Assembly: GCA_032433765.1 (NCBI GenBank)
Contig: JAVIAB010000101.1
Coordinates: 67,188,640-67,252,639, forward strand
Source of the DNA: Megaustenia siamemsis
Taxonomy: Eukaryota; Mollusca; Gastropoda; Stylommatophora; Ariophantidae
DNA length: 64,000 nt
Direction: 5' to 3'
Positions 1-64,000 of this stretch are shown in pieces; positions within the stretch are counted from its first letter, which is position 1, and every line of letters begins with the position of its first letter. A program made the translations under genes and the position numbers. The notes beneath the pieces were generated by a model, which was given only the letters and a program-made list of their open reading frames with translations, was not told the origin of the DNA and did no database searches.

Positions 1-453
1 CATAATTAAAACCAGACAACACACTAGAACGCACAGCTTAGTCACCAATAATCTATAACATGTCATGGCGTAAAAAATAATTAGTATACATATATGTATA
101 TATATATAGTGTTTTTTTTTCAGCAACTTTACTGCATTGAAAAATGTTAATAACATAATATTGCCCTCTTTGCTCTCTCAATAAACCAGTTCTGTATATG
201 TAAGTGAACTTCAACTGCATAATGTTTCACAGTTGGCTCTTCATGAGAAAGTTGTAACTACGACATGGGTCTGCTCCTTGTCCGATGTTGGAGTATCTCA
301 GTCAAAAATAATAAAAAACAAGAAGTATATTTGTAGCTTTAATTCCGAATGGTATCAACAAACAAGTTGTCCCTGACTGTGAAGTGAGAAATGCAATGTT
401 TTGATTTCAATGTTTGTTTTTTTAGAAGTGATGTCACGTGAAGTCCCTTACGT

Positions 454-712
454 AAAGTTGAAAAAGTAAAGAGCCCTGTCACGCCATTTGGCATATAGGG
501 AATATGTTGTTAGTGAACATAATTTGACAGACCTTCGGCACATGATTTTTGTGGTAATGTGGTCGGTATTACGCCCGTGCCGCTTTACTTTCACAGAAAA
601 AATCCGGTACCCATTCAAGGTTGGATGATCCCGGAAGCTCTCGATCAGGATCGAACTCGATCTCTAGTCCTTTGTAATCCAGTTCACTAACCACTGAGTT
701 ATCGCGGCTCCC
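454..712 (-). mobile_element. tRNA-derived SINE S1, copy 1
   Basis: On the minus strand the element starts GGGAGCCGCGATAACTCAGT, with an A-box-like TAACTCAGTGG and a B-box-like GAGTTCGATCC about 35 bases on. This is the layout of a tRNA-derived Pol III promoter. The body continues with the conserved GGTACCGGATTTTTTCTG and GCACGGGCGTAATAC blocks. An imperfect 12-bp target-site duplication (10 of 12) is at 442-453 and 713-724. Four more copies occur in the window. Confidence 0.8.
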
Positions 713-724
713 ACTCCCATACGT

Positions 725-1973
725 GGATACGATAAAAAGGTGATTCAGTAAATCCAGGTGTATTTAGAGTATTAGTAAATTGTGTATGGAAATTAGATTC
801 AGATTTGAAGAATCATTGATTGACCAGCACAGTCTTCAAAGGTGTTTCTAAGATAACTCAGAATGTGTTACTTGACTGCCTAATACAGATATGTTGTGAG
901 GAGATACACTCGGTCACACTCGGAACACCCTTATTCGGTCTTTGTTCTACGGTACGTGCTTTATGAGGAACTATTAGAACTGTTGTGGCGATTCTTTATT
1001 CTAGAAAACAAAACTGCGGACAGAATAACAATAAGTTTTCTAGAACAATTAGACATAATCCTTCAAAGGGAATAGATAAAAACTTCTAGCTCAAGCATTT
1101 GATGGTACTAATGTAATGAAACGCGAAAAACGGAGTACAGGCAAACGTATAATCAATTTATAATAATGCACATTTCATTCACTGTTATGAGTATCAACTG
1201 AATCTAATAATGAGAAACGTTGCAAGTATTACACATAGGCTGGAATAGTGTATATGTAAGTTACAAATAAATTATTTTATCATCTTATATAAGTTTTCTT
1301 TCTTTGTGTGTCTGTATGTCATTGTGCACATTAAAATAATGCCTATAAAGCGATACTTCTCTTGAAATCTATACTACACTCTCTGACTAAACTTTCAGCA
1401 GAAACAGATTCTGCAGTTAAGATTCAAAATATTAAAGTCTACAATAAACGATGCAATCAACAATGGTTTAGCATTGACACTATGTATATACTCGTCTAGT
1501 TCAAGGGCTTTTCCTACTCCTCTTTGTCCTTACAATCCTTCTTCAACTTAATGACATGCTTCCTAAACAATGAGTTCGTGAAACTTATTCTACTGAATAT
1601 TTTGATTACTCTTTGTTGATCAGTTTCTGTATTTATAGTTTCCGCTTTACTGAGCATGTTGTCAATGGGTTTATACTGTTTCATTATTAATTATTCAACA
1701 TCAAAATTGTATTCATAATTTGAACTCTTAATTACGCGCCGACTATAAACGATCTTCAAGTCAGCTTGTTTCTTCAACGGTGACATAGCTCACTTCGAAT
1801 AATCAATGAGTCAGATTATCGCCAAATGTAAGCCTGAGTTCAGAGGTTGTGGAAGAAACTCATGCGATGAGATACTAAGGAGTGCTAGTTGATCGGGATA
1901 TGGCTTTGCCAAGCTATAACCAGGCGGTATTGGGAGCCAGGCAGGGCACGCAAGGAATAGTTTGACTGTGATT
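725..1973. other. no recognisable gene
   Basis: AT-rich unique sequence. Apart from the weak 15-nt exon candidate at 1183 I see no coding potential, repeat unit or transposon signature. Confidence 0.5.
1183..1197 (-). CDS. possible micro-exon, 15 nt (weak)
   Basis: The acceptor TTTCTCATTATTAGATTCAG is good. The donor GTGAATGAAATG is weak. The 15 nt reads LILIT in phase 0. If real, it would extend the micro-exon gene to near the left edge. Confidence 0.2.
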
Positions 1974-2378
1974 GTACACATAATTATAGTGAACAGAAAA
2001 TAACAAATGGAACGAGGTAATACACATAAATATATTGTACAGAAAATAACAAATGGAACGAGGTAATACACACAACTATAGTGTACAGAGAATAACAAAT
2101 GGAACGAGGCAATACACATAACTATAGTGTACAGAGAATAACAAATGGAACGAGGCAATACACATAACTATAGTGTACAGAGAATAACAAATGGAACGAG
2201 GCAATACACATAACTATAGTGTACAGAGAATAACAAATGGAACGAGGCAATACACATAACTATAGTGTACAGAGAATAACAAATGGAACGAGGCAATACA
2301 CATAACTATAGTGTACAGAAAATAACAAATGGAACGAGGCAATACACATAACTATAGTGTACAGAAAATAACAAATGA
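1974..2378. repeat. 46-bp minisatellite, about 8.8 copies
   Basis: The unit contains ACTATAGTGTACAGAGAATA followed by ACAAATGGAACGAGGC. The middle copies are nearly identical; the first two and the last are more diverged. Two ORFs on the minus strand here are only read-through of the array. Confidence 0.95.
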
Positions 2379-2504
2379 TACTGAATACAGGGGGGAGCGT
2401 TCCGTCATCGAGTTTTCCACCATAGCAAATACAATAAGATATCATCCAGTATATACCAATCTCCACATCAATACTGTCACACAGCATTCCTGAAACCATG
2501 ACTT

Positions 2505-2862
2505 TACGAGGACCGGTTAAGAAAACCGGCTTGCTGTCGAAGCTACTGAGTTAAGTGCTGTGTGCACACCGTGAGCTGTGCCTTTCAACCGTAGTGATCG
2601 TGTTTCGATTTGCCGATTGCTTACGATATATGATGATATCGTATGACGGTGAATCGATGGCCGAGTTAACTTTCTGTGCGGTTTTGCCTTATGTCATTTG
2701 ACATGTGCTGAAACTGCTATGATAGGCTCTGCAACTACTTTTCTTTGTTTTGGGGATGAGGTATTAATTCTGATGCTTCCACTGTCATGAAAAGGTTCAG
2801 TAATTATGGATTATAATTCGTTTGCAGTGATCTGCAAACCTTCTATAATTATAACCAAACCT
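2505..2862 (+). mobile_element. R1 retroposon, 5'-truncated, diverged
   Basis: Part of an unclassified dispersed repeat seen seven times in the window. The copy aligns with the 3' half of the longest copy (8256-8923), including the CTACTGAGTTAAGTGCT and TTCGTTTGCAGTGAT blocks. It ends in a decayed (CCATAA)-like tail. Confidence 0.7.
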
Positions 2863-3104
2863 GGTAGGTCAAGCTGTGGTTAAATGTCAGCAAGGTTGTT
2901 CAGTTGAGGAATTCTCAGAAGAATGGATGTGAGTTATTAAAGTGGTGTACCTCCTTTCCCTTAGTCATAACACTAAACAGGGAATGTAGACGACATAATG
3001 TCGTGGTCGTTTGTTGTAGAAGTGCATGACTACCTTTTAGAGAAGTTTTCTGAGATTGAATCAATCATTGACACAAAATGGTTGGTTTTTTAGAAGTTGG
3101 AAAT

Positions 3105-3910
3105 TTAACTGTAAGTGAAGACAACGCTATGTTCGAAATGACTGTAAACAGTTTGTCTATGGAAGATGAACTGTAGGTGAAGACATAGCTAAGTTCACAA
3201 TGACTGTAAACAGTTTGTCTATGGAAGATGAACTGTAGGTGAAGACAGCGCTATGTTCGCAATGACTGTAAACAGTTTGTCTATGGAAGATGAACTGTAG
3301 GTGAAGACAGCGCTATGTTCGCAATGACTGTAAACAGTTTGTCTATGGAAGATGAACTGTAAGTGAAGACAGCGCTATGTTCACAATGACTGTAAATAGT
3401 TTGTTTATGGAAGATGAACTGTAAGTGAAGACAGAGCTAAGTTCACAATGACTGTAAATAGTTTGTCTATGGAAGATGAACTGTAGGTGAAGACAGCGCT
3501 ATGTTCACAATGACTATTAATAGTTTGTCTATGGAAGATGAACTGTAGGTGAAGACAACGCTAAGTTCGCAATGACTGTAAATAGTTTGTTTATGGAAGA
3601 TGAACTGTAAGTGAAGACAGAGCTAAGTTCGCAATGACTGTAAATAGTTTGTCTATGGAAGATGAACTGTAGGTGAAGACAGCGCTAAGTTCGCAATGAC
3701 TGTAAATAGCTCGTCTATGGAAGATGAACTGTAAGTGAAGACAGCGCTAAGTTCACAATGACTGTAAATAGTTTGTCTATGGAAGATGAACTGTAGGTGA
3801 AGACAGCGCTGTGTTCACAATGACTGTAAATAGTTTGTCTATGGAAGATGAACTGTAAGTGAAGACAGCGCTAAGTTCGCAATGACTGTAAATAGTTCGT
3901 CTATGGAAGT
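3105..3910. repeat. 62-bp minisatellite, about 13 copies
   Basis: The unit contains GAACTGTAGGTGAAGACAGC and GTTTGTCTATGGAAGAT. Copies differ at a few fixed positions (for example GTAGGTG or GTAAGTG, AACAG or AATAG), showing sub-types spread along the array. Confidence 0.95.
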
Positions 3911-4059
3911 TATGGTTGTTATTAGCCACAGACTTGTATGCATGAGTTTCATAAGTGACTCAATGAGGATGCACAAGTAGATCCCAACTGGCTGGGCTCA
4001 ATGGCTGTGGGTAGAGTTTCTGAATGTTTTAACGTGGCACCAGTCTGCTTGTTTCGCTG

Positions 4060-4345
4060 ATATGGGATGCGGAGGATTGCTGTAACACGATGGGTGCTTA
4101 TAGGGACGGTCAAGTAAAGACCGACACAAAAACTCTAAATCCGCTACCATAAACAGAGTGCATGAATGTCAGGTAGGGGAATGGCGGACAGGGTCGTTAC
4201 TAAGGAAACCAAAGCAGGCTTGTAAACCAATACACGACCGATTCCGTTAGTCGCAGCACGTTGTGGGATTTACTTAGGCGGAGATTTGAGAACTTACGGA
4301 CATACCGAATGTGCAATGATGATGACGCGTCAACTAATATCAACT
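4060..4345 (+). mobile_element. LINE-E (RNase H class), 3' remnant
   Basis: The conceptual 3' end reads GGDLRTYGHTECAMMMTR, the same terminus as the LINE-E fragments at 12940, 37500 and 62345. Several stops are present. The upstream limit is uncertain. Confidence 0.55.
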
Positions 4346-4631
4346 ATATGTTTCAAACACGAATGCACTTCTAATTTCTTAGGACATGAAGCTCAGTCAT
4401 GTCTAAACGACAGACATTCACAATATGTATTACATGTCCTGATCTGAGTTATTGTATCCATAAAATAACTTTCTTTACACAAACTCATTCCTCAAATAAC
4501 TTCTGACTTCTGATCCATCGTACTAGTCATGCCATCAGAAACAAGAGCGCTTCATTTCTCAACTTCACACACGGTTTCTGATTCTAAATGTTTCATCACA
4601 CTCTAACATCTCCTGATCTATTCTAATATAT

Positions 4632-4772
4632 ACTACTATACACTTTGTCTATCGCTGAGTTCCCACTAATCAGAAGTCTACTGTACACTTTGTCTATCGC
4701 TGAGTTCCCACTAATCAGAAGTCTACTATACACTTTGTCTATCGCTGAGTTCCCACTAATCAGAAGTCTACA
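4632..4772. repeat. 45-bp tandem repeat, 3 copies
   Basis: Unit CACTTTGTCTATCGCTGAGT plus TCCCACTAATCAGAAGTCTAC; the copies are almost identical. Confidence 0.92.
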
Positions 4773-4798
4773 GCCTCTGTCTATGCCACCTATGTTAC

Positions 4799-4810
4799 CT
4801 CAGTGTTGAA
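4799..4810 (-). CDS. possible micro-exon, 12 nt (weak)
   Basis: The donor is GAG|GTAACATAGG and the acceptor is ...CATACATAGCAG. The 12 nt reads FNTE in phase 0. It is a multiple of three and on the right strand, but the acceptor lacks a clear pyrimidine tract. Confidence 0.18.
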
Positions 4811-5177
4811 CTGCTATGTATGTTCTGAAATCATCACAATTTAAAAGTATCCCATATGTATTTATACAACTTGTGGTTTTCTCACAGTCTTGTGATTTCT
4901 TCTTATGAACTTTTGGTGACCATTTCGTTATAGTTTGCGCAGACATATCAATACGTAATCTTCTTTCTTTTTATGCGTTTATTCTACCCATAATTGTTGA
5001 CTATTTTATACAATTGTTTGAATAACATGTAGAAAAGGTCAACCTCAAGGATTGCTTGCGACTGTCGTAACTGGTACAGTCATGATTCATTCACAATTGA
5101 TCACAAAATGATGTCCACAAGCACAAACTTATTTATCAAATTGTAGAAATGACAAACTGTCCGAAATAAATTGAACA

Positions 5178-5341
5178 ATAAAATATATAGCATCTTATTT
5201 AATTATATTGCACGATTCCTTATTCACATTCACATATATAGCATCTTATATAATTATATTGCACGATTCCTTACTCACATTCACAAATATAGCATCTTAT
5301 ATAATTATATTGCACGATTCCTTACTCACATTCACATATAT
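5178..5341. repeat. 51-bp tandem repeat, about 3.2 copies
   Basis: Unit GCATCTTATATAATTATATT followed by GCACGATTCCTTACTCACAT. It runs directly into the (ATC)n tail of the neighbouring LINE-A. Because 51 is a multiple of three, it gives a small spurious plus ORF. Confidence 0.92.
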
Positions 5342-6659
5342 CATCATCATCATCATCATCATCGTGTGCCCTCTCCGCAACGAAGGTTGTCTACCATGGA
5401 TCGCCATTCTACTCTGTTTCTTGCTTTGTTGGTGCAGGCTGACATAGATTGACTTGTCTATCTTTTGATGTTACTCGTCCATGTTAGTCTTGGTCTGCCT
5501 CTGCCTCTTTTGCCTGGTATTTTTCCTTCCAATATTACTTTTAGTAGGCTGTTGTGTCTTTTAACATGCCCCAAAAATTTAATTTGTCTTGTCTTAATTG
5601 TGTTCAGCAGTTCTCTTTTTATTTTCAGTTTTTTTAAAACTTCATCGTTTGTTATCTTTTGTTTCCATCCAATTCTACCTATTCTTCTATAAATCCACAT
5701 TTCAAAGGCTTCAATTTTCGGTTCTGTTTTCTTGTCCAATGTCCGTGTTTCTGCACCATACAGGAATATTGAGAAGATGTAACATTTTGCCATTCTTAGT
5801 TTCAGCCCTGTTGATATTTGTTTTTTTATGTTAGTATAGTTTTCATGGCATTAAAATTACTTTTTGCCATACCTATTCTTTTGTTTATTTCAGTTTTGCA
5901 TTTTCCATCATTGGTTATAGTATGTCCCAGGTAGTTGTAACTCTGGACTGTCTTCAGATGTGTTCCCTCAACTGTGATATTTAATTGTAGGTCTTGAGAA
6001 TTTTCTATTTTTATGATCATAGTTTTAGTCTTTTTGATATTCATTTCTAGTCCATATTTTTTGCTTGTTGTGTTTATCACATTAAGCAATTGTTGTAGGT
6101 CTATATGATTTTCTGCTAGTAGAACAGTATCATCAGCATATCTCAGGTTATTGATTATCTTTCCATTAATGTTTAGACCTGGTGTCTCTGAGATGTTTTT
6201 AGAGATTTGCTCAGTGTATAAAATTGAACAAGCTTGGTGATAGGATGCATCCTTGTCTTACTCCTCTTTTTATGTCCATGGGTGTAGAGTTCTCCTTGTT
6301 ATATCTTAATATTGCTGTTTGCTCCCAGTACAAATTACATATTAGTCGTATGTCTGCGTCGTCTAGATTTATATCCTTTTGGCAGTCTATAAGTTGGTTA
6401 TGGTGTATTCTATCGAAAGCTTTGGTGTAGTCTATAAAGCGTGCATATATTGTTTACTTCTGTGTACTTTTCAATCAATGTTCTCATGCTGAATATGATT
6501 TCTTTTGTCCCACTGTTTTTCTTGAATCCAAATTGTTGCTCCTCTAATTCAGTATTGATTTTATTCTGAATCCTTCCCTGTATAACTTTTAGTAAAATTT
6601 GTGTTACCTGGCTCATTAGGCTTATTGTTCTGAAGTCACTGCATTCAACTGCACCATTC
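5342..6659 (-). mobile_element. RTE-like LINE-A, 5'-truncated, 1.3 kb
   Basis: Minus-strand reverse transcriptase C-terminal part in broken frames. It runs from FRTISLMSQVTQILLKVIQG near 6620, through YADD, to KTVQSYNYLGHTITNDGKCK, the IEAFEMWIYRRIGRIGWKQK block and GKIPGKRGRGRPRLTW near 5500. It ends in a (GAT)n tail (plus-strand ATC at 5341-5364). A 9-bp target-site duplication, CACATATAT, is at 5333-5341 and 6660-6668. Frames shift near 6090 and 5800, so it is dead. Confidence 0.88.
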
Positions 6660-6686
6660 CACATATATACAAGTTATATTACTTAC

Positions 6687-6716
6687 AATGCCTTGATTTT
6701 GAATAGTATCTACAAT
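6687..6716 (-). CDS. candidate micro-exon, 30 nt
   Basis: The acceptor TTTAATGACTTTCCAG and the donor ATT|GTAAGTAATATAAC enclose 30 nt reading IVDTIQNQGI in phase 0; phase 2 has TAG. The donor resembles that of the 13690 exon (GTAAGTAAC). The right target-site duplication of LINE-A (6660-6668) ends 12 bases beyond the donor, so the LINE inserted almost against this exon. Confidence 0.55.
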
Positions 6717-7009
6717 CTGGAAAGTCATTAAAATTTAGCTTTGAATTAGTGCATTTATACGTTCATCTTTATCTCGTTATTAACTTCATCTGATATGTAC
6801 ACATATGCACAAAAGCGTGTCACATGACCCTCGGCTATAAGCCGCCACTACTCTAGAGCGCATATAATAATCATTTCCAAGAAGATGCAACAGAACGTAG
6901 AATAGTGTCTCATTAAACAGCCTTGTCAAACCGCCGAATTGACCATTGCTGTTGCCTTAATTATTTTCCTTTTTCTATCATTTTAATACTCCACAAATAT
7001 TCCACAAAA

Positions 7010-7575
7010 AGCAGGTTTTCATGTTCTAAATACAGATTTGTTTGTCTTAAATGGGAATTTACATGTTCTAAATGCGGGTTTCCATGTTCTAAATGGAGGT
7101 TTCCATGTCTTAAATTGGAGTTTCCATGTTCTAAATGCGGATTGCCATGATCTAAATGCAGGTTTGTATGTTCTAAATGCTGGTTTTTATGATCTAAATG
7201 CAGGTTTACATGTCCTAAATACAGGTTTACATGTTCTAAAACTCAACAATATCCAGAGAAAGCATGAACGACAACCCTCTGTTATAAATTCAGGTTTCCA
7301 TGTTTTAAATGTGAGTTTCCATCAGGTATATATGTTCTAAATGCACATTTTCATGTTTTAAATGCAGATTTTCATGATCTAAATGCAGGGTTACATGTTA
7401 TAAATGCTGGTTTACATGTTCTAAATGCTTTTTTTTGCACATTCTAGAAGCAGGTTTACTGGCCTTAAATACTGATGTGCATGTTCTAAATGCAGGTTTA
7501 CATGCTCTAAATGCAGGTTTACATGCTCTAAATGCAGGTTTACATGTCCTAAATACAGGTTTACATGTTCTAAAA
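7010..7575. repeat. 21-bp minisatellite with a longer duplication
   Basis: The unit TTCTAAATGCAGGTTTACATG repeats irregularly. Because 21 is a multiple of three, it creates repetitive plus ORFs (HVLNAGL). A non-repeat segment beginning ACTCAACAATATCCAG occurs at about 7241 and again at about 7573, so a block of roughly 330 bp including part of the array has been duplicated. Confidence 0.9.
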
Positions 7576-7887
7576 CTCAACAATATCCAGGGAAAGCATG
7601 AACGACAACCCTCTCCACCGGTCACTTATGGCTCACACTTTATCATGACAGGGGGGTAGGGGTGTGGCTTGAGGGCGCGAAACCTGACTTTATCCTCGGG
7701 CGCTGAAATTCCTAGCTACGCCTCTGGTCAAACTCTAAACGTTGTTCTGACTCTTCTTGTAGGGTTGCCTCATAAATTGTTGATACCGTGAACTATATTT
7801 GGTCCGGAAATCATTATTATTATACAAGTTGTTTAATATTGCATCTTGATCAACACATATTTTAATGTTTCTCGGTCCACAGTTACT

Positions 7888-8255
7888 GAACTTGCAACGT
7901 TTACACTGATTGCTGGTTGGGTGTTGCTTATACACCCTTCTACTTGCAACTTTTACACTGATTATTGGCTGGGTGTTGCTTATACACCCTCCTACTTGCA
8001 ACGTTTACACTGATTGCTGGCTGGGTGTTGCTTATACACCCTCCTACTTGCAACTTTTACACTGATTGCTGGCTGGGTGTTGCTTATACACCCTCCTACT
8101 TGCAACGTTTACGCTGATTGCTTGCTGGGTGTTGCTTATACACCCTCCTACTTGCAACGTTTACATTGATTGCTGACTGGGTGTTACTTATACACCCTCC
8201 TACTTGCAAAGTTTACACTGATTGCTGGCTGGGTGTTACTTATAGTTTATGGTTT
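7888..8255. repeat. 52-bp minisatellite, left part (7 copies)
   Basis: The unit contains GCAACGTTTACACTGATTGC, TGGCTGGGTGTTGCTTATAC and ACCCTCCTACTT. It is interrupted by R1 at 8256 and resumes at 8924. Confidence 0.95.
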
Positions 8256-8923
8256 ATGGTTATGGAAGGCCCCGGTATCACTGCAAGCGAATTAAAATAA
8301 ATAATTGCTCAACCGCCCGTGCCAGTGGAATCATCCGAATTACTAACTCATCTCCCAAACAAAGAAAGGTAGCTGTAGTCCCCATCATAGCAGTCTCAGC
8401 ACACGCCAAAAGACATAAGGCGAAACCGCACTGAAGTTAACACAGCCAACTGTTCCCTGTCATACGATATCAGCATTCATCGTAAGCAATTGGAATATCG
8501 GAACATGATCAAAACGGATGAAAGACACAGCTCACGGTGTGCACAGAGCACCTAACTCAGTAGCTCCTGCAACAAGCCGGACGTGGAATATGAGGAAACT
8601 GCAACAAGGAACACTTTTCAGACGTAGCCTTCGCTGGTTCCTGTCGTCTATCCACCACATTGCCCGGAAGATCACGTCCTCCTGAAAATGATGATTGTCA
8701 TAGTATTTAAATGTATGGTGCTTGGTGATGTTAGGACATCGTGTTTGACTCCAACACCGAACATACAAAACACAGTTCGTCGTCAGATTATCCCCGTTGC
8801 ACACCAAAAAAACAGATCGCAAGATTAGCGCATGATCGGTCTTGGGACACACGATGAAACAATATGATGACGTAGCACGCACAATATGGCCGCGCCCATG
8901 TATTCATGATTCCTCTAGTAATT
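8256..8923 (-). mobile_element. R1 retroposon, longest copy, inside the 52-bp array
   Basis: About 670 bp of unique sequence splitting a 52-bp minisatellite. On the minus strand it ends GGCCTTCCATAACCATAAAC, a short-repeat tail. Flanks (TACTTATA on the left, TAATTATA on the right) look like an 8-bp target-site duplication with one mismatch. No convincing protein is encoded: the longest minus ORF, 8532-8882, is not conserved as a frame in other copies. It could be a non-autonomous retroposon or the 3' end of an unrecognised LINE. Confidence 0.75.
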
Positions 8924-9668
8924 ATACACCCTCCTATTTGCAACGTTTACACTGATTGTTGACTGGGTGTTACTTATACACCCTCCTACTTGCAACGTTT
9001 ACACTGATTGCTGGCTGGGTGTTACTTATACACCCTCCTACTTGCAACGTTTACACTGATTGTTGACTGGGTGTTACTTATACACCCTCCTACTTTCAAA
9101 GTTTACACTGATTGCTGGCTGGGTGTTACTTATACACCCTCCAACTTGCAACGTTTACACTGATTGCTGGCTGGGTGTAACTTATACATCCTCCTACTTG
9201 CAACTTTTACACTGATTGCTGGCTGGGTGCTGCTTATACACCCTCCTACTTGCAACGTTTACACTGATTGCTGGCTGGGTGCTACTTATACGCCCTCCTA
9301 CTTGCAACGTTTACGCTGATTGCTTGCTGGGTGTTGCTTATACACCCTCCTACTTGCAACGTTTACACTGATTGCTGGCTGGGTGCTGCTTATACACTCT
9401 CCTACTTGCAACGTTTACACTGATTGCTGGCTGGGTGTTACTTATACACCCTCCTACTTGCAACTTTTACACTGATTGCTGGCTGGGTGCTGCTTATACA
9501 CCCTCCTACTTGCAACGTTTACACTGATTGCTGGCTGGGTGCTACTTATACACCCTCCTACTTGCAACGTTTACACTGATTGCTGACTGGGTGTTACTTA
9601 TACACCCTCCTACTTGCAACGTTTACATTGATTGCTGGCTGGGTGCTGCTTATACACCCTCCTACTTG
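8924..9668. repeat. 52-bp minisatellite, right part (about 14 copies)
   Basis: Same unit as at 7888. Variants GTTAC, GCTGC and GCTAC alternate along the array. The last unit breaks off at TACTTGCTTCG. Confidence 0.95.
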
Positions 9669-9894
9669 CTTCGAATAAGTCATTTGTTTGAAATAAAGCG
9701 TCTTCTCTAGCCTTCATTATGTCAAGGGGATTGCGTCTGTGTAAGTAGCTATCCCCAGTGTAGACCTTATTAGCCAGAGAAATGTATGGGTGTTTCCATA
9801 AATAATGACATTAATAATATATGCTGTATATATCGCTCTGTGTCTGCATTCTGTAATGTATGCATCTATATATTAGTGTTCACATGTGGCTACT

Positions 9895-10345
9895 TCACCA
9901 ACTTAACAGGCCTGCAACGCGCTAAGACCCTAATAATCATGTCAATGTACCAAACCCAACGGTTAAGAAGGCTGGGCAACCGCCAGCGAATGGAAGAAAA
10001 TCGGATTCCTAAGCAAATACTATATGGCGAACTAATACATGGGAAAAGATAAATCGGTAGACCTAAACTACAATGCAGATATATTTATAAATAATCCCTG
10101 AGTAACTTCTCTCAGATATATTTATAAATCATCTCTGAGTAACTTCTCTCAGATATATTTATAAATCATCTCTGAGTAACTTCTCCATCTGCGAAAACGA
10201 CTAGGAACATCTGGTAAGAGAGCGTACACAATGGAGAGCCTTAATAACTGGGGATCAGTGGGCCTGACTTGTTCATTCTGTGGCCGAGTGTGTTTGTCAA
10301 ACATTGGTAGAGTCAGCCCCGAGAGAAGCTGTTCGACAAAAACAA
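9895..10345 (+). mobile_element. LINE-I 3' remnant with C2H2-like end
   Basis: Plus-strand conceptual products RIPKQILYGELIHGKR then IGRPK (the GKR..GRP block of LINE C-termini), and, after a small tandem array, LTCSFCGRVCLSNIGRVSPE, a Cys-x2-Cys finger end typical of one LINE group. Another remnant at 24090 retains the His. Frames are broken. Confidence 0.6.
10076..10185. repeat. 37-bp tandem repeat, 3 copies, inside LINE-I
   Basis: Unit AGATATATTTATAAATCATC plus TCTGAGTAACTTCTCTC. It interrupts the LINE-I coding remnant between the GRP block and the finger end. Confidence 0.9.
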
Positions 10346-10347
10346 AA

Positions 10348-10775
10348 CCTACAAACATTCACAGTAGCCTCCACCAACCCGTCGACGAACGGGCCATATC
10401 ATCATATCACATAAGGCTACTGACAACCCGTCCACGAACGAGCCATATCATCATATCACATAAGGCTACTGACGACCCCTCGACGAACGAGCCATATCAT
10501 CATATCACATAAGGCTACTGACCACCCGTCGACGAACGGGCCATATCATCATATCACATAAGGCTACTGACGACCCGTCGACGAACGGGCCATATCATCA
10601 TATCACATAAGGCTACTGACAACCCGTCGACGAACGGGCCATATCATCATATCACATAAGGCTACTGACAACCCGTCGACGAACGGGCCATATCATCATA
10701 TCACATAAGGCTACTGACAACCCGTCGACGAACGGGCCATATCATCATATCACATAAGGCTACTGACGACCCTTC
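10348..10775. repeat. 49-bp minisatellite, about 8.7 copies, with inner dyad
   Basis: Unit CATATCATCATATCACATAA, GGCTACTGACGACCCGTCGA, CGAACGGGC. The CCCGT...ACGGG part can pair with itself and contains GTCGAC. The first two copies are more diverged. It starts at the end of LINE-I. Confidence 0.95.
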
Positions 10776-11266
10776 TTAATATTTTTTCTTCTTACACCTG
10801 GTCGTGTAGGTCTACACACCGCTTCTTGTGTTTTATTTAATATAAGGACTCATAGACAATTTTCTTCAGCTAAACGAACTCGCTAGTTTGTCTGTTTTCA
10901 AAGTCCAAGATTGGTTAATAACTCTAGTACACTCTGTTATTTTCCCTTTCCATTGCCCCGATTTTGTTTCGAAGACACATAGTGGCCGATTATTACGGGA
11001 TATGTAGCAGGTTACATGCTTTTATAAAGAGTGTATCACTTGTTGCGAATCCTGGTATTTTCTCCTAACTGTAACAACAATGAAGATATTGCGTCAACAT
11101 TTGCACAGGATTGCGTTCGTTGTTCTGAGGAATTAATAATTGTCACTAGTGTGTGGTTTAGGACTCCTAATTGTTGCGACTATCAAACTAGCGGGCCGGT
11201 GGGCACATTCATGGTGCCTCTGTAATTTGACGACGGGGCTTACACAATACAGTTGTTGTTCGTGAT
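10776..11266. other. no recognisable gene
   Basis: Unique sequence between the 49-bp array and the R1 copy. The small plus ORF at 11031-11225 has no recognisable features. Confidence 0.5.
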
Positions 11267-11279
11267 TGGTAGTGTATAT

Positions 11280-11559
11280 TGTTATTGTTATTGGCTATGG
11301 AAGGCCTCGGTCTCACAGCAAACGAATTAAATCCATAATTGCTCAACCGCCCGTGCCAGTGGAATCATCCGAATTACTAATTCATCTCCCAAACAAAGAA
11401 AGGTAACTGTAGTCCCCATCGTAGCAGTCTCAGCACACGCCAAAAGACATAAGGCGAAACCGCGCAGAAAGTGAACACAGCCAACTGTTCCCCGTCATAC
11501 GATATCATCATTCATCGTAAACAAGCGGGATATCGAAGCAGGATCAAAACGGATGAGAC
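11280..11559 (-). mobile_element. R1 retroposon, 5'-truncated
   Basis: 3' part of R1. A perfect 13-bp target-site duplication, TGGTAGTGTATAT, flanks it at 11267-11279 and 11560-11572. The tail is a variant (CAATAA)n on the minus strand. Truncation plus target-site duplication plus short-repeat tail indicate target-primed reverse transcription, so R1 is a retroposon and not a DNA transposon. Confidence 0.85.
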
Positions 11560-11572
11560 TGGTAGTGTATAT

Positions 11573-11680
11573 ATACATATACATATAAATATACATATAA
11601 ATATACATATAAATATACATATAAATATACAGTGTATATATACATATACACTGGTAGTGTATATATACATATACATATAA
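11573..11680. repeat. AT-rich TACATATAAATA array
   Basis: Roughly 12-bp ATACATATAAAT units, interspersed with the target-site sequence TGGTAGTGTATAT, which occurs again at about 11652 and 11722. Confidence 0.85.
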
Positions 11681-11776
11681 ATATACCTTACATTTACAAA
11701 AAGTCGTATGTGAATATATATGGTAGTGTATATATACATATTCACATACGACTTTTTGTAAATGTAAGGTATATTT
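11679..11776. repeat. perfect 38-bp inverted repeat
   Basis: The left arm 11679-11716 (begins AAATATACCTTACATTTACA) and right arm 11739-11776 are exact reverse complements, separated by 22 bp. It could form a long hairpin or cruciform. Confidence 0.93.
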
Positions 11777-12289
11777 TGTAGGACGAGGCTTTCATTATCC
11801 TCTCTCATTGGAAAACATAATCAATAAAGTCTTGTCAAAAGCAAGTCCTGCCTGGAGATGTTTGGAGGCCAACAACTGCACAGCAAGTCTAGACTGATTA
11901 TTGTTTTATTGGGATAAATGAAAATTTACTGAAACAATCGAAGAAACGAAACAAGCTTTTAAAGCCAAAATCCTATCAGAAATGTAGGCAGCAAGAGCGG
12001 ACGTACTGTAAGGACTTTCTCAAATCTGACTTGACGAATTCCGTTCTGATTCAACGAAAATGTTGCTCCCTTCAGTATATATTATGCCATCATCACATAT
12101 ATCACACAATAAGGTAAATCCGCTACACTTTTCTTTTCTCCAATGTCTTCGTTAGTGGTAAAGCCATTTAAAAAATGCCGCATTTCGTATCCAATGATCA
12201 TCTTATATTTCGATATTTTCGATTATGATCTAATTCATTATTCAGATGCCATTCTTTGATCTTATGATCAGTTTACTCATTCTTCTTCC
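11777..12289. other. no recognisable gene
   Basis: AT-rich intergenic or intronic sequence. Nothing recognised. Confidence 0.5.
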
Positions 12290-12565
12290 TCTTCTTTTCT
12301 CTTTTCACTGACACCTAAAAGGTGTCGTGGTTTATATCATTTGTCGTTCTTAAGCTTTAAGAATTGTCTGAATTAGTGATTTTCCTTTGTTGTTACATGT
12401 CTCTGTCACTGCATCTATCCATCTTCTTCTGGGTCTTCCTAATGGTCTTTTTCCACGCATTCTCGAGAAGAACGCCCTTGATGGTGATTGGTAATGGTTC
12501 ATTTTGACCAGGTGGCCAAACTATTGAAGTTGTTCGTTCGAAATAACACAAGAACGCTTGAATTT
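12290..12565 (-). mobile_element. LINE-F C-terminal remnant
   Basis: Minus strand reads FGHLVKMNHYQSPSRAFFSR then MRGKRPLGRPRRRWIDAVTE, the FGH...GKR.GRP..RW block found at the C-terminus of many LINE reverse transcriptases, followed by a stop and a GAAGAGGAAGAAG tail like that of LINE-D. 5'-truncated. Confidence 0.72.
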
Positions 12566-12939
12566 CTTTTACTAATGTCATTGAAATTCATTGATAATTG
12601 GAATTACTTCAATAAATGGACAGCAGAGATCGATGAAGAGAAAAGGGCAGGGATACGATAGTCGTGTTAAATAGGTTAATATAATGATGTCATTAAGGAA
12701 ATTACAGTATTTAGGTTCATCCATCGACAATGAAGACTGCCAAGCACAGATTTGAGAAGATGTTTTAATTTGCCTCAATTAAACAAAAGAATAAGATGAA
12801 CACAATAAATATTAATGCACATTACACAATGTATGAATAAGGATGAATTATTGTTTTTATTTTTAATTGATTTAATGAAAACCACAGATTAAAAAAAAAA
12901 ATTCAAATCGTTGGACCAACAGACAATTAATAACATGCC

Positions 12940-13635
12940 TGACTAGCACAAAAGTTATTGAGTCATTTGCGGGTTATCATCATTGCACTCCGAACATGTC
13001 CAGATGTGTTCAGATCACCTTCTCAGCAAGTCCCACAGTGTCCAGCGATTGACCACTCCAGTTCTGTGTTGCTTGACAAGTCTTCTTACACGCCCACTAA
13101 GTTTCTCGTTTCTGTCTGTGCCCATCTTAATTCCCATCTCTTTCATCCGAAGAAATGGAGTGAACTCATGCCTGGCGAAGCCATGTACCCTTCCTACATA
13201 TCGGAGAGTATTGATGACATCCACCTGATCCGTTGGTTGACTGTCCTCAACGATAGTTCAGCTAGCCAACCTCTCCACTTTTTCATTTCCCAGTATTTTT
13301 GCATATCCAGGGGCGTAGACAAAGATGACGTATTTTTGACGTCTGCAATGACTCTAACAATTGCCTGCGTACAGAACCTGTAGCATCTTTTTTGTTTAAT
13401 CACAATCTCCGAATCACTGACAAAGCAGGATTGGGTGTAGTCTTGTGAATCTAACCAGAAGAGTGCCCTGATCACTGCCATCACCTCCATCTTCATGTTA
13501 CTCATGGTCATAACGTATGCACCACTAACTTCAATGACTATTCTGCCTGTCGAGCGTGGTGCAATTGTCCATGCTCTTCTTTGGTGTCGTATTGCTGATC
13601 CGTCTGTATAGAAGCCTATAAACACACACATCTGT
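12940..13635 (-). mobile_element. LINE-E with RNase H domain, 5'-truncated
   Basis: The minus ORF at 13194-13631 reads FYTDGSAIRHQRRAWTIA near its start, then MKMEVMAVIRALFWLDSQ and CFVSDSEIVI. These carry the first Asp, the Glu and the second Asp of an RNase H active site. The fourth acidic residue is not seen. The frame then shifts to NRWTLWDLLRR and the terminal ...CSECNDDN segment shared with other LINE-E pieces. RNase H of this form occurs in I/Nimb-type LINEs. No reverse transcriptase is left. Confidence 0.75.
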
Positions 13636-13689
13636 AAGTTTAATCATGTTATATTCACATCCACAACATTTAAGAAACAAGTTACTTAC

Positions 13690-13710
13690 AAATGTTGCTG
13701 ACGTCACAAT
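13690..13710 (-). CDS. candidate micro-exon, 21 nt
   Basis: The acceptor AAATGCTTCTACTTCAG and the donor TTT|GTAAGTAAC enclose 21 nt reading IVTSATF in phase 0; phase 2 has TGA. It lies about 60 bp upstream, in transcription order, of the RNase H fragment of LINE-E, which would be in the following intron. Confidence 0.55.
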
Positions 13711-13784
13711 CTGAAGTAGAAGCATTTAAATTTTACATGAGACAAATGTTCCTCGAATAAATAATCGGCCGGTAGCGATGAATC

Positions 13785-14665
13785 CCCCCTACTGTTTATT
13801 ACATACATGGACCATATATGCAAGTTAGCCAACACATCAGAGACAGCGGAGATCAACGAGCTTTTATTTGCAGACGATCAGGCACTAATACATGAAACAA
13901 TAGAAGACCTACAAGAACACTTAAACAAACTCAACATCTCAGGCACAAAATACAACATGAAAATCAACATCAACAAAACAGAAGTCATGAATGTCGCCAA
14001 AAATAAACAGAAAATCAACATAACTATAGAAGGCATACAACTAAAACAAGTAGAGGAATTCAAATACCTAGGAAGTCTAATGCCAAACGATAATTCCCAA
14101 ACAGCAGAGATAGAATCAAGATGCAACAAAGCTTATCAAATCATCGGACAGTTATCACCACTATTGTCCAACACTGAAATAACTCTGGAGGCAAAACGAG
14201 CACTATACAATACAACCTTCATCCCAACGTTGTGCTACCAATGCCAGACTTGGACCCTAGATGCAAGAACAATAAGAAAAATAAACTCAACAGAGATGAA
14301 ATGTGTTAGACGAATGACAGGAAACAGTCTGAGAGATAAGATCAGAAATGAAGAACTGAGAAAAAAGCTAGGAATAGCCCCCGCCATAGAATATATAATG
14401 AAACACAGGATAACATGGTTTGGCCACGTGACAAGGCAGCAAGAACAAAACACAACACAACGAACCTTCAACAAACTTTGTGAGAACACCAGACCCAAGG
14501 ACCGACCACGAATAAGATGGGTCGATGAAATATTAGAAGCACTAGGAAACATAACAGCAGCAGAGGCGAACAGAAGAGCGAAAGACCGCAAATTATATCT
14601 CCACTCGACGCTGAAAGGCAGATGAGGAAGGAAAGTAGAAAAAGAAGAGGAAGAAGCGATGAACA
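13785..14665 (+). mobile_element. LINE-D reverse transcriptase, C-terminal half, intact frame
   Basis: A clean 272-residue ORF (13807-14625). It begins just before the catalytic FADDQALIHE (residues 21-24 FADD), continues with KYLGSLMPND (about 87), the QTWTLDARTIRKINSTEMK block (147-165), ITWFGHVTRQ and RPKDRPRIRWVDEILEALGN, and ends in KGR. The usual fingers, motif A and motif B are missing, so it is a 5'-truncated copy. It is notably free of stops, so probably young. The tail is a GAAGAGGAAGAAG run. Confidence 0.85.
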
Positions 14666-14778
14666 TTTGATTTCTTCGTGATGTTTGTTTCTTTCAAACT
14701 ATAATGTATTTAGTTATAATAGTCAATTAAGCATTTTTATTAATGGGAAGAATAATGACTTTACGTTCTTTCATATGT

Positions 14779-15536
14779 CATCATCATCATGTACCCTGCC
14801 GGTTGCGTAGGCGATCATGTCCCTCCACAATCTTCTATCTACAGTGCATCGTATCAGTTCTGTTGTTGACTGTTTTCCATGCCATGACACCAAGCTATCC
14901 AGTATTTTCTCTCTTTGTCGTCCGCGATCTCCCTGTCCTTTTATTTTGCCAGTTGTAACCAAGTATTCCAACTTTCCTCTTCTCATGATGTGCCCGAAAA
15001 ATGTTGATTGTTTCTTTCTGATGTTTTTTAGGAGCTCCCTTTTTGTGTTGCCCTCTTTAAGAACTTCCTCATTGGTCTTTTTATCTGTCCAGGGAACTTT
15101 CAACATTCTTCTGAGAAATCCCATCTTTGTGGCCTCTAATTGTCTTTTCATTTGTTTGTCTACTGTCCATGATTTGCTTCCATAGGTCAGAATTGGTTCT
15201 ATATAGCACCGGTGAACTCTCTTTCTCATTTTTATTGACATAGATTTGTTGCATAAGATATTTTTCATTTTCTGAAATGCTATTTTGGTCTGAGCTATTA
15301 TGCTTTTTTATTTCTGTGGTGCATCTCCCATCTGATGTAATTATTGTGCCCAAGTATTTGAAACGTTGCACTTGTTTTAGATTTGTCTCGTTTATTTTTA
15401 TTCTGCATGGTGGTGATTATTGTTTCTTCGATATAACCATTACTTCTGTTTTCTTACTATTCAGACTGAGACCTTTTTTGTTGCTTTCTTCTACTATTAT
15501 GTCTATCATTTCTTGTAGTTCGTTCTCTGTCTCTGC
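14779..15536 (-). mobile_element. LINE-B, 5'-truncated, 758 bp
   Basis: The minus ORF at 14771-15268 reads MSIKMRKRVHRCYIEPILTY, ATKMGFLRRMLKVPWTDKKT, FFGHIMRRGKLEYLVTTGKI and TTELIRCTVDRRLWRDMIAY. An overlapping frame to 15371 has RFKYLGTIITSDGRCTTEIK. The tail is (GAT)n. A perfect 12-bp target-site duplication, TCTTTCATATGT, is at 14767-14778 and 15537-15548, so both ends are exact. Confidence 0.92.
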
Positions 15537-15662
15537 TCTTTCATATGTAACCTGAACAAATGACGACAATTTAAATTAGCATAGTTAATGCGGTTAAGGG
15601 TTTCTTTTCTTAAATTGCAAAAACTTTCTCTAATACGAGTTTAGTGGTTCAAACAAAATTAC

Positions 15663-15698
15663 CTCTGGAGTTATCTCTGCCATTCGCTCTAGCTCTTT
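15663..15698 (-). CDS. candidate micro-exon, 36 nt
   Basis: The acceptor TTTGCATTTCTAG is short but clean. The donor is GAG|GTAATTTTG. The 36 nt reads KELERMAEITPE in phase 0; phase 2 has TAG. The ELER core matches RAELERI of the 34671 exon and the first 20 or so bases are alike, so this may be a duplicate that grew at its 3' end. It sits just outside the target-site duplication of the LINE-B copy at 14779-15536. Confidence 0.5.
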
Positions 15699-15744
15699 CT
15701 AGAAATGCAAACCGATTTATAATTTAAAAAAAAGCAATTACATA

Positions 15745-15843
15745 AAGTGGTGTATCAACAGCAATTATATATATTAGTGTATCAACAGCAATTACATAAA
15801 ATAGTGTATCAACAGCAATTATATATATTAGTGTATCATTAGC

Positions 15844-15878
<35 letters not shown>

Positions 15879-16290
15879 TGTATCAACAGCAATTATATAA
15901 AATAGTGTATCAACAGCAATTAAATATATTAGTGTAGCAACAGCAATTACATAAAATCGTGTATCAACAGCAATTATATAAAGTAGTGTATCAACAGCAA
16001 TTACATAAAGTAGTGTAACAACATCAATTACATAAAGTAAGGTATCAACAGCAATTATATAAGGTAGTGTATTATCATCAATTACATAAAGTAGTGTAAC
16101 AATATCAATTACATAAAGTAGTGTATCAACAGCAATTATATAAATTAGTTCATCAACAACAATTATTTAAGTTAGTGTATCGTCATCAATTATATAAATT
16201 AGAGTATCAAGAGCAATTATATCACGTAATGTTTAAGCAACAAATAAATAAAGTAGTGTATCAACAGCAATTTCAAATATTGCAAGATAC
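15745..16290. repeat. 27-bp minisatellite, about 20 copies
   Basis: The unit is AGTAGTGTATCAACAGCAAT followed by TACATAA. A (TA)n run at 15848-15874 interrupts it. The 27-bp period keeps a small plus ORF open (YKLVHQQQL), which is an array artefact. Confidence 0.93.
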
Positions 16291-16669
16291 TCAATCTATC
16301 GTACTTCCTAACATTTTTCCCCAAGGCACAAGAATGAGAAAGCAGGAGTAGGCATCGGTACGTTTATAAAATATGGAGATATATATTCTTCATGGGGGAT
16401 GAGAGGCCGAGATATGTAAACAGGTGCCGTGAAGGCACAGTTAAGAGTACGAAATCCGAATGGAGGGGTGAAATGAGCCTACAAAGCCAAATGAGTTGAG
16501 GGTCAAGACCAGTCCCGCCTGACGAATAAGGACAGAGGTAGAGACCAAGGGTTAGTTTCTGCGATCCAAGAAGAACTGGAGAGCCAGAAGGTCATTTTCT
16601 GGTGTATAGAAGTGTAGAAGGAGCAGAAATCCACAATAAGAAAGGTTGTAGTTTTATCAGACCAAGGAA

Positions 16670-19600
16670 CGAATATGGGGTGTAGTTAGAGTCCTTAACG
16701 AAAGATGGTAGGAAGAACAACAAGTTGGATGTAGTTAGAGTCCTTAACGAAAGATGGTAGGAAGAACAACAAGTTGGATGTAGTTAGAGTCCTTAACGAA
16801 AGATGGTAGGAAGAACAACAAGTTGGATGTAGTTAGAGTCCTTAAAGAAAGATGGTAGAACAACAAGTTGGATGTAGTTAGAGTCCTTTTAACGAAAGAT
16901 GGTAGAACAACAAGTTGGATGTAGTTAGAGTCCTTAACGAAAGATGGTAGAACAACAAGTTGGATGTAGTTAGAGTCCTTAACGAAAGATGGTAGAGCAA
17001 CACGTTGGATGTAGTTAGAGTCCTAAACGAAAGATGGTAGAACAACAAGTTGGATGTAGTTAGAGTCCTTAACGAAAGATGGTAGAACAACAAGTTGGAT
17101 GTAGTTAGAGTCCTTAACGAAAGATGGTAGAACAACAAGTTGGATGTAGTTAGAATCCTTAACGAAAGATGGTAGAACAACAAGTTGGATGTAGTTAGAG
17201 TCCTTAACGAAAGATGGCAGAACAACAAGTTGGATGTAGTTAGAGTCCTTAACGAAAGATGGCAGAACAACAAGTTGGTTGTAGTTAGAGTCCTTAACGA
17301 AAGATGGTAGAACAACAAGTTGGATGTAGTTAGAATCCTTAACGAAAGATGGTAGAACAACAAGTTGGATGTAGTTAGAGTCCTTAACGAAAGATGGTAG
17401 AACAACAAGTTGGATGTAGTTAGAGTCCTTAACGAAAGATGGTAGAACAACAAGTTGGATGTAGTTAGACTCTTTAACGAAAGATGGTAGAACAACAAGT
17501 TGGATGCAGTTAGTGTCCTTTTAAAGAAAGATGGTAGAACAACACGCTGGATGTAGTTAGAGTCCTTAACGAAAGATGGTAGAACAACATGTTGGATGTA
17601 GTTAGTGTCCTTAACAAAAGATGGTAGAACAACATGTTGGATGTAGTTAGTGTCCTTTTAACGAAAGATGGTAGAACAACAAGTTGGATGTAGTTAGAGT
17701 CCTTTTACCGAAAGATGGTAGAACAACAAGTTGGATGTAGTTAGAGTCCTTAACGAAAGATGGTAGAACAACAAGTTGGATGTAGTTAGAGTCCTTAACG
17801 AAAGATGGTAGAACAACAAGTTGGATGTAGTTAGTGTCCTTAACGAAAGATGGTAGAACAACAAGCTGGATGTAGTTAGAGTCCTTAACGAAAGATGGTA
17901 GAACAACATGTTGGATGTAGTTAGTGTCCTTAACGAAAGATGGTAGAACAACAAGTTGGATGTAATTAGAGTCCTTTTAACGAAAGATGGTAGAACAACA
18001 AGTTGGATGTAGTTAGAGTCCTTAACGAAAGATGGTAGAACAACAAGTTGGATGTAGTTAGAGTCCTTTTAACGAAAGATGGTAGAACAACAAGTTGGAT
18101 GTAGTTAGAGTCCTTAACGAAAGATGGTAGAACAACAAGTTAGATGTAGTTAGAGTCCTTAACGAAAGATGGTAGAACAACAAGTTGGATGTAGTTAGAG
18201 TCCTTAACGAAAGATGGTAGGAAGAACAACAAGTTGGATGTAGTTAGAGTCCTTAACGAAAGATGGTAGGAAGAACAACAAGTTGGATGTAGTTAGAGTC
18301 CTTAACGAAAGATGGTAGAACAACAAGTTGGATGTAGTTAGAGTCCTTTTAACGAAAGATGGTAGAACAACAAGTTGGATGTAGTTAGAGTCCTTAACGA
18401 AAGATGGTAGAACAACAAGTTGGATGTAGTTAGAGTCCTTAACGAAAGATGGTAGAGCAACAAGTTGGATGTAGTTAGAGTCCTTAACGAAAGATGGTAG
18501 AACAACAAGTTGGATGTAGTTAGAGTCCTTAGCGAAAGATGGTAGAACAACAAGTTGGATGTAGTTAGAGTCCTTAACGAAAGATGGTAGAACAACAAGT
18601 TGGATGTAGTTAGAGTCCTTAACGAAAGATGGTAGAACAACAAGTTGGATGTAGTTAGAATCCTTAACGAAAGATGGCAGAACAACAAGTTGGATGTAGT
18701 TAGAGTCCTTAACGAAAGATAGCAGAACAACAAGTTGGATGTAGTTTGAGCCCTTAACGAAAGATGGCAGAACAACAAGTTGGATGTAGTTAGAGTCCTT
18801 AACGAAAGATGGTAGAACAACAAGTTGGATGTAGTTAGAGTCCTTAACGAAAGATGGTAGAACAACAAGTTGGATGTAGTTAGTGTCCTTTTAACGAAAG
18901 ATGGTAGAACAACAAGTTGGATGTAGTTAGTGTCCTTAACGAAAGATGGTAGAACAACATGTTGGATGTAGTTAGTGTCCTTAACGAAAGATGGTAGAAC
19001 AACATGTTGGATGTATTTAGTGTCCTTTTAACGAAAGATGGTAGAACAACAATTTGGATGTAGTTAGAGTCCTTTTAACGAAAGATGGTAGAACAACAAG
19101 TTGGATGTAGTTAGAGTCCTTAACAAAAGATGGTAGAACAACAAGTTGGATGTAGTTAGAGTCCTTAACGAAAGATGGTAGAACAACATGTTGGATGTAG
19201 TTAGTGTCCTTAACGAAAGATGGTAGAACAACAAGTTGGATGTATTTAGAGTCCTTAACGAAAGATGGTAAAACAAGTTGGATGTAGTTAGTGTCCTTAA
19301 CGAAAGATGGTAGAACAACAAGTTGGATGTAGTTAGAGTCCTTAACGAAAGATGGTAGAACAACATGTTGGATGTAGTTAGAGTCCTTAACGAAAGATGG
19401 TAGAACAACAAGTTGGATGTAGTTAGAGTCCTTTTAACGAAAGATGGTAGAACAACAAGTTGGATGTAGTTAGAGTCCTTAACGAAAGATGGTAGAACAA
19501 CAAGTTGGATGTAGTTAGAGTCCTTAACGAAAGATGGTAGAACATCAAGTTGGATGTAGTTAGAGTCCTTAACGAAAGATGGTAGAAAAAAAAGTTGGAT

Positions 19601-19915
19601 GTAGTTAGAGTCCTTAACGAAAGATGGTAGAACAGCAAGTTGGATGTAGTTAGTGTCCTTAACTAAAGATGGTAGAACAACAAGTTGGATGTAGTTAGAG
19701 TCCTTAACGAAAGATGGTAGAACAACATGTTGGATGTAGTTAGTGTCCTTAACGAAAGATGGTAGAACAACAAGTTGGATGTAGTTAGAGTCCTTAACGA
19801 AAGATGGTAGAACAACATGTTGGATGTAGTTAGTGTCCTTAACGAAAGATGGTAGAACAACAAGTTGGATGTAGTTAGAGTCCTTAACGAAAGATGGTAG
19901 AACAACATGTTGGAT
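16670..19915. repeat. 45-bp minisatellite, about 72 copies, 3.2 kb
   Basis: The unit contains AGTTGGATGTAGTTAGAGTC and CTTAACGAAAGATGGTAGAA, then CAACA. Variants include +3 (CCTTTTAACG), +4 (GGTAGGAAGAAC), CATGTTGG and TTAGTGTCC, distributed in blocks. Since 45 is a multiple of three, the minus strand stays open for hundreds of codons (FYHLSLRTLTTSN repeated). The +3 variant introduces stop-and-restart points rather than frameshifts. No start context, splice site or non-repeat domain supports a protein. Confidence 0.97.
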
Positions 19916-20861
19916 GACGATGTCCACGTAGTCCAAACGTGAAAAGTTGGACAGGAGCAAGCAAAGACTGTACATTTGCTGGGAAAGCAAGGTTTGTGGA
20001 TCCTAGGTAGCATATATAATGTGGGTATAGTAAAGGCCTGGGCAGTAATGATAACGTTGGTGACTTTAGTGGGGATAGTGTTACTTATGATGAGATGGTG
20101 GATTTGACCAGACTATTGTTCCCTACTGTGGTGGTCAGGAGGGTAAGCTGTGTTAAATGTAGAGCTGGAGAATTTTGAATTAACTTGTCATAAACAAATG
20201 AGAACTTCTGTTGTAAAGATGGTGAATCTAGGTCACGTTCTTTCGATCGCTGCAGAAAGTGCATTCGGGGCCTGATTAATTTCGGTTCTCCATTGCACTT
20301 TTCTGTGTTAAAGTAAAAATGATGATCTACTTATTACATCTGCGCTGCTAAAGCGAAGTCGTACGCCGGCAACAGTCCCGTTTTGATAACTAAAGTGTTG
20401 TGAATGAAACCTTCCACCGTCTAGACTTGATCTGCGCTTTACGTCACATTGCTGTTGTTCATGACCGTTGTTGGAATTCCTTGACGCAAGTTATTTCCAT
20501 GTTACTCACTAATGTACACTACTTCGTTAGTCGCAGTTTTATCTCTTTAGAAAAATTGCACCGTGTTTTGTTCGTCGTAGGCTGCTTTCACTACATTAAT
20601 CATGCCGTGCGGCTAAAACCACTGTTCCGCTAGCTGAAAAGCTGACGTACGGTGTTCGAAGCCCGGGGAAGACAGAAACGATGTGAAACAGAAACGGGTG
20701 AAATAAAAATCCTGAGTCGCACACGTCGTGGCGACTGCTTTGACCAAGCGGCCTTCATCCCTCTGGTTCTATCGTTGCCCCCCCCCCCCCTCCGCCCGCC
20801 GACATACACCAGCAATGGTACTATGTGTCGTAAAGATAGAAATTAGGAATCTAAAGGGAGC
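19916..20861. other. unassigned unique sequence
   Basis: Between the large 45-bp array and R1. It includes a C10 run near 20780 and a plus ORF 20400-20633 without known motifs; only the out-of-phase exon candidate at 20510 is noted. Confidence 0.45.
20510..20542 (-). CDS. possible exon, 33 nt, out of phase (weak)
   Basis: The donor is TTA|GTGAGTAACATGG and the acceptor is GCAATTTTTCTAAAGAG. The 33 nt has TAG in phase 0 and is open only in phase 1. It therefore does not fit the phase-0 neighbours at 21750 and 15663. It may be an alternative, terminating or pseudo-exon. Confidence 0.18.
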
Positions 20862-21498
20862 GAAATTGTACGACATTGTTTTATGCTACGTCATCGTAAT
20901 GGCTCATTGTAAATCCCTAGACCGGCCGTACGCTAATCTTACGGTCTGTTGTTTGATTTGCGACGGGGTTAATCTGACGACTAACAGTGTGTCGATATGT
21001 TCGGAATTGGAGTCAACAACGATGGCCTAACATTATCAAGCGCTAAACATTTTTTTTTTTTATACAACGATCATCATTTTCAAGAGAACGTGAGCTTTCG
21101 GTATAAGGTGGATAGGCGGTGGGAACATGAAATGTGTTCCTTATTGCAGTTTCCTCATATTCCAAGTCCGCCTTGTTACAGGAGCTACTGAGTTAAGTGC
21201 TCTGTGTACACCAAGAGCTGTGTGTCTCATCCGTTGTGATCATGTTTCGATATTCCAATTGTTTAGGATGAATGATGATATCGTATGATAGGGAACAGTT
21301 GGCTGTGTTCACTTTCTGTGCTGTTTCGCATTATGTCTTTTGACGTGTGCTGGGACTGCTACGATGGGGACTACAGTTGCCTTTCTTTGTTTGGGAGATG
21401 AGACATTAATTCGGATGATTATGCTGGCACGGGCGGTTGAACAATTATGAATTTTATTTCGTTTGCAGTGATACAGGGGCCTTCCATAACCAAATAAC
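20862..21498 (+). mobile_element. R1 retroposon, near full length
   Basis: Aligns with nearly all of the 8256-8923 copy in opposite orientation, from the TACGTCATCGTAATG region to the GGCCTTCCATAACC end. The left boundary is approximate. Confidence 0.75.
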
Positions 21499-21749
21499 CA
21501 ACAGATGACCTTACTAAATCCACAATGGCGTACTTCCCTCCTCTCCTCCCGCATCCCACCTTAATCATCGGCTTTCATAAATATGTTATCCAGGCGGTTG
21601 GAGAGACTGTAGAGAGACATTAACATTAGAGAGGTCGAAAAAGGTGGGCGACATATATTTGTCAAATGCAGGGGAAGGTGCCAGAAGCGGGGGGTCCAAT
21701 ATCGATATTAAAATTTGTGATTCAGCTAAATGATGAAACAGTTACTCAC

Positions 21750-21770
21750 GTCAAGCTCTTTTTGAGTTTT
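21750..21770 (-). CDS. candidate micro-exon, 21 nt
   Basis: The acceptor CCTCTACTTTTATCACAG and the donor GAC|GTGAGTAACTGTTTC enclose 21 nt reading KTQKELD in phase 0; phase 1 ends in TGA. The exon end and intron start match the 45853 exon (CTTGAC|GTGAGTA), and both have a similar purine-rich stretch on the acceptor side. Confidence 0.56.
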
Positions 21771-21982
21771 CTGTGATAAAAGTAGAGGAAAACAAATACA
21801 AAACATGTCTGCATTAATTTCATTAAAGAGGATATGTTCTTGTTTCTATTATTCAATCAAAACGTTATGCTGTAAACGCAGCCAAATGCAGAACATACAA
21901 TTTATTTTTTATTTAATAACAATTTTGAAAATGAGTATTATCAAAAAAGTATTATTATATTATTATAAAAGATATCATTGTA

Positions 21983-22316
21983 CAGAAGAATGTTGAAAGT
22001 TCCCTGGACAGATAATAAGACTAATAAGGAAGTTCTCAAAGAGGTCAACACAAAAAGGAGGCTTCTAAAAAACATCAGAATGAAACAATCAACATGTTCG
22101 GGCACATCATGAGAAGAGGGAAGTTGGAATACTTGGTTACAACTGGCAAAATAAAAGGAAAGAGAGATCGTGGACGACAAAGAGAGAAAATACTGGATAG
22201 GTTGGTGTCGTGGCATGGAAAACAGTCAACAACAAAACTGATACGATGCACTGTAGATAGAAGACTGTGGAAGAACATTATCGCCTGCGCCAACCGGTTT
22301 AGTACATACCGATGGT
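21983..22316 (+). mobile_element. LINE-B, 5'-truncated, 334 bp
   Basis: Plus-strand C-terminus: RRMLKVPWTDNKTNKEVLKE, then MFGHIMRRGKLEYLVTTGKI and TKLIRCTVDRRLWKNIIACA. One base-level frameshift. An 11 of 12 target-site duplication (GATATCATTGTA and GATATCATTATA) is at 21971-21982 and 22317-22328. Confidence 0.88.
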
Positions 22317-22810
22317 GATATCATTATATGGTTCGTAAAGTAATTTATTTTATTTTTGCTTCACAGAAAATGATAGCATAAGAAGTATTTTATGTAGATG
22401 ATGAATTTGATATGGACAATACTTTACATCCAGTAATAATAATATTAGCTTTTCTAATTTGTGGACAATTAATATGCTTGCTTTATGAATGTTAAACATA
22501 CCTCATTATTCTTCCTCATCATTACTGCAAGATTAATTATCTTTGGGCCATTAGTCATGGCGATTTTATAATTTAATTGTATACATCTGCGATTAGGAGC
22601 TGTTTTCTGAGATGTGGCGAAGGGTTATCTTGTCTACTCGCGGATGACGGTATTGCCATTTACCACGTTTGTCACAACCAAGAGTAAATTAGTATTATCG
22701 GTTACAAACTTAGTAACATCGAAGTAATCATTATTGCTTACAATGGAAACTGTAGTTTTTGCTCAGTTATTTGTTTTTAAACAAACTATTTATCCGTTTA
22801 TTGTTATTAT

Positions 22811-22811
<1 letters not shown>

Positions 22812-22875
<64 letters not shown>
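22812..22875. repeat. (TA)n microsatellite
   Basis: An uninterrupted TA run of about 31 units, after TTATTATTATTA. Confidence 0.95.
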
Positions 22876-22878
<3 letters not shown>

Positions 22879-22949
22879 TGTTGTAAATCTTGAAGCAAAT
22901 GTTAGAAGAGAAATAAGATCTGATACAATTACATGCAATTGCAATAAAC

Positions 22950-23028
22950 AAAAAAAAAAAAAAAAAAAAACAAAAACAAAAAAATAAGAAGCTTGTTACT
23001 GTCTATCATCATCATCATCATCATCATA
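22950..23028. repeat. A-rich tract and (ATC)n
   Basis: An A20-like tract with CAAAAACAAA, then seven ATC units. The latter form the tail end of the minus-strand LINE-C remnant that follows. Confidence 0.85.
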
Positions 23029-23285
23029 GTAGCATGTCTACTGGCGTAGGTAATCATGTTTCTCCACAACTTTCGATTTCGACAGTTTTATATCAATTGT
23101 GTTACCGACCCTCTCCCAAACCATTCTCTCAAGCAGTCTGATATCTCTTCTGCCCAGTTCCCTCTATCTCTTCGTTCATCAACTCTCCAAGTCATTACAA
23201 TACATTTTAACCGTTCCCCTCTCACCACATGGCCAACAATTTATGATTGACTCTTCCCAACACTGGACATCAACTCTCCTCTTGC
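23005..23285 (-). mobile_element. LINE-C 3' remnant
   Basis: The (ATC)n plus the GCGTAGGTAATCATGTTTCT block and following text match the 3' end of LINE-C copies at 37850, 50215 and 61873. It stops at the TTGGCCTCT word, where a 26-bp array begins. Confidence 0.75.
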
Positions 23286-23652
23286 GTTGGCCTCTATTTT
23301 GTCTAATAATCATTGGCCTCTATTTTGTCTAATACTCTTTGGCCTCTTTTTTTTTTGGTCTAATAATATTTGGCCACTATTTTGTCAAATAATCACTGTT
23401 ATCTATTTTATCTACTAATTGTTTGCCTCTATTGTGTGTAATAATCTTTGGCCTCTATTTTGTCTAATACTCTTTGGCCTCTATTTTGTTTAATATCATT
23501 GGCCTCTATTTTGTCTAATAATCATTGGCCTCTATTTTGTCTAATAATCTTTGGCCTCTATTTTGTCTAATAATCATTGGCCTCTATTTTGTCTAATAAT
23601 CATTGGCCTCTATTTTGTCTAATAATCATTGGCCTCTATTTTGTCTAATAAT
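23281..23652. repeat. 26-bp minisatellite, about 14 copies, starting in LINE-C
   Basis: The unit ATTGGCCTCTATTTTGTCTA plus ATAATC. Early and middle units vary (ATACTC, TTTTTTTT). The first unit overlaps LINE-C sequence TTTTGGCCTCTTTC seen in other copies. Confidence 0.9.
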
Positions 23653-23834
23653 CTCGGGGTCTGTCCATAACAAATATGACCTATGAAACCTTATTCTAAA
23701 CAGAACAGTAACGATATAAGTAATTGGGTGCATTCCCATACTTCCTGCCCCACCTTCTTCAATTGCGAAAATTATATGAATTTTTGTGGGGCGTGATTTT
23801 CTTTTACTTTTCATTTCTGTACATTTTGTACTGA

Positions 23835-23955
23835 AGAACTGCGTTCACTAAAAGTGAGTTCTCCATTTTTGTATTTGGCAACTGTGTTCACTAAAAGTGC
23901 ATTCTCCATTTTTGTAATTGGCATTTTGTTTGTTAAAGTGCGTTCTCTGTTTCTC
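23835..23955. repeat. 43-bp tandem repeat, about 2.7 copies
   Basis: Unit TTCACTAAAAGTGAGTTCTC followed by CATTTTTGTATTTGGCAACTGTG, with the last copy diverged. Confidence 0.8.
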
Positions 23956-24089
23956 ATGAAGCAGATATTCAGCGACGGCGCATACTCAGAGGAAGCAACA
24001 GAGGCCATGACTCGTTCAACTTTTAATCAAAACACATCAAACAATTTCATTCAATGAAAGCTTTTTACTGAAACGTAAATAAAAGGCGC

Positions 24090-24215
24090 AGGAGAAAGGA
24101 CATGAGACCTGGCACCATGAATGCATCTTGTTCATTCTGTGATCGGATTTGTATATCCAATATTGACAGATTCAGTCACGAGAGAAGTGGTTCAGCAAAA
24201 CAACATCCACCATGA
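24090..24215 (+). mobile_element. LINE-I finger end, remnant
   Basis: Plus strand reads ASCSFCDRICISNIDRFSHE, a C-x2-C...H finger end homologous to that at 10260. Only about 120 bp is recognisable. Confidence 0.55.
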
Positions 24216-24589
24216 AGCACTAACATGTTATCAAACTACTGACTTATAATTGTTTGTTAACAACCGTCTGTCAAGATTATATGCAATGCATTTGAAAACA
24301 ATAAACAATAGAAATGGATTCTTGGTTGCCATAACACAGTGGTTTGTCTAAACAGACGGCTTACTTTCTCTTTATTGTAATGCATACAATTTTAGAAACT
24401 ATTTTAGATTATGTAAATTGCCACAATCTTTATGCTGCAATTTATCGGGCTAATGGTCAACATTGAAGTTGGAACGAAAACACCGAGCTTGTGAGCTAAA
24501 TGAAATAATCGATGTGACAAACAATTCTCAATGACATTTTTTTTTAAAAATTGGATATTTCCTTTTCACAACGAAATGACGTTGAGATA

Positions 24590-25852
24590 ATAATTACTTT
24601 GTAATATGAACAATTAAGAATCATCATGCAAAGAGTGCGAAACAAAATCAGTCCAGAAATTAGCGATGAACTGTGTGGTTTTGTTAGAGATAAAGGAACA
24701 AGCAATGTCATTTATATCATAAGATCTTTAGTAGAAAGAGCCATAAAGGTGAAAACAGATCTATACCTATGTTTCATAGATTACACCAAGGCATTTGATA
24801 AAGTAAAGCACCAAGAAATAATCGCAATTTTAGAAAACATAAACGTAGATAGCAAAGATCTAAGAATTATAAGGAACATGTACTGGCAACAAACAGCGGT
24901 CATAAGAACTGGAAACCAATTGGGAATGTTTCAACAAATAAAACAGGGTGTTAGACAGGGTTGTGTGCTGTCACCAGATTTGTTTAATATTTGTAGTGAG
25001 ATTATTTTAAAATCCATAAAGGGCATGTTTGGAATAACAATTGGAGGTCATACTATAAATAATCTAAAGTATGCTGATGATACAGTCTTAATCGCTACGA
25101 GTGAAAATGTGTTACTAGAAAAGACAGACATTATAGTGAAAGAAAGCAAAAATAAAGGACTCAGCCTTAATAGCAAAAAGACAGAGGTAATTGTAACAAC
25201 AAAGAAAAAGACATCACCTCAGTGCAAAATAAAGACAAGTGGAACAATATTAAAAAAGGTAAATGCATTTAAATATTTGGGAACTTTGTTAACCTCAGAC
25301 GGAAGATGTACAAAAGAGGTGAGATGCAGAATGGCTCAGGCAAAAGCAGCTTTCCAAAAAATTAGGAAGATACTATGCAATCCATTTTTGACAATAGAAA
25401 CAAGAAAAATAGTTCTTAAATGTTATGTAGAGCCAATCTTAACATATATACGCGAATCATGGACAATAAGACAACAGACAAGAAAATCAAAGGAGTCTGT
25501 AGAAATATGGTTTTACAGAAGAATGGTGAGCGTACCATGGACAGCTAAGAAAAGTAATACAAATGTCATGAGAGAGGTCAAAACTAAAAAAAAAGAGAGC
25601 TAATTTCCAATTTTAGGAAGAAACCATCAACATATTTTGGCCATGTAATGAGAAGAGAACAATTGGAATATATTGTAACAACTGGAAAAAAAATTGAGGG
25701 ACGAAGAGATACAGGGAAGCAAAGAGAAAAAAATAACAGATAGCCTAAGAGAATGGCTTGGCACAATGTCAATAACAGAAATGATAAATAGCTGCCGAGA
25801 TCGAAAGTTGTGGAGAGACATGATCACCTACGTCAGTAGGCCTAGCAAATGA
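24590..25852 (+). mobile_element. LINE-C reverse transcriptase, best-preserved copy
   Basis: The ORF at 24626-25603 (325 residues) contains the three core reverse-transcriptase motifs in order: motif A LCFIDYTKAFDKV (48-60), motif B QGVRQGCVLSPDLFN (107-121) and motif C KYADDTVLIA (148-157). These are followed by FKYLGTLLTSDGRC (215-228), CYVEPILTY (266-274) and WFYRRMVSVPWTAKK (295-309). A frameshift in an A run near 25590 ends the frame; the C-terminus (YFGHVMRREQLEYIVTTGK and further) follows in another frame. No endonuclease and no first fingers, so it is 5'-truncated and inactive. RTE-like by tail and C-terminal architecture. Confidence 0.88.
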
Positions 25853-27300
25853 ACTTGCTACACATGTAATAAACTATTAAATGTATGAATACGAGGAGTC
25901 TATGTATTTATATGTGAATCATGTCAGGGGTAGAGTTATGTTTACAACACTCGGAACACAAAAATCACAAGTAGCCAACAATTTTTTCTCACAGGCGTTG
26001 TAAACATGCAACTTCCTCTACAACGACTCGATGATCTATCGCCTCGGACATTTCCCTCCATAATAATATGAATTTATTATTATTTATCTCTTATATATTT
26101 ATATATAAGTAATGCAACCACTCATGGCGTCCTGGCCCTCTCATGTGTCGATCACACTGTCCACCACTGCCCCCAAGGCATGGAAACAACTTTTACTTCA
26201 ATTTGTTTACAGTGTCAAGTTTGTTTTTAAATATTGTTTTCTTTTACTTAACACTGAAAATGGAAAAAAGGCATAGTTTTGTACAAACCAGCTTACATGC
26301 TTTATCGTATTGTAGGTCGATAGTTCGTATCAGCGATGTGGTGTTTCTGTGCGAATGTGCTTGTAAGCGTATCAAACAGTGAAACATGTACAGTGTAAGG
26401 TCTGGCTTTTACTTTGTTTAAACGCACACACAATAATGTTGCTGAAGGTAAAATTCTAATAAAATAGAAAGTATGCAAACAGTGCAGCAAAACGTATACA
26501 ATACAATACTGCTAGTAGAACATGGTTCATATGTTCTTTTTTGTTTTAGACATAATTCAAATGTTAATAAAGAATATAATTTTTCAATAATTATTTATTA
26601 ACAACAATATCCAGTAAACGACCAGTTATAAAAAAATGGTACATGTTAAGATCTGAACGCAAAAACAATATTGGTGGTACAACTTTTATATTAGTGGAAG
26701 AAGGACGTAATAGATGATTTAATGGCAAATAGATATATTGTTTGTTGCTTTTGTTATTAAGATCATCATCATTTGTTATTAAGTCCACACATAGGTGCTC
26801 CGATATATCGCCTTCAAGAATGTAGAGTTAACTTGAGGAGAATCGTGGCCCACGTGCACGAACTCTGTAGCACCGCCTGGCATCCAAGGTTTCTGCTGAA
26901 AATTTTGCCCTGACAGAGGCATAAATTATTATTTACTTTTTTGTAGTTTAACTGTCATTTGTTCTTTAACGTGCGCGAGTGCAAACGACGTCTCCTGTCT
27001 ATTGCCGTTATCCGAGAGGCCAGGGCATCGAATCTAAACTACCCAAGAGATCAGGGTATGGTAACATTATAAAGTAACCACTGATCAATTTATTTTCTAT
27101 TTTTTTAAAAACAAAACACCGCTTCTGGTGAGCTTTGAGTTCAAGCTATTCTAGTTTTGAGGCCGATGTCGTTTATCTAGACTGCCCAGGAAGAAGAAAA
27201 GAAAGAAAGAAAGCAGACATCGTTGTCTATTTAAACTAATTAATTGAAATAATTAAACAAAATTATGGTTCAATATTTGGTGCTTCTCTCAAACGAGGAA
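25853..27300. other. unassigned AT-rich sequence
   Basis: No gene seen. The stretch at 26960-27060 (CTTTAACGTGCGCGAGTGCA) is GC-richer and resembles a motif I associate with molluscan dispersed repeats, but I cannot confirm that. Confidence 0.4.
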
Positions 27301-27312
27301 ACATTAACTCAC

Positions 27313-27336
27313 TTGACGCTTTCGATCATCTCTCCA
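27313..27336 (-). CDS. candidate micro-exon, 24 nt
   Basis: The donor is CAA|GTGAGTTAATGTTTCC and the acceptor is TTTGTTTGACTCTTTAAAG. The 24 nt reads WRDDRKRQ in phase 0; phase 1 has TGA. Similar to the 31945 exon both in coding bases and in the first 16 bases of intron. An R1 retroposon inserted at 27519-27938 lies in the preceding intron. Confidence 0.42.
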
Positions 27337-27518
27337 CTTTAAAGAGTCAAACAAAAACGAATGTGATTGATGACTCCCAATCAGGGAGTTGATTTGATTC
27401 TGGTTTGATAATGCAATCTGAATGTACGACAATAAAACATGAACACAATAAATGTAGATCACATAATTAATGATCACTTGCTTAAAACAACAACGAAGTT
27501 CATGCCAACATTTAACAT

Positions 27519-27938
27519 GTTGGGAATACCAGTCAATATGGCGGATAGGCAGCATGAACTTTTAATGGCTGTATCTAAAAAGTGTTCCTTGTTGCAGTTT
27601 CCTCATATTCCAGGTCCGACTTGCTGCTGGAGATACTGAGTTTAACGCTATGTGCACACCAAGAGCTGTGCATTTCATCCGTTTTGATCGTGTTTCGATA
27701 CTCTGATTGCTTACGATGAATGATGATACCGTATGGCGGGGAAGAGATGGCTGTGTTCACTTTATGTTTGGTTTCGCCTTTTGTCTTTTGACATGTGCTG
27801 AGAATGATGTGACGGGGACTGCAGCTATCTTTCATTGTTTGGGAGAAATTATTTCGGATGATTCCACTGGCATGGGTGGTTGAACAATTATGGATTTTAA
27901 TTCGTTTGCAGTGATACCGGGTCTTCCATAACCATAAC
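27519..27938 (+). mobile_element. R1 retroposon, truncated, abutting a 45-bp array
   Basis: 3' two thirds of R1, ending CCATAACCATAAC. The 10-bp target-site duplication CATTTAACAT is at 27509-27518 and 27939-27948. The right copy of the duplication is also the start of the first unit of the adjoining 45-bp tandem array. Confidence 0.82.
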
Positions 27939-28388
27939 CATTTAACATTATTTTAGTCACAGTTCCTTGTGGAGCATTATTTCCATTTAACATTATTTTA
28001 GTCACAGTTCCTTGTGGAGCATTATTTCCATTTAACATTATTTTAGTCACAGTTCCTTGTGGAGCATTATTTCCATTTAACATTATTTTAGTCACAGTTC
28101 CTTGTGGAGCATTATTTCCATTTAACATTATTTTAGTCACAGTTCCTTGTGGAGCATTATTTCCATTTAACATTATTTTAGTCACAGTTCCTTGTGGAGC
28201 ATTATTTTCATTTAACATTATTTTAGTCACAGTTCCTTGTGGAGCATTATTTTCATTTAACATTATTTTAGTCACAGTTCCTTGTGGAGCATTATTTCCA
28301 TTTAACATTATTTTAGTCACAGTTCCTTGTGGAGCATTATTTCCATTTAACATTATTTTAGTCACAGTTCCTTGTGGAGCATTATTTA
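27939..28388. repeat. 45-bp array, 10 near-identical copies
   Basis: Unit CCATTTAACATTATTTTAGT, CACAGTTCCTTGTGGAGCAT, TATTT. The ten copies differ only by occasional TTTCC or TTTTC, far more uniform than the other arrays. The minus strand is open across it (NNAPQGTVTKIMLNG repeated) because of the period. Confidence 0.96.
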
Positions 28389-28394
28389 TTTGCT

Positions 28395-28590
28395 GAATTA
28401 TCCCAACAAATATAATAAGAAATAGTAGGACTGAACTTTGAAATGTTGATTTACAGAAGAATAGGGAGAATTGGATGGAAAGAAAAGTAAACAAATAATG
28501 ACGTTTTGAAACGACTAACACTTAAAAGAGAAACTCTAATCACAATTAGAACAAAACAAATTACATTTGTGGGCATTGTTAAAAGATACA
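28395..28590 (+). mobile_element. LINE-A fragment, left of nested SINE
   Basis: Plus-strand remnant of the FEM.IYRRIGRIGWK.K...NDEVLK region through TFVGIVKRYT, with stops and frameshifts. It continues after the SINE at 28844. Confidence 0.78.
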
Positions 28591-28843
28591 CTAAGTAGTA
28601 AAGTAAAGAGCTCCCGTCACGTCAAGTAGCGTATAGGGAAAATGGTGTTAGTGACCATACATTTTACAGTCTTTCAGCGCATGATGTTTGGGGTAATGCG
28701 GTCGGTATTACGCCCGTGCCGCTTTACTTTCCCAGAAAAAATCCGGTACCCACTTAAGGCTGGGTGAACCCGGAAGCCGTTGGGTGAGACCGAACCCTAT
28801 CTTTGTAGTCCAATTCACTAACCACTGAGCTATCGCGGCTCCC
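28591..28843 (-). mobile_element. SINE S1, copy 2, nested in LINE-A
   Basis: Same 253-bp element, with A box TAGCTCAGTGG on the minus strand. It is inserted into a plus-strand LINE-A fragment and flanked by a perfect 10-bp target-site duplication, AAAAGATACA, at 28581-28590 and 28844-28853. Removing it restores LINE-A continuity across the site. This fixes both ends of the SINE: 5' GGGAGCC, 3' CTTTACTTTACTACTTAG. Confidence 0.92.
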
Positions 28844-29050
28844 AAAAGATACAATAGCCAACTAAAATTAATCTTGGAAAGTAAAATACAGGCTAATAGA
28901 GGAAGAGGCAGACTTAGACTAATATGAACGAGTAACATAACAAATTGTAACAAGTCAGCCTATGGCAACCTGCACCATCAAAGAAAGAGACAGAGCGGAA
29001 TGGCGCTCCATGGTAGCCAACCTTCGATGCTTAGTCGGCATTCAATGATG
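28844..29050 (+). mobile_element. LINE-A fragment, right of nested SINE
   Basis: Continues from the target-site duplication with the GRGRLRLI block and ends with the ATGGCGCTCCATGGTAGCCA block and ATGATGATGATGG tail typical of LINE-A. Confidence 0.82.
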
Positions 29051-29275
29051 ATGATGGTCAACTGTTAATGTATAATTAAACCTGACCGTGTGTGTATCGG
29101 CACCAAAACGTATACTGATAACAACTGTTATATGAGTGATATTAATTTATCAAGGGAAGTAATAACATGCCACGTGCACGGTCTTGAATTGGAAAATACA
29201 ACGTTCACAATGCCAATGTTATATCGTCTTTGAAATAAAATTTAAAAAAAACTACATTTGTTCAGCTTCTTTCAC

Positions 29276-29296
29276 TGTGGACCTAGTTAGAGAGGT
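29276..29296 (-). CDS. possible micro-exon, 21 nt
   Basis: The acceptor GTTCTTTTTGCCACAAAG and the donor ACA|GTGAAAGAAG enclose 21 nt. It is open only in phase 0 (TSLTRST); both other phases have stops. The donor is weaker than in the main set. It fits the phase-0 series by length and frame. Confidence 0.3.
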
Positions 29297-29654
29297 CTTT
29301 GTGGCAAAAAGAACACTTAAACCACGATCTCTTGGAATTGTTAAGGAGAAAAATAAAATTGTCTTTCTTTTCTTCTTTCTTGTTAATTCACAATCTACAT
29401 TGGGAGTCCTTGATTGGTAATTTATTTTGATTTTTGCAACAGTTCCCGAGAATAATTGGTCATCAGTTGTTATCTTGTGTTCCTGTCTTCTACATTGATT
29501 CTCCATTATGTATACAGTAGCTGTGTTGTCTGTTGTATGAAGTCTGTTGATTCATGTTCTGATCTTGTTAAACCATCATCTGGTCATCAGCTGGTTGTTA
29601 ACATTCCTACCCCCAATACATCCGTCATGTGTTTTATTACGTGAATGAAATATT

Positions 29655-30115
29655 ACACGATTATTGAGTTATTGAGTTATTTGCGGGTCATCATCATTGC
29701 ACTCCGAACATGTCTTTAGGTGCTCAGATCCTCTCCTCTGTAATTCCCACAGTGTCCAGCGACTGACGACTCCAGTTCTGTGTTGGTTGATACGTCTTCT
29801 TATCTATCTATTGACCTTTTAAGCCGTAGCCGGCCCATAGGGCATAGACCTAGATACTATTTTTCTTATCTAAATTTTCAAACGGTGTAAACATATTTTT
29901 TATAATATATCGCCATTTGTTTCTGTTCTGCGCAAGCAACTCAATCTCATTGAGTGAGCTGATTCCTGCTGCTCTTGAAGTCTTCCTATACGCTCACTAT
30001 ATTTCTCGGATCTGGATGTGCCCATCTTAACTTCTATCTCTTTCATCCGAAGTTGTGACATGGATTGATGGTTGTCGAAGTCCTGTGGTCTTCCCACGAG
30101 ATTAGCTCGTGATAA
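29655..30115 (-). mobile_element. LINE-E 3' remnant with an inner insertion
   Basis: 29655-29800 and about 29967-30115 match the two halves of the LINE-E 3' region at 12950-13200 (TCATCATCATTGCACTCCGA, CCCACAGTGTCCAGCGA, TCTCTTTCATCCGAAG). Between them lies about 165 bp of foreign sequence bounded by GTCTTCTTA and GTCTTCCTA. Confidence 0.68.
29801..29966. mobile_element. unidentified insertion in LINE-E
   Basis: Starts TCTATCTATTGACCTTTTAA. Flanked by a probable 9-bp target-site duplication with one mismatch (GTCTTCTTA and GTCTTCCTA). A weakly similar opening (TCTATCTATTGACCATTCGA) occurs at about 45333. Orientation and class unknown. Confidence 0.5.
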
Positions 30116-30171
30116 GGGGATACCATTCTTTTGCGACTGACAAAAATAAAAGAGGATAATGTGAAGCAAAA

Positions 30172-30200
30172 AAAAAAAATATATATATATATATATATTT
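30172..30200. repeat. A run and (TA)n
   Basis: Poly-A followed by TA dinucleotides, just left of SINE copy 3. Confidence 0.85.
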
Positions 30201-30245
30201 TTGAGTGAGATTTTTGTGTTTGTTTTCAGTTATATATATTATGTA

Positions 30246-30496
30246 AAGTAAAGTACTCCCGTCACGCCAAGTGGCGTATGGGGAAATATGGTGTTAGTGA
30301 CCCTATATTTTACAGACCTTCAGCACATGATTTTTGGGGTAATGTGGTCAGTATTACGCCCGTGCTGCTTTACTTTCCCAGAAAAAAATCCGGTACCCAT
30401 TTAAGGCTGCGTGAACCCGAAAGCCGTCGGTTGGGATCGAACCCTACCCCTTCTCCGTGGTAGTCCAGTTCACTAACCACTGAGCTATCGCGGCTC
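30246..30496 (-). mobile_element. SINE S1, copy 3
   Basis: 251 bp, same boxes and body. A perfect 14-bp target-site duplication, ATATATATTATGTA, is at 30232-30245 and 30497-30510. The 5' end here begins GAGCCGCGATAG, one or two bases shorter than copy 2. Confidence 0.92.
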
Positions 30497-30964
30497 ATAT
30501 ATATTATGTACTGAATATAAATGTGACCCCTTACTCCATATACCTCATACGCCACTACAGCAGTGTATGGACAATTTTGTTTCAATATTAACCGCGTTAA
30601 TTATTGTATCAATATTGTTGTGCTAGGAAACAAAGAAAAAGTATTACAACCTTATAGTTAAAATGTAAGGATTGTTGCACTGTCAGTGTTAGCTCATATC
30701 ACGTTTCTTCTATTTCTGTGTCAGCGAAAGAACCAAAGACCAGGTGAAGGTTTTATTGTAAAACACACGCATCAATGTTGCTGATCATAAGATATGATTA
30801 TAAAACTTTAAGTGACAAATAAACAAATTCAGAGGAATTAAAACATTACGAAATAGCAAGAACATGTATCTAATGTTATAGAAAGAAGTCCAGAGTATCA
30901 GAAATAACAATATTTATTTTTGAAACCGTATGTTATAAACAACTGGGATGTAAATTAACGGTTA

Positions 30965-30988
30965 AACATAGTAAGAAGTCGATGTTGC

Positions 30989-31023
<35 letters not shown>

Positions 31024-31620
31024 CTGTTGCTGTGGTTGTTTTTGATGTTAAGAATCCAGAAGCTTGTGAGCTGACGCCCTTCGTCCCAGTGCCATGTAAT
31101 GATATCTGCATATATTTCTTCGTTCCCTTGTACGAGGTGTTCCATGTATCAGATCTTTGTAGAAGTAGAGTTGCTCTGATGTCTGTGAGCTTTAACAGTC
31201 AAAAAAGGCGATGTTTTCATGTTTCATGTGGACATTCACAGAGTCGACATGCTGGGGTATGATCTCATGGTATTCTATTGATGTGATTATTCAGTAGTCC
31301 ATGACCGATTCTCAGTCTGATAATGGTGGTTTGGTCTCTTCTTTTTAAATTGTTAATGTTGTCATGGGGGTTTGGACTTAACATGTATTTGAAAAGACAT
31401 CTCGTTGTTTTTCCCATGACCCATCCATTCAACCTATTGTCTCTACTCTTAGAGTTTATGATTTGTTTGGCTGTGTTTAATGAGATGACGGTGTTAAATT
31501 GTGTCTCCCTGGATCCTCTCTTAGCTGATGTATCTGACGCCATTTCCTTGGTGTGTTGGAGTGTCCTGGGACCCATTGTATCACTAACTGTATGTCCTTA
31601 TGTCATGTGTAGTATTTAGT
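30965..31620 (-). mobile_element. LINE-G 3' remnant with trinucleotide tail
   Basis: The minus ORF at 31265-31576 reads AKQIINSKSRDNRLNGWVMG and NNLKRRDQTTIIRLRIGHGL. The latter matches the 'RRDQT.I.RLRTGH..LN.H..RI' segment downstream of RNase H in some LINEs. In the adjoining frame follows a CRLCECPHET knuckle-like stretch. The end is an AACAACATC-type tail (30965-31040 on plus as GTTGTTGAT). 5'-truncated. Confidence 0.65.
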
Positions 31621-31944
31621 TTGTATCTATGTCTATGGTCAGTTGTATGAGTTTTGTTTATGTTACATCCTAGCGTCAGGTTTATGTGGAATCAGTAAAC
31701 ATGATTGTTCTTGTCTTTGACGGTATGGTATCAAAAACAATTTTCAGATGCTACAGTGTTGTTTCTACGATATTTTTCTTCTTGGTAAATACTGTTTTTG
31801 AAATTAAAAACGAAAATGTTAATTAGGAAAAGAGAAAAAAGGAAGAAAAAAAGCTTAGGGAAAACAATGTACATTTCAATGATCACAATAAATATAATGT
31901 TCGGAAATATGTGTGTGACGGGAAATAAGAAAATAGTAACTCAC

Positions 31945-31965
31945 TTTACGGATGCGATCCTTTCT
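31945..31965 (-). CDS. candidate micro-exon, 21 nt
   Basis: The donor is AAA|GTGAGTTACTATTTTC, nearly the same as at 33457. The acceptor TTTACTTATAAACTAAAATAG is only moderate. The 21 nt reads RKDRIRK in phase 0; phase 1 ends in TAA. The residues and bases resemble the end of the 27313 exon (RDDRKRQ), again pointing to exon duplication. Confidence 0.45.
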
Positions 31966-32149
31966 CTATTTTAGTTTATAAGTAAATGAACAATAAATGT
32001 AATGGATGGATTAATAGTTTCATTAAAGTTGTATTATGTAATCGTTTGCTGTAACATTCAATCTGAGCTTGCTATAGTGCAAAGCAAGCAAATTAGAGGT
32101 ACATCACATAACATGTCATTTAGGAGAATAATATAATTTGTACATGTGA

Positions 32150-32345
32150 ACACAGCGAAGGGCAAAAATCTCTAAATAAATGCAAGGAAAATCAGGATAA
32201 TGTCCACTGACAAATCAAAAAGAAAACTCAAAACCAATAGCAACAATGAGGGATTTGAAATTGTAAGAAATTATGAATAGTTGGTATCTGTAGCGACACA
32301 CAATGTAGGTTGACAGTGGAGATAAAAATCATGGAGTAGTACGAA
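32150..32345 (+). mobile_element. LINE remnant, RT thumb region
   Basis: Conceptual INARKIRIMSTDKSKRKLKT and EGFEIVRNYE resemble the 'N..KTK.M......G..IE.V..Y.YLGS' stretch after motif C in LINE reverse transcriptases. Short and degenerate. Confidence 0.4.
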
Positions 32346-32829
32346 CACTATGTCTATTATTATTGTTTTTATGTAGATGAAAATTAATTTTGTTTATCAA
32401 TATGTTTTCTATTATTTAGTGCACAAAGTGTACAATAACCTCCTTTAAGCAATGCTTGTTACTTGGTCTATTGTACCGACGGTTGTTTGCTCCTGCCATC
32501 GATGGTCTTATTTACCAAAAATTAAAACATAAATTTCTCCACCGTGCATTATCAATATGTATAGTGAAGATATGGCTGTAAGATACTGTTAAAGAAATAT
32601 GGGCAAAGAATGTGACAAATCATTTGAAATAATCAGTACTGAGAAATCATGAAATTTACTATTTCTTTTTTTTTTTAAGAGAAACATCGAGATTATCGGA
32701 ATGATAATATTTAAAATAATGTATAAAAAAAAATATATGTAAATGAGCAATGATGAATCTAGAAGAGGTCAAGATCTATAATACACAACATAAAGATGAT
32801 GGCCTCAGTAAATAATTTATGTAATGATA

Positions 32830-33322
32830 TAAAGAAAACATCTTATGCAACAAATCAATGTTAATAAAATTGAGAAAGAAAGGTCATCGGTGCTATATTG
32901 AGCCAATTGTGACATGTGGAAGCGAATCATGGACTGTAAACAAAGAAATGAACAGACGGTTAGAGGCAACAGAGATGGGATTTGTCAGAAGAAAGTTGGA
33001 AGTTCTCTGGACAGCCAAAAAAGAGCAATTGAGTAAATTCTCAAATAGTCAATACAACAAGTGAGCTCCTAAGAAACATCAGAAAGAAACAATCACCATT
33101 TTTTTTCAGAAACATCACGAGAAGATGAAAGTTGGAATACTTGGTTATAACTGGCAAGATAAAAGGAAACAGAGATCGCGGACGACAACATGAGAAAATA
33201 CTGGATAGCTTGGTATCATGGCATGGAAAACAGTCAACAACAGAACTGATACGATGGACGATATCTAGAAGTTTGTGGAATGACATGATGGCCTACGCCA
33301 ACCGGTATGGCACACGGTGAAT
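32830..33322 (+). mobile_element. LINE-B, 5'-truncated, degenerate
   Basis: Plus-strand reading MLIKLRKKGHRCYIEPIVTC, ATEMGFVRRKLEVLWTAKK, MEYLVITGKIKGNRDRGRQ and ELIRWTISRSLWNDMMAYAN in broken frames, ending at the LINE-B terminus GCCAACCGGTATGGCACACG. It lies in the intron after the 33457 exon. Confidence 0.8.
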
Positions 33323-33456
33323 GGTATAAAGCAATAAAGTGATGTTTAATGTTAAAAAAAAATGAAAAAATGAAGACCGAAATACAAGACAAATCAATAT
33401 TCAAATTAATGTCTCTATTTCATTATCAAACCAACAGTAAGAAAATATTAACTCAC

Positions 33457-33477
33457 TTTATTACTATTTTCTTGTGA
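33457..33477 (-). CDS. candidate micro-exon, 21 nt
   Basis: The acceptor CATTTCTTTTCCAACAG and the donor AAA|GTGAGTTAATATTTTC enclose 21 nt reading SQENSNK in phase 0; phase 1 has TAG. It lies 1.2 kb downstream of the 34671 exon in transcription order, and the two share the opening of the following intron. A truncated LINE-B copy sits just beyond in that intron (32830-33322). Confidence 0.62.
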
Positions 33478-33679
33478 CTGTTGGAAAAGAAATGAAAGGA
33501 GATAAACACAGTACGTGCATTGATTTAATTTAATTATCGATTCATAATTACTGCACTTTACGTAAACAAATGAAAATAATTTCACAAAACAATTTTTTTC
33601 ATTTGATTAAAACAATATAAATATATAAGGTTTTCTCTTATGTATTGCTCAATCCCTTCTTCTAGCAGCTTCTGATATG

Positions 33680-34045
33680 TGTTCTTTACTTGAACCTGTA
33701 TAAGTTTCTTTTATATCTTTCTGATTTAAAGCTGTTATATCTATTTGTATTCCTGAAATAGTCATTTGTTGGTTTCTCTTTTGCTTGATTTTCCCTTTTA
33801 ATTATTACATGATTGTGATCTGATTGGCTTTTGTAACGCTGTTCCGGAATCTGCCTTTTATCATAAATGTAATCTATTTGATTCATCTTTCTATCTCAAG
33901 CGCTTTTCCATGTTTATAAATCATTTTCTCTTGCTCAAAGCAGGTATTACATATTTCCAGCCAGTTTTCTTCACAGAATTGAATTAATCTCTCTCCTCTG
34001 TTATTTCTTTTTCCTAAACCATGATTTCCTATAATGGTCTTACAT
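33680..34045 (-). mobile_element. LINE endonuclease-domain remnant
   Basis: Minus strand: GNHGLGKRNNRGERLIQFCE then NWLEICNTCFEQEKMIY, and MNQIDYIYDKRQIPEQRYKS with SDHNHV. These are the G.HG.G..N.RG, N..F, NQIDYI and SDH motifs of an AP-like endonuclease of RTE-type LINEs. Frameshifted. It is the only recognisable endonuclease together with the neighbouring piece. Confidence 0.6.
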
Positions 34046-34510
34046 TTAACTTTTCATGAAATAATTCTGTTATATATTCCTGCCATCTATTGATTGTATC
34101 TTTCTTGTCTGTTAACATTTTCTCTATTTTGTTTGCAAAACATCAATTTTCTGTGGCGTTGTTTTTTTACAAGTTATTATCTTCATTTCTATGTGCACCC
34201 CTCTTAAAACGTGTTTATTTTCCATAGTTTTGATTTCTAGACACAGAGCCATTTTTTTGGTTGCCTTATTGCACATTTTGCGTATTTCACTATCTATTTT
34301 CAGGTATTTTAGTGGTGGTCTTAGCATGTCGTCTCTCTTCCGTTTTTACTAGGATGATGTCAGCTATCAATTTGTTTTTTTTCTTTTCCTTTTTGCGTAA
34401 GATGTTGTTACCGAACATCTTATATCCTATCTTTTATCATTGTGTAGTCTATTTGATTCCCGTTGTTATCTCCATGTCTTTTTCATGTGTATAGTTTTAT
34501 TATAATATGT
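34046..34510 (-). mobile_element. LINE remnant: endonuclease end and linker to RT
   Basis: Minus strand has a decayed NQIDY-like end, then LRPPLKYLKIDSEIRKMCNK and a frame-shifted LTDKKDTINRWQEYITELFH, typical of the linker just before the RT domain. It directly precedes (in minus direction) a second endonuclease piece, so this is two LINE fragments head to tail and not one colinear element. Confidence 0.5.
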
Positions 34511-34670
34511 GTTGTTAATTTGTAATGTTATAAATGCTATATTAGGGGAAGAATAACTAAAGAAAAGAAGAACACACAAATAAATATTAAAGTAATGTAT
34601 ATTTGTTTGCATGAAAATAAAAGAGCGGAAGCAAATTGATGTTCGAAAAATTGAGAAAATATTAACTCAC

Positions 34671-34691
34671 AATTCGCTCTAGTTCTGCCCT
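34671..34691 (-). CDS. candidate micro-exon, 21 nt
   Basis: The acceptor TTTTCTTGTTTTAATGCAG is textbook quality. The donor is ATT|GTGAGTTAATATTTTC. Exactly 21 nt, reading RAELERI in phase 0; phase 2 has a stop. The first 16 intron bases are identical to those after the exon at 33457. The coding residues resemble those of the 36-nt exon at 15663 (KELERM). This suggests exon duplication. Confidence 0.62.
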
Positions 34692-34789
34692 CTGCATTAA
34701 AACAAGAAAATGGGGGTCAAGGATTTGTCACTTTCGGCAAAGAGATATCAAGTATGCTTTTTACTTCATTGAAATGTAAACAAATGAAA

Positions 34790-34857
34790 TGGAAATCACA
34801 AAACAAATGAAATGGAAATCACAAAACAAATGAAATGGAAATCACAAAACAAATTAA
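34790..34857. repeat. 23-bp tandem repeat, 3 copies
   Basis: ACAAATGAAATGGAAATCACAAA repeated three times. Confidence 0.9.
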
Positions 34858-36059
34858 TTCAAAGAAGAATGTTTCCTTATGCATTTTGTTTTCGTTCGTC
34901 AGCTTTTACCTCTGGCAAAGCCCATGTAGAAAATTAACTGAATTGTGCTTGTTAATCCGTTTTTCCCTGACAGCCGTTTGCACAGAGGTCCCTCGTCGCA
35001 CAGGCAGGTAACTCCGTCTTCGGAGGTACTAATTTGATTTCCCTTCTATGAGTAATTGACGTTTCAAGCCGGGCCTCGCTGCTGAGATCAGAGGTGGTTG
35101 CCACAAAGAGAAATCACAAATACAAATCCCACCAAGTGCAGCCGAGATGTTTAACTCACAACACCTGTGTCTCGAGGCCTGCGTCTTGCCTTGAGACCAA
35201 CCAGTTCCCCTGCTTGTTATTTGATATGTAATTATTACGAAGAAAGCAGCTTAAAGCGTATCTTACAATTATATTTATAAATGTCAATGTGGTATGACAT
35301 TCATATCCAGCAACAAAATGAACATTTGAAATCATTCTTTTACAAAAAGAATACAATTGGTATAGACATGTCATCATTCATCATCATCATTGCCAAACAT
35401 AGTTGTTCATTGTAACATCATGAAGTCATCACAATGTTCTTCCCTCGTCTGTGATTACGATTTTCTTTCTAAATCGTGATGAAAAGTTCATTTGTTCAGT
35501 CTCTGGTGTTGTTATTACTATTTAATCTTAACATACTAGTGATAGCGACAATGTCATTGTTCGTATTGAATTTATGGTTTGCAATATTGTATCACTCATT
35601 ATAAAAGAGATAAATTGTGGTACTAGATTGAAAACAACAGCAGCATGTCATAAATAAACAATAGTAGGAATCACTATAATACAATGTCAAAACAACTGAC
35701 AATCACGTGTAGACAATCATACAAAGAAGATCATGAGAAATACTGTATAACACGATAAATAGGCAAAAGCGTTTCAAATGGTTGCCAGCATTAAAAGTAT
35801 GAGATTAAAATTGAAATGTGAAAATAAATGAAAGCATTGTTTGTTCGATTGTGTACACTCTGTGCTAGAACATATGGTCAGCAACAACCACCCAGGTAGT
35901 TTTATTCATCTTTTTTTTTATGTGTTCGTTGGGGCATCAATTAATGATTTCATTAGATTCCCTATTTCTCTCTATTGTTTGTTGTTATTTAGGGACTCTA
36001 TAAAGAAAGATTATTACAGACGGGCTTTGATGTATTCAACGTTCAGCAAAGGCACGCGA
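34858..36059. other. unassigned sequence
   Basis: Intron-like AT-rich DNA. 34960-35150 is GC-richer and may be an old repeat. Only the weak exon candidate at 35160 is supported. Confidence 0.4.
35160..35189 (-). CDS. possible micro-exon, 30 nt (weak)
   Basis: The donor GTT|GTGAGTTAAACATC matches the family of intron starts. The only multiple-of-three acceptor, GGTTGGTCTCAAG, has a poor pyrimidine tract. The 30 nt is open in phase 0 (ARRRPRDTGV). Base composition is GC-richer than the other exons. It may be a decayed or chance site. Confidence 0.25.
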
Positions 36060-36092
36060 CTTGATGATGATGATGATGATGATGATGAGTAT
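36060..36092. repeat. (GAT)n, perhaps a LINE-A tail
   Basis: GATGATGATG run preceded by AACGTTCAGCAAAGGCACGC, which looks like the last 25 bp of LINE-A (AACCTTCGATGGGGAGACGG). Possibly an extremely truncated insertion. Confidence 0.6.
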
Positions 36093-36721
36093 CAAATTTA
36101 ATTTCAATATTTTTTTTTGTATTTGTACACTGCGAAAAATGTTATATATTAATATTTTTTTAATATTGCTATTGAGAAGCATTGCACTCATGGCCGTTAT
36201 CTCGTATAGAAGTAGGTTTTCTCTGTCTGTGAGAGAAACACATACTCGCGTAAGGGTTTTGTCATACATACAATAATGCAATACATTCAATAGTGTTGTT
36301 AAGTGCACAAGATTAAGGCATGGCTATATGCCTTCAAGCACAAACATACAGAAACTCATATTAAATAACTCATTACTGAAAAAAACACAAAAAGATCAAC
36401 AGTCTGATATGTTTGCTTGCTTGCGTTTGCCCGATGATTAAAGAATTACACCTTTTCATCATCCGTCCTTAAAAGGACGTTAAATGGCGTATCTACGTTG
36501 TATTGTGATTTATACTAAAACTGTGATACATGTGCCTTTCGGTCCAACACATCCGACAGCAGCATGGTTTTTTTTTAAAACCGGGTTGTCTTCCCTCTTC
36601 GATCCCTACTCGCTTGGCAAGTCTGGACAGGTTAGTCTGTTACTGGAGGCACCACGAAGAGGTGGTGTAGGGTCTGGATGGTTTACTGATCCTAGCGCAA
36701 GCCATCAGTTGTGGGTCGTTG
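36093..36721. other. unassigned; possible old repeat
   Basis: TCCTTAAAAGGACGTTAAAT at 36468 forms a small dyad and looks repeat-derived. The following ORF (36484-36744) has no recognisable domain. Confidence 0.35.
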
Positions 36722-36922
36722 ACAAATCTCAGCTCTGCCGCTAATTGGCGCCTTGCCTACAAGCTCTGCTGCTGTTAGGCGCCTGTCCTCCAAGCTCTGC
36801 TGCTTTTAGACGTCTGTCCTCCAAGCTCTGCCGCTGTTAGGCGCCTGTCCTCCAAGCTCTGCCGCTGTTAGGCGCCTTGCCTCCAACCTCTGCCGCTGTT
36901 AGGCGCTTTGCCTCAAAGCTTA
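36722..36922. repeat. 31-bp minisatellite, about 6.5 copies
   Basis: CAAGCTCTGCCGCTGTTAGG plus CGCCTGTCCTC; GC-rich compared with the surroundings. Confidence 0.93.
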
Positions 36923-37272
36923 TATTATTTGTTACAAATACATTCGTATTTCCAGAAAAAAATATTTTATTTTTAATTGCATTTAAATATTTCATAAGGC
37001 AGCTGTTAAATAATATTAGAAAGACATGTTCGAAACATAAATAAATTCATAAATTAAGTGATGTTGGTAAGCGGTAATGAGACACAGAAAGCAAGATGGG
37101 ATTTAAAAGAGAGTATTTAACAAAAAGTTAAATGTTTTTTAATAGAAATAACAAAGAACAAACAAAAGTACAAAAGAACAACATAACTTGTGTGAATCCC
37201 AGAAAAGAAAAGGTTGTGGTGAAAGTATTGATCTTTTTGTGTTTTCAGAGAAGATAGAAAATGTTCGCTTAC

Positions 37273-37290
37273 AGTTAGCTTTGGTAATTT
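37273..37290 (-). CDS. candidate micro-exon, 18 nt
   Basis: The acceptor TTTTATTTATTTTCAAATAG and the donor ACT|GTAAGCGAAC enclose 18 nt reading KLPKLT in phase 0. Phase 2 contains TAA. A smaller 6-nt reading using a nearer AG is possible but has a poor acceptor. Confidence 0.45.
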
Positions 37291-37499
37291 CTATTTGAAA
37301 ATAAATAAAAGATACATATTCTTACCTGGTTGACCAATTAAAAAAAACACGTCGACATATATTTTTCTTTGATATAATAAATCATTGTTAATACGTTCTA
37401 CACCAGATACAAATAATATAAATGTAGATCGCAAAATACATTTATTTGTTTTTTTAAGAATTGTCACTTGATAAAATGGTCATAAAATGGTGTAAGAAT

Positions 37500-37625
37500 A
37501 TTAATCAACCATTGCAGAATTGGAGTCGTCAGTAGCTGGACACTGCGGAACTTGCTGAGGAGGGGATCTGAGCACTTGTGGGCATGTTCGGAGTGCAATG
37601 ATGATGACCCGCAAATAACTTAATA
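37500..37625 (+). mobile_element. LINE-E 3' end remnant
   Basis: Matches the reverse complement of 12950-13080: GGAGTCGTCAGTAGCTGGAC through TTCGGAGTGCAATGATGATG. Confidence 0.68.
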
Positions 37626-37849
37626 AAATGGTCATAAATATTATGTATAATTGCTATTTGCTTCATGCAAGAGAAAGTAATTATAAACGATTATCCCGCA
37701 TTGTTTACTAATGAAAGATCTTTTTGAACTGAAATCACATTCTTGTCAGAAAACAAAATTCGATTTACAATTTAAAAACATGTAATTATATATTTAAAGT
37801 CAAAATATTTTCATTAAAAATAAATAAGCCCGTCTACTTGATTTCTATC

Positions 37850-38410
37850 ATTTCATCATCATGTACCAAGCCTGCTGGCTTAGGTGATCATGTCTCTCCA
37901 CAACTTTGGATATCGACAGTAATTTTTCATTTCTGTTGTTCACCTTATGCCAAGCCATTCTCTTAAGCTGTCTGGTATCTGTTCTCTTTGAGTCCCTTTA
38001 TCTCTTCGTCCCTCAATTGTCCCAGTTGTTACAACATATTCCATCTGTTCACCTCTTATTGCATGACCGTAAAATGATGGGTGTTTCTTCCTAATATTGG
38101 ATATTAGCTCTTTTTTTGCTTTGGCCTCTTTCATAACGGTTCATTACTCTTCTTAGCTATCCTTGGTATTATCAACATTCTTCTGTAAAACTACATTTCT
38201 ACTGTCTCATGTGATTTTCTTGTCTGTTGTTCTATTGTCTATGATTTCAGATTGGCTCTACATAATATTTAAAAAATTTTTTTGGGTTTCTATTGTCAAA
38301 AATAGATTGTACAATGTCTTCCTCATTTTTTTGGAAAGCTACTTTTGTTTGGGCTTTTCTGCATCACACCTCAGTTTTACATCTACCATATGAGATTATT
38401 ATATCTCCTA
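37850..38410 (-). mobile_element. LINE-C 3' remnant
   Basis: Minus-strand tail (GAT)n, then C-terminal text including HPSFYGHAIRGEQMEYVVTT and back to the CRMA-like region (GCATCACACCTCAGTTTTAC on plus). Many stops. Confidence 0.8.
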
Positions 38411-38734
38411 TTCTAGCCTTTACACGTGAATATTAGTTAGGAATTGCCCATATTTGATTTGTATAGACATCTCACTTTAATGTAGTGTCCATTGTTGCTT
38501 AAACAAGATACTAGAATTTTTCTGTAATGATTCTGTGTTCATGAAATATTTATTCCGAATTTGAATTGAGTCATATATAGCTTCAAATGTATAACTAAAC
38601 ATTCAATAATTGTATGATTCGCTCTCCTTATCTATTACAATCTCACGAAGGGAAACATGTTAAAATGTTAGAATTATCAATTGTGATAATACAAAAGTTA
38701 TCAGCCATGACACGAAATAACATAAAGGTAGGTT

Positions 38735-38990
38735 GCATACAAGCACATGGAGGAGTATAAATACCTAGATAGTCTAGTAACCAACGTTAAGCCACTAGCA
38801 GCAGAAAAGTCTCATGATGCAACACATTTTGTCAAATATCGGAGAGATGTAACATTTACAGTCCAACAGGAAATAACACTAGAGGCAAGATATAAGTTTG
38901 ATAGCACAAACTTCATTTCACCGCCGTGATACTAATTCCATACCTGGACGTTAAACTCAAGAAAAATGAGAAATATAAGCACGACTGAAA
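38735..38990 (+). mobile_element. LINE-D fragment, degenerate
   Basis: Reads MEEYKYLDSLVTNVKPLAAE and QQEITLEARYKFDSTNFI, aligning with residues 82-140 of the LINE-D ORF at 13807. Followed at once by R1. Confidence 0.7.
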
Positions 38991-39000
38991 TAGTTGTGGC

Positions 39001-39540
39001 AATGGTTATGGAAGGCCCCGGTATCACTGCAAACGAATGCAATTCCATAATTGCTCAATCGCACGTGCCAGTGTAATCATCCGATGTAGTTTCTTTATCT
39101 CCCGAACAAAGAAAGGTAGCTGTATTCCCCATCATACAGTCTCAGCACACGCTAAAATACATATGACGAAACCGCACAGAAAGTGAACACAGCCACGTCC
39201 ATCTGTTCCTCGACATACTGCATTCATCGTAAACAATCGGAATATCGAAACACTATCAAAACGAATGAAACGCACAGCTCACGGTGCGCACAGAGCACTA
39301 AACTCAGTAGCACCTGCAGCAAGCCGGACTTGGAATATGAGGAAACTGCGACAAGGATCACTTTTTCCGACACAGCATATAATGGTTCCTGCCGCATATC
39401 AGCCATACTGACCAGAAGATTACGACATCCGGAATATATTGCTCGTTCTATTTTTTTTTTTTTGTATAGTGCTTGATGATGTTAGGACATCGTTTTTGTC
39501 TCCAAATGCGAAAATACCAAGCACAGAAAGATCAAAACAG
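39001..39540 (-). mobile_element. R1 retroposon
   Basis: Starts at the tail (GGCAATGGTTATGGAAGGCC on plus) and follows the long copy to the GATGTTAGGACATCG region, with small deletions. It directly follows a LINE-D fragment. Boundary at the far end is approximate. Confidence 0.72.
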
Positions 39541-39646
39541 AGGCACAACAAGCCTCCAGTAAACACTACGAGAACACTATATTAAAGAGCTCACCAGGGA
39601 AGAGATAGGTTTGTGGAATAATAAAAACACTGGTACATATCAACAT

Positions 39647-39926
39647 AAGGAGCCAAGATAGCTCAGTGTTTATTGAACTGGACTACAAAGAACAAGAGGT
39701 AGGGTTCTATCCCAACCGACAGATTCCTGGTTCACCCAGTCCTAAATGGGTACATATTTTTATTCTGGGAAAGTAAAGCGGCACGGGCGTAATACTGACC
39801 ACATTACCCCAAAAATCATATGGTGAAATTAAAATGAAGGTCTATAAAAATGTATGTTCACTAACACTATATTCCCTATATGTCAATTGGCGTGACGGGG
39901 TTCTTTACTTTTTAAATTTTTTTTTT
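39647..39926 (+). mobile_element. SINE S1, copy 4
   Basis: Plus-strand copy starting GGAGCCAAGATAGCTCAGTG. The B-box region has decayed (GGTTCTATCCC). It ends in a T-rich tail. The target-site duplication is 12 bp with one mismatch: 39635-39646 and 39927-39938. Confidence 0.88.
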
Positions 39927-40117
39927 ACATAACAACATGAGAGGCCAACAAATGCTAGAGAAAATATTCATCAATGCTGAGAAGCTTATGCGGCATAAAA
40001 GAAGAATAACAGGAAGAATATCGACTAAAAAACAAATAAGTAATACTTATATTTAAAAAAAATGTGGAGTTACAAAATAACACGAAGCAAAGTTCTAAAA
40101 GTTAACTCAGTGATGTT

Positions 40118-40420
40118 TGCACTTTAGATATAAGGACTACTACGGGGCGGAGAATAACACATTTGTTTGAGAAGTGATAGAACGTGACAACACGAAGGAC
40201 ACAAGTAAACAAATTATCTTCATCGACACGAAGGACACAAACAAACAAATTATCTTCATCGAAAAAGTTTGCACTTTAGATAGAAGAACTACAATGGGGC
40301 GGAGGATAACACATATGTCCAAGAAATGGTAGAACGTGATAACACACAAGCCAGAAACAAGCACATTATCTTCATCGACACGAAGGATACAAACAAACAA
40401 ATTATCTTCGTCCAAAAAGA
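40118..40420. repeat. 150-bp tandem duplication with inner repeats
   Basis: TTTGCACTTTAGATATAAGG at about 40118 recurs at about 40268 with the following GGGGCGGAG...TAACACAT and AAACAAATTATCTTCATCGA words. Each half also holds a 38-bp ACACGAAGGACACAAACAAA sub-repeat. Confidence 0.85.
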
Positions 40421-40722
40421 ACACGGACGTCCAATCAATGCAGGATGTAAACAAAAGTGAATAAAATCTTCGATTGTTACCGGAAAGTGAGAAAGAACGG
40501 ACATGGGAATGCTCAGACTGCAGTTTCAATTTTCTCAAGTTTAAGAAGGACGTATAAGACAAAAATATGGTTTTAATTTCAACAAATGTTATAATGATAT
40601 GTCAAGATTTTCTATTAGAGCAAGACAAAAAAGAGAAAGAAAACATGAACTCGATATTTAAATTAATGTAATTCAATGTACTAGAAGAAAACGAATTTAG
40701 AAGTCAGGATATGCTGACTTAC

Positions 40723-40743
40723 TAAATATTCTTCTAAGAGATC
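40723..40743 (-). CDS. candidate micro-exon, 21 nt
   Basis: This has one of the best splice contexts in the window: acceptor TTTTTTTCTTCTTTTAAAACAG region and donor TTA|GTAAGTCAGC. The 21 nt reads DLLEEYL in phase 0; phase 2 has a stop. The residues have the spacing of one amphipathic heptad. It lies in unique sequence between a 150-bp duplication and an array of GACGACATT units. Confidence 0.6.
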
Positions 40744-40904
40744 CTGTTTTAAAAGAAGAAAAAAACGGTATTATTTATGGATTTAAAATGTTGTCAAGTA
40801 GATAATGGAGAGTTTTGTAAATAGATTATTGTAACGAAAATTGCTAAATTTAATTAAATTTTCACCAGTTTCATAACTGTGCTGTTCTCCGCTGCATTAA
40901 TGAG

Positions 40905-41065
40905 GACATTCATGACGACATTCATTGTCAATATTGATTGTGGACATTCATGACGACATTCGTGACGACATTCATCACGGCATTCATTGTCGATATTTAT
41001 AATCGACATTCGTGACGACATTTATTGTCGACATTCATTGTCGATATTCATGACGACATCGATTT
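40905..41065. repeat. degenerate CATTCATGACGACATT array
   Basis: Interleaved GACGACATTCATTGTCGATA and CATTCGTGACGACATT units of about 15-18 bp. Confidence 0.8.
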
Positions 41066-41904
41066 GTGGCATTCTTCTCAATGTTACTTCACCCTCCATA
41101 ATTAAGACCTGCTCTCTGAGCTGTGAAGAAGGCTATTCATATTTGTATCTTGTTTAATCTTTTCACTTCTCTCTGCCTCTATCTCTCTTTCTCTCTCTTT
41201 TTTTCATTGTTTTCCATTTCCTGGCAACGTAATTTTTCAAACTTTTCTTTGCTAGAAAGATCATTGTAGATCTTTGTAGATCTTATAACATGTCTGTGTC
41301 GTACTTATGTTCGTTCTTTAACTGTTGACAGCAAGTCTTTAATTAGCCCTGTTGGTTGTTGTATTTTCTTGTACACTTCCTTATTTGTGATGTGATCTAC
41401 ATACGATGTGTACGACATCTTTTTATTTTGCAGTAATTGAAACTAAAATAAAGAAAATAAAATACTGTGACCATATATGATGCTGCAATGACTAAAGCAC
41501 AATTATATAGGAGACATAGTTCCGTGTACGTGAGGGACATATCACATCTATAAGAAGAGTTTTGCTTGATATCTCAGACCAGCTGGAATTGATTATTGCA
41601 CTCGCTGGGCATATCGCACAGGAAAGAGAAAGGTCTTGATTATCTGATCAGGAAACAGGGTCCGAAAATGACTAGCCAGTTTATGATTTATTATCGGGTA
41701 GCTCGATAATATGTATCTTCCCCCTTAACATATATATTATTACATGAAAATTTCATTGTATTTAAAAAAAGAATATACGATTATAATTTGTTATCTCTCA
41801 TTGGTCCATTAATTCTGGTTATTCTATAAAATGTTTGCCAGTGGGAAATAGGAAAAACAAGTTCTTCATTGTAATGAGCCTGTATTAATGTAGGGATGCT
41901 AGCT
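41066..41904. other. no recognisable gene
   Basis: AT-rich unique sequence with short duplications (GATCTTTGTAGATCTT near 41270). Confidence 0.45.
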
Positions 41905-42316
41905 ATGGACAATAGGACAAACATAAGTGAACACAAAATAGAAAATTGAAGATTTGAAATGTGGATTTATAGAGAAATAGGAAGACTTGGATGGGAGGAA
42001 AAGAAAACAAACGATGAAGTCTTACAAGAATTAAAAATGAACAGAGAACTAAAATGCACAAATCAAACAAGACAAATAAAATTTTTGGGGCACGATAAAA
42101 GATACAGCAGCCTACTAAACGTAATCTTGGAAGGGAAAATACAAGGTAAAAGAGGCAGAGGCAGACCAAGACTAACATGGTCAAGTAACATCAAAAGATG
42201 TATAAGTCAGTCTACGACAACCTGTACCATCAAAGCAAGAAACAGAGCGGAATAATGCTCCATGGCAGCCAACCTTCGATGGGGAGACGGCACACAATGA
42301 TGATGATGATTATGAT
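41905..42316 (+). mobile_element. LINE-A, 5'-truncated
   Basis: Plus ORF 41959-42255: MWIYREIGRLGWEEKKTNDE, FLGHDKRYSSLLNVILEGKI, GKRGRGRPRLTWSSNIKRC. A stop precedes the ARNRAE...CSMAANLRWGDGT end and the ATGATGATGATG tail. Confidence 0.85.
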
Positions 42317-42948
42317 GATACATTAGACCTTTCTAAATATTCAATGTTAGTGATATGATGATTCTGAACATGCTATAGTGCACCAGTGATAAGTATTTGT
42401 CTCGGCAAAATAGTGTTTCCAATTTTGAACACATTACTGTCGCTTCTCTCAAATCGTGCATATAATGATGGTCTCAAAGATAAACATCACTTTAACTAAT
42501 GTTGTTATACCATTTACGTAGATAGTCAAGGATTGCAACATGTTCCTTCAGTTTTTCTTTTAACCAAACTATGTTTATGCACAATAAAAATCAACTCCTT
42601 TTCGTCCGGGTTTATTGACTAAATGGTAACATGTGTGACACACAACTGCTCTGCGTTGTGGACATTCTGAACGGTGTTAATCTCGTTGGATTCTCAGTTC
42701 ACATACTTCATGTATAAGTTGATCAGTAAACACACACTGAACATACACGTTATAATTGTTACATCTGTTGGCTTTTTATTAATCACAAATGTATGCATTC
42801 ATCATTCGCTACACCATTAGTAATTACAGTGTTTATTGACCTGAGGTACATGTGATACAATTATGTTTTCTTAGTGCAGCAAATAATAATTTAATTTCTT
42901 TCATATGAGTCTAATATGCGTAGATTTCGTAGCTGACTTGGAGGATGC

Positions 42949-42949
<1 letters not shown>

Positions 42950-42985
<36 letters not shown>
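42950..42985. repeat. (CT)n microsatellite
   Basis: CTCTCTTTCTCTCTCTCTCT run at the left edge of the duplicated block around the 41-bp array. Confidence 0.92.
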
Positions 42986-42988
<3 letters not shown>

Positions 42989-43083
42989 TCTTCATTCTCT
43001 TATATGTTCTGTCTTTTCAAGACATATCTACTTTAAAGTTGTATCACCTTTGAGAACTTTTATATATTCAGTTTTGTTTCGCT

Positions 43084-44393
43084 GACATTAGAGACACAGC
43101 CAATAGTTGGTTGGGTCGATCGATGACATTAGAGACACAGCCAATAGTTGGTTGGGTCGATCGATGACATTAGAGACACAGCCAATAGTTGGTTGGGTCG
43201 ATCGATGACATTAGAGACACAGCCAATAGTTGGTTGGGTCGATCGATGACATTAGAGACACAGCCAATAGTTGGTTGGGTCGATCGATGACATTAGAGAC
43301 ACAGCCAATAGTTGGTTGGGTCGATCGATGACATTAGAGACACAGCCAATAGTTGGTTGGGTCGATCGATGACATTAGAGACACAGCCAATAGTTGGTTG
43401 GGTCGATCGATGACATTAGAGACCCAGCCAATAGTTGGTTGGGTCGATCGATGACATTAGAGACACAGCCAATAGTTGGTTGGGTCGATCGATGACATTA
43501 GAGACCCAGCCAATAGTTGGTTGCGTCGATCGATTACATTAGAGACCCAGCCAATAGTTGGTTGCGTCGATCGATGACATTAGAGACCCAGTCAATAGTT
43601 GGTTGCGTCGATCGATGACATTAGAGACCCAGCCAATAGTTGGTTGGGTCGATCGATGACATTAGAGACCCAGCCAATAGTTGGTTGCGTCGATCGATGA
43701 CATTAGAGACCCAGTCAATAGTTGGTTGCGTCGATCGATGACATTAGAGACCCAGCCAATAGTTGGTTGGGTCGATCGATGACATTAGAGACCCAGCCAA
43801 TAGTTGGTTGGGTCGATCGATGACATTAGAGACCCAGTCAATAGTTGGTTGCGTCGATCGATGACATTAGAGACCCAGTCAATAGTTGGTTGGGTCGATC
43901 GCTGACATTAGAGACCCAGTCAATAGTTGGTTGCGTCGATCGATGACATTAGAGATCCAGTCAATAGTTGGTTGCGTCGATCGATGACATTAGAGACCCA
44001 GTCAATAGTTGGTTGCGTCGATCGATGACATTAGAGATCCAGTCAATAGTTGGTTGGGTCGATCGATGACATTAGAGATCCAGTCAATAGTTGGTTGCGT
44101 CGATCGATGACATTAGAGACCCAGTCAATAGTTGGTTGCGTCGATCGATGACATTAGAGATCCAGTCAATAGTTGGTTGCGTCGATCGATGACATTAGAG
44201 ATCCAGTCAATAGTTGGTTGCGTCGATCGATGACATTAGAGACCCGGTCAATAGTTGGTTGCGTCGATCGATGACATTAGAGACCCAGTCAATAGTTGGT
44301 TGGGTCGATCGCTGACATTAGAGACCCAGTCAATAGTTGGTTGGGTCGATCGATGACATTAGAGACCCAGTCAATAGTTGGTTGCGTCGATCG
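43084..44393. repeat. 41-bp minisatellite, 32 copies
   Basis: Unit GACATTAGAGACACAGCCAA, TAGTTGGTTGGGTCGATCGA, T. The first eight copies are identical (ACACAGCC...GGGTCG). Then CCCAGCC, then CCCAGTC with GCGTCG, and ATCCAGTC forms dominate, so there is a polarity of sub-types. Every unit has the palindrome TCGATCGA. Confidence 0.97.
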
Positions 44394-44810
44394 TAGCCAT
44401 TATCTTCATGAGCACAATATATTTTAATTTAGTTCTGCAAGCAGAAAGTAATAAACAAGGGGATGTAATATATATCTCTCTATCTCGCTCCTTCTCTCTC
44501 TTTCTGTCTTGATCTATTCAGTTTTTACAGATAACTTTGAATGACGATATAGATACACCATTGTAGTTCTTGCCCTCATGTCAGCCTCAACTGTTTCCAA
44601 CTTATTTTCTAGTGATTCCCGGATGGTGTCTGCTAATCTTACTCCGGGTCTGCAAACGACTCTCTTCGTCCACCTCCTCTTATATTATTGAGAGTAAAAT
44701 AGTAGATTTAAAAATAACAACTTTGAAATGAATAATGAACATTCGGGTAAATCACATGATACTTTACATTGTGAAGAATACAATTATAGCTGTAAAATGT
44801 AGCATACTGC

Positions 44811-45226
<416 letters not shown>

Positions 45227-45852
45227 ATATCTATATATCTATCTATCTGACTGTCTGACGGTACGTATGTCTATCAATTTATCTATGTATCCATCTTTCC
45301 ACCTCTCCGCCTGTTCGTCAGTCCGTCTGTCTATCTATTGACCATTCGATTCGTGATCGGCTCTTAGGGCATTATACCCAGTTACCCTTTCTCTTTTTTC
45401 TATATTGTCTAACGATTGCTTTTACCTGTAGATGTTTCCTGACCATTTACTATTCTGCAGAGCGCTATTTTGAGGTAATCTATTCTCTGTATTTCACTGT
45501 CACGACGTGTAGAAGAAACAAGATATTGTCATTTTTGTTGGGACAAAACACATTGCGCCCACCTATTAAAAGGTGTCAAGTACGCATAACTATTTCCTAA
45601 CCCTAACCATGAACATATCTCTCACATACAACATATGTTGATTTCGCTGAATACTTATGATTCTATCTTTTAGGGGATGACATCAGTTATGCGTTGCATT
45701 TGTAATGTTACTCTATCATTTTTCTTTAAACGATAAATAGTAAAGCAAATTATCCATAGAGGCCTGATTTTGAAACAGACGAGACTCTGACTTAGAGAAG
45801 TTATAGTGGTAGGAAATGGTATCAAACATCAGATCTCTGAAAATGTACTCAC

Positions 45853-45878
45853 GTCAAGATAGAAGTCACTCATTGGCA
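45853..45878 (-). CDS. candidate micro-exon, 26 nt, phase-switching
   Basis: The donor is GAC|GTGAGTACATTTTC, sharing its intron start with the exon at 21750. The acceptor is the second AG of ...AAAACAGAG, behind a pyrimidine tract (CCTCTCTTTTATGTC) some 15 bases away, so it is the weakest site of the set. In phase 1 the 26 nt reads PMSDFYLD after a split codon and leaves in phase 0. This is the change needed to join the upstream phase-1 exons to the downstream phase-0 series. Using the first AG (28 nt) would bring a TGA into phase 1. Confidence 0.3.
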
Positions 45879-46077
45879 CTCTGTTTTGTTGTTGACATAA
45901 AAGAGAGGAAACTTATTTTAAAGAAGATAAAATATCACCATACTTTTGGAGTCATTCATTCGTCTTGCGTCATAACCAGATTCATTCATGTGGTTCTGTC
46001 TTTTCAAAGATATATCTACTTTACAGTTGTATAAACTTTGTGAGCTACACATTTTATATATTCAGTTTTGTTCCGCT

Positions 46078-46165
46078 GACATTAGAGACCCAGTCAATAG
46101 TTGGTTGGGTCGATCGATGACATTAGAGACCCAGTTAATAGTTGGTTGGGTCGATCGATGACATT
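46078..46165. repeat. 2-copy 41-bp repeat, duplicate of the 43-kb array
   Basis: Two units with CCCAGTC and CCCAGTT, ending GATGACATTATCTTCATGAG. Flanks on both sides (about 45975-46077 and 46166-46230) match the flanks of the 32-copy array. Confidence 0.92.
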
Positions 46166-46624
46166 ATCTTCATGAGAAAATATATTTTAATTTAATTCTG
46201 TAGCAGGAAGTAATAAACAAAGGAATGTAATTTCATCACGGTATGCCAATTTAGAATTTAGAAAATAGCACAGTTAAACAAAGAACAGTTGATACAATTA
46301 GGGATATCAAAAAACGTGTATATCCTTTGTGTTATCATAGCATATGGTGCCATGTAAAGTGGGGACATCACATAGTATTTTAATAATTCATTGTCAGATC
46401 ACATATCCTTTGCAGAACATTGCATTCAACACAGCCCATCTCAAAGAATCCCTGTCTTAGTCAGATCTCCCACATTTCACATGTTGTCATCCTTGAGGTT
46501 TGATGACATCTAGAAACCACCTTCAACTTGTTCTACCCTGATGTGCTGTCCTGGACATGGGCCTAATATTAATGTTTTTTTTCTTCAAACCCGCTGCATC
46601 TTTTCACATGGCTATAGTATAGAC

Positions 46625-46745
46625 TTGGCAGAAGGTCAACAACATAAATGAAAAAAATAACTGTCTAGATCGACAACTGTGGAGAGACATGATCAGCTAC
46701 CAGCAGCAGCTGTGTTTGATGATGATATTGATGATGATGATGATA
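46625..46745 (+). mobile_element. LINE-C/B 3' end remnant
   Basis: TAGATCGACAACTGTGGAGA GACATGATCAGCTAC matches the 'DR.LWRDMI.Y' terminus, followed by a GATGATATTGATGATGATGA tail. Confidence 0.65.
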
Positions 46746-46956
46746 GTATTTACATTTCCTCTGAAGAACAGTGTTTATAAGCCATTTCTTGCTTAACTCT
46801 TTTAGTATGTGAACATTGCCTTTTGACATTATTTTATGAACGTTAATGATTTGTTGTGTAGCATTTTGTTTCGGATGAATATATTTTTTTCTTTGTTTTG
46901 TGATAGATTGTTCATGATTTACAACGTATGTTGCTAGCGGGAAGATGTATACTTAC

Positions 46957-46980
46957 ATTCTGTAATTTTAATTTTACTGC
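46957..46980 (-). CDS. possible micro-exon, 24 nt (weak)
   Basis: A strong donor (AAT|GTAAGTATAC) follows 24 nt open in phases 0 and 1. The acceptor (...ACACAATACTATCAAG) has little pyrimidine and lies in a LINE remnant, so the exon is doubtful. Confidence 0.13.
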
Positions 46981-46984
46981 CTTG

Positions 46985-47200
46985 ATAGTATTGTGTCATA
47001 CGTTCTTAAAAGTGTTTAGTTTCTATGTTGCTGTTTCTAATCTTTTTTGATCACTTTTTGGCAGTCTCAAATGTTAGTAGCTATAGATCCCAGATATTCA
47101 AAGTTTGTAACAATTTCAAGCTCATCACAGTTGATGAAAACTTTAGGTTGCCTTTTTTTGCTTTGTCAATCAACAAAACTCAAATTGTACTGACGTTCAT
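46985..47200 (-). mobile_element. LINE remnant, RT thumb region
   Basis: Minus strand reads VFINCDELEIVTNFEYLGSI then ATN, matching the 'G..IE.V..F.YLGS' block after motif C. No longer frame is kept. Confidence 0.5.
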
Positions 47201-48451
<1,251 letters not shown>

Positions 48452-48838
48452 AAACAAATATGAGATCGTCGCAAAAAGGTTTACAGAATTTGCAGAAATT
48501 GTTAGTGGGAGAGGTTAAATAATTTCAAAATATATGGATAGTTTTACTTTCAGACAACAGATGGGCAAATAAATGAAGATTGCATAGCTCCAATAAAGGC
48601 AGCGTTTAAAACAATGAAAAAATATATACAATTGATTATATTAAAACAAATAGACGTATGAAAGGTTTTGTTTATTATTTAACTCATGCCATCTCTTTCT
48701 TTTAATGTAATAACTTCTTTGTAATTCGCCTATTTATAATTCTTCTAATATGATTAGTCATCTCAATCTTTGATCCAATAGTATTATCTTGATAAATAAA
48801 TTGGTCAATCGTGAATGTAGGAGCAAATACAGACTCAC

Positions 48839-48859
48839 ATAACGGCAACCAATTATTAT
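48839..48859 (-). CDS. candidate micro-exon, 21 nt
   Basis: The acceptor TTATTAATTTTTCTAAG and the donor TAT|GTGAGTCTG flank exactly 21 nt. It is open in phase 0 (IIIGCRY) and phase 1 (NNWLPL plus split codons). Phase 2 begins with TAA. Phase 1 suits the preceding 25-nt exon. It lies between the GATA array and a LINE-A fragment, outside any recognised repeat. Confidence 0.5.
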
Positions 48860-48899
48860 CTTAGAAAAATTAATAACAGCAAACATTAACTTCCACAAA

Positions 48900-49630
48900 T
48901 AAATAAAGGACTAACATGTTTAATGCTTTAAATTTACTTAATGAAATAAAAATGGCAATCAAAAAGTCTAAAACTATGATCATAAACAAAGAAACTGACC
49001 AAAATCTACAAGTGGATATCAAAGTTGAAGGAATAGTCCTGGAGACAGTTCAGAGCTACAACTACTTTGATATACTATAACCAGTGATGGAAAATATGCA
49101 ACTGAAATAAACAAAAGAATAGGAATGGCAAAAGTAATTTTAATGTCACGAAAAAAATACAAACATCAAAACAAATAAAACCAGGGCTCTCTCTCCCTCT
49201 CTGCGATCAAGACTCAATCAGAGTAGGATTCCAGACTCTCTTATGAAGTCAGCTGTCTGTTTAAGTTAATCAATCGCCCCATATAGTTTCTCTTCCAGAA
49301 AAAATAGGAACAATTGAATGGAAAAAGACAGAAAACAAACGATGAAGTGCTAAAGAACTAACAATGAAAAGAGAACTGCTATTATACACAATTGAAACAG
49401 GATAAGTGAGATTGTTTGGGCATGTTAAAAGACACAGCTGCCTTCTAAAAGTAATCTTTGATGGGAAAATATAAGGTGAAAGAGGCAGAGGCAGACCAAC
49501 AGTAGCATCAACGAGTAACATCAAAGGCTGGACACGTCAACATATGACAACCTGCACCATCAAAGCAGGAGACAGAGCGGAATGGCGGTCCATGTTAGCC
49601 AACCTCAATGCGGAGACGGCACTCAATGGT
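48900..49630 (+). mobile_element. LINE-A, 5'-truncated, with a break
   Basis: 48900-49190 matches the KKTKTMIINKE...VETVQSYNY region through NKRIGMAK. About 100 bp of unrelated sequence follows (49195-49290). Then 49295-49630 covers RIGTIEWKKTENKR... to CMLANLNAETALNG. Degenerate. Confidence 0.75.
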
Positions 49631-49687
49631 TAAATGAACATGTTAAAGCAGAAAGTGGCAGTTGACAAGACACGATATAATACTCAC

Positions 49688-49712
49688 TTGAATGCAGGCA
49701 CATCAGATCTGA
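49688..49712 (-). CDS. candidate micro-exon, 25 nt
   Basis: The donor is CAA|GTGAGTATT and the acceptor is CCTTCTCTTAACATCAG. The first AG after the pyrimidine tract gives 25 nt, which in phase 0 reads SDLMCLHS and leaves in phase 1. A second AG four bases further in would give 21 nt, with an in-frame TGA in phase 0. The 25-nt form fits between its neighbours (68 nt exon leaving phase 0, 21 nt exon open in phase 1). Confidence 0.4.
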
Positions 49713-49754
49713 CTGATGTTAAGAGAAGGATACCGTTAGTGAACTGAAATATAT

Positions 49755-49800
49755 GTGTTTGTGTGTGTGTGTGTGTGTGAGTGTGTGTGCGCGCACGTGT
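49755..49800. repeat. (GT)n microsatellite
   Basis: TGTTTGTGTGTGTGTGTGTG run, continuing into GCGCGCACGTG. Confidence 0.92.
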
Positions 49801-49841
49801 GTGCGTGCGAGCTCCCGCGCGCACATCCGCGTTTCACTTAC

Positions 49842-49909
49842 CTTGCAAAAAAAGTAATTAAATATTGTAGAACATTTATTTGTTAAAATTGTAATATTAA
49901 CCGTAACGC
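49842..49909 (-). CDS. candidate exon, 68 nt, micro-exon gene
   Basis: The donor is AAG|GTAAGTG, a near-perfect consensus. The acceptor TTTTCTTTATCGAAG precedes the exon. Read in phase 1 (continuing exon 1) it is open: VTVNITILTNKC then STIFNYFFCK, and it leaves in phase 0. The same frame is open upstream to an ATG at 49937, giving MIIVIFFIEG before the exon. That makes an alternative first exon with a hydrophobic leader possible. Four acceptor-like TTTCTTCAAG copies lie just upstream in a 23-bp repeat. Which 5' boundary is used cannot be decided from sequence. Confidence 0.4.
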
Positions 49910-49935
49910 CTTCGATAAAGAAAATGACAATAATC

Positions 49936-50029
49936 ATTGCACTTGAAGAAAGCTGATCATTGCACTTGAAGAAAGCAGATCATTGCACTTGAAGAAAGCT
50001 GATCATTGCACTTGAAGAAAGCTGATCAT
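49936..50029. repeat. 23-bp tandem repeat, 4 copies
   Basis: TGATCATTGCACTTGAAGAA AGC four times, nearly identical. On the minus strand each unit has the acceptor-like TTTCTTCAAG. Confidence 0.93.
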
Positions 50030-50054
50030 AATTGCTGTCTTGAATATAATTTAC

Positions 50055-50081
50055 AAGTACTGATTTCCAAATAACAATATT
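50055..50081 (-). CDS. possible micro-exon, 27 nt (weak)
   Basis: The donor CTT|GTAAATTATATTC and the acceptor ...AAAACATTTGAG enclose 27 nt that is open in all three phases. The pyrimidine tract is weak. Recorded because of position between the candidate exons at 58110 and 49842. Confidence 0.13.
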
Positions 50082-50214
50082 CTCAAATGTTTTAATTTCT
50101 GTGAATGTTCTTTAATATAACAAAAGATTGTAAGGCACCATTTAAATAACAAAAATAACAAAATGGTCGTCGTTATGCACATGGGGTTTGGCTGTTCAAT
50201 ATGGGTAGGTTGAT

Positions 50215-50960
50215 GTTTATGTCATTATCATCAGATTCCATGCCTGCCGGCGTAGGTGATAATGCCTCTCCACAACTTTCAATCTCTACAGTTATGTATC
50301 TGCTGTTGACCTTCTGCCGAACCATTCTCTTAAGCTGTCTGGTATCTTTTCTCTTTGTTTCCAACTATATATATGTCCCACAATTTCCCCATTTCTCACA
50401 ATATATTCCACCGATGTCCGTATCATTATATGACCATAACATGAGTATTATTTCTTCCTAATATTGGAAATTTGCTTCCTTTTTGTTTTGACATCTTTCA
50501 GAACATATTCATTGCTCTTCTTAGCTTCCCATGGTATTCTCAAACATTCTTCTATGAAACATACATTTCTACAGCCTCCAGTCATATTCTTGTCTGTTGT
50601 CCTATTATCCATGATTCACACCCATCTATAAAGACTAGCTCTACATAATATTTAATAACTTTTTTTTCGTCTATAATTTGGTCAAAAATAGATTGTATGT
50701 TATCTTCCACATTTTTGTGGAAAACTGCTTTGCCTATGCCATTCTGCATCTCACCTCTGTTGTACATCTACAATCTCACCTCTGTTGTACATCTACCATC
50801 TCACCTCTGTTGTACATCTACAATCTCACCTCTGTTGTACATCTACAATCTCACCTCTGTTGTACATCTACCATCTCACCTCTGTTGTACATCTACCATC
50901 TGAGGTTAACATTGTTCCCAGATATCTAAATTCGTTTACCTGTTTTAATATTGATATTGA
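50215..50960 (-). mobile_element. LINE-C, 5'-truncated, carrying a 25-bp array
   Basis: Minus strand from FKYLGTMLTSDG near 50920, through KVIKYYVELVFIDGCESWII (50600-50660), to the (GAT)n tail near 50225. A tandem array is embedded at the CRM region. Confidence 0.82.
50751..50898. repeat. 25-bp tandem array inside LINE-C, 6 copies
   Basis: TCACCTCTGTTGTACATCTA CCATC, six times. A single copy of the same text is the normal LINE-C sequence at this place (compare 38362-38390), so the array arose by amplifying LINE sequence. Confidence 0.92.
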
Positions 50961-50983
50961 TATTGTAGAATATATTATATGTC

Positions 50984-51254
50984 GGGAGGTGCGATAACTC
51001 AGTGGTTAGTGAACTCGGCTTCGTAAGAGAAGAAGTCGGGTTCGATTCTGATAGACGGCTTCCAGGTTCACTCTGTCTTAAATGTGTACGGGTTTTTTTT
51101 TTTTTGTCTGGGAATATAAAGAGGCACGGGCGTAATACTGACCAAATTACACCACAAATAATGTGTCGAATATCTATAAAAAAAAAATCATCACTAACAC
51201 CATATTTCCTATACGTCACTTGGCGTGACGGGACTCTTTACATTTTTTTCCTAT
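50984..51254 (+). mobile_element. SINE S1, copy 5
   Basis: Plus-strand copy with GATAACTCAGTGG and GGGTTCGATTC boxes about 35 bases apart and the shared body blocks. The tail is CTCTTTACATTTTTTT. It lies just beyond the broken end of a LINE-C fragment. I cannot identify a target-site duplication. Confidence 0.82.
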
Positions 51255-51334
51255 TAAGAAAAGATGATAGACTTATGTCGGGCATGTATTTAAAAGAAAC
51301 GACGATATAATTACTAAGCAGTTCCCAAATAGGA

Positions 51335-51560
51335 AACATCAGATCAGAGAAAAAGAGGACGACCTCCAGAAACACTCTCAATGAAAACTCTAACAACAGA
51401 GGCAAGGTTGCAAGGCATAGACTTCCGCTCTATAATCAAACAGCGTTCCCAGAATAGAGACCATTGGATGGGGCAAGCCCTATTCTCCTTGTAACGAGGC
51501 TGGAATGATCCAGAACAAAGTGTCGTTGATGGGACCATTATCTAGTTGTAGAGATCGCTG
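51335..51560 (+). mobile_element. LINE-H C-terminal remnant
   Basis: Plus strand reads KRGRPPETLSMKTLTTEARL, FRSIIKQRSQNRDHWMGQAL, resembling the 'RGRP..TWR.T.E.E......W.......DR..W' end of LINE polyproteins. Stops follow. Confidence 0.5.
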
Positions 51561-51774
51561 ACTATGAGTCGTTGTTGAAGCAGTAATCTATAAGCAAAGT
51601 AAAGTGAATATTTCTGCAAGTCATTTCTACACACGTTAAATTGTTGTGGGAAGAGAATGTTTTCTTATTTATTATTGTTTAACCCGATATCAACCAGGTT
51701 GATAATCGTATCATAACCTCTGCTTAACCTATTTATCAGTCCTGATCTGACTGTCAATCTTTGTATCTCCTCAT

Positions 51775-52600
51775 TCATCATCATTGAGTGCTGTCTCCAC
51801 ATGGAAGGTTGGCTACCATGGAGCGCCATTCCACTTTGTCTCTTACTTTGATGCTGCATATTTTCATAGGCTGACTTGTCCATCTGTTGATGTTACTCGT
51901 CCATGTTAGTCTTGGTCTGCCTCTGCCTCGTTTACCTTGTATTTTCCCTTCTAATATTACTTTTAATAGGCTGTTGTGTCTTTTAACATGTCCCCCAAAA
52001 TTTTCTTTGTCTTGTTCTAATTATGTTTATTAGTTCAATTTTCAGCTTTAATTGTTTTAAAACTGCATCGTTTGTTTTATTTCCTTTCCAAAAATTCTAC
52101 ATATTCTTCTATAAATCCACATTTCAAAGGCTTCAATTTTCTGTCCTGTTTTCTCGTCTAAAGTCCATGTTTCTGAACCATAATGGAATATTGAGAAGAT
52201 GTCACATTTTTCAATTCTTAGTTTTAGTCCTGCTGTTATTTGTTTTAATGTTAGTATATTTGTCATGTCATTAAAATTACTTTTTGCCATACCTATTCTT
52301 TTGTTTATTTCAGTTTTACATGTTCCATCACTAATTATAGTATGTCCATGGTAGTTGTAGCTCTGAACTGTCTCCAGGTGTATTCCTTCAACTTATATAT
52401 TTTTTGTAGGTCTTGATAATTTTCTTTCTTTATGATAATAGTTTTAGTCTTTTTGATATACATATCTAATCCATATTTTTTTTTATTTCCGCATTTATTT
52501 CATTAATTATTTGTTGTAGATCTTATGATTTTCTGCTAGTAATCATCAGCATATCTTATGTTGATTATTTTACAATTAATGTCTCCTCATGAGTGTCTTT
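51775..52600 (-). mobile_element. LINE-A, 5'-truncated
   Basis: Tail at 51777, then NLRWGDST-like end, GKGRGRPRLTW, the IEAFEMWIYRRICRIFGKEI block, WTLDEKTGQKIEAFEMW and AKSNFNDMTNILTLKQI, back to the TVLL.EN region near 52550. Several frameshifts. Confidence 0.83.
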
Positions 52601-53582
52601 TTCCTGCCGTTTATATTTAATCGTGGCTCGTGACTACCTCACGCCTCCATCTGTGGTCCGTGCGTATTAATATTTATGATACACTGTATGGTAAAGATAC
52701 TTCAGCTGATTTACTCATTTACGACTTTCCAGGAAGATACAAATACATACGCTTCTTCTATTATACACATAGAAGAATTCTAAGTAGATGTTCCATACTA
52801 TTTATTTAAAAAACTTTTGTAGTTAGAAAATGAATATTAAATTCCAACGAACTCTCCGACTAGTGAGTCTTTATATTCCTTTGTTACGTTCATTAACAAC
52901 TAAAATGTGATTCAAATATGAATATTCACTTTAGTTAAACGTTTTCCGTTATGCGTGTCTCAAATTGAAACCACTTTCATCAAATATCAATTTCAAGAAT
53001 CAGGATAGTGTTCTATGGGCAGGTTTTTTTAAAAATTACTTATTGTTTCACAATATCTGAGATTAGAACTAAAAAAATCACTTTTAGATGAAAACAAAGA
53101 GCAGTGCATATAGTAACGTCAAGCTGCCTAAGTGTCTATATATCTTAAACAATCACCGAGCAACTAACACCTTTGAACAATTCATTTATTTATTGTTACT
53201 TATCTCAGTCATAATATGAAAGAAATATACACTATATAAGTAACGTGGCAATTGTTTACAGATTCATTTCTCAAACAATGCCTGACGCACTCTCGTTCAC
53301 ACACTAGAATATATGCACGATTCGTGATACGAAAAAATACCCTATTAAGATGATACATTTATCTTACTATATCAGTCCATGTAGAGTATTAACATATTCG
53401 CTTCGACATACTTTCTCCATACCTTATTCAATGTCTTGACCTTACCTATTTACTACAACTTGTTTCTGTCATCTAGATCTGTTCATATATGATATTTAAT
53501 TGTAACATATCGTTTCGATGTCTTAATCTGGTCTGCCCCATAATCAGAGTAACACAACAATAGTAATAGTAGAATTAAGACT
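52601..53582. other. no recognisable gene
   Basis: AT-rich unique sequence between two minus LINE-A copies. No repeat unit or convincing splice pair found. Confidence 0.45.
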
Positions 53583-54540
53583 CATCATCATCATCGTGTA
53601 CCCTCTCCGCAACGAAGGTTGACTACCATGGATCGCTATTCTACTCCGTTTCTTGCTTTGATGGAGCAAGCTGACATAGATTGACGTGTCCATCTTTTGA
53701 TGTTACTCGTCCATGTTAGTCTTGGTCTGCATCTACCTCTTTTGCCTTGTATTTTTCCTTCCAATATTACTTTTAGTAGGCTGTTGTGTCTTGTAACATG
53801 CCCAAAAAAATTAATTTGTCTTGTCTTGATTGTATTTAGTAGTTCTCTTTTTATTTTCAGTTGTTTTAAAACTTCATCGTTTGTTATCTTTTGTTTCCAT
53901 CCAATTCTACCTATTCTTCTATAAATCCACATTTCAAAGGCTTCAATTTTCTGTTCTGTTTTCTTGTCTAATGTCCATGTTTCTGCACCACACAGGAATA
54001 TTGAGAAGACGTAACATTTTGCCATTTTTAGTTTCAGCCCTGCTGATATTTGTTTTGTTGTTAGTATATTTTTCATGACATTAAAATTACGTTTTGCCAT
54101 ACCTATTCTTTTGTTTATTTCAGTTTTGCATTTTCCATCATTGGTTATATTATGTCCCAGGTAGTTGTAACTCTGGACTGTCTCCAGATGTATTCCCTCA
54201 ACTGTGATATTTAATTGTAGGTCTTGAGAATTTTCTTTGTTTATGATCATAGTTTTAGTCTTTTTGATATTCATATCTAGTCCATATTTTTTTGCTTATC
54301 ATGTGTATTACATTAAGTAATTGTAGATCTTTAGGATTTTCTGCTAGTAGAACAGTATCATTAGCATATCTTAGGTTATTGATTATCTTCCTATTAATGT
54401 TAAGGCCTGGCATCTCATTGATGTTTTTAAAGATTTGCTCAGAGTATAAATTGAACAATCTTGGTGATAGGATGTATCCTTGTCTTAATCCTCTTTTTTA
54501 TATCAATGGTTGTAGAGTTCTCTTTGTTAAATTTTTGGCA
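53583..54540 (-). mobile_element. LINE-A, 5'-truncated, largely open
   Basis: The minus ORF at 53636-54274 has 212 residues: KTKTMIINKENSQDLQLNIT, YNYLGHNITNDGKCKTEINK, WTLDKKTEQKIEAFEMWIYR, NFFGHVTRHNSLLKVILEGK and KRGRCRPRLTWTSNIKRW. A second frame to 54458 gives INNLRYANDTVLLAENPKD, with YAND in place of the catalytic YADD. Tail (GAT)n at 53583. Confidence 0.87.
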
Positions 54541-54544
54541 TTGA

Positions 54545-55078
54545 AGTGATCACAGACATATGCAATGAAATATACCGCACAGGATACATACCAAATGAAC
54601 TAACAACATCAACTTTTATAGAATTGCCTAAAAAGAATGGTGCAGTTGAATGCAGCGACTTTTGAACAATAAGCCTAATGAGCCAGGTAACCAAAATTTT
54701 ACTAAAAGTTATACAAGGAAGGATTCAGAATAAAATTAATAATGAATTAGATGAGCAGCAATTCGGATTCAAGAAAAACAGTGGGACAAAAGAAGCCATA
54801 TTCAGCATGAGGACATTGATTGAAAAGTACATAGAAGTAAACAAACCAATATATGCTTGCTTTATAGACTACGCCAAAGCTTTGATAGAATACACCATGA
54901 GCAACTTATAGACTGTCTAAAAGATATAAATCTGGATGACACAGACATACGACTGATATGTAATTTGTATTGGGAGCAAACAGCAATAATAAAATATAAC
55001 AAGGAGAACTCTACACCCATTTATATAAAAAGAGGATTAAGACAAGGTTGCATCCTATCACCAAGCTTGTTCACTTTA
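54545..55078 (+). mobile_element. LINE-A RT, left of nested LINE-B
   Basis: Plus strand: IPNELTTSTFIELPKKNGAV, ISLMSQVTKILLKVIQGRIQ, EQQFGFKKNSGTKEAIFSMR, then motif A (CFIDYAKA, frameshifted) and IKRGLRQGCILSPSLFT (motif B). It then breaks at the LINE-B insertion and resumes at 55648. It starts back to back with the minus LINE-A copy ending at 54540. Confidence 0.85.
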
Positions 55079-55647
55079 TCATCATCATCATGTGCCATAC
55101 CGGTTGGCGTAGGTGATCATTTCCCTCCACAATCTTCTATCTACAGGGCATCGTATCAGTTCTGTTGTTGACTGTTTTCCATGCAATGACACCAAGCTAT
55201 CCAGTATTTTCTCTCTTTGTCGCCCGCGATCTCTCTTTCATTTTATTTTGTCAGTTGTAACCAAGTATTCCAACTTTTCTCTTCTCATGATGTGCCCGAA
55301 AAATCTTGATTGCTTCTTTCTGATGTTTCTCAAGAGCTCCCTTTTTGTGTTGGACTCTTTGTGTTGGCCTCTTTTTAGCTGTCCACGGAACTTTCAACAT
55401 TCTTCTGAGAAATCCCATCTCTGTGGCCTCTAATCATCTTTTCATTTGTTTGTCTACTGTCCATGATTCGTTCCATAGGTCAGAATTGGTTCTATATAGC
55501 ACCGATGAACTCTCTTTCTCATTTTTATTGACATAGATTTGTTGCAGAAGATTTTTTTTCATTTTCTCAAATGCCATTTTGGCCTGAGCTATTCTGCTTT
55601 TTATTTCTGTGGTGCATATCCCATCTGATGTTATTATTATGCCCAAG
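55079..55647 (-). mobile_element. LINE-B, 569 bp, nested in LINE-A
   Basis: Minus strand from IITSDGICTTEIKSRIAQAK (near 55640) to the LINE-B terminus and (GAT)n at 55079. The target-site duplication is 11 bp with one mismatch (TGTTCACTTTA and TGTTCAATTTA) at 55068-55078 and 55648-55658. The flanks join into an uninterrupted LINE-A reading. Confidence 0.92.
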
Positions 55648-56300
55648 TGTTCAATTTATACACTGAGCAAATCTTTAAAAACATCACTGAGATGCCAGAT
55701 CTTAACATTAATGGGAAGATAATCAATAACCTAAGATATGCTGATGATACTGTTCTACTAGCAGAAAATCCTGAAGATCTACAACAATTGCTTAATGTAA
55801 TAAACATGACAAGCAAAAAATATGGACTAGATATGAATATAAAAAAAGACTAAAACTATGATCAGAAATATAGAAAATCCTCAAGACCTACAATAAAATA
55901 TCAAAGTTGAAGGAATACATTTAGAGACAGTCCAGAGCTACAACTACCTGGGACATACTATAACCAGTGATGGAAAATGTACAACTGAAATAAATAAAAG
56001 AATAGGAATGGCAAAAGGTAATTTCAATGCCATGTAATAAAAATATACTAACATCAAAACAAATAACACCATGGCTGAAACTAAGAATAGCAAAATGTTA
56101 CATCTTCTCATATTCCTGTTGTTAAAATTGTTTGGTCATGTTAAAAGACACAACAGTCTAATAAAAGTAATATTAGAAGGGAAAATACAAGGTAAAGGAG
56201 GCAGAGGCAGACCAAGACTAACATGGACGAGTAACATCAAAAGATGGACAAGTCAGCCTATGGCAATCTGCACCTTCAAAGCAAGAGATGGGAAAAGGAA
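55648..56300 (+). mobile_element. LINE-A RT, right of nested LINE-B
   Basis: Resumes with MFNLYTEQIFKNITEMPDLN and INNLRYADDTVLLAENPEDL (motif C), then YNYLGHTITSDGKCTTEINK, a deletion, and FGHVKRHNSLIKVILEGKIQ, RGRPRLTWTSNIKRW. The end of LINE-A is lost; a 42-bp array follows. Confidence 0.83.
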
Positions 56301-56309
56301 CGAGCAATC

Positions 56310-57045
56310 AATTAAAAGTATATGTCATGAGAGAAGGAAAGGAAATGCAGGTAAAAGTATATGAGGTGAGATAAGTAAGGTGAAGTCAGTTTTAAATACA
56401 TGTGGTGAGAGAAGGAAGGTGAAGTTAGTTAAAAATACATGTGGTGAAAGTATTAGACTGAATACAGTTAAATGTGTATGTGATGAGGGAAGGAAGATGA
56501 ACTCAGTTACAAGTATATGTGATAAGGAATGAAGGAAGATGAAGTCAGTTACAAGTATATGTGATAAGGAATGAAGGAAGTTGAAGTCAGTTACAAGTAT
56601 ATGTGATAAGGAATGAAGGAAGTTAAAGTCAGTTACAAGTATATGTGATAAGGAATGAAGGAAGTTAAAGTCAGTTACAAGTATATGTGATAAGGAATGA
56701 AGGAAGTTAAAGTCAGTTACAAGTATATGTGATAAGGAATGAAGGAAGTTAAAGTCAGTTACAAGTATATGTGATAAGGAATGAAGGAAGTTAAAGTCAG
56801 TTCAAAGTACATGTATATGTGGTGAGAGAATGAAGATTAAGGCAGCTAAAAAGTATATGTGGTGAGAGAAGGAATATGAAGTAAGTTCAAAGTATATGTG
56901 GTGAGAGAATGAATATGAAGTTAGTTCAAAGTATATGTGGTGAAAGAAGGAATATGAAGTAAGTTCAAAGTATATGTGGTGAGAGAAGGAATATGAAGTA
57001 AGTTCGAAGTATATGTGGTGAGAGAAGGGAGATTAAGGCAGCTAA
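56310..57045. repeat. 42-bp minisatellite, about 17 copies
   Basis: Unit GATAAGGAATGAAGGAAGTT, AAAGTCAGTTACAAGTATAT, GT. The middle seven copies are nearly identical; both edges drift to GGTGAGAGAAGGAATATGAA forms. Confidence 0.93.
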
Positions 57046-57239
57046 AAGCATCCTAGAGACAACTCTCAGTTTTGAAGATTAAAAGAAAATTGTGAAGATT
57101 TCATGAGAATACCATAACGACTGATAAGGTAACGGAAATAACGATACTAATGATGAAAGCACTCGAAACGTTCTATTGTTCTACCCTTCCCTTTAAACTA
57201 CATGAAACGGGGACTTCCGTTAATAGGGCGGACCATATT

Positions 57240-57648
57240 GCCACAGCAACTGCTGAGGCACTGTGTGAAAAGTTGTAATTCTTGAAAATATATATATTAT
57301 ACTCTTATATTCTAAGTCTGGCTTGCGCAGGGAGCTACTGAGTTTAGTGCTCTGCGTACAGCAAACCGTGTGTACTTTTTTAAAAAATCCATATCGTGTG
57401 TCGATATTCCGACTGTTTACGATGAATGATAATAACGTATGACTAAGGACAGATAGTTGCGTTCACTTTTGGTACATCTACGTCTTATGTCTGTTGGCGT
57501 GTACTGTAGCTCCTTTTGATGGGGACTGCAGCTGTCGTTCTTTATTTGAATTAATCAATGATATGTGATCTTAATTCGAATTATTCCACTGACACGCGCG
57601 GTTGAGAAATTATGAATTTTAAATTGTTGGCAGTGATACCTTGGTCTC
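57240..57648 (+). mobile_element. R1 retroposon, diverged
   Basis: Recognisable from CTGGCTTGCGCAGGGAGCTA through the GCAGTGATACC block near the 3' end, with many substitutions. It is the oldest-looking copy. Confidence 0.62.
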
Positions 57649-57654
57649 CAACTC

Positions 57655-58088
57655 ATTATCAATAAGTACCATTCCTGCAGGCGCAGGTGATCATGTCTCT
57701 CCACAACTTCCGATCACGACAGTTATTTATCATTGCTGTATTTGACCTTCAGTAAAGTCATTCTCTATCTGGTATATTTTCTCTTTCCTTCACTGTATCT
57801 TTTCGTCCCTCAATTTTACAAATTGTCACCAAATTTGGCAGATGTTCCCTACTCATTGCATAGGTAATAAATGATGATTGCCTCTTCATTATTTTGGAAA
57901 TTAGCTCTCTTTTGTGCACTTGCTTCTTTCAGAACGTTGTCATTACCCTTCTTAGGTGATCATGGCATTCCCAAAATTCTTCTGTAAAACCACGTTTCTA
58001 CAACCTCCAGTGATTTTCTTGTCTGCTGTATTATTGTTCATGATTCACATCCATATTTTAAGACTGACTCTAATAACATTTAACAGCA
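57655..58088 (-). mobile_element. LINE-C 3' remnant, in the intron after exon 1
   Basis: From GCAGGCGCAGGTGATCATGT (tail side) to TTAAGACTGACTCTAATAAC (the CYVEP region). It ends about 20 bp from the donor of the signal-peptide exon. Confidence 0.75.
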
Positions 58089-58109
58089 AAACACATTTAA
58101 CATACTTAC

Positions 58110-58275
58110 TTTCTAGTTTTTGACTATCTGATGTCTGCTTGCTATCAGAGTCGATATTTCTTCTATGATGAACATTCGCAGCAGACTCGTATGGATCAAA
58201 CATAGAGTTAGATAGAGTCAGTGCGATGGTGCAGCTTGCAAATATACATCCGGATATCTGTGTTAGTCTCATCAT
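58110..58275 (-). CDS. candidate signal-peptide exon of a micro-exon gene
   Basis: Candidate first coding exon. From the ATG it encodes 55 codons plus one base. The start, MMRLTQISGCIFASCTIALT, reads as a signal peptide: one Arg, then a hydrophobic core, then small residues (LSNS) before an acidic, Ser-rich stretch with a dibasic RR near residue 39, as in secreted precursors. The open frame runs into a strong donor, GAAA|GTAAGTATG, at 58109. Beyond the donor the sequence is intron and then LINE-C (57655-58088), so the last residues of the naive ORF are not genuine. The exon ends in phase 1. No homologue is recognised. It could be a chance ORF; the support is the coincidence of signal peptide, donor and the downstream exon series. 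Confidence 0.45.
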
Positions 58276-58979
58276 TTAAATTTTCTGTCGTTCACCCACA
58301 ACGATGTGAGAACTCTTGAGGTAAGATACAGATAGAATGCTGTCAGGCCGTGGTAGATGTGGAAGAGTTATTAAGAATTTATGAGACAGCTAAAACAATG
58401 AGAATACTTCATGAATGTGTCAGTGTCTGTGAATGCATATTCGCTGTATTAAATGCATTCAGCAGATACACCTCAACGTATTTTTCTCGGCAATCACATT
58501 TTTAATTTATTGGTGATGTTTGGTAATATGGTTTCAAATACAAATTTGTTTAAATTCACGTTTATTTAATATTAGTTATTATTATTTATTTGTTTTTAAA
58601 ACTCGCTTATCTGTGAGTATTAGATACAGCGATAATAATAATTAAAAAAAAACAAAACAGAATGTCTGTTTTCTCAAGAAGTTGATACTGGACCTAACAA
58701 CTTGCATGTGGTGAGAATACTTCCGACAATGAAAAGTAGCGGTTTGTTGTATTTCATTGAATCACATAGTACTAGTACCGTCTATTAGTTAACTCGTGCG
58801 TTACCACTTATTTAAATAGGAAAAAGGTACCCAATTGTTGGCGCCACGCTTACAATAGTGTTGTGTTATTTATTAGTTCATCCATAGTTAAATTATAACT
58901 GTTGGCTATAACGAATGAATGATAATGTCAGTAGATCACTGATACTTGTTCACATTATATTTTTTTGCAATACCACATA

Positions 58980-59500
58980 ACAAAGATAATAAAAGGATAG
59001 GAATGATAAAAAACAATTGTAATGTCATGAAAGTATATCAACATCAAGACAAAAAACACGAGGGTTAAAACTAAAAATAGCATATAATTATATCTTCTCA
59101 ACATTCCTGTAAGGTGCAAACATTGACAATAGACAAGAAAACATAGCAGGAAATTGAAACCTTGGAAATGTGTTTTTATAGAAGAATAGGAGGAATTGGA
59201 TAGATAGAAAATGAAAGGAAGGATGACGTCCTACAACAATTAAAAAAAAGAAAGCAGAACTACTAAACACAATTCAAACAAGACAAATGAGATTTTGGTG
59301 CATGTTAAAATACACACCAGCCTAGTAAAGTACCCATGGAAGGGCAAATAGAAGGCAACAGAGGAAGCGGTAGCTCAAATGTTGAACAAATCAATCTGTC
59401 ACAACCTGTACTATTAAAAGAAATAGACTGAGCGGAATGGCGCTCTATGTCATCCAGCCTTCGTTGCGCAGACGGTACTCGATGATGATGATGATGATGA
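58980..59500 (+). mobile_element. LINE-A 3' remnant, degenerate
   Basis: AATGGCGCTCTATGTCATCC then AGCCTTCGTTGCGCAGACGG and a GATGATGATGATGATGATGA tail. Upstream text matches AKSNFNVMK... and the EMCFYRRIGGIG region. Confidence 0.78.
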
Positions 59501-59689
59501 TAACAAACGGCAAGCTTGTGAGATTAATCACAATGAGATATATATTGATCCCAGATCAGTGTGCCCAGCGCTAGCTTATATTCGGACTTCTTTAGTGGCT
59601 TTCCTCATAAGTATATGCTTTATGGTACACTGTAAATCATCAAGATACAATTCAACATTATCCTATATTAATTTTGCAAAAGGATTAAA

Positions 59690-60874
59690 GTCATCATCAT
59701 CAAGTACCGGGCCTGCAGGCTCAACATTTTTTTGTAAAACCACATTTCTACAGACTCCAGTGATTTTCGTGTCTATTGTCCTATTGCCCATGTATCATAT
59801 CCATATCTTAAGACTGGCTCTACATAACATTTAAGAACTATTTTTCTTGTACCTATTATACAAATGGATTGCATAGTATCTTCCTCATTTTTTGGAGTTC
59901 CCAAAGTTCCCAAATATTTAAATTCATTTACCTGTTTTAATATGGTTCCACGTGTCTTTATTTTGCACGGAGGTGATGTCTTTTTCTTTGTTGTTACCAT
60001 TACTTCTGTATTTCTGCTATTAAGAAAGAGTCCTTTCTTTTTTGCTTTCTTTCACTATAATGTCTAACATTTCGTGTAAATAATTTTAACTCTTAGCGAT
60101 TAAGACTGCATCATTAGCATAAATTAGATTGTTTACATTATGACCTACAAATGTTAATCCAGGCATGTCCCTTATGGATCTTAAAATAATCTCCCTATAA
60201 ATATCAAACAAATCTGGTGACAGCCCACAACCTTGTCTAACACCCTGTTTTATTTGTTGAAACATTCCCAATTGGTTTCCAGTTCTTATGGCAGCTGTCT
60301 GTTGCCAGTACATGTTCTTTATTATTCTGAGATCTTTGCTGTCTACGTTTATGCTTTCTAAAATTTTGATTATTTCTTGGTGCTTTACTTTGTAAAATGC
60401 TTTGGTGTAATCTTTGAAATATAGGTATATATATATATATATGTTTTCACCTCTATGGCTCTTTCTACTATAGATCTTTTGACGTATATGACATTGCTCA
60501 TTCCTTTACCTCTAACAAAACCACACTGTTCTTCACTTTTTTCTGGGCTGATTTTGTTTCGCACTCTTCGCATGATGATTCTTAGTAATATCTTAGTCAT
60601 GTGACTCATAAAGCTTATTGTGCGATGATCATTGCATTCAAGCGCACCAGATTTCTTTGGTAGGGCTATGAATATTGATATGAGCAGGTCATCTGGTATA
60701 TACACGCTGTTGTAAATATCATTCAATACTTCTGTTATTATATCTATTCCAAAATCACTCATGGCTTCAAACTTCTTTAGTTATATTATCTGGTCCAGGA
60801 GCTTTTCCTGCTTTCATATTGCGAAAGACGTCTTCCACTACTTCTTTGAGTATTTCTGGTCCTTCTCCATTATC

Positions 60875-60875
<1 letters not shown>
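59690..60875 (-). mobile_element. LINE-C RT with internal 3' deletion
   Basis: Minus strand from MKAGKAPGPDNITKEV near 60830 (the linker motif before RT), through ALPKKSGALECNDHRTISFM, EKSEEQCGFVRGKGMSNVIY, QQIKQGVRQGCGLSPDLFDI (motif B), YANDAVLIAKS (motif C, YAND not YADD) and MVTTKKKTSPPCKIKTRGTI. At about 59722 it jumps from the terminal block straight to the WFYRKM region, so about 450 bp of C-terminus is deleted. Confidence 0.85.
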
Positions 60876-60945
<70 letters not shown>

Positions 60946-60955
60946 ATTTTTTTTA
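60876..60955. repeat. (CA)n(TA)n microsatellite
   Basis: ACACACACACACACACACAC then TATATATATATATATATATA, T-rich at the end. It marks the 5' break of the LINE-C copy. Confidence 0.95.
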
Positions 60956-61167
60956 ATGTAATTGCTTCATAATACTAGAGTGATACAGTTAAGCTCTGTG
61001 ATAAATTATGGTAGTGAAATAGAACAATAGTTGTAAACTTTATTTCATAATCGATTAAAAAAATGCTGATTTAATGTTAAGTGTCAGAGTGATTTGAAAG
61101 AACCATTATAATATTAACAAGTACACAATGGACTATAGACAAGTGGCACGACACATCTACTACTTAC

Positions 61168-61194
61168 CACTGTAGCGAAGACAATGCTATGTAG
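61168..61194 (-). CDS. possible micro-exon or 5' exon, 27 nt
   Basis: The donor GTG|GTAAGTAGTAG is strong, and the acceptor TTATCAGTTGCTGTTGTTAG is good. The 27 nt is open in phase 0 (LHSIVFATV) and has TAG in phase 1. It lies upstream of the signal-peptide exon, so it would be an untranslated 5' exon or belong to another transcript. Confidence 0.28.
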
Positions 61195-61524
61195 CTAACA
61201 ACAGCAACTGATAAAGGTTTATCACAGACAAAACATATATACCGTAAATTGTGGGACTCCTCCCCAACACGTGATTTGCTTATGTCAGTTATAACTTTAG
61301 ACTTTGAAAAAAAACAGGTTAAGCAAGTCTTATTGGACATCTAATTATAGCAGCCACTTCTAAAATGCAGGGAGAAGTGTCAACCAATCAAATCTGTTTT
61401 GTTTACCTAAACTTTATTACTTTATAGTAGAGTGAGCAACGTGTCTTCTTATTCTTCCTTCTTTCATCCGTGAGTGTCGAGGTGAAAAGTAGTGGGTTGT
61501 CTTGTGCTTTTCTAATGGCCTCTG

Positions 61525-61870
61525 AATCTGAGGTATGCTGATGATACAGTCTTATTCGCTAATTAGTTTCGACAATTAGTTACAGGAAATGTTAGACATA
61601 TGTTGACATTAGATTGAAAAAAAAAATAAAATAAAGGACTCAGCATAACAGTAAAATGATAAAAGTAAAGGTAACAAAAAAGAAAAAAGATTTGACCTTA
61701 ATGCGCAATAATTCAAGTGGAACAATATTAACAAACGTAAATGAATGTACATATATGGAAACAAAGATAGCCTCAGATGGTAGATGTACAACAGAGGTCA
61801 GATGAAGAATAGCTGAGGCAAAGCGGCTTTCCACAAAATGAGGAAGATACTATGATATCCATTTTGACAA
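61525..61870 (+). mobile_element. LINE-C, middle part, plus orientation
   Basis: Begins LRYADDTVLFA (motif C) and continues to KKMRKILxYPFLT. It corresponds to residues about 147-256 of the LINE-C ORF at 24626. It ends in TTTTGACAA, exactly where the inverted 3' part at 62325 begins. Confidence 0.8.
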
Positions 61871-62326
61871 GCATCATCATCAAGTACCGGGCCTGCTGAA
61901 GTAGGTGAACATGTCTCCCCACAACTTTCGATCTCGACAGTTATTTATCATTTCTGTTGTTGACCTTCTGCCAATACATTTTCTTAAGCTGTCTGGTATT
62001 TTTTCTCTTTGCTTCCCTCTATCTCTTCGTCCCTCAATTGTACAGTTGTTACGATATATTCTAGTTGCTCTCTTCTCAATACATGGCCAAAAAATGATGA
62101 TTGTTTCTTCCTAATATTGGAAATTAGCTCTTTTTACTTTTTCCCCTTTCAGAACATTTTCATTACTCTTCTTAGCTGTCCATGGTATTCGTAACATTCT
62201 TCTGTAAAATCACATTTCTACAGACTCCAGTGATTTTCGTGTCTGTTGTCCTATTGTCCATGATTCGCATCCATCTGTTAAGACTGGCTCTACATAACAA
62301 ATAAGAACTCTGTTTCTTGTTTCTAA
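61871..62326 (-). mobile_element. LINE-C, 3' part, inverted
   Basis: Minus strand from TAGAAACAAG (residue about 258 equivalent) through CYVEPVLTDGCESWTIGQQT to the terminal block and (GAT)n at 61872. The two pieces together cover the element without gap or overlap, but facing each other. Confidence 0.82.
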
Positions 62327-62344
62327 TGATTAATCCACCGCTAA

Positions 62345-62570
62345 CCATGAGTCCACGTCATTCCTTCGAAGAAAGAAGTGAGAGTTAAGATGGGCACAGC
62401 CAGAAACGAGAAACTTAGTTGTCGTGTAAGAATACTAATCAACCAACACCGAACTGGTGTCGTCAGTCGCTGGACACTTGCTGAGGTGGCAATCTTAGCA
62501 CCTATGTACATTTGTCGGAGTGCAATGATGATGATCGCAAATAATTCAATAACTCAATAATCCACATCTG
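62345..62570 (+). mobile_element. LINE-E 3' end remnant
   Basis: The plus ORF at 62378-62560 reads MRVKMGTARNEKLSCRVRIL, INQHRTGVVSRWTLAEVAIL, CRSAMMMIANN, matching the LINE-E terminus at 13015-13224. Confidence 0.72.
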
Positions 62571-63617
62571 CTGGCATTCAAGAACCATAACTTGCGTGTT
62601 TTTCACGTAGCAACTTCATATTTTTTTGTCTGGCCAGTCCATCTGAATGTCTGAAGGGATGAAATCTTGGAGAATATGGTTAACGTTGAAAGATCTTATT
62701 ATGACTAGCATTACGTATACAGAGAAAGCTAAATATGCTACCTTGCACTAAGTTTTACACAATGAATTATGCAAATGGTAAACAAAAAGATGCGAGTTTT
62801 TTTATTCTTCTGCTTTCCTTCTTTATTTATCTTCCAGCGTTCAGGGGAGAAAGGCCTATAGATTGCTGACTTGTATCTTCTCTTGGCCTCTCTAGGTGTT
62901 ATATTTCTTTGGTTTTTTTTAATCAGTCTATTTTTTCAGGTGGGGGTTGGGGGGGGGGGTGTTTGATGGTTCTATTGCGCTGGTTTTTTAAAATATTTCT
63001 ATTGTATCATATGGCTACAACTTTGTATATGCTGCTTTTTAAATATTTTTAAAATATATAATTGTAACTTTTTTTTTTCTCCTAATATGCACCTGATTTC
63101 ATTTCAGGCTGATACCTCCTACATACATTCGTGGTGCTTGTTGTTTCTTTTTCATTCGCCTTTTTTGTGTTCAATGGAATGTGTCCACGCAGTTTAGAAT
63201 ATTTTGCGATAAAATTGCACAGAAGAAAACGTTCAGATACGTACTTATAAATAGAAGCTGCTAAATTGGCTTTGTTCTACGTATCCATTGTTGGATTAAG
63301 CATTCTCATACTATCCCCCTTAATAATCCGATTTTCTGACGTTTGTATATTTTATTTACTTATTCAGCTGGTCACCAACATGCCCACTGCCATCTTTATA
63401 AACATTTAGCTCTCGTGATTGGGGTAGTAATCAACATTTCGGTTTGGCTGTCATAAACCTGGCTAAAGCCGCTTGTTATTTCTTTATGTAGCTGCTATGT
63501 TTAATCAAATAGATTAGGATGATAAAACGACATGGTCAAAATGACATGATTTAGTTTTGGTGGTGGACTGAGATGTCAAGTTGATATGAGGAGAATCATG
63601 TCTAATTATCTCAAATA
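62571..63617. other. no recognisable gene
   Basis: AT-rich unique sequence with a G10 run near 62952. No coding or transposon signal recognised. Confidence 0.45.
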
Positions 63618-64000
63618 TATCACCCACACAAACTTATAACATGCACAAACTTATCACACACACACACCTATCACCTACATAAATTATCACGAAATCAAAT
63701 GTATCACACTCATACACTTATCACTCAAACAAAGACGTACAACACACACACTTATCACAAATATAAACTTATCACACACAAACTTATCACAACTATACGT
63801 ATCACACACACAAACTTATCAGACACACAAACGTATCACACACAAACTTATCACATACACAAACTTATGGCAAACAAACATATCGCCCACACAAACCTAT
63901 CATCTAGACAAACATATCATCAACACACAAACTTATCACATACAAACTTATCACACAAACACACACACTCAATCAAACCCAAACTTATCACATACACAAA
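63618..64000. repeat. irregular ACACAAACTTATC array, to window edge
   Basis: Units of 13-20 bp built on ACACAAACTTATCACACA. Spacing and AC content vary. It continues beyond the window. Confidence 0.88.

Follow-up and report, generated by a model that had tools for sequence, protein, structure and literature searches.

A putative minus-strand gene with duplicated, symmetric micro-exons in a genomic window of probably molluscan origin

Results

Short exon-like stretches on the minus strand

The window, meaning the whole 64-kb stretch of DNA that was analysed, is rich in minisatellites and LINE fragments, and its minus strand carries a series of tiny exon-like stretches. In the initial annotation these were reported as parts of one micro-exon gene spread over more than 50 kb. 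Seven of them, from 40743 down to 21750, are treated here as the core set, with donors at 40722, 37272, 34670, 33456, 31944, 27312 and 21749. In the order of the minus strand, the features are the following:

58110..58275, minus strand: candidate first exon, signal-peptide-like, ending in phase 1 (ATG and donor)
49842..49909, minus strand: candidate bridging exon, 68 nt, phase 1 in and phase 0 out (score 19.7)
48839..48859, minus strand: probable micro-exon, 21 nt, IIIGCRY (donor box likeness)
40723..40743, minus strand: putative core micro-exon, 21 nt, DLLEEYL (acceptor 11.9, donor 5.0)
37273..37290, minus strand: putative core micro-exon, 18 nt, KLPKLT (acceptor 7.8, donor 5.6)
34671..34691, minus strand: putative core micro-exon, 21 nt, RAELERI (splice pair and leave-one-out profile)
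33457..33477, minus strand: putative core micro-exon, 21 nt, SQENSNK (splice pair and leave-one-out profile)
31945..31965, minus strand: putative core micro-exon, 21 nt, RKDRIRK (weak acceptor, 1.0; donor 8.3)
27313..27336, minus strand: putative core micro-exon, 24 nt, WRDDRKRQ (splice pair and leave-one-out profile)
21750..21770, minus strand: putative core micro-exon, 21 nt, KTQKELD (splice pair and leave-one-out profile)
15663..15698, minus strand: doubtful exon, 36 nt, KELERMAEITPE (no donor box)
13690..13710, minus strand: probable micro-exon, 21 nt, IVTSATF (donor box likeness)
6687..6716, minus strand: unsupported exon, 30 nt (no donor box; LINE adjoining)

On direct inspection of the sequence, all eleven short stretches listed from 48859 to 6687 proved to be preceded by AG and followed by GT on the minus strand, as had been claimed, and their lengths, ordered from 48859 downward, are 21, 21, 18, 21, 21, 21, 24, 21, 36, 21 and 30 nt. 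The statements that most of them measure 21 nt (seven of the eleven do so exactly) and that they are multiples of three open in phase 0 (true of all eleven) could be confirmed. The same holds for the frequent blocking of the other phases: one non-zero frame is closed in 40743, 37290 and 34691 and the other in 33477, 27336 and 21770, that is, each in three of the seven core exons. Donors of the GTGAGT/GTAAGT type were present, as GTRAGT, at nine of the eleven sites, the exceptions being 37272 (GTAAGC) and 15662 (GTAATT), and of the pyrimidine-rich acceptors ascribed to the set, the AG is constant but the one at 31965 is weak. A 53-nt exon is a further option at donor 37272, its acceptor (8.3) scoring slightly above that of the 18-nt exon (7.8). 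The seven core exons encode 49 residues, 27 of which are K, R, D or E. By their coordinates, the gaps between core stretches range from 1.2 to 5.5 kb, and the distance to each of the outer members, 48859-48839 and 13710-13690, is about 8 kb.

Short-exon counts compared with simulated sequence

Both strands were scored with a generic splice matrix that was set up once the sites had been seen, and short-exon calls (12-45 nt) were compared with those in 60 third-order Markov sequences. On the minus strand, calls of exactly 21 nt accounted for 7 of 60 at a score of at least 10 (simulated mean 2.2, maximum 9), 5 of 28 at 12 (mean 1.1, maximum 5), 5 of 9 at 14 (mean 0.3, maximum 2) and 4 of 5 at 16 (mean 0.1, maximum 1), the last four all being core exons. 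The plus strand gave 15 calls at a score of 14, none of them 21 nt long. The five minus-strand calls of 21 nt at this score comprise four core exons and 49708-49688, which is missing from the earlier list and is closed in phase 0. In 200 simulations at the same score the largest count of any single length was 4, reached in 7 of them, so that the excess at a score of 14 is modest once this fifth call is set aside.

At a score of 12 the total of 28 short-exon calls on the minus strand was not above the simulated mean of 35.2, and symmetric, open calls numbered 11 (simulated mean 7.6, maximum 16). Since the total is not raised, exon-pair counting alone would not make the case. On this point the result speaks against the initial annotation.

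Likeness among the core units

The likeness of the units to one another is a kind of evidence that had not been cited before. A U-rich box, about TAATATTTTCT, is common to the seven core sites and lies downstream of the donor. Over positions +7 to +20 of the donor flank the mean pairwise identity was 8.48 of 14 (n=7 sites), whereas 20,000 randomly drawn groups of seven from 385 other donor-like sites averaged 3.70 (sd 0.40) and did not exceed 5.86; the test is partly post hoc because the core was picked after the flanks had been viewed side by side. Leave-one-out profiles, each built from six units and run over both strands of the window, ranked the left-out unit directly behind the six trained ones in all seven cases. 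The E-values lay between 1.5e-5 and 0.0033 in six of them (0.0017 for the 37290 unit, 1e-4 for 34691, 0.0033 for 33477, 1.4e-4 for 31965, 6e-5 for 27336 and 1.5e-5 for 21770), and the 40743 unit was found at E=2.8, ahead of the first non-core place (E=4.6). A pattern derived from the box, with one mismatch allowed, had 10 matches, nine of them on the minus strand (shuffle average 3.8; 1 of 100 shuffles with as many). When the flanks of nine sites (the seven core sites plus 48838 and 13689) were compared after removal of the splice signals, 11 of 72 comparisons reached no more than 1 of 100 shuffles; the corresponding counts were 12 of 400 between controls and 14 of 400 between core and control sites. 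Listed repeats were avoided in choosing the controls and not for the nine test sites, among which 34691 and 33477 have a 23-nt repeat in common in their flanks and 13710 is close to a LINE frame. Both the profiles and this trimmed-flank comparison reuse the core sites.

An nhmmer search with the 31965 unit recovers the 27336 unit at E=5.4e-8, with an alignment of about 310 nt, and the reverse search gives E=2.4e-5 with one of about 180 nt; exon 31965 shares 15 of 21 positions with the last 21 bases of exon 27336. Apart from this pair the core exon sequences are not much alike. The 33477 unit has its upstream flank in common with the 34691 unit. The likeness of the core thus points to duplicated units, or at least to sites with one common splicing signal, and either favours real exons.

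A non-coding repeat, dispersed or in tandem, whose copies contain AG and GT by accident could produce such likeness in the absence of a gene. Minisatellites and LINE fragments do fill the window, some units have distal flanks with matches elsewhere in it, and a 48-nt segment surrounding the donor of the 34691 unit has a plus-strand match at 34105-34152 (77%, E=0.002). However, the seven-unit profile, run over both strands of the window, finds no further copy below E=5.3, the value at which it meets the plus-strand match, and this match may be a stray inverted piece of the 34691 unit. In all seven core stretches, moreover, acceptor and donor are retained, the length is a multiple of three and the frame is open, and none of the core exons themselves carries a LINE or minisatellite match. 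A non-coding repeat is regarded as an unlikely source of the series.

Outer members and neighbouring LINEs

The stretches 48859-48839 and 13710-13690 were not used in building the box. Of 385 other donors, 6 resemble it at least as closely as donor 48838 does and 3 at least as closely as donor 13689, the donor itself being counted in each case. Among 289 short-exon pairs both have a box score of 6.43, a value shared by two pairs inside LINE copies (6607 on the minus strand, 22 nt, and 54687 on the plus strand, 31 nt). The non-core sites 48838, 13689, 6607, 54687 and 55109 outrank the core donors 21749 and 40722, whose self-excluded scores are 6.17 and 6.0. Membership of 48859 and 13710 is suggested by box scores that are supporting and not proof. 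A LINE RNase H-like reading frame starts, as judged by eye, at 13643, downstream of 13710-13690.

The stretch 15698-15663 stands 126-145 bases ahead of a LINE match. Over 15 nt it agrees at 93% with the 34691 exon, with the frame preserved, though at E=0.5, and as an exon it is doubtful. Still closer to a LINE, 27 bases ahead of a match starting at 6659, lies 6716-6687, which was rejected as a member of the family on account of the absent donor box and the adjoining LINE. What remains of the gene of more than 50 kb is the part at 40743-21750, with 48859 and 13710 as suggested members; its reach to 6687 is unsupported.

Pairs of AG and GT at convenient distances, picked by eye from 64 kb, would also account for a list of this kind, and a total of short-exon calls no higher than in simulation agrees with it. 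This explanation holds for 6716-6687 and perhaps for 15698-15663. For the core seven it is already made unlikely by their common length and common flanks, and as an account of the locus we consider chance very improbable.

Candidate gene start

The signal-peptide-like exon 58275-58110, previously proposed as the first exon of the gene, begins with ATG, ends in phase 1 at a donor of 8.5 and has a LINE beside it that begins at 58083. It is the only one of its kind on either strand of the window, by criteria set after it had been seen, and of 40 simulated strands 10 contained a signal-like exon by chance. Its direct splicing to the micro-exons was rejected (phase 1 against phase 0, with 8 stops). 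The proposed first exon could join the series only through an exon not listed before, the 68-nt stretch 49909-49842, which was the best of seven bridge candidates (score 19.7, donor 12.3). With this bridge the signal exon and nine micro-exons form a chain open from the ATG over 141 residues, 63 of them supplied by micro-exons. When 300 stretches of 9,250 bases were simulated, 5 of them held an equally good bridge. It is plausible that 49909-49842 reconciles the frames of signal exon and micro-exons; the link from signal exon to array is put forward as a hypothesis, because both pieces were sought, and thresholds set, after the fact.

Such a chain would suit a secreted protein resembling those of schistosome micro-exon genes (MEGs), with 58275-58110 and the bridge followed by variably skipped micro-exons. 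The open chain, the rarity of an equally good bridge in simulation and the window's sole signal exon argue for a product of this type; the chance rate of signal-like exons, the post hoc choice of pieces and thresholds, and the lack of a stop-bearing last exon in the chain argue against it, and it is entertained here as a tentative possibility. As a last exon the minus-strand repeat reading frame 28521-27832 was rejected, its acceptor at 28392 being weak (3.1) and its 45-nt units being open by virtue of their period.

Host lineage and database searches

A search with the LINE protein returned 18 matches, the best of them with 77% identity on a 785-base contig; the three that bear an organism name are all from the mollusc Elysia marginata (46-50% identity). 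The host is probably molluscan, judged on this one LINE protein. A search for relatives of the LINE in viral contigs gave six pattern matches, none confirmed. Pfam assigned no family to the three peptides submitted, nine matches in the PDB (E 0.023 to 4.2) were taken for chance, and nothing was found with Rfam at gathering thresholds or with ARAGORN. The protein search, with a query of signal exon and micro-exons that included 15698-15663 and omitted the 68-nt exon, produced seven candidates, none at E <=10, a null result that says little because the database holds few named animal proteins.

These results bear on a further explanation, in which the exons are real parts of an ordinary gene, for instance of muscle or neurons, whose product is not secreted and has a variable, charged linker encoded by micro-exons, the signal exon being unrelated or part of another gene. 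It agrees with the charged composition of the core peptides and with the signal exon being out of phase. Against it, no recognisable relative was found, with fragment queries and proteins of about 72-228 residues in a seemingly mollusc-poor database; it is nevertheless quite conceivable.

Discussion

Sequence comparison leaves a symmetric micro-exon gene on the minus strand at 40743-21750 fairly well supported, and the locus is probably best read as a protein-coding gene with tandemly duplicated, symmetric phase-0 micro-exons, mostly of 21 nt. The duplicated unit would consist of one micro-exon and its flanking intron, copied repeatedly in tandem, and the introns may since have been stretched by LINEs and minisatellites. 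The core exons would be spliced into one mRNA, in which each cassette would add or remove six to eight mostly charged residues and keep the frame. The U-rich box past the donor might aid the recognition of exons too short for exon definition; proteins such as TIA-1, which bring U1 to weak donors, bind at this position after the donor. The signal-peptide exon and the 68-nt exon may form the gene start, which is the less certain part. A more specific proposal is that of a molluscan secreted-protein gene with an independently evolved MEG-like design, in which a heptapeptide micro-exon and its own intronic enhancer were recopied into a charged tail of interchangeable seven-residue cassettes; we hold it to be speculative and rather unlikely.

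If the preferred reading of duplicated phase-0 micro-exons is correct, a micro-exon gene would have arisen outside flatworms and aphids by tandem duplication of an exon together with a splice-enhancing flank, and its protein would have grown or varied by about seven amino acids at a time. The donor-side box would then suggest a testable mechanism for recognising exons whose length is insufficient for exon definition, and the locus would represent a class of genes that may be overlooked when TE-rich genomes are annotated by standard methods.

Among known systems, MEGs, found in schistosomes or related trematodes, come closest in layout; their products bear a signal peptide, are secreted or membrane-anchored, and vary through splicing of the central exons. 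They are described as having short symmetric exons of 6-36 bp that make up about 80% of the coding region (PMC5825161), with a majority of 15 bp exons, introns of 0.1-5 kb and transposable elements near (PMC10526429). Runs of short symmetric exons and nearby transposable elements are shared with the present locus, which also has a candidate signal peptide and where many symmetric exons within 6-36 bp are found as sequence (seven core and two probable, 18-24 nt). In contrast to these MEGs, the exons here are mostly 21 nt, and the seven core exons resemble copies of each other that have a donor box in common. Gaps above 5 kb occur once among the six of the core (5.5 kb) and towards both outer members (about 8 kb each), and the host is probably not a flatworm. 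The likeness is one of layout, and the locus is called MEG-like and not a MEG. None of the matches listed from the open-licence literature concerned a micro-exon gene in a mollusc, an absence that is weakly shown.

The bicycle genes of aphids likewise have many micro-exons of one common phase and a structure that outlasts sequence, and almost all of their internal exons are of phase 2 (PMC9168663). Here, in contrast, the only common open phase is 0 (all seven core exons), and a bicycle gene was rejected, each non-zero frame being blocked in three of the seven.

The known micro-exons of the neuronal eMIC (SRRM3/4) are single exons in many genes and not a family of copies in one. Their length of 3-27 nt (PMC7935315) is comparable to that of the present exons; in flies they have a weak 5' splice site, and UGC motifs lie close to the 3' splice site (PMC8797185), whereas the common element described here sits after the donor. 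Tandem duplicated exons resemble the present series in that neighbouring exons are copies of each other. The known cases are exchanged one for another by mutually exclusive splicing (PMC9741552), whereas at least seven tiny symmetric copies at this locus could be used together.

Sequences resembling the micro-exon units

The donor flank, the U-rich (as RNA) sequence that follows the donor in the seven core units of the candidate minus-strand micro-exon array, has a likeness on the opposite strand, seen in the alignment of a piece of the unit of exon 34671-34691 (E=0.002) and with the profile of the seven units (E=5.3). The opposite-strand stretch may be an inverted piece of such a unit. The donor box of the 21-nt candidate exon 33457-33477 (33437-33456) is almost identical to its own reverse complement, and a donor-like site is therefore present there on the plus strand as well.

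Features of the window
34105-34166, plus: stretch resembling the donor flank
27832-28521, minus: repeat reading frame within the array, 45-nt unit, ten near-identical copies
16681-19916: minisatellite, 45-nt period, 71 copies
44811-45248 and 48150-48452: tetranucleotide arrays, CTAT and AGAT
5407-6659, 13765-15536, 24605-25710, 37955-38411, 48946-62329 (parts), among others, both directions: broken LINE copies
13194-13643, minus: RNase H-like frame, likeness judged by eye (YTDGSA)

Repeats and LINE copies

The unit of the repeat reading frame is NNAPQGTVTKIMLNG, and upstream of this frame an acceptor at 28392 is in phase and weak. The window holds many minisatellites, of which the one at 16681-19916 is the longest, and the tetranucleotide arrays form a large inverted repeat with a spacing of about 3 kb. 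LINE copies are numerous, and for one of them all three organism-named protein relatives came from Elysia marginata.
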